From the NCBI GenBank assembly GCA_030762175.1, contig CM060833.1, positions 9,436,501 to 9,500,500 of the forward strand: a stretch of DNA of 64,000 nt. The letters are read 5' to 3'. Below the pieces are notes generated by a model. The model was not told the DNA's origin, searched no databases, and saw nothing but the letters and a program-made list of their open reading frames with translations. A program made the position numbers and the translations under genes. Shown one piece after another: positions 1 to 64,000 of the stretch. Every line of letters starts with the position of its first letter. Positions within the stretch are counted from its first letter, which is position 1. This DNA is from Metallyticus violacea (taxonomy: Eukaryota; Arthropoda; Insecta; Mantodea; Metallyticidae).

Positions 1-272
1 AGATCCCCGCCGTGATTGGATACGAAAGTTTTCTATTTTGTTCGCAAGTATCATCATCATCATACACCGCTTTCTCTCAGGTGTGTCCGAGTTAAGAGAA
101 CTTCCTTGTTGAGAGTTACTTCCTCATTCTAGACGATTTTTTACTGTTGCTTTCTCATTAAGCTCATTCACAATCCTTTTAAGATATTGATACACGGGCC
201 AAATTACTGCGGTAATTGTTAAATATCATCCTTTAGATGGCACGCTGTAAAGTTTCAGACGCGTAAGTGTTC

Positions 273-304
<32 letters not shown>

Positions 305-429
305 GTAATGATCGTGTAAACAAACTAGTGTTAACATTTTATACAAAATAGATAAAACTGAGAAATACGAGTGAGCTGTGACAAAGTGCTTTGTTTTGAA
401 GGGTTTAACCTCAAGAAAAATACAAAAGG
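1..429. other. Intergenic, no gene seen
   Basis: No coding potential is visible. It contains a short CAT-rich run near 47-62 and a poly-T tract at about 279-304. The poly-T could be a slippage-prone microsatellite or the reverse complement of a retroposon tail; nothing attached to it is recognisable. Confidence 0.5.
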
Positions 430-1347
430 AGTTAGATTGCGCATTTAGACGGTTAAAAAGGGCGGCTGAATTTTAGCGTTCAGGATGTTGAATGCTCAGT
501 GAGTGCCAAAACTGCTACGACAGACGAACTTTCGACAAAAAAATTTACAATACCGTACTCACTGATCGCCGATTGAAGGTACACAAGTTGACTGACGTTG
601 CGAAGACCTCGACCTTGGGTTTGAGAAAACTTTCCGCTCCATGGGTGCCGCATTTGTTAACAATGAACCAAAAACACATTTTTCGTAAGACTTGTTTAAA
701 CGTAACTGCAGTGAGTTTCTCCGAAGTTTCATAGCAGTAGATTCATCACTACACGCCAGGGACGAAAGGGCAGTCCAAACAGTGAGTGGCAACAGGTGAA
801 AGTGCACCAAAGAAATAAATAACGATTTCAACTGCAGGAAAAGTCATGGCTACGGTTTTCTGCCATTCTCATGGTGTGGTGCTCGTAGACTACCTTCAGA
901 AGGGCAGAACCATCACCGGGGAGTATTACGCTTCACCACTGGACCAACTGAAGAATGCTATTCAGGCTAAACGCCCTCATTTTGCGAATCTTTCATCTAG
1001 ATAATGCGGCTTCACTCGTGCAATTGTTGCTGCAAAACTGCATGACCTTCGCTCCCAAGTACTTCCACATCCACCATATTCGCCGCATTTGGCTCCCAGC
1101 GATCACTTTTTGTTTCCAAATCTGAAGAAATGGGTGGGTGGACGAAGATTCGTATCAAATGATGAGGTAGAAGATGAAACAGATGCTTATTTTTCACCGA
1201 TGGACAAATCTTATTTTACTGAGGGTATTAAAAATTTGGAAGGTTTTTGGACTAAATGAATGATTCAAGGGGAATATGTTGGGGAAAAAGATCTCTTATA
1301 TCTTGTGTTTTCTTGGTCAAGCGAAGAACTTTTGGAACGCCTCTTAA
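430..1347 (+). pseudogene. Mariner transposase relic (family H type)
   Basis: A decayed mariner (IS630/Tc1/mariner superfamily) in plus orientation. Read across several frames it shows the N-terminal helix-turn-helix region (TDRRLKVHKL near 565-595), a region around MATVF and then GEYYASPLDQLKNAI near 845-965, and the C-terminal catalytic block PPYSPHLAPSDHFLFP near 1070-1120 with the third Asp. The second-Asp region (DNAAS, near 1000) is in another frame, and the first-Asp region is unrecognisable. The 3' end at about 1320-1347 (AAGAACTTTTGGAACGCCTC) resembles mariner terminal repeats. Stops and frameshifts make it non-functional. Confidence 0.75.
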
Positions 1348-1559
1348 ATTGTCTTTTTAAAGTTGTAGGCATTGCGGATTTGTAGCGGACTTCTGAGGCG
1401 GGGGTTGTGGAGATGGTGGTGAAGGTGGCATTGTATCAAACTTATGAATAAAAGGAATTAATGATGGTGCAGATGAGCTCTGGAGTTTTTGGTGCCTTTC
1501 AATCTATACGGCATTCACCTTGTAAGCAAATAAACAATCTAAAAAACAATTCTCAAAGA

Positions 1560-3960
1560 AAGTTCTTGACCCCCCTTTAAAGCTCTCGCTATCATCGACC
1601 CCAAAGATTTAATTCAAAATGTTAAAATCTTGAATTTCGCTCCCAAATGTTGGATAAATTGGTGCAAACTCAAAGCATGGTAGCACTTGATTGTTTGCAA
1701 CCTTCTACTTCTTCAGCGAACGCCCGTTCTTGGCTGGTCAGCCATTTGACGCCGTGCCACCCAGTACATCAGTGCTCGTCCTTCTAATGTATTTTCTCTT
1801 CGGTCGCTCTGAAGTGCTGTACAGTGTAGAAGAATATCAGACGTTCCTTCTTCTTTTGAGCAGAGGGGGCAGATCGGAGAGTCGACTAAACTGATTCTGT
1901 GCAAATGTTTTTGTAGGTAGTGGTGGCCTGTGGCCATCTGAAGGCGGGGCAGATTGTTGGGATAGGTTTTGATATAATCGGTTCCCATCTTTTACCAACT
2001 GCTGCTGCCTTCCAAGAGTCCGCGACGACTTTCTTTATACTGTTTGAAATTACATTGCATATAATGGCGTAGGTAGAAGGGGGGGGGGTGAAGGTTGGTT
2101 CATTGTGCATGCTTCCTTTGCCAATCTGTCAGCTTCTTCGTTTCCGCTTAATGTCGTAGTGACCAGGGACCCATTCATTGTAAGTGGATCTCAGTTAATG
2201 CTTGCAGTCTCAGTAGTCTTTCTTTACATTGAATTACTAAATCGTGTCCTTGTTGCAGCTCTGGGGAGCCCAATACTTGGAGTGTAGAGGTGGAATCAGA
2301 CAGGAAGACTATCTTTCGTTTGACATTCAGAGAAATCAGTGTATTTGCCGCTTAACTTATGGCTGCTACTTCGCCATCAAAATTAGTTCTAATTCTTCTC
2401 ACAGGGAAGACTCCCCTGCCAATAGACGAGAAAAATCCTGCTCCAGTGCGTTCATCAATAGCTGAGCCATCTGTATAAACATGTAGCCATTCTGATGCAG
2501 GATATGATGTAGCTTATCATTTCGAGCGCTGCCGCTTTCAGGAATTGTGGAGCTACATCTGTCTGTTTTTCAATCCCAGGGATATTAATTGAAAATGGTG
2601 GCAGTTGTTTCTCTGAGTACAATTTCGGTTTTCGGAAGCATTGGCGCTCCCTTGGATGAATGTTATACTTGGTCAAGAGTGTGATATTGGTGTAGCCTGG
2701 GTTTTTAATCTTAAAGGAGTCGGTCTGTGTTGCTTCCAGAAATGATCATCAGAAATGACATCTTTCATAAGGAGAGCTTTGTCTCTTCGGTACTCGAGAG
2801 GTTCAACCTGACTGTGACTTTCAAGAGCAGACTTCGCGGCTTCACAACATGTTCTCAGAGCGTTTTTGGGCAGTGTTCAACTTTTCATTGTGGTTTTGCT
2901 GGCTGTACTGAAAGCCTCGCTTCCATATTCGATTATTGGACGAATGTACATCTTTTATGTGCTTGTCAAGACACCCTGGGTTGCTCTCCATCCAGACCCT
3001 GCTAACCTTTTTGGAATGCATAGTCTCTTAATTGCCCGAGTGGAAATCGAAGCTATGCCATGTTTCCAATTAAGTTTGCTATCCAGTTGCATTTGTTACC
3101 GGCAGCACGGCGATTTCGGATCCATCGTATTCAAGGTTTTTGGTATGATTGTTAGTGGAGGTCGTAAAAAGTAGGGCTGAAGTTTTATCTTTGCCGACGA
3201 TCATGTCATTTTCCAGGCACTACTGCTTTAAGGTATCAAGGGTCAACTCCATTGCTTTAACATTACTGCTAGTGGCCCATATTGTAATGTCGTCGGCATA
3301 GCAAAGGACTTCTTTTCACTCCGTGATTAGGCCGTTTATCATAATATTGAAAAGGGCACAACTCAGTGGCCTGTGGGAGGCCTCTTCTCTGCTGACGATA
3401 TTTCCACGTTCTGTTACTATACCTAACCTTCACAATCCTCTGGCCGAGAGAGCTGGCTAGCCAGTTATTCCCAGTAATATTTAAATCAATGAGTTTATTT
3501 GTCAGTGTGATTCGGCTGATGGTATCTTAGGGTCCCTGGAAATCAACAAAACAGGCTAATGTGGGCATTTTCTTATGAAAGCCATCTTTAATACTTTGCG
3601 TGAACTTTATAATTGGGTTGTAGTTGGCGTTTGTTTTCTGAAACCGGCTTGTTCATCTCTAATAACGTTGTAAGTTTCGAGGAAAACTTGTCGGTGGTTG
3701 ACCATGCTCTCTGTTAACTTACACAGAACTGAAGTGGGGCTAATTGGTCTGTAATTTCTAACTTGACTAGTGTCCCTCCCTTTCTTGTGTATTGGAATTA
3801 CTTCAGCCTTTCTCCAAGCATGTGGTATACCCATTTTACAGGTTTCGTTCATCGCACCTAATAAAACCTTTAATGCGTTGTTTCCAATATTTTTAATGAA
3901 CTCAGGAAATACTTCATCAATCTGTGTAGTGCTTGTTTCAGTTCCGTGAGGTTGAAATCA
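1560..3960 (-). mobile_element. Non-LTR retrotransposon with RT and RNase H, degraded
   Basis: Minus-strand relic. From high to low coordinates the order is: an RT segment at 3607-3852 (AWRKAEVIPIHKKGR, then NYRPISPTSVLCKL and DEQAGFR, typical of non-LTR RT blocks); the RT active-site motif YADDITIWA on the complement of about 3275-3300; an RNase H-like start YTDGSAIDERTGAGF at about 2430-2480 and DGEVAAIS at about 2370; and a C-terminal zinc-knuckle-like region at 1713-1988 (CPLCSKEEGTSDILLHC). RT followed by RNase H is the order seen in Jockey/I/LOA-type elements. Multiple frames and stops show it is inactive. Exact clade and ends are not determinable by eye. Confidence 0.8.
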
Positions 3961-4039
3961 GCATTCATAATTTCGCAACGAATTTACTGTATTACTAAAA
4001 CATTGCTTCTTGAAAGAGGGAACTCGTGCAGAAACTGGA

Positions 4040-4236
4040 TAAACATTACACAGAATCTGCACAGTTGCTTGGAATGAAGCTATAGATGGTTTAGAAGTGT
4101 CCGAACGAGCACAAGCGATGCGAGTCGAAATGATTAGACATGAGTTGAATGATCGGAGACTGAAGGTGGAGGAGCTCTGGGCATTTTTGGATATCGGATA
4201 CAGAATATTTTGCACAATTATTTGCAAAAGAAAAAT
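4040..4236 (+). pseudogene. Mariner N-terminal fragment
   Basis: The plus strand reads MIRHELNDRRLKVEELWAFL near 4122-4185, followed by residues resembling the mariner helix-turn-helix segment that precedes a ...NILHxxL motif. This is similar to the DRRLKV block of the other mariners in this window. Only the DNA-binding part is present, and it runs directly into an unrelated dispersed repeat at about 4237. Confidence 0.5.
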
Positions 4237-4432
4237 CTGTCACGCAGGAGTTGTGTAAACTAAGCGAATTCCTCAGCAAGTTGAATAAATTTAAAAAGGA
4301 CAATAAAATCCAATTGATGGCCTTATTAATTAATGAAATGAAATAAGTTATGACATTACTGTATGGTATTAGGGGAACAAAATTAGAATTCTTGCTATCT
4401 AAGTATCACAAAAGAGAAACCACATTTTAGAA

Positions 4433-4485
<53 letters not shown>

Positions 4486-4690
4486 GAGATTAAATACAAA
4501 ATTTAATGTTTATGAACTGAGCCCTTGATATCATCTTTACATTCACTAAAATAGAGAGAAATAACAGAAAGGTTCGAGTTACGTTGTGTATTTAAGAAGA
4601 TGATGTTCATATGTTTCAATAAAACAAAAGCATGTCACTATTTAAAAACAGTTACAATTAAACTATGTGGTTCAATTGAAAACGGTTGAA
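4237..4690. repeat. Dispersed repeat R1, copy 1
   Basis: Begins with a head of the type CACGCAGGAGTTGTGTAAAC followed by AGCGAATTCCTCAGCAAG and continues through an AT-rich body. The body includes an (ATT)n microsatellite at 4434-4485 and the phrase AACTGAGCCCTTGATATCAT. The same order of blocks recurs at 31920-32390, so this is a dispersed element. The head alone also occurs near 9594 and 30838. No coding capacity is seen; class unknown. Confidence 0.65.
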
Positions 4691-4811
4691 TACGATAATG
4701 CAGAATTCCCAACAGTGTTTGTTATGTCTGTATGAATTTCTGTTACATTCTTTACCAAGTACTTAATAACCGCACGATGTTCGATATTTGCCATTTTCCC
4801 GTACACACTTT

Positions 4812-5096
4812 GCATTGCAGTGTAGTGGTAACCATACTTGCCTCGGAGATCAAAGATCGCGGGTTCAACCCCGACCGGGTCAATGGATATTTTTCGGGCG
4901 TAAATATCCTAAGTATGACTTCCTTCGGAAGGAAAGTAAAGCCGTGGGTCCCATGTCGTACATTTACAACACGAAAAAGAACCTCAAGCCTGAAAGAAGA
5001 GCCCCTGAGCAATATTTGTCGGCCGTTTCACACCCTGAATTAAATGGGACGCTGATGATCTGTGATGGTAAAGAGCGTCCGTAAATAAAACAAATC
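4812..5096 (+). mobile_element. tRNA-derived SINE, family 1, near full length
   Basis: The head contains a pol III A-box-like TAGTGGTAACC and a B-box GGGTTCAACCCCG. The body reads CTAAGTATGACTTCCTTCGG, then CTCAAGCCTGAAAG and GGCCGTTTCACACCCTGAAT, ending in GAGCGTCCGTAAATAAAAC. Other copies at 6046, 27584, 30899 and 44467 (minus) share the body or head. The tail is short and A-rich. It is presumably spread by a partner LINE; the head-plus-tail-body structure is standard for tRNA SINEs. Confidence 0.8.
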
Positions 5097-6045
5097 AAAA
5101 CAGCTAAACCTACCGATTCTTGACCAATCCATTAATTATTGTACAAATATTTCTATGAAAGATGGTGAGGTTTTGATAACAAAACTACTTCGGAACTGCT
5201 GCTGCAATCTGAGGGTCATTCTGATAACTTTTCAAATGACCATCATACAACGCTTAAAGCATTTGAACGCTCTTAATGAATAGAGCCCAAAGGGAAAAGG
5301 CTTTCACAACGAATTCAAGCAAGTGTGTACTTCATAAATTCTGCCATCATTTTCTAGTATAAAAGTGTTTTAAAAGTTATTTCTTCTCTCCTTCCAGTTA
5401 GCAAGGTTTCGTATCACGAACTCCCATCTACTGTCATGTCCCTTTGTGCCATTGCCTCATGTACGTCACTCTACCCTCGTTTCCTTCTTCTTTGTGGAGT
5501 GAATTTCAAAAGTTTTAATGGGATCGTCACATCTGTAATTCTAACCAAATTAACGTTCTCTGTACCACGCCATCTATATATATTCTCTTACCCGTCTTTT
5601 CTCAACCCGGAATGTTTTGTAATATGTGTGTTATACTTTTATTTTTGACTCTTTTTCATTTCATTCAAGCTAATTAATGTAATTTGTCATACATGTGCAC
5701 CCGAGACACACCCACGCATATAAAATTAAAACTATTATTAATTAAAATGAACGAAGTTCACCTACGAGTAAAGTAGTATTTCATTTTTTTTTTCATTTTG
5801 AAAGCAGTCTGCGACAATTACGTCATAGACGGATGTATTTTGTTAAGTTATTGTAGCGATAGTATAATGGAATCAAAACTAATTGATAATTGGATGATTT
5901 TGAAAACAATTAGATTATTTACTGAACATTTTTTTTCGAATAAAAATAAATGACTAATGAATAAAAGTGATGAGCAAAGCCTGGAAGTTAGGCAAAATGT
6001 GTTTTGCATCTGGGTGGATATATGTAAGAGCCATATGTTTAATTG
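5097..6045. other. AT-rich spacer
   Basis: No conserved coding block is recognised on either strand. Short open frames here (for example at 5436-5648) are hydrophobic and low in complexity and have no supporting splice or homology signal. Confidence 0.4.
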
Positions 6046-6182
6046 TCGGTCCTGGTGGTGTAATGGTAACTATACTTACCTCCTAAACCCAAGGTCGTGC
6101 GTTCGCTCCCGGTCAGGACGATGGATTTTTTCGAGCGTAAAATTCCAAAGTATGACTTCCTTTACGCATTTTAAGTAGTACA
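6046..6182 (+). mobile_element. SINE family 1, 3'-truncated
   Basis: GTCCTGGTGGTGTAATGGTA (A box) and CGTGCGTTCGCTCCC (B-box position) are followed by TTTTTCGAGCGTAAAATTCC and AAGTATGACTTCC, matching the 5' half of the family 1 SINE. The copy breaks off at about 6182. Confidence 0.75.
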
Positions 6183-6599
6183 TAAGAAATGACTAAATAT
6201 CGAATTGAAAAAAAAAAATATGAAAATTAAAATAGCATGTTCACCTCACAAAAAATATCTATTGAAAATCTTGTTATACATTTATTTCTTTTCAAGCAGT
6301 CAAAAACTTTCTCCTCAACCCATTCACTGGCATACAAATACCGGTATTAGAGAAGATGAAATTACTGTAGTTTTGAATAGTCCTGACGAATGACCTTGTA
6401 TCGATCTGCGCGAGACAATTCTAGGGAAATAACTTCTCAGCTGCATAAATGTAACAAACAATTGCAAGCGAGAAAGATGAGAGCGGTACAGCTGTGCAAT
6501 AAACCATCCCTACAATGTGTTCAGTACGGAAGTAAGAGATATACTAACCTGATTCCCCTATAGAACAATAAACAGAAAATGAACGCGACCAGAAACTGC

Positions 6600-6860
6600 T
6601 GTGCATTTTTGTCTCATTCGCCAGGACTATTCAAAATTACTTTACTTTGTCTTGATCAATATTTCCATGATGTCCTGAAAGATGAATGTTCTGTTGTAAC
6701 TGGTATAAGTCATTCCGAAATAACTTTTTTTAAATATGCTCCAATCACTTCAGTGAAAGTAGAACGTTCTTTTTCCATGATGAAAAATGTTCTCTCTGAC
6801 AAGCGGCTGACAGTTAATACCTTGAAAAAAACATCTTGTTGTTGCTTGTAAGCAAGAAAA
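6600..6860 (+). pseudogene. hAT-like transposase C-terminal fragment
   Basis: The frame at 6579-6851 ends with FKYAPITSVKVERSFSMMKN and LSDKRLTVNTLKK. This resembles the C-terminal dimerisation motif of hAT transposases and of hAT-derived proteins (APxxSxxVERSFSxxKxxLxDxR). Only about 80 residues are present, without the DDE core or BED finger, so it is a relic. Family assignment rests on this one motif. Confidence 0.5.
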
Positions 6861-7054
6861 GTAAGCTTAAGTACTTTAATTATGTGATAAAGAAATTATA
6901 AAGTATTTTAAATAACTATTTTCATTAATAATTAGTGATATTACTCTCTGTTTTCACTTTTAATAAATGTCTATTTTCAGTGTTTTAAGTGCCTATTTTA
7001 ACCACAGTAAATGCCTGAACTTCCGGACTCTGACATATGAATATACTTTCGAAT

Positions 7055-7338
7055 TACCGCCACGGATGCCCGAGGTCGTTAAGGCGCGGACTCGTGAGCG
7101 GGAGGTCTGGGGTTCGATTCCCACCAGGACCGTTCTCCCTGACTGAGGTTTTTTGCAGGTTTTCCTCAGTCCTCATAACTGGCAAATGCCGAGGAGGTAT
7201 CCTAAATTTAGGCCTCGAACATTTCCTTCCTTTAAAAAAAATCCTTTCCCAGTTTATCATTTCATGTCATGTATCATCAGTGTTCACCGCCTGTGGTGCC
7301 ACAGTAGTAAAAACGGGCGTTAAACACCATACTATAAA
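7055..7338 (+). mobile_element. tRNA-derived SINE, family 2 (Leu/Ser-tRNA-like head)
   Basis: The head CCGAGGTCGTTAAGGCGCGG (A box) and GGTTCGATTCC (B box) look like a class II tRNA. Then follow CCCTGACTGAGGTTTTTTGC, GGCAAATGCCGAGGAGG, CATGTATCATCAGTGTTCAC and GTAAAAACGGGCGTTAAACA. Four further copies lie at 40689 (minus), 44806 (minus), 56857 (plus) and 63138 (plus). The conserved non-tRNA body shows this is a SINE rather than a tRNA gene. Confidence 0.85.
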
Positions 7339-7344
7339 AAAAAG

Positions 7345-8270
7345 TGTTTAGCTGCGGTGTGTGGACATTAAGTTCCTGCGTAGAAGATTATTCAATGAAT
7401 TCGCCAGCGGCAGGGAATCTGCACACAAGAATGCGAGTGCTGGTCGGCCATCAACATCGCGGTCTCCCAGGAACGTTGAGAACGTGTCTGAATTGATTTT
7501 GGCTGATAGGCGTGTAGCCTTTCACTTACTGGAATTTCAGAGAGGCATCGGTCGCGCATTCCTGCACAGTGTTTGGATATGATAAACATGTGCGCATCTC
7601 GGTTTCCACCGCACTTGACACAAACACAGAGGAACATAAGCGACGAAGTCTGTCGTCGGCTACTGGAAATTCATAATGGATCAGAATTTTCAGAGAAGCT
7701 GGTGACTGGTGACACTCGTTGTGGTGTCACCACAACACACCATGCAAGTGAAATATCTAGGGAGTTCCCAACCCAAGAAATGTCTGCTACTCCATCTGTG
7801 GGCAAGCAGATGATCGCCGTCTTTTGGGGCACTTCAGGCATTCTGAAAGTGGACTGGCTTACTAAAGGAAGACTGTCAACAGCGAGACCCTCACACGGTT
7901 TAGACGCACAACGGCGAAAGGGAAAGGCAGTCGACAGGAGTGTTCCTCCAACATGAAAAGGCACGACTCTACACCGGTAACACTACGACCGCAAATTTGG
8001 AATAGCTGGGGTTGATTGTTGTGCCGCATCCACCTTATTCACCGGATCTCGCTCCGTCAGATGATACTTTATTCGACAACATGAAGGACTAGCTGCGAGG
8101 TAAAAAAGTAGGCAACAGCGGGATAATCAGATAGCTGTTGATGGGTGGTGGCGTAGTACTTCCAAACAATGGTTTTACAATGAAGTTACCAGGGAAATGG
8201 CAACGGTGTATTGACGTTGGTTGGGAGTATATTGAACTCCACGTGTATATATATAATATAAATAAAAATA
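7345..8270 (+). pseudogene. Mariner relic, family B
   Basis: Plus-strand mariner remnants in shifting frames. N-terminal FASGRESAHKNASAGRPSTS is at 7390-7450. A central block, EFSEKLVTGDTRCG with GKQMIAVFWGTSGIL, sits at 7690-7845; the usual GDETW is altered to GDTRC. A C-terminal block HPPYSPDLAPSDDTLFDNMK lies near 8022-8085. Parts of the same family occur in minus orientation at 41640-42260 and 43300-43540. Frameshifts preclude function. Confidence 0.65.
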
Positions 8271-8449
8271 AAGTAACTAACAAGTAACTAAAATAACAAT
8301 AATTAATGAAGCAGAAATAGAATAAAACAGATATTCACAGAAATATATACACATTTTCACAATAGATGTCTGTTTAATATATTTCAAATTTGGACCGAAA
8401 AACAACAGTAATGTGTAGTATGATGTTCTGTAAACAGATGTGACTCACG

Positions 8450-8914
8450 TTACGTTATGCTTAGCGTTGCTACAACAAAATGGAGCCAAGATTACTGTTT
8501 GAAGAGTGGAAAGCAAGTTTGAAGTGGTACTGAAAAACCGAGAATGTTATTGAAGTTCAAAGGCAATGGAGACGAATGTACAGAACAGAACCGCCGTTGA
8601 ACTTCTATCTATGGGGAACTCTTAAGGATGTTGTATACCGTAGAAAACCAGCTACACTGACAGCACTTCGGGAAGAAATTGAAACGGCATGTGCTGCAAT
8701 CGCAGAGGACACTTTCGTAAACGTTGCTCAATCAACGTACTCAGAAGTGTATCGACGGCGATAGTGGGCATTTTGAGCAACTGTTGTAACTGTAAAAGTG
8801 TAAGATGATTAGTGCTCATCGTTTTCTGTTTGTGTGAATTCAGTTTTGTTATGTTAACACAGTTTTCTCTTTGCTTGAAGTGTGTATACGTTTTGGCACC
8901 CTCTATATATAAAG
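8450..8914 (+). mobile_element. Internally deleted Tc1/mariner-like element, family E
   Basis: An N-terminal start, MEPRLLFEEWKASLKWY then ENVIEVQRQWRRMYRTEPP (8480-8596), is joined directly to the C-terminal part LNFYLWGTLKDVVYRRKP (8597-8655 onward, to stop near 8763). The whole central catalytic region is missing. The 3' end carries AAGTGTGTATACGTTTTGGC, the same terminal sequence as the element at 49090-49970. The 5' terminal repeat is not recognisable. This is a typical non-autonomous deletion derivative. Confidence 0.65.
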
Positions 8915-9590
8915 CAAGTCGTTTACCCTGCCTCAGAAGTGAGCATTTATTTTTGTATATACTGCGCGTGTTGTCATTCATTGCATAACTGTACATTAAA
9001 TGAAGCTCTTATAAAGTTATAACATCGTCATATGCTTAGGTTTATATACGTACCTATAGAATAATTTCAAATTATTATTATTATTATTATTATTACTTTT
9101 TGCGTATTTTTCTCATCTTTACTATTATTGTTTTTAAAAATTTAATTCAAATTCCAGTTTAAAAATAAGTTAGCTTTTATATATATTTTAATTGCTAGTT
9201 AAATAGCTGAAAAACGATTCTCCGCTCGGTAACAAGTTATGAAGCCGTTTTTTCCTGGAAGTACTGTTTATTATTGCCTCGTTCTGGCGGAGTCTGTAGG
9301 GGAGCTTTGATATCAGAGCAAACAAAGCCGCAGGCGGCTAATAGATAACAAACACGTTATAATAATGCTGCTACTACATTTTCTTAATATGTTAGGTTCA
9401 TGCAGCGTTTTTGTACGTCATCACAGCATTGCGTTGCTAGGATATTGTTTACCGTTTGTCATCTGTCATTCGTTATTTCAAGCGTTGTGCTTGAATTTTA
9501 CAGATTTAAAAAATGTTTTCATATTTGAGAGCTAGTGTCAAGTAGAAATAAATAAATAACAAAAGGGGGGAGGCTTGATTCTTAACCAAA
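8915..9590. other. AT-rich spacer with a short (ATT)n tract
   Basis: No gene or recognised repeat apart from an ATT microsatellite near 9073-9094. Confidence 0.4.
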
Positions 9591-11215
9591 AATGTCCGTC
9601 ACGCAGAAGCCGCGTAAACTAAGCGAATTCTTCAGCAAGTCGAATTTACGAAGAGTTTTTTAGAATCCTAGAGCAAAGAAGCTACATATTGAGTTTGCAG
9701 CAACTGTAGGAAGCAGCGACCCGTGTCTACTAGCAGGAAATAATTAATATGGTGGTGCCGCTAGAGCTCTATTTAAATTTCGGTGCTCAGGTATGCCCCA
9801 CTCCTAATGGTGTGGTGTCTCTGATTTTCAGAAACCATTTTTCTTGTTTTATTTAAATGCTATATACCGCGTTTCGTTACGAAAAAGTAAATATTGATGC
9901 CGCTTGAACGAATTTTAAATGTTGGGTTTCAGTTAAACCTCCAATCGTAAAAGATTATGCTTATTTTTGAAACTATTTTTCTAAATTTATTTCAATGCCA
10001 TACACCGAGTTTCTTTGAGAGAAAGCAAAAATTGCGTTCGCTAGAGCGATTTTTAAATGTTCACTTTAGGTTAACCGTCGCTCTTTAAATTTCCGTTTTC
10101 AGGTACACACCCACTCTTAATGGCCCAATTTTCATAATTTTGAGAAACCATTTTTCTTATTTCATTCAAATGTTATATACCTATTTTCGTTACGAAAAAA
10201 AAAATATTTACTCTGCTAAAGCGATTTTTTAATTTTGAGTTTCGGTTAAACCCCGCTCCTAATAGTGTGATTTCACTAATTTCCGGAAATTATTTTTATC
10301 AATCTATTTTAATGGCATATACCCATTTTCGTTGAGAAAATACCCAAATTTCAGTTGCTAGAGCGATTTTAATATTCGCTTTAGATTAACCCTCCTTCTT
10401 TAAATTTCGGTTTTCAGGTATACCCCCACTCTTAATGGTTTAATTTTAATAATTTTCATAAACTATTTTACTTGTTTTATTTAAATGGTATATACCGAGT
10501 TTCATTACGAAAAAACAAATTTTGGTTCCGCTAGAGCGATTTTTAAATTTTGGGTTTGGAGTAAACCTCGCTCCTAAAAGTATGATTTCTCTAATTTTTT
10601 GAAACTATTTTTAATCAATCTATTTTAATGGCATATACCGAGTTTCGTTGATAAAATACCCAAATTGCGGTTGCTAGAGCGATTTTAATATTCGCTTTAG
10701 GTTAACCCATATTTTCATTTCGGTTTTCAGGTATACCCGCACTCTTAATGGCCCAATTGTCATAATTTTCAAATACTATTTTTATTATTTTATTCAAATG
10801 TTATATACCGAGTTTCGTTCCGAAAAAACTAATATTGATACCGCTAGAGCGGTTTTTCATTGTTGGGTTTCGGGTAAACCCCTATTCCTAATGCCTGATT
10901 TCGCTGATTTTCGGAAACTGTTTTAATTACTTTATTTTAATGGCATATACCAAGTTGCGTGCAGCCGCTAGAGCGATTTTTACATTTTCACTTTAGGTTA
11001 ACCCCCACCCCCAATGATCCAATTTTGTTGGTTAACGAACTCATTGAATCGTTTGTTAACTGATAGTTATATGTCGAGTTTCGTTGAGAAAAAACTAAAA
11101 TTGCGGCCTCTAGAGCGTTAAAAGATACACACAGATAGACGTTTGAGATAGAAATAGAGATTTTTCAAAAATCTTTTCATGGGTACAACCGCAATAGGTA
11201 CCTACTACATTTCTT
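9591..11215. repeat. Composite repeat: R1 head, dimeric tandem array, tail
   Basis: A head GTCCGTCACGCAGAAGCCGC is at 9591-9650. From about 9780 to 11110 there is a tandem array whose landmark (ATATACCGAGTTTCGTTNNGAAAA ... CTAGAGCGATTTTTAAAT) recurs near 9856, 9995, 10169, 10312, 10486, 10628, 10798, 10942 and 11065. Alternate units match best, with spacings of about 313-317 bp within each set, so the array is a two-monomer (A/B) unit of about 315 bp. The flank (TTTTTCAAAAATCTTTTCAT then GGGTACAACC) recurs near 18420 and 34995. A shorter block of the same array lies at 32660-33075. No coding capacity. Confidence 0.75.
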
Positions 11216-11439
11216 CGCCATACGCTAAAACGAAACTGAAGAACAGAATTGTGCAATTAGCTTATTTATATTAATAGTAGTTACGTTGTTGCCTTTCATA
11301 CCATAAGATGATAAACGGTAATTTTACTTGACTGTATATTTTCATATGTAAAGCAATACATTAGTTTTAATGAGTTTCATTGGAATAAAAAGATCAATGG
11401 ATTATCCCATTGCTGGTGTGTTGCATGCACCTTGGCGGT

Positions 11440-11572
11440 AATCAACCAAACATCATGGATCTGCCACCACGAAGCGTGTCCGATTGTAAATTACGTGCTG
11501 TCAGACGTTTTTCCAAAGCAAACAACGAGGCTGCTGCGAATATACGCGGGGGAGTTCTGTAGGTCCCTAGAA
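11440..11572 (+). pseudogene. Mariner N-terminal fragment
   Basis: The plus-strand reading MDLPPRSVSDCKLRAVRRFS, continuing KANNEAAANIRGG, resembles the first helix-turn-helix of mariner transposases (xxxRxVIRFLxAKxxxxxEIHxxL). The similarity ends abruptly at about 11572. Confidence 0.4.
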
Positions 11573-11639
11573 AAAGGTAGAAGAACAAATTATTGTAGGC
11601 AGTTTTTCCTCCAGCATATCTCATTTTAGCTCGAATCAC

Positions 11640-12600
11640 TTTTCCCAACGTTTCACCGACTTTTTAAAGCAGTCCAAAAAGTAGATTTCGGAAGGTGCTG
11701 AAAACAGGCATTTTTTTTTGGTGATGACCTCCAAAAAAGACGTGAATCGTTTTCCGTCGAGCCATTTTTCAAGTTTGGAAATAAAAAAAATGTCACTGGG
11801 GGATAGATGTGGTTAATACGTTGGGCGGTGTAGTAATTCGAACTTTAATTCTATAATTTTCGCCATCGAAACTGCGCAGGCGTGCTTTTGGCACTGTTTT
11901 GATGCAAGAGAATATTTTTCTTTTATCAAAGAGGACGATTTTTCTTGATTCCATCGTTCAACCGTTGCTATAACGACGCATTATTCTCTGTATTTATTTT
12001 GTTCGTCCTTTCCGCAAGTAATCGATGCAGACGATTTCGCGTGCATACCAAAATACCGTGGCCATCACCTTTCCCGTAGTCGCATTCTTCGGAGCCGGAT
12101 CGCCTTTAAAAACCAAGTGTTTCGATTGTTACTTTGTCTCTGAAGTGTATCCAAGTTTCGTGCACAGTTATGTACCGACGCAGAAACTCGCCAGGATCGC
12201 GACGTAAAAGCCCAAACCAGTCTCCGAATCGATCACACGACTGCGTTTATTCTCCACGGACAGCAAACGCGGCACCCAGCTTGCCGGGATTTTTGTCAAA
12301 TTCAATTTTTCGTGCAAAATTGAAAACACCCTGCCTTGTTATATGCCTGTGGCCTCAACTATTTCGCCCATCACCCAAAGCCATGAAGTAGATTTTGTCA
12401 ATCATTTCGGAGGAAGTCACTTCCACTGGACATTCCCAACAATGTTCATCATTTTGGATGTACGGCCACATTTAAGCTTATTTACTCAAATGTAAACCAT
12501 ATCTTACACAGGAGCATTATCCATCTCGGCTACGATCTCTTTCGGTGTTAAGCCTTTTACATAGAAGTATTTAATCACCCCAGGAAACTCGTTTCCAGCC
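11640..12600 (-). pseudogene. Mariner relic, minus strand
   Basis: In reverse complement, from high to low coordinates: KYFYVKGLTPKEIVAEMDNA (about 12500-12570), a middle stretch with VFSILHEKLN and ASWVPRLLSVENK (about 12240-12320), VMATVFW then YLRKGRTK (about 12010-12070), and the C-terminal PHLSPSDIFFISKLEKWLDG (about 11740-11800). The order is that of a whole mariner transposase, with many frameshifts. Confidence 0.55.
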
Positions 12601-12671
12601 CCCCCCCCATTTTTTTCTAAATAAACACAATTTTTTTGCTTCAATCGCCTAAGACAACAAAATCACAAAGT

Positions 12672-13948
12672 TAGGCCCATAAGTTTCCGGCCTCGCCGAT
12701 AAGAATTATCGCCTTCACAAAACCTTTGTTCGGTGTCATAACTTATCTGTTAAGTAAATAATTGCATCTGTAACTTCCCCTGTGTTCTGTTGTTCAGATA
12801 TAGTTGCATAAAGAAGGCCATTTTCAGAAGATTGTGACATGTTCAAAATGGGGTATCGAGATGTTATTAAGTTCTTCACAAAGAAGGACTTACTGCAAAT
12901 GAAATTAAACAACGATTGGACGGTGTGTATGCGGAAGCATCCCCCTCATATTCTACCGTAAAAGAATGGGCCAAACTTTTTCGAATTGATCGAGAAAGCA
13001 TTGAAGGCGAAGAGCATGCAGGTCGGCCCTTGGAGGTGCTCACTCCTGAAAACATCGCTCTTGTGGAAAGAGAAATTATGGAAGACCGACCGGCGATTCA
13101 AAGTTACAGAAATAGCAGCAACAAGGTTGGGCCTTTCTAAAAAAACAGTCCTTCGAATTATTATGTACATTTAAACATGAATAAGGTTAGTGCCTAGACT
13201 TATTTCCTCGGTCCAATGCAGCAACTAGTCATTTGTTGTCAGACATTTTTGGAGATCTGTGTGGCAACCAGAGAGAAGTTCTGCAAACCATTGTTACAGC
13301 GGGTGAAACTATGGTCTTCTAATATGATTCCTAGTCCAAAAGAGAATCAATGGAGTGGCGTAAGCCTGGCGAAGCACCGCCTCTAAAGGCCAAGGTCACT
13401 CAGTCAACCAAGAAGATCATGACCACAGTCTTTTGGGACTGTGAAGGAATACTCTTCATTGGCTTCAAGGAGAGGAACACCACAATAAATGGGGAGTACT
13501 ATGCTGGCCTACTGCACAGACTACGTGCTTCCATCAAAGAGAAAAGGCGAGGAAAGCTGAGTGGTCGTGCGCGCCTTCTTCACGACAACGCGCTTGTGCA
13601 CATAGCTCTTGTTGCAAAGGAAGTTGTGAAGAAATGTGACTTCAAGGAGATCGACCATCCATCTCACAGCCCAGATCTAGCTCCCAGCGACTATTTCCTC
13701 TTCCCAGAACTCAAGAAGAACTTTCGAGGAAGGAAATTTAAGTGTGACGAAGAAGTGGTGGATGCTGTTTATGCTCATTTTGCAGACAAGACTTCTGACT
13801 ATTGGGGGAGTGGAATTGAAAAGTTAATTCAAAGATATGAGAAGTGTATTGCAATAAAGGGTTACTATATTGACAAGTGAAATATAGTTTTTATTTTTAT
13901 CATAGCTAGAAAATGGTTAAGCCGGAAACTTATAGATCTACCCTCGTA
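12672..13948 (+). mobile_element. Mariner family A, copy 1
   Basis: The 5' end is TAGGCCCATAAGTTTCCGGC at 12672. The 3' inverted end is GCCGGAAACTTATAGATCTA then CCCTCGTA, finishing at 13948. The N-terminal half is broken by stops and frameshifts (12846-13340), but 13350-13880 is an open frame of 176 codons covering the C-terminal catalytic half: HDNA with Asp at residue 79 of that frame and SPDLAPSDY with Asp at residue 114. This gives the 34-residue spacing of DD34D mariners. The GDET first-Asp region is mutated (near 13300, GET without D). Non-autonomous as it stands. Confidence 0.85.
13350..13880 (+). pseudogene. Mariner A transposase C-terminal open frame
   Basis: A 176-codon frame holding FWDCEGILFI, ERNTTINGEYYAGLLHRLR, HDNALVHIALVAKE, HSPDLAPSDYFLF and a tail ending GYYIDK. 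The family average is about 345 residues, so about half is missing; the preceding DNA shows the remainder in other frames with stops. The Met at 13350 falls in the ESMEW motif that sits mid-protein in related elements and is not a real start. Confidence 0.8.
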
Positions 13949-13974
13949 GCTTTTAACCGCAGTCTAATGAGAAA

Positions 13975-14175
13975 TGACGCTTACTAAAAGCAAACCTTTT
14001 CGATGCTATAACGCCCCCTCTTGGGATTTATAAGGACTTTTGAACGCCCCTGGCTCTTTTGGGGTTATCTATGCTATGGCTATGGGAGGCTGCATGAGTA
14101 CGACAATGGCGTAAATGGTTCATGGAAGGCCGTGCAAATCTGACTGATGTAGGGGCGGGTTCTCTACGAAGTCGT
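13975..14175 (+). pseudogene. Possible mariner N-terminal remnant
   Basis: Plus-strand reading VRQWRKWFMEGRANLTDVGA near 14098-14157 resembles the VxxWxRxFKxGRxNLxD linker of mariner or Tc1-like transposases. Very short; weak call. Confidence 0.3.
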
Positions 14176-14489
14176 TATTTTGCACTATCCGCATACATTA
14201 GCTTTTAATTTCCTGTTGTCATTTAATGCATTAAAAAAAGAACAAAATCTGTATTGCAGAATTATCTATAGGGGATTTATTTGCTATATTTTGGTAAGTT
14301 CGTGGAGTACATTAATTGGAATAGGTACTATGAATCATTATGTGAATGCACCTCTTGGAACGTCACTTCTCATCACGTCCATTTCCCAGAAAGCTTGTCT
14401 CCAGTTTTATACTATTAAATGCCAGGTTTGTTTGACTAAATGCAAAATAGGGAAAATAGAGGAAAAATAGCTCAAATATAAGGAATATA

Positions 14490-14705
14490 TGAGGGCGATA
14501 TGATAAGTGTGGTAAATTTCAACGAAATGGCGGAAACTTTTGTTTAGCGGCATGATTGTTAGTTCCCTTTCATCACGATAATGCGCTTTCATACACGTCT
14601 GGAATTGTTGGTGCAAAACTACAATTTCTTCGCATACAAGTGCTTCCACATCCCCCATATTCGCCGGATTTGGCTCCCAACAATTACTTTTTGTTAACCA
14701 TTTGT
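14490..14705 (+). pseudogene. Mariner catalytic-core fragment
   Basis: Two frames give FHHDNALSYTSGIVGAKLQF then LPHPPYSPDLAPNNYFL (about 14570-14696), the segment between the second and third catalytic Asp of mariner. The third Asp (SD) is changed to NN. It resembles the copy at 430-1347. Confidence 0.55.
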
Positions 14706-15350
14706 TGACTAAGCAGCAAATTTTGAAAAAGGAATGGGAAACCTATTGCTCTTGACCTATGAAAGTTGAAAAATGGCATTAAGTACTTATAATTAGTAAA
14801 TACATATAGAGGGATGAAGAAAAACTTAGCTATAATACATTTAGTATAAAGATATATTTTATAAAATATTATTAATGAAATTAAATTAATATACAGAGGA
14901 CACTGCAGAAATTCATCTCGGGTATCTTCCATTAATGACATTTGCCACTTTCAAGAAAGTTCTTAACACCACATCGCCTGTTTGTAGCATTGAAAGGGCA
15001 CCAAATTTCACGAATCTCATGCATCTGACTGCACGAGAATGGCACTTGACTGCTCGGCCACTTGTTAGCAGTCTTTGTTGAAAAGGTTTAATTTTCCAGC
15101 AATTCTCCCACGCATTGTGATCCACTCAAGTGCTGCGAACCTTGAAGTGGTTAGGAGTGGTTTTTATCCTCTTTGTCTAGAGAAGGGTCCCTAAAGTATT
15201 TGTTTCGTCCCAGTTGCACAAAGTGTAAAAGTTTCCATGTCCACAGTAGAAATCTTTGAGAGGATCCAAAAAGTTCCAAAAAGTCCGTGTTATTAAATTT
15301 GACCTGGGTCAGGAAATAAAGTATTTTCTTAATTTATTTTTATTAAAATG
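14706..15350. other. Spacer, no gene recognised
   Basis: Open frames on the minus strand (14684-14941, 14913-15125) show no motif that I recognise. The stretch at 14940-15130 is less AT-rich than its surroundings and could be part of another decayed element. Confidence 0.3.
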
Positions 15351-15549
15351 TGTTTCAAAAAAATGAAACATTTATTGCACCACCCCCTTCGTGTTCATAA
15401 TTATGACTTTTGACAATGAATTCTTTTAAAGCTTAGGGAACCATTGTTGCTTATGTATTCTTGTCTCCATTTTTGGACTTCCAAGTGCATTTTTACTAAC
15501 AGTAATACACTGTTTGTTATCATTTTCTCAGTTTACTTTGCAGAAATAC

Positions 15550-16690
15550 AGTATAGTGTCATTGCTGGTTGAGGCATTGTGTGACAAGATGGGCAAAGGA
15601 CTGGAATTAACGCCAAGGAAGAAAAGTGTTATTTTGTTTATTTCTCTGTTGCTCTAAACACTGGAGACAGCCTCTAGAACACGTTTGTATCAGTCTATTA
15701 TTTCAAAAGTACTAAAGAAACACAGGGAGAAGGGAAATGTTGACTGGGTGAAAGGAAGAGGCAGGTCGTACTCCAAAACAGGTCAGGATACTAAGAAGAA
15801 TTTGTCTCAGTGATCGTTGGCTATTATCCTCACAACTGAAGCGACAGTGTAAAGACATGTGTGACATCTCAGTGACCAGCAGAACTATCAGAAGTAGATC
15901 CTTGAAGCAGAACTTCCTGAAGAAACCTTTGCTGACTAAAACAATGAGACAGAAGCGACTACAGTGGGCATGCAGCATGGACAATAAGGATAGGGGATAG
16001 GACAGTTTTTTCAAATGAGTCTAAATTTACCCTGCATATCTCTGATTAGAAAATGTACATGTGTCGCAGAGGGGGTGAAGAACTGTTGCATAACACAGAG
16101 AAGTATTCACCAGATCAGATCATCTAGGCGTGTATTTCCTGTCATGGCATAGGTTCTGTGGACTTCATAAGTGGCACTGTTAATGCAGGCGTCTTGAAAA
16201 TAAAGGTATGCCTATAGAACGAGACCATTTTTGGCGAAACTTCGAGCTGCATTTTTTCAAGAAGATTCTACCCCGTCACGAGGCTTTGAAGATAATTGTT
16301 TTGATTAATGTTCGTATCAAATTGGAATATAGGTAGTGTTGATGCAAGTATCAGTAATTCAAACATTTCAGGTAAAAGCATTCCTTAGAAGAAAAAAAAA
16401 ACAGTGGAAGTGCTTGACTGGCCTGGAAACACCGGGTCCTGAATCAGATTGAGAACTAGTGAAAGATAATGGGGAACACTGGTGCAAGAAACAAGAGAAC
16501 TCCAGGAGACAATTGAGTGCTTGTGGTTTCATGTACTGCCTCAGGAATGCATTAACAATTAGCTTTTCTCAATGCCCAAACGATGCCAGGCAGTGATTCA
16601 AGAATGTGGTGAATCAACAAAGTACCAACGGAAATGATGCAGTTAGACAACTTGGTTTTGCAAAAGTTGACATTTATGTTTATCACTAAT
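15550..16690 (+). pseudogene. Tc1-like transposase relic
   Basis: The plus strand begins MGKGLELTPRKKSVILF at 15589, then KVLKKHREKGNVDWVKGRGR (about 15705-15765), LEAELPEE (about 15902), FSNESKFTL (about 16008-16035), QEDSTP (about 16260) and a C-terminal stretch ending VRQLGFAKVDIYV. This is Tc1-like order. In the first catalytic motif FSDES, the Asp is replaced by Asn, which alone would inactivate it; there are also frameshifts. A second copy of the same family is at 61560-62636 (minus). Confidence 0.7.
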
Positions 16691-16759
16691 AGGTGTTTTA
16701 ACTGTTTTATGTACTGAATATTTTAAAATAATAAATAAACAAGTTTTTTCACAATCTAA

Positions 16760-17343
16760 CAAAATGCTCAAAAATAATGGTTCACATATTTATTGAATGA
16801 TGTGGCGGAAATAAAACAATTAATTAAAATAATTAAAAGAGGGCTACAAATTTGTAAAAATCACTTAAAGAAGAATACATTAACAAAGTATCGTGACATT
16901 CTTTCAAAATAGATTTGATGCTTTCAATGCCCGGTACGTAAGTAGTAAAAAGATTATGAAGTTTTTCATTTACATTGGAAAGTTTTGTGCTCTGGGATGA
17001 TACGGGATTCTAAAAGAGAGGAAGGATATTTTTGTGTGTGCAGTTTTTCCACTAGTAATATCGTGAGATTGCCGATAAATTCATGAATGTAGTGTGTGAA
17101 TTTGTCTGGAAAATCTCAGACCCTCGAGTGATATTTATTAGAACTATTTCATGTAAAAACAAGATATTAAATATCATTCCTCTAAACTTGGCTTACAAAC
17201 TGTAATAACTGTATTTTTGCAATTAACCTTTTCAAGCAACCTTGCGACAGAAGAATGCCGATTGTCAGTAATGCCAATAGAAAAGAGAAAAATCGAGGTT
17301 TAGGACTATTTTACGAACAGAATAAGAATAAAAGTAATATATA
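16760..17343. other. AT-rich spacer
   Basis: Nothing recognisable beyond AT-rich sequence. Confidence 0.4.
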
Positions 17344-18023
17344 CAGGGCTATTCAATATTTCATCTTTCCAGTAAAGTTAATCGGCATAACGTTAGAATT
17401 TGTGAAAATCCTATGTTTGTTATTGAACATGAAAAAGATTCACCGAAGATTAACGTCTTCTGTGCCATATCTGTAAGCAAAGTTTATGGACCTTTCTTCT
17501 TCACGGAGAACGCTGTGACAGAACTAACCTATCTGCACATACTTCAAAACGGGTTATTTCCTCAACTTGAAGATGATTCAGATGACTTAATCTTCATGCA
17601 AGATGGTTTTCTAAGAACATTATCTGAATGACACCATTCCAGGACGTTGGATTGGAAGAGGAGGAGCAGAGGATAAACTATCGCTAGTGGCCTCCCAGGT
17701 CTCTAGACCTCACTCCTTGTGACTTTTATCTGTGGGGACCGTGTTTTTATCCCCCCCCCCTTATGCCTGACACTCTTGAAAGTCTGCCACATCGAATTGT
17801 TGAAATTGTGAATTCGATAACTAGAAACCAGCTAATTCTTGTGTGGCAAGAAACGAGCCACCGTTTTGATATTTGTCGTGTAACACATGGTGCTCATATC
17901 GAATGCATAAAAAGTGAAAATTGAACTTTTCTATTTCCAGGAACGTTGGAATTGTGTTTATGTCTTTTGTAGTTTGGAAGAAATAAGTGTTTGAAATCTG
18001 CTCCATCTTTTTGAATAGCCCTG
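17344..18023 (+). mobile_element. Internally deleted mariner-like element, family D, with TA target sites
   Basis: Terminal inverted repeats CAGGGCTATTCAA (17344) and TTGAATAGCCCTG (ending 18023) are both flanked by TA, the duplication expected of Tc1/mariner elements. Inside is a partial transposase: EHEKDSPKINVFCAIS, KVYGPFFFTENAVTELTYL and FPQLEDDSDDLIFMQDG (17422-17610), where the QDG holds a catalytic Asp, then decayed PGRWIGR and further C-terminal blocks to about 17930. The N-terminal DNA-binding half is missing. At 680 bp it is about half the usual size. Confidence 0.8.
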
Positions 18024-19121
18024 TATTTGAAATTCGCGTACAGAATATTAGCACTGATAAAAAATGCTATACTTATGAATATCTATTTGAAGAACCCTTC
18101 ATTTTGCGTTATGATTGTCAATTGTCTATACTTTTGTTGCTATCAACAGCTTCCCCATCACCTGCTAGCAAAAGTGGTCAGTAATGCGTGTTCAGCAATT
18201 ATATAGTGGAGGTGGCTACACTGACCACAAGACAAATGCACGTCTTGTGATAAAACGGATCAGATAACTTTCAATAATTTCACTCCGAATCCGACTGTAA
18301 TTGGTCAAAATTCAAAAGTTTGTTTCGTTTCATTGGTCGATTTTAGATGACGCCACATGAGTGAAATAGGCATAGTAGTTTTTGACGTCTAGAAAGTGGA
18401 TCGATGGAGATTTGAAGGATTTTTTTCAAAAATCTTTTCATGGGCACAACCACTGATGCATTCTTTAATACACTGGGTACATAACACTTGTATTTCACTC
18501 CCCTTTTGCCGTGCTCCCCAGGGCTTGTATTGCTTTGAATTATAACGTAGAAACATTCCACTGGTATGTCAAACCCGATAACAAAGAACACAAAATCCAA
18601 GTAAAGTACATCATGTTTTTAAATCAGGTTCTTCTGCAACACGAAAAAAGAAAGACTCATCTTAGGCCAAGCCATTTCTAAGGCGCAGTGTTGAATCGGC
18701 CCGTTTCTGGGTCAGTGAAGATATTGACATTTACGTGAAAGGAACGCTGTGTGTGACTTTCAGGAATGTCCTTCATTAATGAGAAATTCCACCGTCTCAC
18801 TTCCGCAATTACAAACCTTCAAACGCGCACCGGTTTTGCTTTACATCTCAGAAAGTACCTCAACTGATTCACAAACTTAAAATTGGCCATATGAAAATAT
18901 AACCTCGTGTAAATTAACGTAAATAGAAAATACATCTTTATATGTTTCCATGGTTACTGTTACACTTTTTCTTTCCACATTTTCCTCCAGCTCTGTTCAG
19001 CAACAGACGCATACTACATGGGGGGTATTCGATCGCATTGTAGCCTCAAATGGCAGATCAACAAAGAGAGGAGCGGACAAATGAAATGACACATAGCCAC
19101 TCTTGCTCTAGCAACCTGTTA
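18024..19121. other. Spacer with a short shared repeat tail
   Basis: Contains at 18405-18465 the segment TTTTTCAAAAATCTTTTCAT then GGGCACAACC, shared with the tails at 11150-11200 and 34985-35045. The rest is not recognised. Confidence 0.4.
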
Positions 19122-20339
19122 AAAGGTCCATAAGTTTCCGGCCTAATCATTTTCTAGATATGATAAACACAAAACTATACTTCACTTTTCAATATAGTTA
19201 CCCTTTATTGCAATATATTTCTACATCTTTGAATTAACTTTCAATACCCCCCCTCCGGGAATATAGTCAGAAATCATTATGAAAGTGGGCATAAATAGCA
19301 TCCATCACTTCTTCGTCACATTTAAAATTTCTTCTACATCGAGTTTTGAGAAGAGAAAATAGTCGCTGGGAGTTAAATCTGGGCTGTAGGGTGAATGGTC
19401 GATATCCTTGAAGCCACATTTCTTAACAGCTTCCTTTGCAACAAGAGCTGTGTGTACAGGAGCGTTGTCGTGAAGAAGGCGCACATCACCACTCAGCTTT
19501 CCTCACCTTTTCTCTTTGATGGAAGCACGTAGTCTGTGCAGTAGGTTAGCATAGTACTTCCCATTTACTGTGGTGTTCCTCTCCTTGAAGTCAATGAAGA
19601 GTATTCCTTCACAGTCCCAAAAGATTGTGACCATGATCTTCTCGGTTGACTGAGTGACCTTGTCCTTTAGAGGCGGTACTTCGCCAGGTTTACGCACTCC
19701 ATTGATTGTCTTTTGGATAAGGGATCATTGTAGATGACCATAGTTTCATCTCCTGTAACAATGGTTTGCAGAACTTCTCTCTTGTTGCAACGGCAGAGCT
19801 CCAAAAATGCCTGACAACAGATGACTGGTTGCTGCTTTTGGACTGAGGAAAGAAGTCTAGGCACCCATCTTGCACTAACCTTATTCTTGTTTAAATGTTC
19901 ATGAATAATTCGAAGGACTGTTGTTTTAGAAATGCCCAACCTTGCTACTATATCTGTAACTTTGAGCCGCCGGTCTTACATAATTTCTCCTTCCACAAGA
20001 GCGATGTTTTCAGGAGTGAGCACCTTCAAGGGCCGACCTGCACGCTCTTCGTCTTCAATGGTTTCTCCACCCATTCTTTTACGGTAAAATACACACCGTG
20101 CAATCGCTGTTTAATATATTTTGGAGTAAGCCCTTCTTTTATGAAGAACTTATAACAGCTCGAAACTCCATTTTGAACATGTCACAATCTTCTACACATA
20201 GGCTTTTTTGTGCAACTATATCTGAACAACTGGACATAAAGAGGGGAAAGTTACAGCTGCATTTATTTACTTATAAATAAGGTATGACACCGGATAATGG
20301 TTATCGGCGAGGCCGGAAACTTATGGACCTACCCTCGTA
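19122..20339 (-). mobile_element. Mariner family A, copy 2
   Basis: Ends: AGGTCCATAAGTTTCCGGCC at about 19127, and the inverted end GGCCGGAAACTTATGGACCT then ACCCTCGTA finishing at 20339. The minus-strand transposase is recognisable throughout: MGISKTTVLRIIHEHLN and KVSARWVPRLLSSVQ (19810-19939), VTGDET with the first Asp (about 19750), VNGKYYANLLHRLRASIKEK (19503-19565) and a decayed C-terminus. Frameshifts and a deletion near 19330 inactivate it. Confidence 0.85.
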
Positions 20340-21115
20340 TCGCCAAATTGAATTGAAGCCAGTCACAAAATATTTTCCAAAGATTCAGGTTGTCTCACAG
20401 TGCGAGACAGGCACTTCGAGCATATACTCTAATGGCGAGTACAGTAACAATTACTATTTACTAGTAATAAATAACGGAAGAAACATAAAACGCGCGCTAT
20501 GATTTACGACCGCGTGACACATTTCCCTCGGCAGGTGGCATGGTCGTTAAGTAGTAACTTCCCCTGTCGGCAATATCAATTTCCTAATGAGGATGGCATG
20601 TGTTTAGTTTTACAAGTGGCAAGAAATAATTTGTGTATAAGGCAACGCCACTCTGTTGTTATTCGCTAGTGCCGTAGACATGCCTTAAATAAAAATTGTT
20701 AATCGCACAGTAGTTCTATTCTACTGTTTTTGGCAGTCTGTTGTTTCACATATGCTCTATGTGAGCAGTGAATTTATTTCAGTATGTTTCCCTTTCTGTT
20801 ATTATTTTAAACTCTTGGGTTTATCATGCTTTTCACGGCAGCTTGCAGGTCGGAAATCAAAGCGGTCACTCCCAGCTAAACGGATATAACGGCTCATCTT
20901 GTTCAAGTTCTTACAATTACAACTACAATTATAATAAAAATAAGCATTACTTTATGATAGAAGATGTGGGAAATGTTGTTCTGCTATGTCCACACATTTC
21001 TGGTATCTTGTTACAGATTGTTCCTTCATCTCTAAAATTGAGCTGTAAGGTGGATGACCTGCTTCTGGAAGTCACATGTGAACACAGGAACTGTTTAGGC
21101 TGGTACCTTGTCATG
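20340..21115. other. Spacer, no gene recognised
   Basis: The 116-codon frame at 20768-21118 includes a low-complexity SYNYNYNYNKNK run and no recognised domain; it is probably fortuitous. Confidence 0.35.
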
Positions 21116-21119
21116 TAAT

Positions 21120-21425
21120 AGACCTATGCATGCCTGTTTTCCTTGATGGTACTGTGCATTTGATTCAGCAGCTTAAGGAAATACTTTCCAGTCACCGTTG
21201 TGTTACTTTCTTTGAAGTCTATCATGAATTCCCTTGCAATCCCAAAATAATTGTCATCACGATATTCTTCGTGAACTATGTGACCTTCACCTTTCTATGG
21301 GGTGCTTCACCCTTCTTCCGCTACTCCGTTGATTCTTCTTTTGAAAGATCGTCACAGTACAGGAACATAGTTCCCCTTTCTGTGAGGATAAATTTCAAAA
21401 CTGTCCTCTGATTACCATGGCAATG
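21120..21425 (-). pseudogene. Mariner central fragment
   Basis: The reverse complement gives LKFILTERGTMFLYCDDLSK, KKGEAPHRKVKVT, IVMTIILG and SKKVTQR, the stretch between the first Asp and the HDN motif in mariners (GDETWxYxYDPxxKxxSxEWR ... MxxxFxD). The GDE is degraded to ERGT. Only about 100 residues remain. Confidence 0.45.
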
Positions 21426-21715
21426 GTTCAAAAACTTCTGACAGAATTCGAGGTACCGCATATTGCACTGACCTTGTGCATAGACAAATGCATCTTATCT
21501 TCAGAACTGAGAACTTTCTCCAGGGAAGGGAAATGTTTTCTTGTGTCAAAACATTTGCCGGCCTAACCTCTCTTCAAATGAGCCCAAAGGAAATGATTTT
21601 TACCATTCCAACACAGTGGATTTTGAAGTGAAAGCTTCCTTATACACACCGTCAAGGCATTGTTTAATACGATTGATTAGTCAAAGTCATAGCAAATATT
21701 TTTTTCTCGTCAACG

Positions 21716-22430
21716 CAAAAAATGTAAGATATACGATTGAAAGAGTATGAAACGTACTTTCAAATGAAGCCACCAAATGATATATGTGAGCAGAGCTGTG
21801 TATCTCAGCACGCAGCACGAAGTTCATTGATAAGCGACAGTGGTCAGGAATAGAGGTCACTAAGAGTGAACAGCGTGCGTAACTCTAAACAGCATTTCTC
21901 TGCGGCAGGAATTCACAAGAATGCCACACATAATTACGGGAAAAACGGGATTCGTAGGCCCTGAGCTATCAAAAAGTGGAGAGGTGGAGAGAGGTCTTCA
22001 AACGGGGCAGATTGTCAACTGTCGACATGCCACGCAGTGGGCGTCCTGTTTCTCATCCTCAAAGTGAAGCGGCTATTGCAAGGGAAACATTTTGCTAACA
22101 AAGCGGACATTTTGACAGCATTAGACGTTAGGTGGCTCACGTTAGCAAGTAACCTGTAGCAGATGGGATTCAGCGCCTTCCCTATCGCTGGCAATGGATT
22201 GTATATACTTGGAGACTATTTCAAAGGCTGCTAAACACCATGGATTACCTGGGAGACCCGTCCTGTGATGGTTTTGCAAATCTGTGTAACTTTTGCTCAT
22301 GTCAAAATAAACCAATGTTGTCCGGTTGTCTTTGTTTTGCTTCTGCCCTACGATGGCCGCTTACATTGATGGCACTACTTGGCAATAAATGGCACATACT
22401 TTCAATCGTATATATTAGATTTTTCGTGTA
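21716..22430 (+). mobile_element. Internally deleted mariner, family G
   Basis: Inverted ends AAAAAATGTAAGATATACGA and TCGTATATATTAGATTTTTC match the ends of the longer copy at 37288-38572. Inside, an N-terminal piece (GLQTGQIVNCRHATQW, about 21985-22040) is joined to a C-terminal piece with FANKADILTALDV (about 22090-22130) and LYILGDYFKG (about 22200-22230). The catalytic centre is gone, and the element is about 570 bp shorter than the other copy. Confidence 0.7.
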
Positions 22431-23240
22431 GTGCCTTGTTCGCGAGAAAAAAAAAAAGCAGTTTTCATGACTTAAGATTTATTTCTAGTATATCTCAATA
22501 AAAGTCTTTCTTTAGTTAAAAATTTAATCATTGCTGTGTGTTCAATGTTGAACATTATGCTTTATTATGCAACATGCCTAATTTACATGGTATGGCTAAA
22601 AAGAAAACGCAGTGTTTACACTTTTGAAACAGGAGTTAGTAATAATTTTCAGCTTTAAAGATTAATTGGAAAGACACGAAATTTCTGAGAAAAACCTGAT
22701 AAGGAATCACCATATATATTTTTGTATTATTCAAAAAGTAAGACTAGTAAAAAATGAACTGCATTGCCTGGTATTTGTAACCCAATTTATAATCGATACC
22801 CCGAGGGTATTAAACTAATTTTATGTATTATATTAATATTTGTGTTTTCAGAGAGTAATAGATGGCTCTATTTAATTATATGAATAGCGAGGATATTTGT
22901 TGTAATTTTAATACGTTATTTAAGTATAAATAATATAAATAAATTGTAATTTTATATATGAATCGGAAAAAGTAGCGCTTTTGGGTTTTATTTGTTACAT
23001 AATAGCACAAACGAAAGGGAGCACCTGGCCAGTTTAGGTTACATAATGGTTTTTTCCTGACGCCAGGAGTCAGGGTTTTCACATTTGTGTCAGTGAAGCG
23101 GTTGGATTTTGGCTGCGCTACTGAATCATACGATAGCAGCCGACCAATCAGCAGAGAGTAGTTTGAATTTTGGAAGCCGGGGATGCTTTTGCGCTTACAT
23201 GTGGTGTCTAGATTAAGCAGATGGCAAGCCACGATAAGAA
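22431..23240. other. Upstream region of the host gene
   Basis: AT-rich to about 22970, then more mixed in composition up to the TATA-like element at 23245. No coding block is recognised; the open frame at 22876-23232 on the minus strand has no motif. Proximal regulatory sequence is expected here but no binding site can be named with confidence. Confidence 0.35.
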
Positions 23241-23242
23241 CT

Positions 23243-23290
23243 GATATATAAGGAAGAAGTTTGCCAGTTTTTTCCTAGCAGTTTAGGAAG
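23243..23290 (+). promoter_or_regulatory. Putative TATA-type core promoter
   Basis: TATATAAGG at 23245-23253 is followed about 35 bp later by an initiator-like GCAGTTT at about 23278-23284, on the same strand and about 690 bp before the first coding ATG. The spacing fits a TATA/Inr promoter of the host gene. No transcript evidence; inference from spacing and position. Confidence 0.4.
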
Positions 23291-23377
23291 GACTTCACAT
23301 TAATACTCTTCACGCAACGTCCAGCAAGTTTATAGAGGCATTCGTCATTCGATCGTTGGCAGATAAGTTATACATAG
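23280..23377 (+). other. Putative 5' non-coding exon 1
   Basis: If transcription starts near 23280, the leader could be spliced at ATAG/GTGCGT (donor after 23377) to the acceptor TGTGTTTTCAG ending at 23957, which lies 15 bp before the initiator ATG. The acceptor looks good; the donor is only moderate. An unspliced leader is also possible. Confidence 0.3.
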
Positions 23378-23972
23378 GTGCGTAATTAATACCATGCACT
23401 TGTAATTCATAATTTTACGAGATACTGAGGTGAAATTCTCATGTGATAATTTAGTGAGTGCGAGGTTAAATGCCTACACGAGAGTCGAGGTCTTTCTGCT
23501 ACGCGCCACTTAGAAAATAGAGAGATTGCTTTCAGTTACGGAAGCTCGCGTCCTTCACCAGTACATAGCTAGCCGGCGCGCAGAATTAATTAACAAGTAG
23601 GGCATTCATTTCCCAAGTCAAACAATTACCTTGTAACGAGCACTGTGCTAATAAGCACTGCTGTCTATTTACTATTTGTCGTGTATTTATAAATTATTTA
23701 TTTATTCTTCATATTCCCCTCCAGTGTTGTCTGAATAAGACAACAAAGACAGCGGAATCCCTGGGATAAAAGGTAACTGAAGAAAGGGAGGTTGCCTTCC
23801 ACGCCCTTGCAGCAACAGTACACTTCGAGAACCGGACCCTGTCCGTCGGATGGCCACTTCCACTAGATCATCAGCAGGGTGCTTACACATTTTACATTTT
23901 TTATAATATATCTGGTAAAAAAAAAGCAAAATTTTGATACGTGTGGTGTGTTTTCAGGTAAGGCAGTTTATA

Positions 23973-24192
23973 ATGAAGTTGTGGATGAGACTGATATTGA
24001 GTCTCCTGGTGCTGTTGTCGCCAACACAGTGCAGCGACAGTCTCAAGACAGCTATTGACGCTGTCTCACGGCGCCAAAGGGATCTTGCCTCGTTTGATTC
24101 CAGCTACTACCCCAGTGGAGGACTAACGCGGTATCGGGAGGTGGCCCCAAGAGAAGAACTGGCATTTGTGGCTGCTCCACGCGATTTTACTG
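23973..24192 (+). CDS. First coding exon: signal peptide and N-terminus
   Basis: ATG at 23973 opens MKLWMRLILSLLVLLSPTQC, a charged start with a hydrophobic core and a small/polar end, so cleavage is expected near residue 20-21. The rest (to FTG, residue 74) is polar, with YYPSGGLTRY. An upstream in-frame ATG at 23934 lies before the predicted acceptor at 23957 and would bury the signal, so 23973 is preferred. The donor is ACTG/GTAAAT at 24192/24193 (phase 1). Confidence 0.75.
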
Positions 24193-27100
24193 GTAAATTT
24201 TAAAATTTCTGACTTTATATTGTTCGAGGGTAGGTCCATAAATTTCCAGCCTAACCATTTTCTAGGTATGATAAAGACAAAAACTATATTTCACTTTTCA
24301 GTATAGCTACCCTTTATTGCAATACACTTCTCACATATTTGAATTAACATTTCAATTCACCCCTCAAATAGTCAGAAATTTTGTCTGCAAAATGGACATA
24401 AACAGCATCCATCGTTTCTTCGTCACACTTTAAATTTCGTTCCTCGAAGGTCCTTCTTGAGTTTTGAGAAGAAGAAATAGTCACTGGGAGCTATATCTGG
24501 GCTGTGGGATGGATGATCACTCTCCTTGAAGCCACATTTCTTCAAAACTTCCTTTGCAACAAAAGCTGTGTGCACAGGCGCGTTGTCGTGAAGAAGGCGC
24601 ACACCACCACTCAGCTTTCCTCACCTTTTCTCTTTGATGGAAGCACGTAGTCTGTGCAGTAGGCCAGCATAGTACTCCCCATTTACTGTGGTGTTCCTCT
24701 CCTTGAAGTCAATGAAGAGTATTCCATCACAGTACCAAAAGACTGTGATCATGATCTTTTTGGTTGATTGAGTGACCTTGGTCTTTAGAGGCGGTGCTTC
24801 GCCAACCTTACGCCTGCCGCTCTATTGATTCTCTTTTGGACAAGGGATCATAATAGAGGATCATAGTTTCATCTCCTGTAACAATGGTTTGTAGAACTTC
24901 TCTCTCGTTGCTATGGCAGAGCTCCAAAAATGCCTGACAAATGATTTGCTGCTGCTTTTGAACTGAGGAATGAATTCTAGGCACCATTTTGCATAACCTA
25001 ATTCATGTTTAAATGTTCATGAATAATTCGAAGGACTGTTGTTTCAGAAAGGTCCATCTTGCTGCTATTTCTGTAACTTTGAGCCGCCTAACAGTCTTCC
25101 ATAACTTCTACTTCCACAAAAGCGATGTTTTCAGGAGTGAGCACATCCAAGGGCCGATCTGCACGCTCTTCGTCTTCAATGCTTTACCCACCCATTGGAA
25201 AAAATTTGCCCCATTCAGGGTAGAATATGAGGGGGGTGCTTCCCTATATACAGCGTCCAATCGTTTAATTTCATTTGGAGTAAGTGCTTCTTTTTTGAAG
25301 AACTTAATAACAGCTCGAAATTCCATTTTGAATATGACACAATATTTTACATATAGACTTCTTTATGCAACTATATCTGAAAAACTGAACACATTTACAG
25401 CTGTAATTATTTACTTAACAGATAAGGTACGACAGCCTGGTATTTAGTAGATTTAAAAGCCAATGATGAACTTCCACTGACGTTATATTGTATTAGTTAT
25501 ACAGAGAGAATCACCTAAAACCTGCACCACAAATATATCTGCAGCCCATACACATGGGGCGGGTTTTAATATGAGTTTGATGATTATATGTGTGGGTGTT
25601 GTATTAGCGCCCCACGCTGATTGCGTTGTATTGAGCGGTTTTCAGAAAGGTGTGTATGGGGGGTGCGGTTTTGTTGTTGACTGCTGTTAGTTTAGTCGTC
25701 TGCTCCAATTATATTATGATGAATCTGAGGATTCACTGGAGTGTTTTGTGGATCAATTTTTATTCACGGTAACAGGAAATGTATCACACAAAAGATACAC
25801 GAGATTGATTCCTGCGCTAACAGTTTATTCAATTTTAAGACACCAGTTATTAATACCTGACTGCTCACCGCTACCTAATCAATTCCTATTGCTTTGTTGT
25901 ACTTGATAAAAGGTTCCACCTCTAATCCCTTACCCCGACTTACACTAATTCTCTACTCTGGATGACCTACCCTTAATTCCTGACTCTCACAACTCTATCC
26001 GTTCCTCAACTCTGCTCACTAACCTTTTACTCCTTTCACTAATGCCGTCGCGCCTCTGGCATCCCGTTTTTCTATATTATTGCCACGCCCCTCGATAAAT
26101 AAATCTCCTCATATATTATTTTATTCTCGACTTATAAGTTCACCATTGGCTATCTTAAAATATTTATTATATAGCTAAATTCTCCTCATTCGCTTATTTT
26201 TATGCGATGGTCATTGTTGTTTACTTTCCCCCTTTTGACAAGCCTGAATTTTCTAGAATCATCCTGTCATAAATTCGGCATTTTCCTTATATGCTGGACT
26301 TCTAAAGTAATGTATTTTTCCCTCCTTTGTCCTTTTTAGATCGTCAAATGTTCTCATAGATAACGCACGCATATTTCCCATTTACTTTCGAACTCGTTCT
26401 CATGAATAGGCGGTATAACACTTTCAACTTCCGGCCTGCCTGTTATAAAATACTTCGTCTTGATTCTGACATTTTAATTCCCTTTTAGAATCATTTCTAT
26501 ATCTTTCAGAGTATGCTACTTAGTTTTGTTCTACACTCCCGTTACAGTCAATTCCTCACTTGACTATCTAAGTTATTGTGCCTTCTGTCGGAGAATTTCC
26601 TTCCGAAATATTCACATGGACAGAAAAACCCGTGACTTTGACAAAGAAATCTTCCTCCTTTTGTATATCTCTGCCTTGGGTTAGAAAGGGCATATTGGCA
26701 AGCCGTCATTAGGATACACATATACAATAGTTCTCTATACTTCTTTCTTACAGGTTTACTTACAAGTGGCTACAGTCAACACAGAATGAATACAATGCCT
26801 CTTGCAAATTACTGTTACCTGCTGAAAATGTACATACACGTACATGTCTCAAATCATATCAAACCATAGTAAACATATGTTATACATACATAGTAAATAT
26901 CCACATCAACTAAATACTTTAACAAATATAACTCGACATCCTCAATTCTTATATCTGTGTAATTATCACTACAATCAATTTAGTAACCTAGTAAAGGTAG
27001 CCTATAGTTACGGCTACACACATTTATTAATAAATAATTAAAATATGTGTTTCTTTAAACTTACATTTTTTTTTCAAATGGAAAACGCCAATTGACATAA

Positions 27101-30100
27101 AGAAAACAAAACCAGAGGAAATAAATATGACAGTGATTATTTTTGCAGAATTCTAATGCAAATAGTTTACGAGCTATCGTAATATGAACATATTAAACAT
27201 CTGCAGTTGTGTACTTTATTTAACTGCTTAATTACTAGAGTGTGATGCTCATTTGTTTACTTTTATTATTTAGTGTGTGTTATTTTCCTTTTCTTCTTCT
27301 TTCTGAATTACTAAGAAAACACATGTTACTTTTGTACTTACGTGTTTTTACTGTACCATATGTCAGCACTCTCTTAAGAAATACGAAAACTGGCCTTCAC
27401 AGGTTGTGTTCAAATTGACAACCACCAACTACAATACAAGCTTCAAGTGTGTCATGCAAAGATTGCTGCACATTTTGTAGCATTTCAGCACAAGTTTCAG
27501 AACAGGCAGCGTAATAATCTTCTGGTGTAGTCAGTATGTCCTTGTAGACAGTGTCTTTTAGCTTTCTCCACAGAGAAATGTCTTCGGGGCGTTAAAATCC
27601 TAACTATGGCTTTCTTCGGAAGGGAAGTAAAGCCGTGGATCTCGTGTCGTACATTTACGGCGCGAAAAAGAACCTCAAGCCTGAAAGAGAGGTCTCTGAT
27701 AAAAATTTGTCGGCCGTTTCACGCCCTGAGTTGAATGGGACGCTGATGACCTGAGAAGTTAAAGAGCGTCCATAAATAAAGCAATAAAAAAAAACCATAT
27801 TACGATAGCTCGTAAAATACGAGAGGTGATCAGAAACTAAGGTTACAAAGTCCGCAATGTACATTTTATTTCATGCAACCATTTCAGCCAAATGATAGTA
27901 CATACATTAGGTTATTTTTCGACTTTGTCTTTGGAAAGGAGGAATGTTTCCACCCCATTGACGACCGCTTACTGCTGGGGGTGTAGTGGTGGCTCCATGT
28001 TTCGTCACCCGTGACAATGTGGTGAAGAAAACTGTTCCATTCCGTGCAGAACCGTTGCAAAAGTTGCAGACTTGCCCTCATGCGCTTCTCCCTGTGTTGG
28101 TTGGACAGATTTCGTGGGACCCATCGGGAACAAACTTTCTGGTACTGCAGAATATCGTGAACAATGTGACGAACGCTTCCTAACGACATTCCCAATTCTA
28201 CAATCATACATATGTCTTAAAGCCGTCCTCTTGTTGTCCTGAATCAGCTCCTCCACGCGAACTGTATTCAAATCTGATGATGCCGTGCTGGGTCGGCCAC
28301 TTCGATCCTCGTCGGTGACGTTTTCTCTACCGGCTGCAAACTTTCGACACATTCTACGACATGCTGACGAGATATTACAGTCTCTCCGTAAACCTCTACC
28401 AGCTGCTGGTGAATTTCAGCCGCGGTTACATGTTTCGCCCTCAGAAATCGCATAACGGAGCGGGTTTCTTCGCTTGACCAGTTTTCCAAACGAGTCGCCA
28501 TTTGTGTTTACCTGTAACTAACGCTGAAGGTGGCGGGTGGTTGAAATTCTGCACAGTTGCCAACCGCACACTACTAATTTGTCTATAACGGACGAAACTT
28601 CAGGAATATCGGCTTTGTAACCTTAGTTTCTGATCTCCCCTTGTACTTGCATTACGAGAAGAAGGCTGCAAAAATACATTGACTTTTTAATTTCTTCCAG
28701 TTTTGTTTTCTTGATGTTATAACATTCTAATAAGTATTAATTAAAAGTCCTTATCTAAACTTCATTTCTGTGAAAGCAGCACATCAATAGCACCTCCCAT
28801 TTCAGAAATATTTGCGGTGCAAGTTTAGATAATTCGCCCAGTATGTCAACTATAAAAATTATTTTTAATGTTATATCTGGTTAGGCATATCTTTTTTGCT
28901 TTTTATTTCCTGTTAATTTCTCTTTTCAGGTGATGGACAGCCAGAAAATATTGGATATGGGTACCAGAAGTCCATTTCAAATCCTTCTGGTGTTTTCACA
29001 CCTGCTGATCAAGGGTACTCGCCAAAGAGTAAGGTGTTAGAAAACCTTATATTGGACTACTTAGAGGACGAGCTGAAACCTGACGATCACATGCAGGAGA
29101 GTTACTTCACCAACAGCGGTTCCAAACGTTCTGCCTTTAGAGAAAGATACCAGAATGAGCAGCACTTAGGCAAACTGGAGGCAGTGAAAAAGAGTTACTT
29201 GGGCTCCTCGTTTCGAGAGCGTTCACATCAAGGACCCAACGAAGACATGGAACAGAAACGTACCCTTCTGACGGAAGCATTGATTAGGAAGATGGAAGAG
29301 GAAGAAGAAGACGAGAGGAGAGAAAGAGAACAAAGCAAAGAAGAAAATCACAACGTAAATTCTCCTCGTTATTTGGAACTCCTTCGCATGACGTGGCAGA
29401 AGTACCGGAAACAGAACCCCGATGACGTGGAAATTGAGGACATCAATGAGGATGACGTGGGGGAGATCCTGAACTATCTCCGAGATAGTGGTGCCATTGA
29501 AGATGGAGATGTTGACGGTATTAAAACAGAGTTAAAGAGGCAACACTATGGAGGGGAGTATGATTTCCATACCCATAACGCTGCTATGGGAGGTTGGGGT
29601 GGTTCTGGCTATAGAAAGAGGTGGAACCAGAGACTTGATGGGGATGAAAACCAAAAGAGCAGCTTTCTGTACTCGCTTAAGTTTGTATCACCTGCTGCCA
29701 ACCATGAAGCGTTAGAATCTTTAAGAGAGGATGAGATGGGCCTCTCTGATGAACATGACAAGGACATACTTCGACTGGCAGCTGACACCAACAGGAGGGA
29801 GCCTGCAGCGTGGTGGCTCCCTGCACTAGAGCGGGGCGAGGCCCCAGAGGAACTGTTTGAGACCCCCAGCGAGGAAGAATATCAAAGACTTATGTTGGCA
29901 CAGCAAGGCGAACACCATGGGCTGCCCAATAGAAAGCGACTGTCTACTTACGAAGTCCCTGAAATTTTAGTGCCTCCAGAGAAGAAATATCTGTACGACA
30001 CTGCAGTTATAAGAAAACGCTTTCCTGTAACAAAACGCAGCTCAAATTATTACACAAGTCCTCCGCTGCTCCACCACAAGATCTTCATAAACTCAGATAA

Positions 30101-33100
30101 TTCAGAGAGAAGGAAAAAGAAAGATGCAACGGGCACGAGTATCACCACAACTGACCCCAAAGTGGCCCAAGAGCTCAACCAGCTCTTCTCCTCTTCATCG
30201 TCTCACGGCGCCAAAGATTCTCTGCCGTTCAATGAGAAATCAACAATTTACACGGCTACAACACATTCCCCAATCGCCGAAAACAGCACAAGCAACAGTC
30301 AAACGAAGGATAAGCAAGTAAACTCAACCACACACAACGACACCGTTGTGACAACAAAGAAGTCTGGAGAGTTGCCTAGCGCCATGAGCCGGGAAGAGAC
30401 GCCGCTAGAGATAAAAAAGAAGTCTATTAACTGGTCCGAGTACTTTGGCATAGACCGTCGCAAAAAGTCCGAAGAACTACATCCCGTTAATGAGGAATGG
30501 CTTTACAACCAATACTTAAACACAATGGCACAAGAAAAATCGTCCTTGTTTCATGGACAAAATGTCTTTCCTCACCCAATAATGAAGAAGGGGGCAATGC
30601 TGCAGCCTTTTGACACAAGGGTCTTTGATAACGACATTTTTGCTCGAACTACTCAGCCCAAATCGGAAGCGAAGAAAGCTGGGAGAGGTAAGTTAAATAA
30701 TTTTACTTCCTTCCATTTGAAGGCGTTGCTTTAAAAATTGAATTGAGCGTTTCACTTGCTGTGGACCTAAATGTTCCATGCTGAAAAGTAATATCTCCTA
30801 ATTTTTTTTTAAATTGGATATAATTATTTCAGTAAAACAAAGTCCGTCACGCAGGAGCTGCGTAAACTAAGCAAATTCCTCAAGTTGTGTTTTTTTTGGT
30901 CAGTCCTGGTGGTGTAGTAGTAGCCATACTTTCCTCTTAAACCCGATCTCCGCCAAGATCAATGAAGTTTTTCAAGGCATGAAAATCCTAAGTATGGCTT
31001 CAAGCCTCAAGCCTGAAAGAGAGGCCTCTGGGCCAAATTTGTTGGCCGTTTCACGCCCTGAGTTGAATGGGACGCTGATGACCTGAGATGTTAAAGAGCG
31101 TCCATAAATAAATCAATAATAAAAAAAAAAGGTAGTGTAACCTATACATTGTCTAATAGTGGGAATGCGGGTAAAATATTATAACGTATTGCCTCCTTTT
31201 CGTAAATACAAGTTGACAAGTTGATAGTGGCGAGAATCACTGAAATGGTGGCAAATCTCCTTTAATTGCAGCGGTATGAAAATTCATAAATATTAATTTA
31301 TGTACGTGATGCTATGTTAGGGAGTAAATAATTGTAATGGTGGCAAATCCCCTTTAACTTCGGCAGAGAGAGAGAGAAAGGAAAAAGCATCAATACATTC
31401 TCAACCCCCTTCTCAACTATAATATGACGCTCTAACTGTCTGAGCCATTATGCCATCGTACTTCAATATCTAATTATCTAGCTATGTGAAAGTTCGTACT
31501 ACCTTCGGCTTTCTCCGCTATCACTCGGGAATGGCTCGGATGCCCGAGAATTTGTACAGAGGCTAAGGTGAAATCCTACTTTTCCTTTTGTATTATAGCA
31601 TATATTATGTATAACTCAAACGAAATCTGCATCACATTTGTCTCATATAGTATCTATGATGTATTTGATATGATAGATAATGGGGTAACTGAACTGCTCT
31701 ATCGTCTGTCCAATCTTCACTCAAAGCACTCAATTTCTTGAGGAATTTTGCCACATAAGGTTTCAATCTTGACGTACGATCTCTGATTTTTAACCATGGC
31801 GCCTGCATAAATTTATAACACGCGCCAAATAAAAATAGCGTAAATTATGAAAATAAGGAACACAGGTGCAGTTTTCTCAAGTGTTAAACAATTAAAGCGG
31901 TTGTAGCTTATTCCCGTAACAATTTAGAGCGCCAATTCCTTAGCAAGTTGAATAACTTTAAAATATATATATGTATATAAAATTCAAATTATCGCCTTAT
32001 TAATTAATAATGAAATAAATTATTGCGTTACTGTGTGGTATTAAGAAAACAAAATTAGATATCTTGCAATCTATAAGTATCACAAAAGAGAAACCACATT
32101 TTTAGGATAATTATTGTTGAGATTAAACCACAAAAATTAAAGGTATACAATTAATTAAATTAAATATATGTACACTAATAGACAAAGCTATACTGTGTGG
32201 GTATTTTTAAACATTTTAAATGTAACCATGTTTATGAACTGAGCTCTTGATATCATCTTTACATTCACCAAAATAGAGAGAAATAACAGAAAGTTTCGAG
32301 TTATATTCTGTGTTTAAGATGATGTTCATATGTTTCAATAAAACAAAAACATGTTACTATTTAAAAACAATTGCAATGTACAAAGTAAATAAAAACAACT
32401 GAAAGTTACATCGATTTTCAGTGGCTTTGAAATTTAATTTAAATGTTATTAACATGTAACGTAAACGTTTTCTGAAGGTTATTACATAGCGCTCTTACAT
32501 ACAAATATAGTTCTCAAACACATATTAGATTAATATTTCACGTTTACTATCTTCATCACGATACTTTTGTTAAATATAAAACATATGCATCGTTATAAAT
32601 GCAGTTTATATATCAAATTAATTTGTCCTTTTATTTTGAAACAATTGAGAGAAAATTAAACGCAAAATCGCTTTTTAAATTTCAATTTTTCAGCTTACCG
32701 CTCTACAAATGGTCCAATTTTACTAATTTTCAGGAACTATTTTTATTTTATTTAAATAAAATATACCCAATTTTGTTGTGAATAGATACACCTGGTGTCA
32801 ATAGAACGTTTTTAAATTTTGGGTTTCAGCTAAGCCCCCACTCCTAATAATCTGATTTCATTTATTTCCAGTGACAATTTTTCTTATTTTATTTCAATGA
32901 CATATGCCGAATTTCATTGACAAAAAAATTGCGATTTAGATCGTTTTTTAAATTTTCGCTTTATGTTAACTCCCACACCCAGTGATTCAATTTTGTTGGA
33001 TAAGGAACTTGATGAATCGTTTGTTAATTGATGGTTATATGCCGAGTTTCATTGAGAAAAAACAAAAATTGGGACGATAGACAGACTCTCTCTCTCTCTC

Positions 33101-36100
33101 TCTGTTACACACACACAGTGAGGCATTTGTAGTGTCGCGGCCATTTTATTCCGAAACAAGGGTAAAATAAAATAAAAATGCTTCAGACAAAATTTGAAGT
33201 GCTCTTAGTGGAACATAAGATACCGACCTTAACTCGTCCTTGAAATGCCTTTCTCAAGGTCACTTCAATATCATTTTTAAAAAATAGAATGGTGTATTTT
33301 TTCCCCTCGGGAATAGAAAGAGCATTCAATGTTCAGTATAAAAGTTCTAGCACATCTATCAGCTAGGGGTAATAGATGATGAGAAATTGGACAAATAAGA
33401 CGGTAAATGTTTTTCACTTTACTGGCATCAATTGTACAGTACAGTTATAACCATAATTGAAGCAATGTCATGTTCACATTACAAACAATTTCAATTTAGC
33501 AAATGCTCGAAAGTATGGCCATTAACTTCAATGCATTTCCGAAAAGGTGCTTCAACAGATGGATGAACACGTCTCAACATTTCTTCGCTGATTCTTGCAC
33601 AGACATTCCTAATTTGTTGACGTAGTTTACCAGGTGTAGTTGGTACTTCTTCATAAACTTTATCTTTAATGTATCCCCATAAGAAAAAGTCTGGAGAATT
33701 GAGATCAGGGGAACGGGCAGGCCAATGGACAGGTCCTCTGCGTCCTATCCATCGATCAGGATACTCTCTGTTTAATATTTCTCGAGCTACAGCTGAATAG
33801 TGAGATGGACAACCATCGTGTTGATATCAGCTCAGTCTTTAAGGGGTACGTCTTCAAGCAACACTGGAAGTTCTTGGTCCAAAAAGTTCTGTATTTCTGC
33901 CCACTAAGTTTATCTTCAGTGAAGTACGTCCAATTATACGGAATACCAAAATACCACACCAAACGTTCACCTCCATTATCGCTGATGCTCTACTTCCCGT
34001 AACCATCTTGGGTTTTCCACTGTCCAATAATGAATGTTATGTCGGTCCACTTGAGCATGATGGAAAATAAAAAATTTCATCAGAAAATAAAGTTGCAAAA
34101 ATTACAGTTTTGAATTTGCAATAGAGCTCATTGGCTAAATTCAACACGCTTCTGAAAATCATCCCCATGAAGGGCTTGGTGTAGGCTAATGTGATATGGG
34201 TGGTATTTGTGACGCTGAAGTAGAGAGATTCCGAATCACGTTCCAGTTGACGGGAACTTACGTGAGGATTAGCGGCAACTGTAGCTAATACAGCGATTTC
34301 CGAATTTTCCCCAGTAGCACTTCTCATTCGATGGTTTTTCTTGATGCAACACCTCCCGTTCCGGAAAATAAGTTCAAAAATCTTTGAAAATTTCCAACAG
34401 ATGGCTGCCTCCTTTCAGGATGTCGAGCTCCACATAAGTTGCAAGCTGCTCTAGCTTTCTTATGAGCTTCTCTATAAATTTAATCCATATTGAGCCTCTC
34501 ATTGATCGTATATCGAACATCCTTAATTGAAAACGAAAAGGAACTGACTGAGAATAACGTTCTTTTAGGTTTGAATTGGCAGCGATGAGCACTCACTTGT
34601 TTATCGATGTCAACAAATGAGCATCTGCGTATAAACAAATGAGTTTCCTTCATAGCAACAGCAAAACAAAAGAGAGAGAAGTTAAAGTGAGTGAATAATA
34701 TTTGCTGTCTTATTTGTCCAATATCTCATCAACTATCACCCCTAGCTGATGACTGTACTAAAACTTTTATACTGAAAATTGAATGTTCTTTCCATTCCCG
34801 GGAGAAAATTCCAATTTGAAAAAACCAAGTTTATCTTGAAATGACCTTGATAAGGTCGCTATCTTATGTCCCCCTAAGAGCACTTCAAATTTTGTCTGAA
34901 GCATTTTTTAATTTTCCCTTCGTTTTAATGCTCCATCGTGTATATACATTTCATTGTCATTTTCAGTGCCTGGTAGTAGGGTCGGTGAAGATTTGAAGAA
35001 CATTTTCAAAAAGCATTTCATGGATACAACCACAATAGCTACCTACCTTCCTTCTGAATTTGTTTCACAATAACCATCACCAGGCATGTTCTAAGTAAAA
35101 GTGATTTACATATTTTTAGGCAACTTTGTGCATCAACTTTCAGATGTGAATGATGATTCAACCATTGACAACATGGATGATAAGCTGCAGCACATAGAAG
35201 ATCAGATTGTGAATGAAGCTGTCAAGTACACCGGCGCTCATGAAGGTACCACAGACTCCAAAGAAATCCAAGATGTGAAGGACAAAGTTTTGGCTCGACT
35301 TGCTGCCGCTTACAGCCTGGAGAAGATGCGACAGGCATTGGCAGAGTTCAAGACCAGCCTGCAAGCTCAGCGAATGTCAAAGTATTTATTATTTTTTATT
35401 TCTAATAGTGGTAATTTCTGTCAATAACTCAACTTGATATATCTCAAAAGAAATTTATGACCTAGACATGATTGGATATAAAATTAGCTTAATTGCAATT
35501 TATTTACAAAGGAATTAGATTTCAGTGTATTCAAATGAATTTATAATACTTGGCTTTCACGATATGTCCTTACCGCTTGCACGGGGTTTTGCATCTCGGT
35601 ATTTGGACATGCCTCAGCCGGACGCGCCTTATGTGTCCTGCTAACCAAACTCATATTTTACTATCATAAGGAAGGGTTTCTTACGAGGGTAGGTCCATAA
35701 TATGTCGGCCTAAACATTTTCTAGCTATGATAAAGACAAAAACTATATTTCACTTTTCAATATAGTTGTCCTTTATTGCAATGCACTTCTCCCATCTTTG
35801 AACTAACATTTCAATCCCCCCCCCCCCCATAATCAGAAGTCTTGTTTGAAAACTGGTCATAAACAGCATCCATCACTTCCTCGTTACACTTAAATTTCCA
35901 TCTTCGAAGGTCCTTTTTGAGTTTTGAGAAGAGGAAATAGTCACTGGGAGGTAGATCTGGGCTGTAGGGTGGATGGTCGATCTCTTTGAAGCCACATTTC
36001 TTCACAGCTTCTTTTGCAACAAGAGCTATGTGCACAAGCGCGTTGTCGTGAAGAAGGCGCACACCACCATTCAGCTTTCCTCGTCTTTTCTCTTTGATGG

Positions 36101-39100
36101 AAGCACGTAGTCTGTGTAGTAGGCCAGCATAGTACTCCACATTTACTGTGTGTTCCTCTCCTTGAAGTCAATGAAGAATATTCCTTCATAGTCCCAAAGG
36201 ATTGTGACCATGATCTTCCTGGTTGGCTGAGTGACCTTGGCCTTTAGAGGCGGTACTTCGCCAGGTATGCGCCACTTCATTGATTCTCTTTTGAACAAGG
36301 TTTCATCTCCTGTAACAATGGTTTGCAGATCTTTTCTCTCGTTGTCACGGCAGAGCTCCAAAAATGCCTGACAACAGATGACTCGTTGCTGCTTTTGGAC
36401 TGAGGAAAGAAGTCTAGGCACCCATCTTGCACTAACCTTATTCATGTTTAAATGTTCATAAATAATTCGAAGGACTGTTGTTTTAGAAATGCCCAACCCT
36501 GCTGCTATTTCTGTAACTTTGAGACGCCGGTCTTACATAATTTCTTCTTCCACAAGAGCGATGTTTTCAGGAGTGAGCATCTCCTAGGACCGATCTGCAC
36601 GTCTTCAATGCTTTCTCCACCCATTTTAAAATGTATGGTCCAATCTTTTACGGTAGAATATGACGGAGATGCTTCCCTATATACACTGTCCAATCGCTGT
36701 TTAATTTCATTTGGAGTAAGTTCCTTTTTTGTGAAGACTTAATACTCCATTTTGAACATGTCATAATCTTGTACACATAACCTTCTTTATGCAACTATAT
36801 CTGAACAACTGAACACAGCAGAGCGGAAGTACACCTGCAACTATTTAATAACAAATAAGGTATGACACCAAATAAGGGTTTTGTGAATGCGATAATCCTT
36901 ATCAGCGAAGCGGGAAACTTATGGATCTACCCTGATATATACAATATGGATTTTTAGAATACCAATAGCAAATGTTTAGTGTACATATACGCCTCGTTTA
37001 AAAGGCACGCAAGATCTCGGTTGATTAATCCTTTAGTCGTTGATGAAAGTGATTTGGAATTCACAAATTTTGTTTCTCTATGTGCAGAAGACACCGAAAC
37101 ACCAAATTATGTTAATTTCCTTGATTATTTTTTTAGCGGACATTCAAGAATTGCGCCAATTTCATCTAATTTTATTCTGTTATAGCTGTTGCTTGTGTTT
37201 CTTGTTTTGCACTGAACCAGTATTATCACATTTATTCACAAAATAGTGAAAGGGGGCAATTGTCCAAGGAAAGTCTCTCGAACAAAGGACAACATGAAAA
37301 ATCAAAGTATACGATTGAAAGTATATTGCATTGCCAAGTCATGCTCCCAACGGAAGGCTGGATGTAGGCAGCCCTCATAGGGAAGAAGCAAACACAAACA
37401 ACCGGACAACATTGGTTTATTATGACATGAGCAAAAGTTACACACAATTACTTACACAGGGATGCAAATCCGCTACAGGACGGGTCCCCCAGTAATCCAC
37501 GATGTTTAGCAGCAGTCTCCAGTCTCCAAGTACATCGACGGTTCGTTGCTAGCGATGTGGAAGACGCTGAATACCGTCTGTTGCATGTGAGTTGCTAATG
37601 TGAGCCACCTCGCGTCGAAATGTCCGCTTTGTTAGCGAAACGTTTTCCACTCAATGGCTGCTTTACTTTGGTGATGAGATCATAATCACAAGGACTGAGA
37701 CAGGGCGAATACGACGAGTGTGGAAGAATTTCCCATTCCCAGAGCTGTAAAAAACACGTTATCGTGGAGAATGATGGCGTTGTCCAAAAGTTCTGGTCGT
37801 GTGGTGTACGGCACGACGCAATTGTGTCACCAAAAAGCGCCATAATAATGGGCATTCACACTGGTCCCTCACTTTTGACTGTTATACTCAGAATACTATC
37901 ACTTTTGTTGGTAGAGGAATTTGGCTTAACTTGTATTTGCGTGGTAACACAGAGTGACGTCATTCACTGGACTGTTGCTTTACTTCTGGATCATAAACCC
38001 TGCCCACGTGTCATCAATTACAATGATGCGACCAACTTGACATCCACTTCTTCCAGATTGATGCGATGTGTGTCGTAGCAAGTCCGCTTCTGTACCTCAC
38101 TTAACTGATGTGGCACCCACTTTGCGCACATTTTCCACATGTTTAGCTACTCCCGTAGCTGAATTCCTGTTTGCTCGTCTAATTCCACAAGTGTCCAGCG
38201 CCTATCATCGCGCAAGCACTGTTTCACCACATCGTTGCCCGCGGGCACAGGACGCCCACTGCGCGGCAAATATGCAGTCAACATTCTGCCCCTTTTGAAG
38301 GCCCTGTTCCGCCTCATTCGATAGGATACGGCACACGCACCCATTGCTTCCTGTAACTATGTGTGGCACTCTGATGCCTGCCTGCCGCGGAGAAATGTTG
38401 TTTTCACATATGTACGTTGTTCACTCTTCGGGACTTCCATTCTTGACCACTGTCGCTCACCAATTGGACTTCGGGACGTGCTAGACAGCTCTACTCACAT
38501 ACAGCACCTAGTGGCTTAATTTGAAAGTACATTTCATACACTTTCAATAGTGTATCTTAGACTTTTCGTGTTGTCCCTTTTTCACAGGGGAAAACTGTGT
38601 AGTTGCATTGACTTGTCCCTTTACAGACAAAAATACATTGCTGTAAGTCTTGGCGAACTGTTGATTGCTCGGAGGTTTAACGACAGGCAAGTAGGCGGCC
38701 ATGAGTGGGGAGGGAAGCCGGCCTTGTCCGATGCGAGGACATATTCTGTAAGTCCGGTAGACAATACATATATTATACCACCAATACTTGTGTGGGCGTA
38801 ACTCATTAAAACGTTTATCAAGAAATGATAGTTACAGTAAATAATTATTATATTGGTATTAAAAACCTATAAACACATAATTTATAAACAATGACAATAT
38901 TATTAAAGAAGGTAAATCAAATATAAATTTTTATTATTTTTTTGTAATTTATTGAAACCAAATTAAATAAAAATGCGATGCATCAAACTTTTCTATATAA
39001 TTTCCAGATTTACGAACACATTCTTCCATGCGAGTAAGAAGCTTATTGCAGAATGAGGGCACTTGGGTTTCCAGTCAGTTAGCATGAATACTTCCATATT

Positions 39101-42100
39101 TTCATAGCTGTCAAATCGCCAACCTTCCTGTTTTTTAACAGTCAAGACACACGATACGTTTGGATTATAAGGAGTGTATTTCAGAGGTGTTTAGTGAATT
39201 TCCTCCAGCTTATTCCATGTTAAAGCAGCTGTATGCGGACGGGCGTTGTCTTGGAGTAAAAGTTTGTACTTCTGGAATCGACAGTTGACTTTTTTCGCAT
39301 ATAAGCACGTTTTATCTCAACCAGAAGCTGGCAATAATAAGCTGTATTGATTGTTTGATGCCCATCAAGAAAATCGATGAACAAATTCCTTGGGAGTTCA
39401 AAAAAACTGCTAAGAAAAACCTTCCAGTTTTTACTTTCATAGAAGGAGTAAAATTGAAGGTCTCTCTATAAATGTAATACAAATTTTTTAGAATTGTGTA
39501 TAAAAGTTTACCTCATAGGAGATGCTGGAAAGATCCCACTTCGGCTAAACAGACGTTGTATCGGGAAAACACATTCTGATTGACACGTTTATGTTCGGCC
39601 ATTGCAATGTTTCTGATTTTATTTGTGATATTTTCCTTTAGTTTCTCCAATGTGTGAGGGTTTGTTTTATAAACTCTGTCCTTCAGGCAACCCCACAGGT
39701 AAAAATCACACATTGTTAAATCTGGTGAGCGAGAGGGCCATACACCTGCACTAATCACTGTATCTTCAAACACTTCCTTAATTTTATTCATGGACTGCTG
39801 TATGAACAATTGCAGAATCCTGCTGAAACCACCCAAAAGATTTCGTTTCTTCTCTTCTTCTGAAAGCAGCTGAAAAAATGGAGTCTGCATTCATTGTCAT
39901 CTCGTAAAAAAATCGGATCGATAACAACACCAAACTCTAACTTTACTATCATAAAGAGGGTTTCCTGTACATGATGTGACTTTTCAGTACATCAGTATCG
40001 CATGTTTTGATTGTTCACACGGCCGTTCAGGTGAAACCAGACCCCGCCTGAAAATAACAGAAGCATTGGGTGCATTAAACCTTCATTCACAAATGAAATA
40101 GCCACTCACAAATCGCATTCTTATTACTGGATCGTCTTGTTTTAAACAATGGACACGTGTACACTTATTCGGTTTGAGGTTTAATCATTTTGTTGCGTTA
40201 TATGCAGAACCCACTAAAATCCCCACTTGTGCTAATTTCAGACAGATTTTGTTGGCGAACGTTCAAGGTTTGTACCAATTTTGTGTAGTTCATCCTCTGC
40301 TGAAACGGCATGTTTCCGCTTGTGTTTTGAACCAACAGAATAAAATTTATTCGCAATATCGTGAATTGCTTTTCTGGAAGGAGACAATTGACCAGGGAAC
40401 TACAGACGAAATTCTGCACAAACATGACCAGCTGACTCATATTTGTGATAACATTTACACACGAAAAAGCGTTGCTCTAGAGTCAACTGCCCCATCTTGG
40501 CGAAGCTCAACTATTGCACTGCTTCGAAGCGGTGTTCATGGACAGCGGGGAAAATTGTTGGGAAAGAGTGGGAGGGGTTGCTCGCAACCGATGGGATTCA
40601 AAACACCAAACCCTTTATTTTAATTCATATTACTGTGTATGTTACAATAAAGTTTTGATACATTTTTTAGTTTTCAAGAACTTTTATTTTAATGGTGTTT
40701 AACACCCGTTTTTACTACTGAGGCACCACGGGCGGTGGATACTGATGATACATGAGATGATATGATATATTGGGAAAGGATTTATTTTTAAGGAAGGAAA
40801 CGTTCCAGGTCTAATTTTAGGATACCTCCCCGGCATTTGCCGTTATGGGGACTGAGGAAAACCTGGAAAAAAAACCTCAGTCGGGGAGGATGGTCCTGGC
40901 GGGATTTGAACCCCAGACCTCCCATTCACAAGTCCGCGCCTTAACGACCTCAGCCACCCGTGGCAGTCAAGAATTTGTATTTGTATTTATAAAATGCCCT
41001 AGGATGAAGTCACACCACTTATGTGGCACTGAACACTTTATATGTTATTTTGATTATGCTTAACTTTTGGACACTAGTGCAATTTGTATCTATTTATTTC
41101 AGATATAATCCTGAAAACAAAAATGTTGAAGAGGGAGATGAAAAGCGCAAGAGGGTGGCTGTGAAGAAGGAAAAGGTAGAGGAAGACAAAGATGAGAAAG
41201 ACAAAAGAGATGGAAAGGAAGAAGATGATGATGACAGTGGGGAGTTTCTCGACGGTCCTGTAGTTATGCAGCCCTTGTCTGAGGGTGACATGGGAAGGCA
41301 TGAAGTAAACATCAACAGCTGTAAGTGAAAACATATCCTTATTTATTATCTGTCAGATCCTGAAATATACAGAAATAACTTGCACATTCATTTTATATAA
41401 TATTTTTAGACTTTAATAGCTGTCGTTAAAATTGTTAAAAGTAAAACTTCTCAGTCCGTACTATCATGGTTGATACTGTGATATAAAACCAAAAATTGTG
41501 ATATTTTGGTTTAACATCCTCAATGCTACATCTTTCAACCCCATAGATCCTCTACTTGAGTTAGTTTAACTCTGCTTTGTAGATTACATCATTACATATT
41601 ACGGGGGGTGTTCAGCAGTGATTTAGTACAGTAGATTTTTGTACCTTATTTATTAGCCGCATGGCAACTCTGAACATACTCCCCACCGATATCAATTAGT
41701 TGTCATCTTCATTATGACGTCGTGAAACCATTGTTTCGGAGTACTACGCTACCACTCATTCACAGTTGCCTGAATTTCCTTGTTGTTGTCGAATTTTCCA
41801 CCTCTTAGGGAGTGCTTTATGTTTTCGAATAAGGCATCAAACAAGAGTGAGCTACGGTGAGTATGGTGGGTGCGGCACAATGACCCCCAGCGATTCCAGC
41901 TTTGCAGTCGTAGTGTTACTGGTCTGGGGTGGAGCAGTGTTATGTTAAAGGATCACTTCTGTCGACCACTTCCCTTGCTACCCTGCTAAGGGTTTCGGTG
42001 TTGAGGAAGCCATTCCATTAGCAGTGTACTTGAAGAGTCCCAAAACACTTTGATCATTTGCTTGCCCCTGATAGAGCAGCACGAAGTATCTTGGCTCGGG

Positions 42101-42566
42101 GACTTCCTGGACTCTTCTAGTGTGTGGTAGTGACACAATGACCCGTCACCAGGCATCAGCTTCTCCAAAAAATCCGAATCTTCATTTTGCATTTCAGTAG
42201 CCGACGACAAACTTCAACAATTTTGTCCATCAGTGCCTGTCAAGTCCCCTGGAATAGCTTTTGCATATTCAAATCGTCATGAATAATGATGTGCAGGCCT
42301 ATTTGATATTCCAGTTCATCAAATTTACCCATACAACAAACAAACAAAAAATTCAGTCCCGAGCGACAGCGGAAAGAGCCAAACTCCTCAATTCCGAACG
42401 GCAGCGGAGATACTCCGATGTTGCCTCATGACTACATAATCTGCACATAATTGTTTTATTTCTGGCTTAACACTCACCGTGGTAATCTCGCTGATAATGT
42501 TTGAAGCTGAGTGCATAATTCAAATTCTTGTAGCACATTTCACAAGTGATAGGCCTACGATTGTTG

Positions 42567-42609
<43 letters not shown>

Positions 42610-45600
42610 GAGACGCGATGACATTTAAGTTTTCGGAATGTACTATAGGCCCATGCTTTCCTAGATGTTTATTGTGCTCTTTTTGTTTAACGTGTATAAT
42701 CTATGCGCTGTCCTTCGTATCTAGCTGCAAAATGTTGTTCCTTACTACAAAACTGAGTTTTTCGCTTTATTACCACACATTGGCTTATTGGAATTCCATT
42801 ATATATATTAACCTTAACGCTAACCTCGGTTAAATCCTAAATATGTATGTATGTATATATGTATGTATGTATATATACAGTGTATATATACATAAATATG
42901 TGTATGTATGTATGTATATATATACACTAACCTTAACGCTAACCTCGGGTAAATCCTAAAAACCGTAGACCCAGTAGTTCGTTACGGCGAGTTACGGCCT
43001 GACAGCCTACGCTCGCCTCGTTTTCGTAAATATAAATTTATAGCGGATTGTGTGCATACTACTGTGTTAGTGAGCAAATCATTGTACATCTCCATTAACT
43101 CCGGCAGAAAATGATGGGGGGAAGTATCTGGATGTAAAGTTTCGAAACTCCTTAGCAATGGGTCTTCTCTGTGGAAAAATCTTCCTCTTTCCTTAGCTTT
43201 GGATTTGTATTCCACTATTCCACTCTCGTTCGGGACTGAGGAGTTCGGTTCTCTCCGCTGTCACTCGGAACTGCAGCTCCAGCAGATTTTAGAGTTTTTC
43301 TTGCTGTATGAGGAAGCGTTAATCAAATGTTATGCGCCTATAAACCACAATCAGTTCCCACACAACCTCAATGTTCCTGGGAGACCGCGATGTTGATTGA
43401 CGACCAGTACTCACATTCTTGTATGCAGATTCCCCCTACTACAGGCGAACTCATTGTTGCAGTCGCAAACGGTCTGTGCAGGAACTTCTTGATCACATGC
43501 CGCAGTTAAACGTCTAAGAATTTCTGCCGTTTAGTCTTTTCCTTCCACAACAATTATGCAGTCTATCTTTTGGCGCCTTTCTTTATTTGACAACAAACGA
43601 ACATCGTCCTTTCGCTACACAGTCAATTTATGGTCATGAAATGGGGGGAAAAAAAAGTGTTCCTAATTGAAATTCTAAAAGTCGGGCAAGTCAATTGTTA
43701 TATCTTGTGCTCTTTGTTTCTCTACTAAGGGCACTACCCTGGAGTAGGTGTTTTGCATTCATGATGCCTCTTTTACATAATATGGTACGAGTCACATAAT
43801 CCCCCCCCCCCCCCATCACAAAAACCTATATAGAGAATGCACATTTTGCAGAGAGACCTTAAATTAATTTAAGAACTTTCGAAAAATAAGAAATTTTAAA
43901 AAAATTCTGTTGGGACTCACACAGTGAAGCTTATTAAATGTAAATTATATGTTAAAATTAGTGAAATATTGTTACCCTAATGTAGGAAATTACTTCAGAA
44001 TGGTATGATAAATTTAAGTTGTGTCATAAGAATGTTATTCAGAAGAAAGCTCAATTAAAATTTTTTGATTGTTTCAGATTTGGAGTGCCAGCCTCTGGAG
44101 CACATTTTCAAGACTTGCCAAAGTATAGATAATATTGTTGGGGATCATGCTCATCTGTTTTTGCCACTCTGCACTCTCCATCAGATCTGCTATCTATGCG
44201 TAAGTAATGTTATGCAGTTAGCAATATGTTTAAAACAGATTTTTTTGTTTCATAAATTTCTCCCAGTGAAGCACGAAATTTGTAATTAACCTTTGATATC
44301 AGCCAACGTTTCAACACAGAAACTGCAGCATGGTTGTGAACTAGGCCAATGCTGACTCATAGGAAGTAAAGATGTAATTTGTGTATTCATACTGGTAGAA
44401 TAAGGCCTTAGGGCTCTTTCTTCTACTCAACCAGTCTTTTTTTTTAAAATCTATTTGTTGTATCTAAGGATGCTCTTTAACAATTCTGGTCACCAGCCTC
44501 CCATTCAATTCAGGGTGAAATGGCCAATAACTTTATACTCAATGGCCTCTTTTTTCAGGCTTGAGGCTCTTTTACATGCTGTAAATCTATTATAAGCGAC
44601 CCACAGCTTTACTTCCCTTCTGTCTTACAATTAAGCAGAATTGCGGAACTCCAATTTTTCTTGGTTTCAATATACTCTACACCTGCATCAGTTGGATAAT
44701 AGTTGTTTACCGTACTAAGCGCTGTAAGTCTTAATACTTCAGATATGTCATTGTTCATGAAGACCATTGTACAGATTTAGTTTCACACTATCTATATATT
44801 GGGTTTTTTTTAATGGGGTTTAACGCCCTTTTTACTACTGAGATACCACAGGCGTTGAACACTGATGATACATGAGATGAAATTATATATTGGGAAAGGA
44901 TTTTTAAGGAACGAAATGTTCTAGGCCTAAGTTTAGTATAACTCCCCAGCATTTGCCATTTATGAGGACTGAGGGAAATCTGGATAATATCTCAATCAGG
45001 AAGGCCCTGGTAGAATTCGAACCCCAAACCTCCCACTTGTGAGTCTGCGCCTTAATGACCTTGACCACCTGTGGCAGTCTTTATATATTGTGAAAAATTA
45101 GTTGGTATAATAGTATTTTATTGTTTATTTTTAAATCTTTATATAATTTTCAAAAGTCTGTAATGTTTTAACTGTTGTGTCCTGTTGGAAATATGAAACC
45201 ATTTATTCCTATATTCATTAAATTTTAATTTCTGTCCCAATATAGCTGTTTTAATATCTAGCTCTATTTTAATTAGCAGATTGTTAGTTATGCTCTGTAT
45301 TGTAGTAATTGGTGTTGTTTTAACAGCTCCTGTTATTATTCCTAATGGCCTAAATTGCACAGTATCCAATTTAATTTTAAGTTGGTTGTTTATTGTGGAT
45401 ATTATCTCACTTTCATAGAGCAAATTGGGCTTTATGTAGCTTTTGTATGCTTCATTAAGGACATCTATGGATCCTCCCTGTTTGACACCTGCCAGTCTTC
45501 TGAATATGTTGTTCTGCTTATTCCCTTCCTTAGTTATATTTTCTGTCTGTTCAGAGAAGTAAGTTACAGAATAGATACAACATCAAAAAGCTGTACTAAA

Positions 45601-46964
45601 TGCCACAAAGGATGTAATATCATTTTGCAAGAAGTGTGAAATTTATAAAATCAATTGTTTGGTTTGCGATCAAAATTCAAAAGAAAACAACAAGAAATTT
45701 AGAAACCAGGACAAAAGAACAATTGGAGCAATCAGCAATTGCAGCATATTTTTGAACAAAAAGCTACAATCTTACTTTGAAACCAAAATATAAAAGATAC
45801 TGATAATTCCATGAACTTAGCAATATGCGAGAAGGTCTTTATTCAAAAAAATAAATATCAGATTTATTTTTTTGAAACATTATCATGAATTTTGATATTC
45901 CACCACTGAATAACTTGTACAGCATGATATCAGGGCCAACTTTTAAGTGCAGCATGTAGAACCCAGCTGTACTAATCTCTTATCCTGTATATATGTAATT
46001 ATTAATTTCATGGTTTTCCATTTTTAACTCAAATTTAAACTATTTCTGAGTGCTGACATGAGAATTTATTAGTAAAAGCATGCTACTTTGGCAGGATTCT
46101 TACACCTGTATTTTCTACTATAGTCCAATCCAATCAGAATTAATTTGACTGCACTCTTAACCGTAACCATAGCATTTGTCATGGCAGTGATAGATACTTG
46201 CTTTATGCTTCAGGAAAGCAAGTATGGAAAAAACTGAGAATTGGACAATAGGCTGTGTCTAGGGTGGAAAGAAATGTTTGTCATTGATTGGTTGCTTGCT
46301 GCCATAGCAATTCAAAAGAATGTATAAGTCAGTGGGCATTATCAGCTTGCTAAATATAGATTTTTGACACTTTGTTTAGCTAAAACAAATTTTAAATTTT
46401 ATGTCTACTTGTATAGTATTTTGGTACTCATTTTATAGTCTGTAGCTTCAAAAATAAAACTTTTTGAACTGTTAACATATTACTTTAATTGCTATTGCAT
46501 TTAGATCCATGATATTGAAGCAACTGGTGAGGCACCACTGTTTGTAGCTACAGTTTTCTATGATGCCATTCCAGTGCATTATTGCATTTACATAAAAGTA
46601 TGTATGAACAATGAACATTGCGTAATACGTCAATGTACTTTTTAAAAACTTTATTTTCCTATTATACACCTACTGGAGTATCCCTGATGTGTTGTAGTTT
46701 ATGTTGAAATATAGTAAATTTTTTCTTTATCAGTCTTCCGTTCTGTAATAAGTAATCTAAAACAGTGAGTAGATATAATTGTGTATATAAACATATTTTT
46801 TTACTCAAACTGTCTAGTAGATACTCAAAGATATTTTCAAATAAAACTCCTTAATTCGAGGTAGGGCTGTGCCAACATTTTATGTCATGAATAACCTTTA
46901 ATCTTTCATGTTATCCTCTGCATCAAAATGAAATAATAATAACAACAACAACAACAACAACAAC

Positions 46965-47015
<51 letters not shown>

Positions 47016-50000
47016 TGGTGGTGGTGGTGGTGGTGATTAAAATTTTCTGATGCCAGTATTATTCTTCGACTAATGACATGATCACGCAAGTTGGAAGTCC
47101 CTGAATTTTAATATTATTTACATAAACTATATTATAGTTGTACTATTAACCACATTAAAATACATTATACTTTTTTGTCCATACTACATAGGTATAGAGT
47201 TAGGCTCTTCTTCAGTAAAAGATGCACAAGATATAACATGACTAACTGTGGCAGCAACTGGTGCCAACCTGATGGAATGTAACAGTGTAATTAGCAGGGT
47301 GGTAACTGCTGAAAAAGCAAAACATCGAAAATCAGTTGCATGTCAGAGGAGCAATTATGCGACAGATAGTAAAAGCGTAAGAGGATATGGTAGCAGTGAA
47401 AATCATTTGCTTACAAATAAACTGGGTAACATTTGTAAAGATAAATTCAGGCTGGGAGGAGTGTGCACATTATCGGATTATATAGCTGCCATTTCTGTTT
47501 GTCTTAAAACACTTACTGAAGCTGAAAGAGGTAAAGCATCAATAAGAGTGAATGCAAAGCAATCATCAAATGTGGAGACATGTGGCAGCATGTTTTGTGC
47601 AATTGGTAATGAAGATGCAGCTCTCCCTAAGATTGATTAAAACCTAACTCTCCATTACCGTTGCACAGCATAAGTTGTCACATGCCTCTACATTCAGCAT
47701 TGCTTTTCACTCTCTCTTATTGATGCTTTGCCTCTCTCAGCTTCGAAAAATGTTTTAAGAGAAAGAGAAATGACAGCTATAGAATCCCATAAAGTGCACA
47801 CACTTCCCAGCCTGAATTTATCTTTATAAATGTTACCCTGTTTATTTGTAAACAAATAATTTTCATTGCTCCTATATCCTGTCACTTTTTCATCATTTGT
47901 CTCATGATTGCTACTTAGACATGCAACTGATTTCAGATGTTTATCTTTTTCAGCAGTTTATCACCCTGACAGTTACACTGTTACATTCCACCAGGTTGGC
48001 ACTAGCTGCCGCCACAGTTAGTTACCTAAGTTTAGGTTATAGTACCACTCCATTGTCAACAGCTTCATAAGTACAATACCTTATATCTTGTTTGATTACT
48101 TCATTTCTTTTGCTAAAGAAGAGCCTAACAGGTTTGAATTATTTATTTTCTTAGTTGTGTCTATTTAAGTAATTTATCTTTCTACATTGAATACCTAATT
48201 TGCCACATTATTATACTCAAGAAGATATTTTACTTTTATTGATATACATTCATACATAAATCCAATACCCACCTCTTACATTGGGTGAGTAATTTGTATA
48301 ACCAAGGCGTTAAACACATTGGTTTCTTCAATAATTATGAACTCCTTACCATTTGCACATCTATCAGTTAGTTGGCCTGCCCAATCCCCAGATCTTACGG
48401 TAATAGACTTTTTCCTATTGAGAATGGTCAAAGATGCTGTCTATCAAAATGCTTCAACAACACCAGAGAACACTTATTTACATGCAGCAATGCATTATTG
48501 ATGCTTGTACAATCATCCAGGAAGAAGTAGTAGAACGATCTAGGGCATCCTTTATCTAGAGTGTATTTATGTATGAATGCCAATGATCACCATTTTGAGC
48601 TTGAGATGTAAAGGGTCATTTTTCTTCTGAATTGTGATAAGTAATACAGTAAAATAACAAGATCTATGTACTGTACAGTCCATCTATTGTATTCCTCAGT
48701 GTTTATTGATCATCATGAAATGTTAAACAAGACTTGAAGGAATTAAATGATTTAGTTAAGCAAATGAATTGTAGTGCTATAAAATAAAAAAGTTTTGCAT
48801 TATTTATCATTTCTATATCTACTGTTTTCTTAACTAAAATTGTACAGTATAATACATTTCTGAATGCTCTTGGAGAGGGTAAGGGTATTCTTGAATAAAA
48901 TATACATGGTGCCATAAAAAAAAGCTGTATCCCATATCTCCTTCTCCTAGTATACCCCTAGCAAGAACTCCCCCATGATGTTAAAAACTTTTTTTCAAAC
49001 AATTTTCATTTGATGCATCAGAAAAAACTTATTTTGAGTAAACAAGATTAATGCAACAATGTGTATATTCTTTTTACACACACGCACGCACACTTGCCAA
49101 AAAATGTATACACACTTCAAGCAAAGGAAAAACTGTGTTCACATAACAAAACTGAACTCACTTAAACAGAAAATGATGAGAAAATCATCTTAGATTTTTA
49201 CAGTTACAACAGTTGCTCAAAAAGCCCACCATAGGTGTGAATACATTTCTCATCCTCTTGCACCATGTTTCAAAACCACTCACAGTACTGCATTCTCCAA
49301 TCAGGGTCATCTTCATTTAAGTGCGTGCAAAAGTCTGGGGATGAAAGTCTTTCAACTTTGTTGTTTTAATAATATGATGTATGCTGGTCTTGCGAATCCC
49401 AGTCTCACATGCACATTGCTTTGTAGATTTCTGCGCTGGATGCTCAAAATGTTTCAAAACCATAGTCAAGGATGGGGGCTTGTTGCTGTGCAAGGTATCC
49501 CAGATCTGCCCTTTTGACTTTTGAACATCGCATACTGTACCATGAGTCTCAAATTTGTCTTGAATGCAATTATTACTCGCATTGGCGGTTATGTTCTGTA
49601 CACATGTCTCCATTGCCTATGAACTTCAACAACATTCTCCAGTTTTCCAATACAACTTCAAAATTGGTTTCTGCTGTTCAAACGATAATCTTGGTTCCAT
49701 TTTGTTGTAGTAATGCTAGCATAATGTAATGTGAGTCCCATCTGTTTACAGAACATCATACACGATAATCTTGACTTCATTTGTTCATTGTTGATTTATG
49801 ATAATCTTGGCTTCATTTGTTCATTGTTGATTTACCTGTCTCTTAGCAATGCTGAGTCAGTTTACAGAACATCATATTACACATTACTGTTATTTTTCAG
49901 TCAAACTTTGAAATATAATAAATACATATCTACTGTGAAAGTGTGTATACATTTTTTTGGCACCCTCAGAATATATTACAGGGGCCATCTCTTTATGCTT

Positions 50001-50388
50001 ACAAGATTCACTTCATTATAAATTTTACTTGATGATTTTATAGGAAAATGCATGGTGCAACATATCATGGCATGTTATGATGGAACTCTCAATTTTTTAA
50101 AATTCTGAAAATTCCCTTAAAGGACTGCGATGACATTGTGATATTGGTTTCTTTCAGGGACCAGAGGTGGGGTCTCCTTCACCTGCTGCATGTGATCTCA
50201 TGTTTGTGTCTGAAGCTGACACCTTATGTCTTGGTGACACAGACTGTCAACATGCTGCTCGGAAGAGCATTCCTCTATTGCAACGACAGGATGAACCTGG
50301 AGAAGGCCATTGCTGGAGAAACCCATGTATTGCACATTACTTCCTTAACTCCCCTCTCCCACTTCCTATCACTGCTTCTGCAAGGTAA
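23973..50388 (+). CDS. Secreted multi-exon proprotein with dibasic sites and a C-terminal 10-Cys module
   Basis: Exons 23973-24192, 28930-30687, 35120-35381, 41103-41320, 44078-44199 and 50158-50388 join with matching phases (1,1,2,1,0) to 936 codons plus a stop. The product starts with a signal peptide (residues 1-20, LILSLLVLL core). A long polar, acidic region follows with basic cleavage-type sites at 139-140, 312-314, 408-410, 425-426, 435-437, 442-443, 467-471, 569-571 and 583-586. Then come a helical stretch (661-746), a Lys/Glu/Asp-rich linker, and ten Cys between 823 and 917. There is no transmembrane segment. The likely role is as a secretory-granule or neuropeptide-type precursor processed by prohormone convertases, in the secretory pathway. 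I do not recognise the named family. It could also be an extracellular structural protein. A donor-like AAG/GTAAAT overlaps the stop, so the gene may continue beyond 50384. Confidence 0.8.
24225..25433 (-). mobile_element. Mariner family A, copy 3 (one end lost)
   Basis: Starts with CGAGGGTAGGTCCATAAATT at 24225. Minus-strand transposase remnants run from the C-terminus at low coordinates to the N-terminus (MEFRAVIKFFKKEALTPNEI at 25260-25326). GDET (VTGDETM) is near 24870; the HDNA region is near 24585. The sequence stops matching at about 25433, before the expected second terminal repeat, so roughly 50 bp of that end are deleted. Frameshifts throughout. Confidence 0.8.
25434..27399. other. 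Intronic stretch without recognised element
   Basis: No coding block or match to the other repeats in the window. Between about 25900 and 26800 the plus strand is pyrimidine-rich (many CTC, TTC, CCT runs), unlike the flanks. Confidence 0.4.
27400..27587 (-). pseudogene. Family D-like transposase C-terminal fragment
   Basis: The reverse complement reads LWRKLKDTVYKDILTTPEDY, then CAEMLQNVQQSLHDTLEACI and VVGGCQFEHNL. This is the C-terminal tail of the FLWGxxKDxVY group of Tc1/mariner-like transposases. It is cut at about 27587, where a SINE fragment begins. Confidence 0.6.
27584..27796 (+). mobile_element. SINE family 1, 5'-truncated
   Basis: Matches the body of the copy at 4812-5096 from GTAAATATCC onward: AGGGAAGTAAAGCCGTGG, CTCAAGCCTGAAAGAGAGG, GGCCGTTTCACGCCCTGAGT and GAGCGTCCATAAATAAAGC, ending in an A tract. 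The tRNA head is missing. It abuts the transposase fragment at 27400-27587. Confidence 0.8.
27820..28643 (-). mobile_element. Internally deleted mariner, family C, with TA target sites
   Basis: Perfect-looking ends: TA then CGAGAGGTGATCAGAAACTA at 27820, and TAGTTTCTGATCTCCCCTTG then TA at 28643. The minus-strand N-terminus MATRLENWSSEETRSVMRFL (28442-28501) continues through AAEIHQQLVEVYGE, GRENVTDEDRSGRPSTASSD, WVPRNLSNQHREKRM and VTGDETWSHHYTPSSKR (about 27965-28020) with the first catalytic Asp. After GWKH the sequence jumps to the 3' end, so the second and third catalytic residues are deleted. Intact copies should be about 1.3 kb. Confidence 0.85.
28930..30687 (+). CDS. Second coding exon: main prohormone-like region
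   Basis: Acceptor CTCTTTTCAG/GTGATG. The reading frame opens GDGQPENIGYGYQKS in phase with the previous exon and stays open for 1758 bp (residues 74-660). The composition is acidic, polar and free of Cys. Notable blocks: ELLRMTWQKYRKQNPDD (223-239), a Gly/aromatic stretch YGGEYDFHTHNAAMGGWGG (280-298), AWWLPALERGEAPEELFETP (367-386), and closely spaced basic sites around LSTYEVPEILVPPE, YLYDTAVI and FPVT. SINWSEYFGID lies between KKK (569-571) and RRKK (583-586). The donor GAG/GTAAGT is strong. A GTG at 29034 is internal and not a start. Confidence 0.85.
30838..31130 (+). mobile_element. SINE family 1 copy, preceded by an R1 head fragment
   Basis: 30838-30885 is the R1 head (GTCCGTCACGCAGGAGCTGC, then AAGCAAATTCCTC). 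From about 30899, GTCAGTCCTGGTGGTGTAGT starts a family 1 SINE with a decayed B box, a deletion around AGTATGGCTTCAAGCC, and the usual GGCCGTTTCACGCCCTGAGT and GAGCGTCCATAAATAAATC end before an A tract. Confidence 0.75.
31140..31560. repeat. Unclassified interspersed repeat, copy 1
   Basis: Shares CCTCCTTTTCGTAAATACAA, then GGAGTAAATAATTGTAATGG and CCTTTAACTTCGGCAGA with 43010-43115. The end, GGCTTTCTCCGCTATCACTC, resembles the terminal sequence at 43250 and the inverted form at 42365. Non-coding; probably a non-autonomous DNA element. Confidence 0.5.
31920..33120. repeat. Composite repeat: R1 body plus short tandem array
   Basis: 31920-32390 repeats the body of the copy at 4237-4690 (GCGCCAATTCCTTAGCAAGT; CACAAAAGAGAAACCACATT; AACTGAGCTCTTGATATCAT). 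32660-33075 holds about three monomers of the array seen at 9.8-11.1 kb (landmarks near 32760, 32900 and 33030). A CT microsatellite (33088-33103) and an ACAC run follow. The matching tail is found at 34975-35060, beyond the transposon at 33150-34945. Confidence 0.65.
33150..34948 (-). mobile_element. DNA transposon with long (about 250 bp) terminal inverted repeats, family D-related
   Basis: 33165-33415 and 34690-34940 are inverted copies of each other (shared: ATGCTTCAGACAAAATTTGA, AGTGCTCTTAG, CATTCAAT, CAGCTAGGGGT, TTGGACAAATAAGAC). The transposase lies between on the minus strand: an N-terminal relic near 34374-34600, ENSEIAVLATVAANPHVSSR and RQLERDSESLYF (34220-34327), then WPARSPDLNSPDFFLWGYIK, KDKVYEEVPTTPGKLRQQIR and a C-terminus with CIEVNGHTFEHLL (33490-33730). 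It is broken by frameshifts. FLWGxxKDxVY marks a Tc1/mariner-like group. Confidence 0.75.
34965..35065. repeat. Tail segment of the composite repeat
   Basis: GAAGATTTGAAGAACATTTTC then AAAAAGCATTTCATGGATAC and AACCACAATAGCTACCTACC match the tail at 11150-11205 (with GGGTACAACCGCAATAGGTA) and a piece at 18405-18465. Confidence 0.6.
35120..35381 (+). CDS. Third coding exon: helical segment
   Basis: Acceptor TATTTTTAG, donor AAA/GTATTT (the weakest donor of the gene). It encodes residues 661-746, including NFVHQLSDVNDDSTIDNMDD, then regular heptad-like spacing of hydrophobics (LQHIEDQIVNEAVKY and KDKVLARLAAAYSLEKMRQA), so long amphipathic helices are likely. It enters in phase 1 and leaves in phase 2; both neighbours agree. 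Confidence 0.8.
35682..36937 (-). mobile_element. Mariner family A, copy 4
   Basis: Ends TACGAGGGTAGGTCCATAAT (35682) and GCGGGAAACTTATGGATCTA then CCCTGATA (to 36937), with TA at both borders. The minus-strand transposase is nearly complete but frameshifted: MGISKTTVLRIIYEHLNMNK and ARWVPRLLSSVQKQQ (36400-36496), VTGDETLF with the first Asp (about 36300), and C-terminal frame 35811-36140 with YYAGLLHRLRASIKEKRRGK, HDNALVHIALVAKE and YSPDLPPSDYFLF. All three catalytic Asp are present but in separate frames. A poly-C run sits near 35816. Confidence 0.85.
37000..37260. other. Unclassified stretch weakly similar to 40170-40460
   Basis: TGTTTCTCTATGTGCAGAAG and CATTCAAGAATTGCGCCAAT parallel the plus-strand text at 40190-40290 (GTTGCGTTATATGCAGAACC; GTTCAAGGTTTGTACCAATT) at perhaps 55-60 percent identity by eye. 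It may be an old shared repeat. No function inferred. Confidence 0.25.
37288..38572 (-). mobile_element. Mariner family G, longer copy
   Basis: Inverted ends GGACAACATGAAAAATCAAAG (first 20 bases considered) and CTTTTCGTGTTGTCC flank 1285 bp. On the minus strand: N-terminal CDS remnants near 38400-38500, KRGRMLTAYLPRSGRPVPAG and DDRRWTLVELDEQTGIQLRE (38147-38290), and the C-terminal frame 37595-37855 with LWEWEILPHSSYSPCLSPCD and GKRFANKADI. The third catalytic Asp is retained (SPCD); the middle is frameshifted. The copy at 21716-22430 is a deleted relative. Confidence 0.75.
38950..39500 (-). pseudogene. Mariner C-terminal half, degraded
   Basis: The reverse complement shows ICSSIFLMGIKQSIQ, then an HTAALTWNKLEEIH-like stretch (about 39180-39240) and the C-terminal TDWKPKCPHSAISLLLAWKN (about 39010-39080). 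This is mariner order (…DNARPHTA … W … ). No intact frame remains. Confidence 0.5.
39500..39970 (-). pseudogene. Family D-type transposase C-terminal fragment
   Basis: The frame 39513-39890 reads AGVWPSRSPDLTMCDFYLWG, then CLKDRVYKTNPHTLEKLKEN and a tail CLAEVGSFQHLL. The SPDLxxxDFxLWGxLKDxVY signature puts it with the family D group. The N-terminal and central parts are absent. Confidence 0.65.
40000..40688. other. Intronic stretch, no gene recognised
   Basis: The 149-codon plus frame at 40174-40623 has no recognised domain and sits inside an intron among repeats; treated as fortuitous. Confidence 0.35.
40689..40967 (-). mobile_element. SINE family 2 copy, minus strand
   Basis: Full-length reverse copy: GTGTTTAACACCCGTTTTTA at the tail side, ATGATACATGAGATGATATG, CCCCGGCATTTGCCG, and at the head GGGATTTGAACCCCAGACCT with CGCGCCTTAACGACCTCAGC. 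Confidence 0.85.
41103..41320 (+). CDS. Fourth coding exon: Lys/Glu/Asp-rich linker
   Basis: Acceptor TTATTTCAG, donor AGCT/GTAAGT (strong). Residues 747-820 are highly charged (DEKRKRVAVKKEKVEEDKDE, then EEDDDDSGEFLDGPVVMQPL). It contains a further RKR motif and an acidic run, and is probably disordered. Phase 2 in, phase 1 out. The open frame carries on 3 codons into the intron before a stop, as expected. Confidence 0.8.
41640..42300 (-). pseudogene. Mariner family B, C-terminal part
   Basis: The minus frame 41986-42210 reads EDSDFLEKLMPGDGSLCHYH and GKQMIKVFWDSSSTLLMEWL; it is homologous to SEFSEKLVTGDTRCG and GKQMIAVFWGTSGILKVDWL at 7690-7860. The conserved GDET is decayed to GDGS. C-terminal remnants continue to about 41640. 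The matching N-terminal part lies at 43300-43540, beyond an inserted element. Confidence 0.6.
42571..42605. repeat. Poly-T tract
   Basis: Uninterrupted run of about 35 T within the nested element. Confidence 0.9.
42796..42965. repeat. TATG/TA microsatellite flanked by a direct repeat
   Basis: CCTTAACGCTAACCTCGG followed by TAAATCCTAAA occurs at about 42810-42840 and again at about 42930-42960, on either side of a (TATG)n/(TA)n tract. Confidence 0.75.
43300..43545 (-). pseudogene. Mariner family B, N-terminal part
   Basis: The reverse complement of 43370-43450 is close to 7395-7490: GGGGGAATCTGCATACAAGAAT, TGTGAGTACTGGTCG, ATCAACATCGCGGTCTCCCA and GGAACATTGAGG. Orientation and order fit one minus-strand insertion with the piece at 41640-42300. 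Confidence 0.6.
43546..44077. other. Intronic spacer with poly-C tract
   Basis: A run of about 14 C at 43801-43814; otherwise nothing recognised before the exon acceptor. Confidence 0.45.
44078..44199 (+). CDS. Fifth coding exon: first half of the Cys-rich module
   Basis: Acceptor TTGTTTCAG, donor ATGC/GTAAGT. Residues 821-860 contain five Cys (823, 833, 851, 857, 860) in LECQPLEHIFKTC, then GDHAHLFLPLCTLHQICYLC. The frame has an open extension past the donor with hydrophobic low-complexity coding that does not resemble the exon. Phase 1 in, phase 0 out, matching the next exon. Confidence 0.8.
44467..44625 (-). mobile_element. SINE family 1, partial, minus strand
   Basis: GATGCTCTTTAACAATTCTG, CAATTCAGGGTGAAATGGCC, CAGGCTTGAGGCTCTTTTAC and CCACAGCTTTACTTCCC are the reverse complement of the family 1 body; the tRNA head is absent. 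Confidence 0.7.
44806..45080 (-). mobile_element. SINE family 2 copy, minus strand
   Basis: GGGGTTTAACGCCCTTTTTA, GATACATGAGATGAAATTAT, CCCCAGCATTTGCCA, and the head AATTCGAACCCCAAACCTCC with GCGCCTTAATGACCTTGACC. Confidence 0.85.
45130..45640 (-). pseudogene. Non-LTR retrotransposon C-terminal fragment
   Basis: The minus frame 45139-45423 contains LDTVQFRPLGIITGAVKTTP then ITTIQSITNNLLIKIELDIK, matching the LxxxQxxALRxITGAxxTTPI motif found after the RT domain of many arthropod non-LTR elements. EAYKSYIKPNLLYESEI-like text precedes it. Without the RT core the clade is uncertain; it is a different element from that at 1560-3960. Confidence 0.6.
45641..46930. other. AT-rich intronic sequence
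   Basis: No coding block or shared repeat recognised. Confidence 0.45.
46932..47035. repeat. Compound trinucleotide array AAT/AAC/AAT/GGT
   Basis: About 100 bp: (AAT), then (AAC)n, then a longer (AAT)n, then (GGT)n ending near 47033. The poly-Leu/poly-His minus frame across it is an artefact of the array. Confidence 0.9.
47200..48128. repeat. Long fold-back (inverted repeat), about 930 bp
   Basis: The left arm 47200-47611 and right arm 47653-48128 are reverse complements at perhaps 80-85 percent by eye, separated by a loop of about 41 nt (47612-47652). Landmarks: TTAGGCTCTTCTTCAG with its complement ending 48128; CTAACTGTGGCAGCAACTGG at 47241 with CCGCCACAGTTAG near 48012-48024; GGTAATG at 47605 with CATTACC at 47653. 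The right arm carries about 60 extra nt near 48030-48090. Both arms contain related reading frames (DKFRLGGVCTLSDYIA, plus; DKFRLGSVCTLWDSIA, minus), so it is a mirrored pair of an unknown element. It lies in intron 6 and would fold in the pre-mRNA. Confidence 0.8.
48340..48610 (+). pseudogene. Family D/E-type transposase C-terminal fragment
   Basis: The frame 48319-48501 reads SVSWPAQSPDLTVIDFFLLR then MVKDAVYQNASTTPENTYLH, the SPDLxxxDFFLxxxxKDxVY signature, with a decayed tail to about 48610. It is the only sense-oriented transposase fragment inside the gene. Confidence 0.6.
49092..49968 (-). mobile_element. Family E Tc1/mariner-like element, internally deleted
   Basis: Ends GCCAAAAAATGTATACACAC (about 49096) and GTGTGTATACATTTTTTTGGC (to about 49962; inverted). 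The minus-strand N-terminal frame 49317-49613 contains CIQDKFETHGTVCDVQKSKG, HPAQKSTKQCACETGIRKTS and IHHIIKTTKLK, a helix-turn-helix region. The C-terminal stub with the TTGAGCAACTGTTGTAACTG-like text is at 49200-49225. The DDE core is missing. A short tandem duplication lies inside at 49745-49840. Confidence 0.7.
50158..50388 (+). CDS. Sixth (last predicted) coding exon: second half of the Cys-rich module
   Basis: Acceptor GGTTTCTTTCAG. Residues 861-936 include Cys 872, 884, 890, 912 and 917 in SPSPAACDLMFVSEADTLC, GDTDCQHAARKSIPLLQR and GEGHCWRNPC, then a Pro/Leu-rich end. The stop TAA is at 50386-50388 and AATAAA-like motifs follow at once (50389-50410), which is unusually close for a 3' UTR. 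Because CAAG/GTAAAT is also a good donor, an alternative is that the exon is spliced at 50384/50385 to a further exon that I cannot locate. Confidence 0.75.
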   Translation, partial: GPEVGSPSPAACDLMFVSEADTLCLGDTDCQHAARKSIPLLQRQDEPGEGHCWRNPCIAHYFLNSPLPLPITASAR

Positions 50389-51739
50389 ATAAATAAAAAG
50401 TAAATAAAACTGGATAGTGATCTTTACTCCCATATACCAGAATGTTGCATTAAAAGTAACAATGTTACTTCTTAGTATTCCCCCTTAAAGTGAAAGCATA
50501 TTAATAGAAGGTTACCAACTTCTGCTGCTGATAGCTATAAATTAACATTTTGCATATTAAAAATTAAAAACAATATCCAACATGTAAACATATAGCACAA
50601 TAGAGTATATAATAGTTAACAAGTATATAAAAATCACTCAAACAGGTCATGTAAATTCAGAAATATCCTGTAGTTATACTGACAGCTTAAAAATAATCTC
50701 AATGTGATTAGTTTTACTTCCATCTGTACAAGTTGCTTGAGATTATAGTAAATAAATATATAAATGTTGCCTAAATATATTTTTTGTTCATAAAAGCAAC
50801 TTTGCAGTTAGGGACTGATATATAGTCACAATACTTAGTAACATGTGATTCAGATTTTTTGTGCTACAAAAGTATAATTAATTGGTGGGCATTTTGAATG
50901 CTGTTAACTGAACGGTTTTTCCTCGTAGAAAGAATAAGCTCCTAGCAGAAAATGCTAAACTTAGATAAAATAAATTGCTTTGATAAACAATTACTGCTTA
51001 TATTACTCACCTGCACTTTACATTTCCTTCTCCACAAGTATAATAAAATAAAACCTGAAAAGGCTGTACAAATTATAAAGAAGGCACAAAAACATTTGCA
51101 CAATTGCACAACTTGGATTAAAAGATCATGGTTTAACTCTTAACCACTATAGTTAGGGACCTTAGTTTTTTGTTTTATTTTTTTTTCAAAATAAGTATTA
51201 TTTTTTAAACATTTGAAGCTTAATTTAAGATGCAGATGATCAAGTTATTTAGATGTTAATTGAGCCAAGCTCTGCAATATAGATTGTTTATACAGTCTAT
51301 TGCATAATGATATTAAAGTTACTTTTACATCATCATAAGCATGAAAAACTAAGAATTCTTGAAACTGTCATTTTGGAAAAGTTTAAGACAGTTAGACAGT
51401 CTTTATAAGCATTGAATTTTTCTCATGTACTATTGGATTAGTTTTAAAAGCTATTATAATTATTAGCCACAATTAAACAAATGAATATATGCAGGCTAAT
51501 GTAAAAAAAATTCTGAAAATGGAATGAAAATAAGGCAAACAGTACATAGTGCATTCTAATGCAAAAGATTATTCAAACTTAAAGTAAAACAGAAACACAA
51601 ACATTTAAATTAAGTTATAACAAATTTTTTTTAAATTTCAGTTGGAACCAATGCAGTGAAGCTGGATAAAATATAATTTATATTTAAATTAAGTTTCTAT
51701 GTTCTTTTTAAAAATACTCATTCTGAATTTGCTTGCTGG
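50389..51739. other. AT-rich region; possible 3' UTR or intron
   Basis: Several AATAAA-type motifs lie near 50390-50410. No coding block recognised. It could be 3' UTR, intron or intergenic DNA. Confidence 0.35.
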
Positions 51740-53430
51740 AGATTTACTCAGGAATATTTCTTGGACCTTGGACCATGTTCTCAGCTGTTAAACGATTGTT
51801 GGATTATTTGTTGAAGTTGAGATGGTAGGTGTATGAATTAATTCTGATGGCTTTCAGGATGTCAAAATCCATTAGGTGTTGCTCATATTTTTTTATGTGA
51901 ATACTTTCCCATATTTTAATATCTTTGGTTGTTCAATTTTTTTTTGAAAGCTTGATGCTTTTTCTCTCTCATTGTTTTCATTTCCAAAAATACGACGCCA
52001 CTGTTTTTCTAGTATTTGTTTGTAATGAATGTTTCTCCAATCTTTCTTTGGTCTATATTTCTCTTTGTTTTTTCTGTCAAGTTTTTTTTCACAATCCCAA
52101 CAATTAATCTGGTAACTTCTGGATTTTTTTCTCACTGTGTCTGGAATCTGTTTTATCTAATTTTAATACATTTTTCACACTATATCATTTTGGGGGTGCT
52201 AAGATAATATTGTAATGCTTGAATTTTTTTTTTATTTATGATTGATTACTGGGTGGATGTGAATTGAAAACAACATTTTCTCTTTGGTATATCACACAGA
52301 GTTGTGATTTTTTTATAGGGGGAAGGTATTTTATTTTGTTCATTATCTCTTTGTTAAACCCATTTGATTTATCATCTTCTGTTTTGTGTAGATATTTGTT
52401 CTTTATTCTTTTTTATTCAGTGATGTATTCACTAGTCTGTATGTCATGCTGTTGAATGCCATTTCTTTATGTGATCTAGGATTTAAACAATGGACTTTAA
52501 ATATGATTTTCTAAATGGGTCCTTTTTTGTGGATGCCAAATTCAAGTTTTGTATTACATTTTATTATCTTCAGATCTAAAATGATGATATATTCTCTGTT
52601 TCAATGTTGACAGTGAATTTAACTATAGGCTCTTTAGGTTTAAAAGTTTTAAAACATCTTCCACATTTTTTTGTTGGCAAATACATCATCTACATACTAG
52701 TAATAAACTTTAAAAATGTGGTGGCCTTAGTGACCTGCATTTCAAAATACTTCATGTATAGGTTTGGCTAGGAATGTGATAAGGAACTGCCCATTACTAT
52801 CCCTACATTTTATTTGAAAACTTTCTCTTCATTTACAAAAACTGCTTGAGTTAAGCACATTTTAGTGAGATTGGTGTATTCTTTGATGTATTTCTTGGTT
52901 TAGTTGGCTGATTGAAACATTTTTTTAAAAAATTGAATTATTTATTTTGTGGTATACTGAGAAACAAAGCCTTGACATAAATGAAATCAAATGAATTATC
53001 ATTGGGTGATAATTTTTTTTATTTCAATTTTGCTTATCAGGACCTGGAGTTTTTTAAGCTTTAGTTATTGAATCTAGGTAATGAATGAAATTGTTTCAAT
53101 AAACAATTTGCTAAACAGTAAGTTGGGGTATTTAGGTTATTAATTATTGGTCTCACACTTATTGCAGGTTTGTGAATCTTTGGAAGGCCATATATCTTGG
53201 CTAAAGATGGGTTATGAGCTTTAATTTTTTGTAGTTCATTTTTTTAATTAATTTGCAATTTTTTGAGGCTGTTTCTGTGGATTTAATGCATTTATTCAAA
53301 GAGTAAGTTTGAACTTTTACAAATTCCTCACTTTTTAATAATTCTTCCATCCTTTGCAAGTAAGTGAAGCCAGAAAGAATGTTTTTAAATAGTTCAATTC
53401 ACAATTAAGTTAACCATTACTTCACCATTA
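51740..53430 (-). mobile_element. Penelope-like retroelement, degraded
   Basis: On the minus strand the RT motif PSLAKIYGLPKIHKPAISVR lies at 53150-53212, followed by PTYCLANCLLKQFHSL (about 53080-53130). The catalytic YVDDVFA motif is at about 52670-52705 after a stop, and there is a C-terminal segment resembling the GIY-YIG nuclease tail (AFKKKIEQPKILKYGK then ATPNGF) at about 51850-51970. The LYGLPKIHKP motif is characteristic of Penelope RTs. Many stops; no intact frame. Confidence 0.75.
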
Positions 53431-56100
53431 TCAAACCTTTCTATAATTTTCAGTTTCATTTTGATTCCCAGAACTTTCTGTTTTTGTCTTAACTAATAGC
53501 TAAGATAGCATGAAATTCCACAACAAAGTAAAAAACTGACTTACAAGCTTCAATGTTGTCATACTGTGAATAGCCAAAGTTTCAAAGAAGAGGTAGTTGT
53601 ACATGCTTTCTAAGTTTACCGTTATGCAGTAGCCTTGAATGAGATCACTTGTTAGACACATAATATTAAAGCATACCAATTGAATTTTAGTGTGGTTTTC
53701 ACAATTAATTATGAAAAAAATTAATGAACAGAAAAAGACTATCACTTATCCAGGTTAATCCAGAGATAGATTGTTGAGGTTCTACTGCATAGCAATTCGA
53801 TAACTGGTAATGTTAATGGAATTTTGACGAATTAATGTTAAATTATTAAAAAAATTGGCAGAGAAGGATAAAATATGAGATTTTTGGTATCCCATCAAAA
53901 AATTAATGTGGAATAATTTGTAAACCTTCAAATACTGGAAATCCTGCATTATAAGATGATTGGCAATACTCTTGCAGGTGACGAGCATATTATATTATTG
54001 CAACTATTGACAATTAAAACTTAGAATTTTCTCAGGATGCCCATTTTTCAACTTTATTTTCCTTTATGAACATTTTCTTTTGGAATTAAATTCCTATTTC
54101 ATTAAAATATGCATTATTTCAGTACTTTGCACTATTTTTGCAAATTGGAAAATGTAATATTTTGAATTAACAACAAATGAATCTTTTAGAAAGTAATTCT
54201 CAAATATTTATAGAATAAACTTAATTTAATAATGATTAGTGTGAAAAACACAGGTCCCTAATTATAATAGATGCTGCGGTCAACTAGTTCAGATAATTTT
54301 AAAATTTTAACAGAAAGTTGGTAACCTTATGACTGACTACCTGGATGGAATTAGAAAAATTGTATATTTTTCTTGAAAATGTTAACATTATTTAATTTTT
54401 CAATAAATATTGTGAAAAAAGATTAAATGTAAAATAAAGTTTATTGTTGTTGAAGAACCCTTATCTATTTATTTAAATCAATGTACTTGAAGTAGGCTTT
54501 CATTTTGCTTTTACATGTTCAAATGAAAGCTGCTTTAGAATGAAATTCATCAGTTAGTTAGAAATACATTTAGTTTCCTCTCTTACTGCTTTCCATTCAT
54601 AACAGAGAACCAGACAATAAGAAACTTTGATTCTAGAAAGACCAGTCTCAGGGTTTGATAAAATTGGCAAAATAAGGACTGACAAATATAAAAAAGCAAA
54701 AGCGAGTTAACAAAATCACTTTTCAAATATTAAATGATTTCAATCCAAAACTAAAATGCATTACATCATGTAAATGCACCAACATGTGTTCAAAGACATC
54801 ATTATCTACCCATCGTTGAGTGACAATATAATATTCTAGTCCATCTGAAGACATTCGTACTGCTGGTTAAACTGTTCTAACAGCGGAAGCTGAAATGTTT
54901 ATACTTACTGATATTTTTCTAAATTGGAGACTCTGAACTTAAATGATGCCTTTCCAGGTAAGCAGGAAAAATAATATACCCCAAGTATTTTGGAGGTAGA
55001 TATTTAAGTATCTTAAATATTTTCTATCACAACTGTTGAATTATTTGACATTGTGCACTTAATATCAGCAGAATTACTAATTTTGTAATGAACGCTGAAA
55101 CAAAGGTAAGGGGGAAAACTATAACATTATTGTTCTTCATGTTTTTCCTTTAATTCTGCTGTGAATAAGGAGCACTATTAAAACTATAACAATGATATTA
55201 TTTAACATGTTATTGATGGTAAAAATTTAAATTGTGTTCTATTTCTCTACTCATCCACAGAACAACTTCACTATTCATGTTGACATAGTTACAACTTTTC
55301 TGTTTTTTACTAATTTGCAAGATACTGTAGAGTATTTATGCATTTTAGAAATAAAAATGGTTGGCCTATTGACTTACTATGTTATGTATTAGCATGGTGT
55401 TATTTGTAACTGTTATACTATGGCTTGATATACTACTGTTAACTGTTTTTATTGCTTTATATAGTACATATATATGGTAAAATGTTGTATGTTATGCATT
55501 AAAGAATAATAACTTATAAATGTATCATTTTCAGTTTATCACTTGCTAATTTTTAATAATGCATATAGTTCAGTATTGGTAACTCAATGCTTTTGCCTGT
55601 TCTTTTATGTTGTTTAATTATGTATAATAATTAAAAATTAGAAATGTTTCAACTTTCTGCTTGTGTCAAACAGAATGCAAAGAATTTTTATGTTTAAAAT
55701 GAACATGATGAAATGCTATGACATTAATGTTTGAAAAACAGTGTCCATCTTATACTGGAATTCTTGATAATTAAGAGAAAACAATGATGAAGATTGTTAT
55801 TAATTTCTTCTTTGAAATGCAAGTGATTGGTGCCATCAACCCTCTTATATAATTATATGTGTTTAATTATGGTTAAAACAAATTCATACAATTCCCTAAT
55901 ATCAAGTATAACTTTTTTATACATTTCATTGTTTTGGGGATTATAAAATGGGACTGAATAAACTGCTCCATGATAATACTGCATTTGAATGTTTCAGTTT
56001 AATTTGAATGCACCTTGTTCATCTATAAAAATGCCTAAAATAAATTCCTGACATAACCATTTTTTATTTTGGAATGAAAAACTTGGGTAAGCATCATAGG
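53431..56100. other. AT-rich spacer
   Basis: Very AT-rich, no recognised gene, SINE or transposase fragment. AGGTCCCTAATTATAAT near 54252 mirrors ATAGTTAGGGACCT near 51150 (about 9-10 matching bases), which could mark ends of a larger unit around the Penelope element but is too short to claim. Confidence 0.35.
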
Positions 56101-56111
56101 GCATGGGACAT

Positions 56112-56275
56112 GAGGAACAAATTGTACTTATGAAGCTATAGACAATAAAGTATTAGAATGTGTTAAATATATCCTACGCCAATGTATTCAGCACATTAGT
56201 GGAAGTATAGACATGCTGAACAGATTAGTGTAGGATATATTACTAATCCATTGTCTATAGCTTCGTAAGCACAAT
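56112..56275. repeat. Inverted repeat, arms about 75 bp
   Basis: The left arm ATGAAGCTATAGACAAT ... ATATATCCTACGCCAATGT is the reverse complement of ATTAGTGTAGGATATATTAC ... ATTGTCTATAGCTTCGTAAG; the turn is near 56195. Confidence 0.75.
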
Positions 56276-56284
56276 TTATGTAAT

Positions 56285-56800
56285 GTATTAAATATGTTCA
56301 CACTAACTTCACTTATACAACATTAGGGCATGTCTTAGGGGCAATTGCTCCCATCATCAGCTGTCTACTAATTACTCATACTTGATGTAGAGGCTGGATC
56401 CTAAGGTGCTTTTATGGGGTTTCTGATGGTTCGAATAGAGACTTGTTGAGTTCATCTGTAGTTGAACATCAAAATTCATTACATTTTTCCTATTTTTCAG
56501 GATGAAACTTTTTCCTTATGTTGATAGCCAGGTTGTGAAGTTTCAAACAAATTGATAAATCAACAGTGGTAGTTCACTTATTGAACCAAAATCACGAGAT
56601 TAAACCAGAGGCTAAGCTGCTGAAAGAGCTTTGATGAAATCTGCAAGTTCCTTTACGAACCATCAGAGACAACCAGAAGCACAGAAGCACCATAGTATCC
56701 AATCAGCACATCAGTATGAGTAGTTAGTGAACAACTGTTGATGGGAGCAATGGCCCCAAAATATGTCCTAATGTTGTGTAAGCAAGAGGAATAAGTGAAC
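56285..56800. repeat. Inverted repeat, arms about 145 bp
   Basis: TTCACACTAACTTCACTTAT, CAACATTAGGGCATGTCTTA and GCAATTGCTCCCATCATCAG at 56298-56365 pair with GATGGGAGCAATGGCCCC, CTAATGTTGTGTAAGC and AATAAGTGAACACAATTAAT at 56738-56805. Pairing extends inward to TTTCTGATGGTTCG (56420) and CGAACCATCAGAGA (56657). About 210 bp of unpaired DNA lies between. Fold-back or MITE-like. Confidence 0.7.
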
Positions 56801-56856
56801 ACAATTAATAAATTCTAATGCGAAACAAAGCAGAAGTATAAAAGTCAATACTTACC

Positions 56857-57072
56857 AATGTGGCCAAGGTTGTTAAGGTATAGACTCTGGGGTTTGATTC
56901 CCACAAGGACTGATTTTTTTTTTTCTGTAGAGGTAACCTAACCTTGTATATGAAATGCTATATTCCATATAAAATTTCTTTTCCCAGCTTATTATTTCGT
57001 CTCATGTATCATCAGCGTCTACTGCTAAGATGTCTAATGGTGAAAACAAGCATTAAGAATGGTTTGGTAAAT
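56857..57072 (+). mobile_element. SINE family 2 copy, shortened
   Basis: Head GTGGCCAAGGTTGTTAAGGT and GGGTTTGATTCCCACAAGGA, a deletion in the middle, then CATGTATCATCAGCGTCTAC and AAACAAGCATTAAGAATGG. Confidence 0.8.
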
Positions 57073-57099
57073 AACTTGATTTGATATTAAAAAGAACGA

Positions 57100-58055
57100 A
57101 GTTCAATCTTGCAACATACTTTATTTTTTTAAATAGTTCCCTAGGAGTTTAATGAACTGGCTATTCATTAAACTCCTTTTCTCCAGGTTTAATATTCCCT
57201 CATTGAAGTGTGTTCCTTCAAGGCCTTCAAAATACTTATTTACCCCTTGTATAACCTCTTTATTTGCTTAAACTTGTGTCCAGCCAGGGAAATTTTGAGT
57301 TTCAGGAACAGGTGGTAATCTGAGTGAGCAAGATCAGGTGGTGAACAGACTGGATACAGAAGTATTTAAAATCATTATTCAATCAATTTGCTCTGAACAA
57401 TACAGCTTGAATGCATTGGATCATTGCCATGGTGAAACCTTTTTTTTAAAAAAAATTTTTTTGATCTATTCTTAAACATACGTCTGCATTTGCTGTCTTC
57501 CGTGTCTCTAAAAGTGTGTAGTATTCTCCAGTTATGGTTTTCCCCTTCTCCAAGTAGTCAATCAAGATAATTCCTTTTGCATCTCAAAAAATGAATCCAT
57601 CACATTTCCACCAGATGAAACGCATTTCACATTTAACAAAGCTGGTTCAAATTGTAAGGTTCACTGTTTAGACTTTTTTGTTTTTGGTGTATAGCAAAAT
57701 TTGAACTCATCTTGTATAAATTTTTTTATGTGCAGTTTATTATGAAAAATAAAATGAACCTGCTCAGTTGAGATGCCCTGACCTCTGCAAAATTGCCACT
57801 TTCATTCGTCTGTCAGTCAAAACAATATCATGAACTTTATTGATGATTTCTGGCCTCACAGCTGATTTTGGAACTCCAGGACATGGTGTGTCTTTGATAC
57901 TTATTCTCCACCAGTCAAACGGTTTCATAGGAAGGGAATGGACCATCCAATGTAGGCAAATTCTCTCATAAATTTCCTTTACTCTTTTCCCATTCAAAAA
58001 AGAAAAAGAATTGAATCACACTATAAATTTCAATCTCATCCATTTTTCAGTATCA
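57100..58055 (-). pseudogene. Mariner relic, family H
   Basis: The minus frame 57764-57997 gives DTPCPGVPKSAVRPEIINKV then HDIVLTDRRMKVAILQRSGH, the GRPKSA...I...VLTDRRxKV N-terminal block also visible at 490-600. Further down, remnants of FHxxLH (about 57700) and of the central block (FIFxDAKGIILIDYLEKGKT-like, about 57540-57600) lead to a decayed C-terminus by about 57200. Non-functional. Confidence 0.65.
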
Positions 58056-58060
58056 CTCAA

Positions 58061-58397
58061 AATCTTATTTTGATTTAAAGTAAAACACTAAAAATCATGT
58101 CACCACATTAAAACTCTCTTTAAGTTTCACAAACACACTTATAAAAGTAATTTTGGTACATGTTTCGTGAGGTACATTCCTCACATTGTCAACCAAAACG
58201 ACGACTGAGGAGTCAATTTCAGCAAGGTATGTATGTTGAAATTAACTCCTCAGTCATCGTTTTGGTTGACAATGTGAGGAATGTACCTCATGAAACATGT
58301 ACCAAAACTACTTTTATAAGTGTGTTTGTGAAACTTAAAGAGAGTTTTAATGTGACGACATGATTTTTAGTGTTTTACTTTAAATCAAAATAAGATT
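58061..58397. repeat. Near-perfect palindrome, arms about 163 bp
   Basis: The left arm 58061-58224 and right arm 58236-58397 pair almost completely, with an 11-nt loop. Outer ends AATCTTATTTTGATTTAAAG and CTTTAAATCAAAATAAGATT; inner ends GACTGAGGAGTCAATTTCAG and TTGAAATTAACTCCTCAGTC. Only scattered mismatches and 2-3 bp indels are seen. It abuts the 5' side of the mariner relic. Confidence 0.85.
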
Positions 58398-59393
58398 AAC
58401 AAAAGTTTCACTGTATGGATTCTGACATCCCGTAAAGATATCATTCAAAATGATTGTGCTTTGACTACTAAACAATGAATTAACATTAGAATGGCTTATG
58501 ATTATAGAATATTGATACATAGAAAACAAACTTTATAACCACATATACAAATGTTGCTATTGCCCTTAATTAGTATGCAATCCAAATTACGTATCAAACA
58601 ACCCTGGTAAACACTATTAAAAAAAGTATATTCTTTTTGTTTCTTATGATTGATTGAAATAATGTCTGTTGGTCCACCTTGTAAAGGTGAGAATAAATAT
58701 GCCAGTTTTTGAAGGAGCTGTAATAGCAGGTTGTACACTCTTTGATAAAAAAATTATTCACCTGTCGAATGCAAAATTCTTTTAAGTCCTACTAGTTGCA
58801 GCATGCAATTCACAAGGTAACCAGCAAGGCTGTGTAGCCACTGCAGCAGTTCTGTTATATGGCATGCATTAAAGACGCTGACTAGATGTGTTCTGTTAGT
58901 TCTGTGGCAGAGTGTGCAGCGATGTCATGGTTAAGAGTGCAAGTTTACCTCCTGGTATGAAGCATCTTTTTTTTTTTTTTTTTTTAATTAAACCTTTGTA
59001 ACATATGACAAGTTAGTTTCATAATATTGTTTCCCATACACAGTAAGCTTTAAGTTAAATATTATATACAATAAAGAATATTATAAAATTTCCTCTAGTA
59101 TTTCTCTAACTAAATGTAATATGCTGCACAAGCATTTCCTGCAAATGTAAGAAGGATAAAAATAGCATATGGGCACATATTCAAGAAGTCCAGGATGCTG
59201 TAGCCTCTCATACTACTGTAAAAATCTGACATCATCTATGCCCTGAAGAATGAGGGTAGTTATACATGCTGATGGTTCATACACAATATCAATTTGTATT
59301 TATTTCTATGTATTTTCACTTTAGAAGATAAATTTTTCTGTTATTGAATTTATTTAGTTATTTGTAAAGAATACGTTAGTTTGTGATTGCATT
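58398..59393. other. AT-rich spacer
   Basis: Includes a T run near 58970-58984 preceded by CATGGTTAAGAGTGCAAG, which faintly resembles a tRNA A box; too short to call a SINE. Confidence 0.35.
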
Positions 59394-59511
59394 TTGTTGA
59401 ATTAAAAGTAAAACTACTAAAATCATGTCAATATATTTAAACTCTTGAAGTACGTCAAGAGTGTTTAAATATATTGACATGATTTTATAAGTTTTACTTT
59501 TATTTCAACAA
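59394..59511. repeat. Short palindrome related to 58061-58397
   Basis: TTGTTGAATTAAAAGTAAAA ... AATCATGTCAATATATTTAA pairs with TTAAATATATTGACATGATT ... TTTTACTTTTATTTCAACAA around a 5-nt turn near 59450. The outer text (AAAGTAAAAC, ATCATGTCA and flanking AGTTTCACTGTGTGG) is shared with the larger palindrome, so the two are relatives with different inner arms. Confidence 0.75.
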
Positions 59512-61555
59512 GATTATGATAGTTTCACTGTGTGGAATCCTACATTCATTTTTAATTATGATTACATTTTTGTGGCAACATTATGCTCTACATATACACT
59601 TATAAAATCAATAATATGCATGGAATCTGAGCCCAGGAGCTTAGGCAGAAGAGCAATGCCTTCTAAAATGCTTGGCCACCACTACTCTACTCTAATGTTC
59701 TCTTTCCAGATGCTTATGACTGTGACTATTATGTTTACAGGCAAAGCGCCTACTGTAGTGTGCAATAGGTGCTTGCACTTGTGAATACAGTGTTTACAAG
59801 CATCCCCAAAGTTCTTCGATTGACATGTAGAATCTAGTGATGACTTATTTCTTTTGTTGAAGGGTTTACATCCTGTAAAGAATGGGGTTTCAATAATTAA
59901 AGTCCAACTTATTTCTTTTTTAAAGGGGAAAAAAAAACACCAGAGCACATTCATTAATTCAGTCTATAGCCTACAAGAATATTTTGTTTTGTTTTTTCCC
60001 CTGTACCCTGCAGCTGAAAATCACAAGTCTATAATAGACCACTGGGGTTTATGCTACCAGTGCTATGCTATAGGGATGAACAAATACATTTTTGACTATT
60101 TCATGTATTTTATCTTTAACCTTTATTATTTTAAGCAAATTTAAAGCATTTCAGTCTTTACTACACACTTATTGAAAGAGAGTTCACTTCTGTAAAGTCT
60201 TTATTTACTGTGGTAAGGCTCAAAGCATTATTGGTACAGTATTGCATTGCACTGCTGAATATAAATCACAAACTTCTGGAATCTTAATAACAAGAATTAA
60301 CACTCATATGTGCAATGCTTGAGATGGAATGAAAAAAGAACTGGGAATATCAGTAGTTTAAAAATAGCATGTGTTAAAATATAGTTACAGTCGTATTACA
60401 TTATACACACATTTAGAACATTTTCCAAATGTTTTCATTGCTTTTTGATTTAGTTGGTCTATCTGCTGGGATGTGTCATCAACAATAGAAATTTTTGTGA
60501 CTATTTACTGTAAACATCCACCCTGTCGCCTAAATGGGATGGGTTCTCACATTATTGTATTTCCAGATTTGAGAATACAGCCTATACCTGTCATAAACTG
60601 TATTTGTGGTTTTCCAACTATATTATTTCAACATCAGATTCATTTTCAATAAGTAACAATTCAAATATGACATCAATGATAGAAATAAACAACTGGTCCA
60701 TTGCCACCTCATTGGAATGGGATGAGATGGGATGCAAGATCAGAGGACAAACCTTTTAAGCATTGTAAAATTTATTACATGTCTTAAGAATATGAAAATG
60801 AAACTTGTACATGCCAACATAAATAGCAAAAGGTCGGAAAAGTGATCATGATAATAGATGACCCAATTATATTTCATTCAAGTAGTATGAAATAAAGAAA
60901 ATATTTTGGAATCAACATACGTTTACAAGTACAAAAAAAGTATTTTGGAGCGGTGTAAATGATGTTAAGAAGTGATGGATAAAAATGAACCAGGACGCCA
61001 TTTCGCCACATTCAGCTCAAGCATTGCATACATATGTGGCTGAACATACACAACAGAAAAATAGAGACATAGAGAGAATTAATTTAAAATATTGTAGTAA
61101 TGCACCTATTGTAAAAGAAATACTATATCAGAAAATTCATGTTCAGATAAATGCAAAAAATGTTTTGCAATAACAGAAACACTATCATTGTTGCCAACTC
61201 AATTCCAATGACTGACAATCCCAGGGAATTAACAATATGGGAAAAGATTTTCACTTTAAAGAAAAGGCATTATGTTATGAATTTTTACATCCCACCAATG
61301 GACTTCCATTTTGCTGTATATTTGAACCACCAGAGTTGATTGATTATCACATAAAGAAGTTGATATTGTAAACTTAAATACTCGCAGAAAGAAGTAAAGT
61401 TAGATTGTGAATAAATTTGCTTATTTATTATTTTAAAATGCTTAATATAATGCAGTCAAAACATTTATCAGTAAAACGTAGCATATTAATAAATATAAAT
61501 TTAACTTTTGGTAAGTCTAGCTGCCTAATAAACAGCATTATTTTCAATAGTACTT
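59512..61555. other. Spacer, no gene recognised
   Basis: Short frames at 59530-60144 and 60985-61339 lack recognisable domains and splice context. Confidence 0.35.
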
Positions 61556-62640
61556 TCTTAGTCTACCATGTGCTTTAATCACTGTCTAGCATATTTGGGC
61601 ATTGAGAAAAACAAACTCTAATGTATTCCTGAGTCAATTCATGAAAACACATACATACAATTGTCTCCTGGAGTTCTCATTTATTGCTTGGCTTGTTTCT
61701 TGCAACAACATTCTCCATAACCTCCATAACCAGTCAATTGGACTCAGTTCTGGGCTGTTTCCAGGCTAGTCTAACACATTCACCTATTTTTTCTAAGGAA
61801 TGCTTTTTACCTGAAATGTTTAATGAACTGATAATTGCATTAGCATTACCTATATTTCAATTTAATACAAATATTAATCAGAACAATTGCTTTCATAGCC
61901 CTGTGACACATGGCAGAGTCATCTTGAAAAATACAGCTTGAAATTTCATCAAATTTTCTCATACTGCAGGCATCAATATGTTTTCAAAGGAGCTTAAGTA
62001 GTCGTCTGCATTAATAGTGACTCTTATGAAGTTCATAGGACCTATGCCATGGCTGGAAACACACTGGATGCTTGTGGATGCTTCACTGTTTGTGTAATGT
62101 ATGAAGGCAACAATTCTTCATCACTAATGCAATGCATTTACAAGATGTACACTTTCCCATCAGATCAATGGTTAAATTTAGATTCATCTGAAAAAATTAC
62201 CAAATTTCATATCTGTTGTGCATGCTGCATGCTCTTTTATCCACTGTAGTCACTTCTGTCTTACTGTTTTAGTCAGCAAAGGTTTAATTATGATCAACAG
62301 GCAGGAAGTTCTGCTTCAAGGAGTTTATTTCTGATAGTTCTGCTGGTCACTGAGATGTCAAACATATCTTTCCTTTGTTGCTTCAGTTCTGAGGATGATA
62401 GTCACTAAGATCAATTCTTATAAGTGTTCTGTCCTGTTTTGGAGTAGATGCCCTCTTCCTGCTTCTTTCTTTCACTCGTTCAACATTTACCCTCTCCCTA
62501 TATTTCTTTAGCACTTTTGAAGTGGTAGAGTGATGAAAATCTATTCTGGAGACTATCTCTAGTTCTTACACCAATGGAGGAATAAGCAAAATTAGCACTT
62601 TTCCTCCTGAGCGATAATTCCACTTCTTTGCCCATTTTGT
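61556..62640 (-). pseudogene. Tc1-like transposase relic, second copy
   Basis: The minus strand starts MGKEVELSLRRKSANFAY near 62636 (compare MGKGLELTPRKKSVILF at 15589), with the helix-turn-helix region, SSSELKQQRKDMFDISVTSR then TIRNKLLEAELPA (about 62290-62400), VIFSDESKFN with intact first Asp (about 62170-62200), a second-Asp block QDDSAMCHRA (about 61900-61930) and a C-terminus to about 61560. Frameshifts interrupt it, but the first catalytic Asp lost in the 15.6-kb copy is retained here. Confidence 0.7.
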
Positions 62641-63137
62641 CACCCAATGTCCCAACATGTAGTGTAGTATTGTTAGTAAAAATGCACTTGGAAGTCCGAC
62701 AGTGGAAACAAGTATACACAAGCAACAAATGAGCAACAATGGATACCTAAGTTTTAAATTAGTCATTGTCAAAGTCATAATTACAAATGCAAAGGGAGGT
62801 GATGTAATAAATTTTTCCACCACTGCAATATGGAGAGATGCTTTTGTGTCAGGAGAACCTAAAGATTATTTGTATGATAAATTAGAATGTGAATGGAGAA
62901 ATCAGATGAGGAAGAAATGGGACAATTTATTTGTAGAAATGCTTAAAATTAAAGAGGATATAACAATTTTAACATCACAAGGAAATATTTGGATAAAGCA
63001 AGGGAAAATAGATGAGGGAAAGTAGATAAATAGGAAATGTATGGCAATATTCTGGGCAAGATAATAGGAAATATTAACTAACTTAGTGAGAGATTAATAG
63101 TAGGACCATAAATATATCCACAACAGGGACAGCTGAT
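62641..63137. other. Spacer with an unrecognised 107-codon frame
   Basis: The plus frame 62702-63025 (ending EEDITIL-like and Lys-rich text) has no domain I recognise. It could be part of an element next to the Tc1 copy. Confidence 0.3.
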
Positions 63138-63405
63138 ACACGTGGCCAAGGTCATGAAGGTACAGACCTGTGAACTGTAGTCTGGGATTCAATTCATGCC
63201 AGGACCATTCTCCCTGACTGAGGTTTTTTCCAGATTTTTTCAGTCATAAATGGCAAATGTCAGGGAGTTACTCTAAACATAGGCCTGGAACACTTTCATT
63301 GCCTTAAAATATCCTTTTATAATTTATCATGTCATCTTATGTATGGCATGTCCACTGCCTATGGTTCTTCAGTAGAAAAACCAGGTGTTAAACACTATTA
63401 AAAAT
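63138..63405 (+). mobile_element. SINE family 2 copy
   Basis: GTGGCCAAGGTCATGAAGGT, GGGATTCAATTCATGCCAGG, CCCTGACTGAGGTTTTTTCC, GGCAAATGTCAGGGAG and AAACCAGGTGTTAAACACTA in the order of family 2. Confidence 0.85.
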
Positions 63406-64000
63406 ACTTTAAAGGACTCAAGTAACTGAAAAAAGGGTAAAGTTATAATGTTTTGCATTATACTTGCCTGTATTTCAATTTTTTTCTGAGGTCTAGAGTT
63501 TTATAGTTCATCTTTTATGTTTAGTGCATGCTGAATTTGAAAATATAACCATTTTGCTCAATCAGTCAGGTTTTGTTACCTCAATATTTAGAACATAGCT
63601 ATATATTATGGAATTAAAATCATATAACAGTTATGAAACTATAATGTTTATCATCAAAAAGTTAAAGAGCATCCATAAATTAAAAAAAAAATCATCAAAA
63701 AGCAGTCATATATTCACTCACATCAAATGACATAGTACTTAAGCAGAATTGAACTCCCTGGCCATATTATTAAATGCACCCTAATATTTTTAAATTCATT
63801 TATTATGTTTAGATATGACTTATCTTCATTGTTATCCCTCTCTGAACATTATAGGGGACATTGTTGTCTACAATAACACATGTTTATAATTTTTCATTCT
63901 TGTAAGAGTTCACGTTGTTGCTAAATAAATATCAGTTCTGTAATACCAGCATTATGGAACGTACCTATTTCAGACCTGTGCTATTGAAGTTTAATTTGTC
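63406..64000. other. AT-rich end of window
   Basis: Contains a stray family 1 SINE tail at about 63658-63690 (GTTAAAGAGCATCCATAAAT plus an A run). Nothing else recognised. Confidence 0.5.

What the first reader, a model, noticed from the sequence alone, without database searches (positions are those of the whole stretch)
23973..50388. Unrecognised secreted proprotein reconstructed from six coding exons
Six exons with GT-AG junctions and compatible phases join to exactly 936 codons plus stop. The plan (signal peptide, long acidic Cys-free region with many basic cleavage-type sites, helical stretch, charged linker, 10-Cys C-terminal module) suggests a regulated-secretory-pathway precursor. I cannot assign it to a named neuropeptide or granin family, so it may be poorly described.
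Basis: partly seen in the sequence, partly recalled or inferred. Interest (0 to 1): 0.75.

Follow-up and report, generated by a model that had tools for sequence, protein, structure and literature searches.

The report
Fliktin neuropeptide precursor with PLA2-like tail
The six-exon gene is real and is the insect brain-peptide precursor already named fliktin; its cysteine-rich tail may be an inactive relative of secreted phospholipase A2, which we did not find reported.

Summary
In detail: six exons with GT-AG junctions join to 936 codons plus stop, in agreement with full-length orthologues (Periplaneta 56% identity over 98%). The whole-genome search found no other copy.

It is not unrecognised. 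It is fliktin (= PaOGS36577 = Pea-NPLP), a neuropeptide-like precursor whose products other groups detected by mass spectrometry in cockroach and beetle neuroendocrine tissue. The species is probably a mantis (inferred from one gene tree).

Best-supported mechanism: secretion and cleavage at basic sites. The sites flanking SINWSEYFGID and the KR after RFPVT are matched in 39 of 39 orthologues. Cleavage would release short peptides, a helical fragment and a folded Cys-rich C-terminal protein.

New point, held at about even odds: that module may have a degenerate secreted-phospholipase-A2 fold. Foldseek's first PDB hit is a PLA2, and profile scores beat nearly all shuffles in the register that pairs His854/Asp873 with the catalytic His/Asp. 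But every absolute score is weak (Foldseek E 0.63; HHalign probability under 2%). The calcium-site Asp is absent in 106 of 106 modules, so an enzyme is unlikely.

Gene: known kind. Tail assignment: new and testable.

The parts
23973..24192 (+). coding exon 1: signal peptide (cleavage expected near residues 20/21, by eye), conserved SLKTAIDAVSRRQR segment
   Evidence: GT donor; tblastn to P0001/P0002, E 5e-15 and 3e-15
28930..30687 (+). coding exon 2: long Cys-free acidic region with most basic sites, including RFPVT-KR and KKK-SINWSEYFGID-RRKK
   Evidence: AG/GT; tblastn E 0.0 to P0001; site conservation
35120..35381 (+). coding exon 3: conserved segment, predicted helical hairpin
   Evidence: 76% identity to P0001 over 82 aa; AF2 pLDDT about 90 on the P0001 equivalent
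41103..41320 (+). coding exon 4: charged linker with KRKR-VAV-KK
   Evidence: tblastn E 2e-18 to P0001; sites in 33/39 and 32/39
44078..44199 (+). coding exon 5: first half of the 10-Cys module (C823-C860, with H854)
   Evidence: tblastn E 1e-13 to P0001
50158..50388 (+). coding exon 6: second half of the 10-Cys module (C872-C917, with D873), TAA stop
   Evidence: tblastn E 1e-25 to P0001; five short genomic ORFs of relatives (P0089-P0093) begin their family sequence at about the same point, consistent with a shared intron position

Best explanation
This is the fliktin (PaOGS36577/Pea-NPLP) gene of a dictyopteran insect, found once in the genome. The precursor enters the secretory pathway by its signal peptide and is cut at conserved basic sites, most likely by prohormone convertases. 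This would release several short non-amidated peptides (among them SINWSEYFGID and possibly RFPVT), a fragment with a helical hairpin and a disulphide-bonded C-terminal protein. Shown here: gene structure, orthology, conservation of sites and cysteines. Taken from papers: detection of products in neuroendocrine tissue of other species. Inferred: the enzymes, the exact products and any receptor. The PLA2-type fold of the tail is a further, separate proposal held at about even odds (see the section on the most novel reading and the first rival); the confidence below is for the precursor reading, not for that fold.
Confidence: 0.9

Rival explanations
1. Same precursor, but the C-terminal module is an unrelated small helical disulphide fold that resembles PLA2 by chance.
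Against: Two different PLA2s surface in the fold search; the C-x2-H ... D-x2-F ... C register coincides with PLA2 and beats shuffles that keep the module's or the target's Cys in place.
Confidence: 0.45
2. The module is an active, calcium-independent or weakly active phospholipase released with the peptides.
For: The positions matching the catalytic His and Asp are both kept in this species and in 46 of 106 modules.
Against: The position matching the calcium-binding Asp is never Asp (0 of 106; Q in 85), and His is absent in 31 of 106 modules.
Confidence: 0.05
3. The protein is a granin-like packaging/sorting protein of secretory granules rather than a source of signalling peptides.
For: Long acidic body predicted as mostly disordered, 14 of 24 basic sites poorly conserved, a conserved helical hairpin.
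Against: Short conserved peptides flanked by basic sites matched in 39 of 39 orthologues; products detected as peptides in neurohaemal organs.
Confidence: 0.25

Closest known systems
Fliktin / PaOGS36577 / Periplaneta neuropeptide-like precursor (Pea-NPLP)
   Same: Full-length orthology, same order of segments, same conserved core peptides and Cys-rich tail
   Different: 56% identity to Periplaneta; a few residues shorter after the signal peptide
Secreted phospholipase A2: group XII (PF06951) and the prokaryotic/fungal type of 1faz, 7ygk, 8k1w, 4aup
   Same: C-x2-H helix, D-x2-F, a C-x5-C pair as in 8k1w and 7ygk, predicted helical core
   Different: Calcium-site Asp replaced by Gln/Glu or others; extra cysteines; sits at the end of a neuropeptide precursor; no family-model match
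Proctolin (RYLPT, recalled)
   Same: Pentapeptide RFPVT (RYPVT in Periplaneta) ending in Thr before a KR site
   Different: Different residues 3-4 and a different precursor; resemblance only

Membership tests
Fliktin / PaOGS36577 / Pea-NPLP | end-to-end homology with named members | tested here: met
   P0007 and P0049 carry family names in their records; model aligned end to end with P0001, P0002 and P0007
Fliktin / PaOGS36577 / Pea-NPLP | signal peptide and conserved basic processing sites | tested here: met
   hydrophobic N-terminus judged by eye, no signal-peptide program run; ten sites in 32 to 39 of 39 orthologues
Fliktin / PaOGS36577 / Pea-NPLP | processed peptides in the nervous system of this species | not testable with these tools
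   reported only for other species in papers
secreted phospholipase A2 | PLA2 fold | tested here: inconclusive
secreted phospholipase A2 | catalytic His and Asp | tested here: inconclusive
   both present in the window protein in the HHalign register; both in 46 of 106 modules; catalytic roles recalled
secreted phospholipase A2 | calcium-binding Asp next to the catalytic His | tested here: not met
   Gln855 here; Asp in 0 of 106 modules
secreted phospholipase A2 | match to a curated PLA2 family model | tested here: not met
   0 of 19 module members match a PLA2 Pfam model at E<=5 (HMMER filters drop most matches above about 0.1)
pacifastin (name on the Cataglyphis nodus homologue) | pacifastin domain in Pfam | tested here: not met
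   P0131 has no Pfam family at E<=0.01
proctolin | RYLPT sequence (recalled) | tested here: not met
   RFPVT in the window protein

The most novel reading that the evidence does not exclude
Across insects from damselflies to wasps and flies, a brain neuropeptide precursor carries at its C-terminus a secreted-PLA2-type domain that has lost the calcium site. It would be made, stored and released together with the peptides, giving a pseudo-enzyme used as a hormone, receptor ligand or lipid-dependent sorting domain.
Probability: 0.5. Interest if true: 0.6.

Novelty: new member of a known kind. Interest (0 to 1): 0.4.

Why it matters
The gene adds a member to a named neuropeptide-like family for which the passages read here give no function. 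The fold proposal for the tail offers a concrete, testable idea about the folded part of that precursor. The conservation ranking (SINWSEYFGID, RFPVT) suggests which products to synthesise first in receptor screens.

Tried and rejected
Pfam on the whole protein: none. Pfam on 19 modules: six unrelated models, each matching one member (SH3_19 E 0.0012, mucin-4-like C8-3 E 0.013, others weaker); the C8 fold was considered from its cysteine pattern and set aside because only one member matched. PDB by sequence: none with one sequence; Far1 chains at E 0.42-0.5 with the profile. Fold search with the full-length model: filled by generic helical hairpins, uninformative about the tail, so the module was modelled alone. 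Standalone copies of the module: six short hits, which look like exon fragments or partial models of the same gene; no free-standing family was seen. Scramblase fused downstream in eight of 172 fetched homologue models (P0027, P0035, P0037, P0039, P0041, P0043, P0063, P0118): not so here, since the four scramblase matches in this genome lie on contigs C2 and C9 and the window gave no match better than E 1.3. The TNF family model found nothing in this genome and rang in no control genome; a TNF protein query did find exons. A honey-bee brain peptide recalled as similar to the N-terminus of the bee homologue was not found in the library and is not used as evidence.

Full report
What is there. 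Six exons between 23973 and 50388 join with GT-AG introns and compatible phases to 936 codons and a TAA. The window lies at C4:9436501-9500500 of a 2.32-Gb assembly, and a search of the whole assembly with the Periplaneta orthologue gives six matches, all of them these exons. tblastn with two orthologues recovers the same six segments in order, E from about 0 to 1e-11. A mariner-type transposase fragment lies in intron 3 (35814-36532, minus strand), so transposons contribute to intron length.

What it is. A search of 5.8 billion proteins returned 87 relatives at E<=0.001 and, with a nine-sequence profile, 161, of which 120 were listed; in both only the roughly 8000 candidates sharing most words were scored. 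They include proteins of cockroach, termite, locust, stick insects, bugs, beetles, moths, a caddisfly, damselfly and dragonfly, wasps, ants, bees and a tsetse fly. Two names are informative: PNPL1 of Locusta and Periplaneta neuropeptide-like of Zophobas (679 aa, the length given in the beetle paper's table). Four papers identify the family. PMC9552230 (passages): Pea-NPLP = PaOGS36577, homologous to fliktin of the ant Cataglyphis nodus, detected in frontal ganglion, antennal lobe, retrocerebral complex and terminal ganglion of two beetles. PMC12604039 (passages and section 24 part 1): fliktin products in brain and retrocerebral complex of the Madeira cockroach. PMC10148640 (passages): fliktin present in termites. 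PMC10570428 (passages): PaOGS36577 in stink bugs. The original descriptions (Zeng et al. 2021; Habenstein et al. 2021) were not read; they are known through these papers. The finding is a new member of a named family. No function is given in the passages read.

Which insect. A FastTree tree puts the window protein as sister to Periplaneta, Blattella and termites (support 0.994 for that group, 1.000 for the joint clade). A mantis is the natural reading; this is inference from one gene.

How it probably works. Of 24 basic runs in the protein, ten are matched in 32 to 39 of 39 orthologues and 14 in 3 to 24 (the 39 are alignment A1's 44 less five dropped as partial or near-duplicate models; a match means a basic pair within about four columns, a lenient rule). 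Those flanking SINWSEYFGID and the KR after RFPVT are matched in 39 of 39. The core S[IV][ND]WSxYFGxD is present in 154 of 172 fetched proteins (some of the 172 are fragments), and an R[FY][PLF][VI][TAS]-type pentapeptide before KR in 141 of those 154. The longest conserved stretch, aa 678-736, is predicted as a helical hairpin (pLDDT about 90 on the cockroach protein); the basic pair before it is in only 17 of 39 orthologues. The likely products are a few short free-acid peptides, a fragment with the hairpin and the C-terminal module. Cleavage follows from the dibasic sites and the mass-spectrometry reports in other species, and was not shown here.

Profile tests. HHalign of 19 modules against four PLA2s aligns C851, H854, D873, F876, C884 and C890 with Cys61, His64, Asp85, Phe88, Cys96 and Cys107 of 1faz (numbers counted on the printed sequence; the catalytic roles of His64 and Asp85 are recalled). 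Its probability is low: 1.3% in a first run that aligned 12 columns, 1.9% local and 0.7% global, with E 0.03-0.04 for one comparison. Against shuffled columns the global score 10.74 is reached by 0 of 300 full and 0 of 300 Cys-preserving shuffles (best 10.48 and 8.38), and the local score 17.3 by 2 and 1 of 300. Scored one by one with the module profile, three bacterial PLA2s and this genome's own PLA2G12 exon exceed nearly all of 1000 shuffles in each of two modes (0 to 3 reach them), while the fungal 4aup does not (180 and 99 of 1000). PLA2 was chosen for these tests because of the motif, so they are not independent of it; the Foldseek ranking is.

Active or not. Among 106 homologous modules the residue matching the calcium-binding Asp is never Asp (Q 85, E 12, others 9); His is kept in 75, the catalytic-Asp position in 46, and both in 46. 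A calcium-dependent enzyme is therefore unlikely; a binding or structural role is the better guess, if the fold assignment holds.

Neighbourhood. TNF-ligand exons (E 5.5e-24 to a beetle TNF; Pfam TNF E 1.2e-4, 22.4 bits, just under the 23-bit cut-off) lie on the same contig about 262-268 kb upstream on the opposite strand. Beetle P0064 (Pfam column) and tsetse P0164 gene models carry a TNF domain in front of fliktin, so linkage of the two genes may be old. Eight homologue models fuse a scramblase behind it, but here the scramblase matches are on other contigs.

Literature limits. 'Fliktin' is in 3 and 'PaOGS36577' in 3 of 5.39 million held papers, four distinct papers in all, and the main text of none contains the word phospholipase. 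Two further searches found no paper linking the terms. Subscription papers and supplements were not searched, so absence from print is not established.

Noticed in passing
G000 C4:9192308-9192580 and 9198093-9198269 (minus), outside the window: TNF-ligand exons lie about 262-268 kb upstream of fliktin on the same contig; beetle and tsetse gene models carry TNF in front of fliktin, suggesting an old linkage.
   Followed up: partly
homologues P0027, P0035, P0037, P0039, P0041, P0043, P0063, P0118: Predicted fusions of fliktin with a downstream scramblase in bug, moth, butterfly, caddisfly and beetle models; perhaps neighbouring genes merged by annotation, or read-through.
   Followed up: partly
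window 30018-30038 (aa 437-443, in exon 2): RFPVT-KR (RYPVT in Periplaneta) resembles proctolin RYLPT (recalled) in composition; a pentapeptide of this type before KR is in 141 of 154 homologues.
   Followed up: partly
P0131, Cataglyphis nodus: The ant homologue is recorded under the name pacifastin but has no Pfam family at E<=0.01; the label looks wrong.
   Followed up: partly
window 13338-13877 (+) and 35814-36532 (-): Mariner-type transposase fragments, one upstream of the gene and one in intron 3.
   Followed up: partly
window 3610-3957 (-): Weak reverse-transcriptase fragment, below the Pfam cut-off.
   Followed up: no
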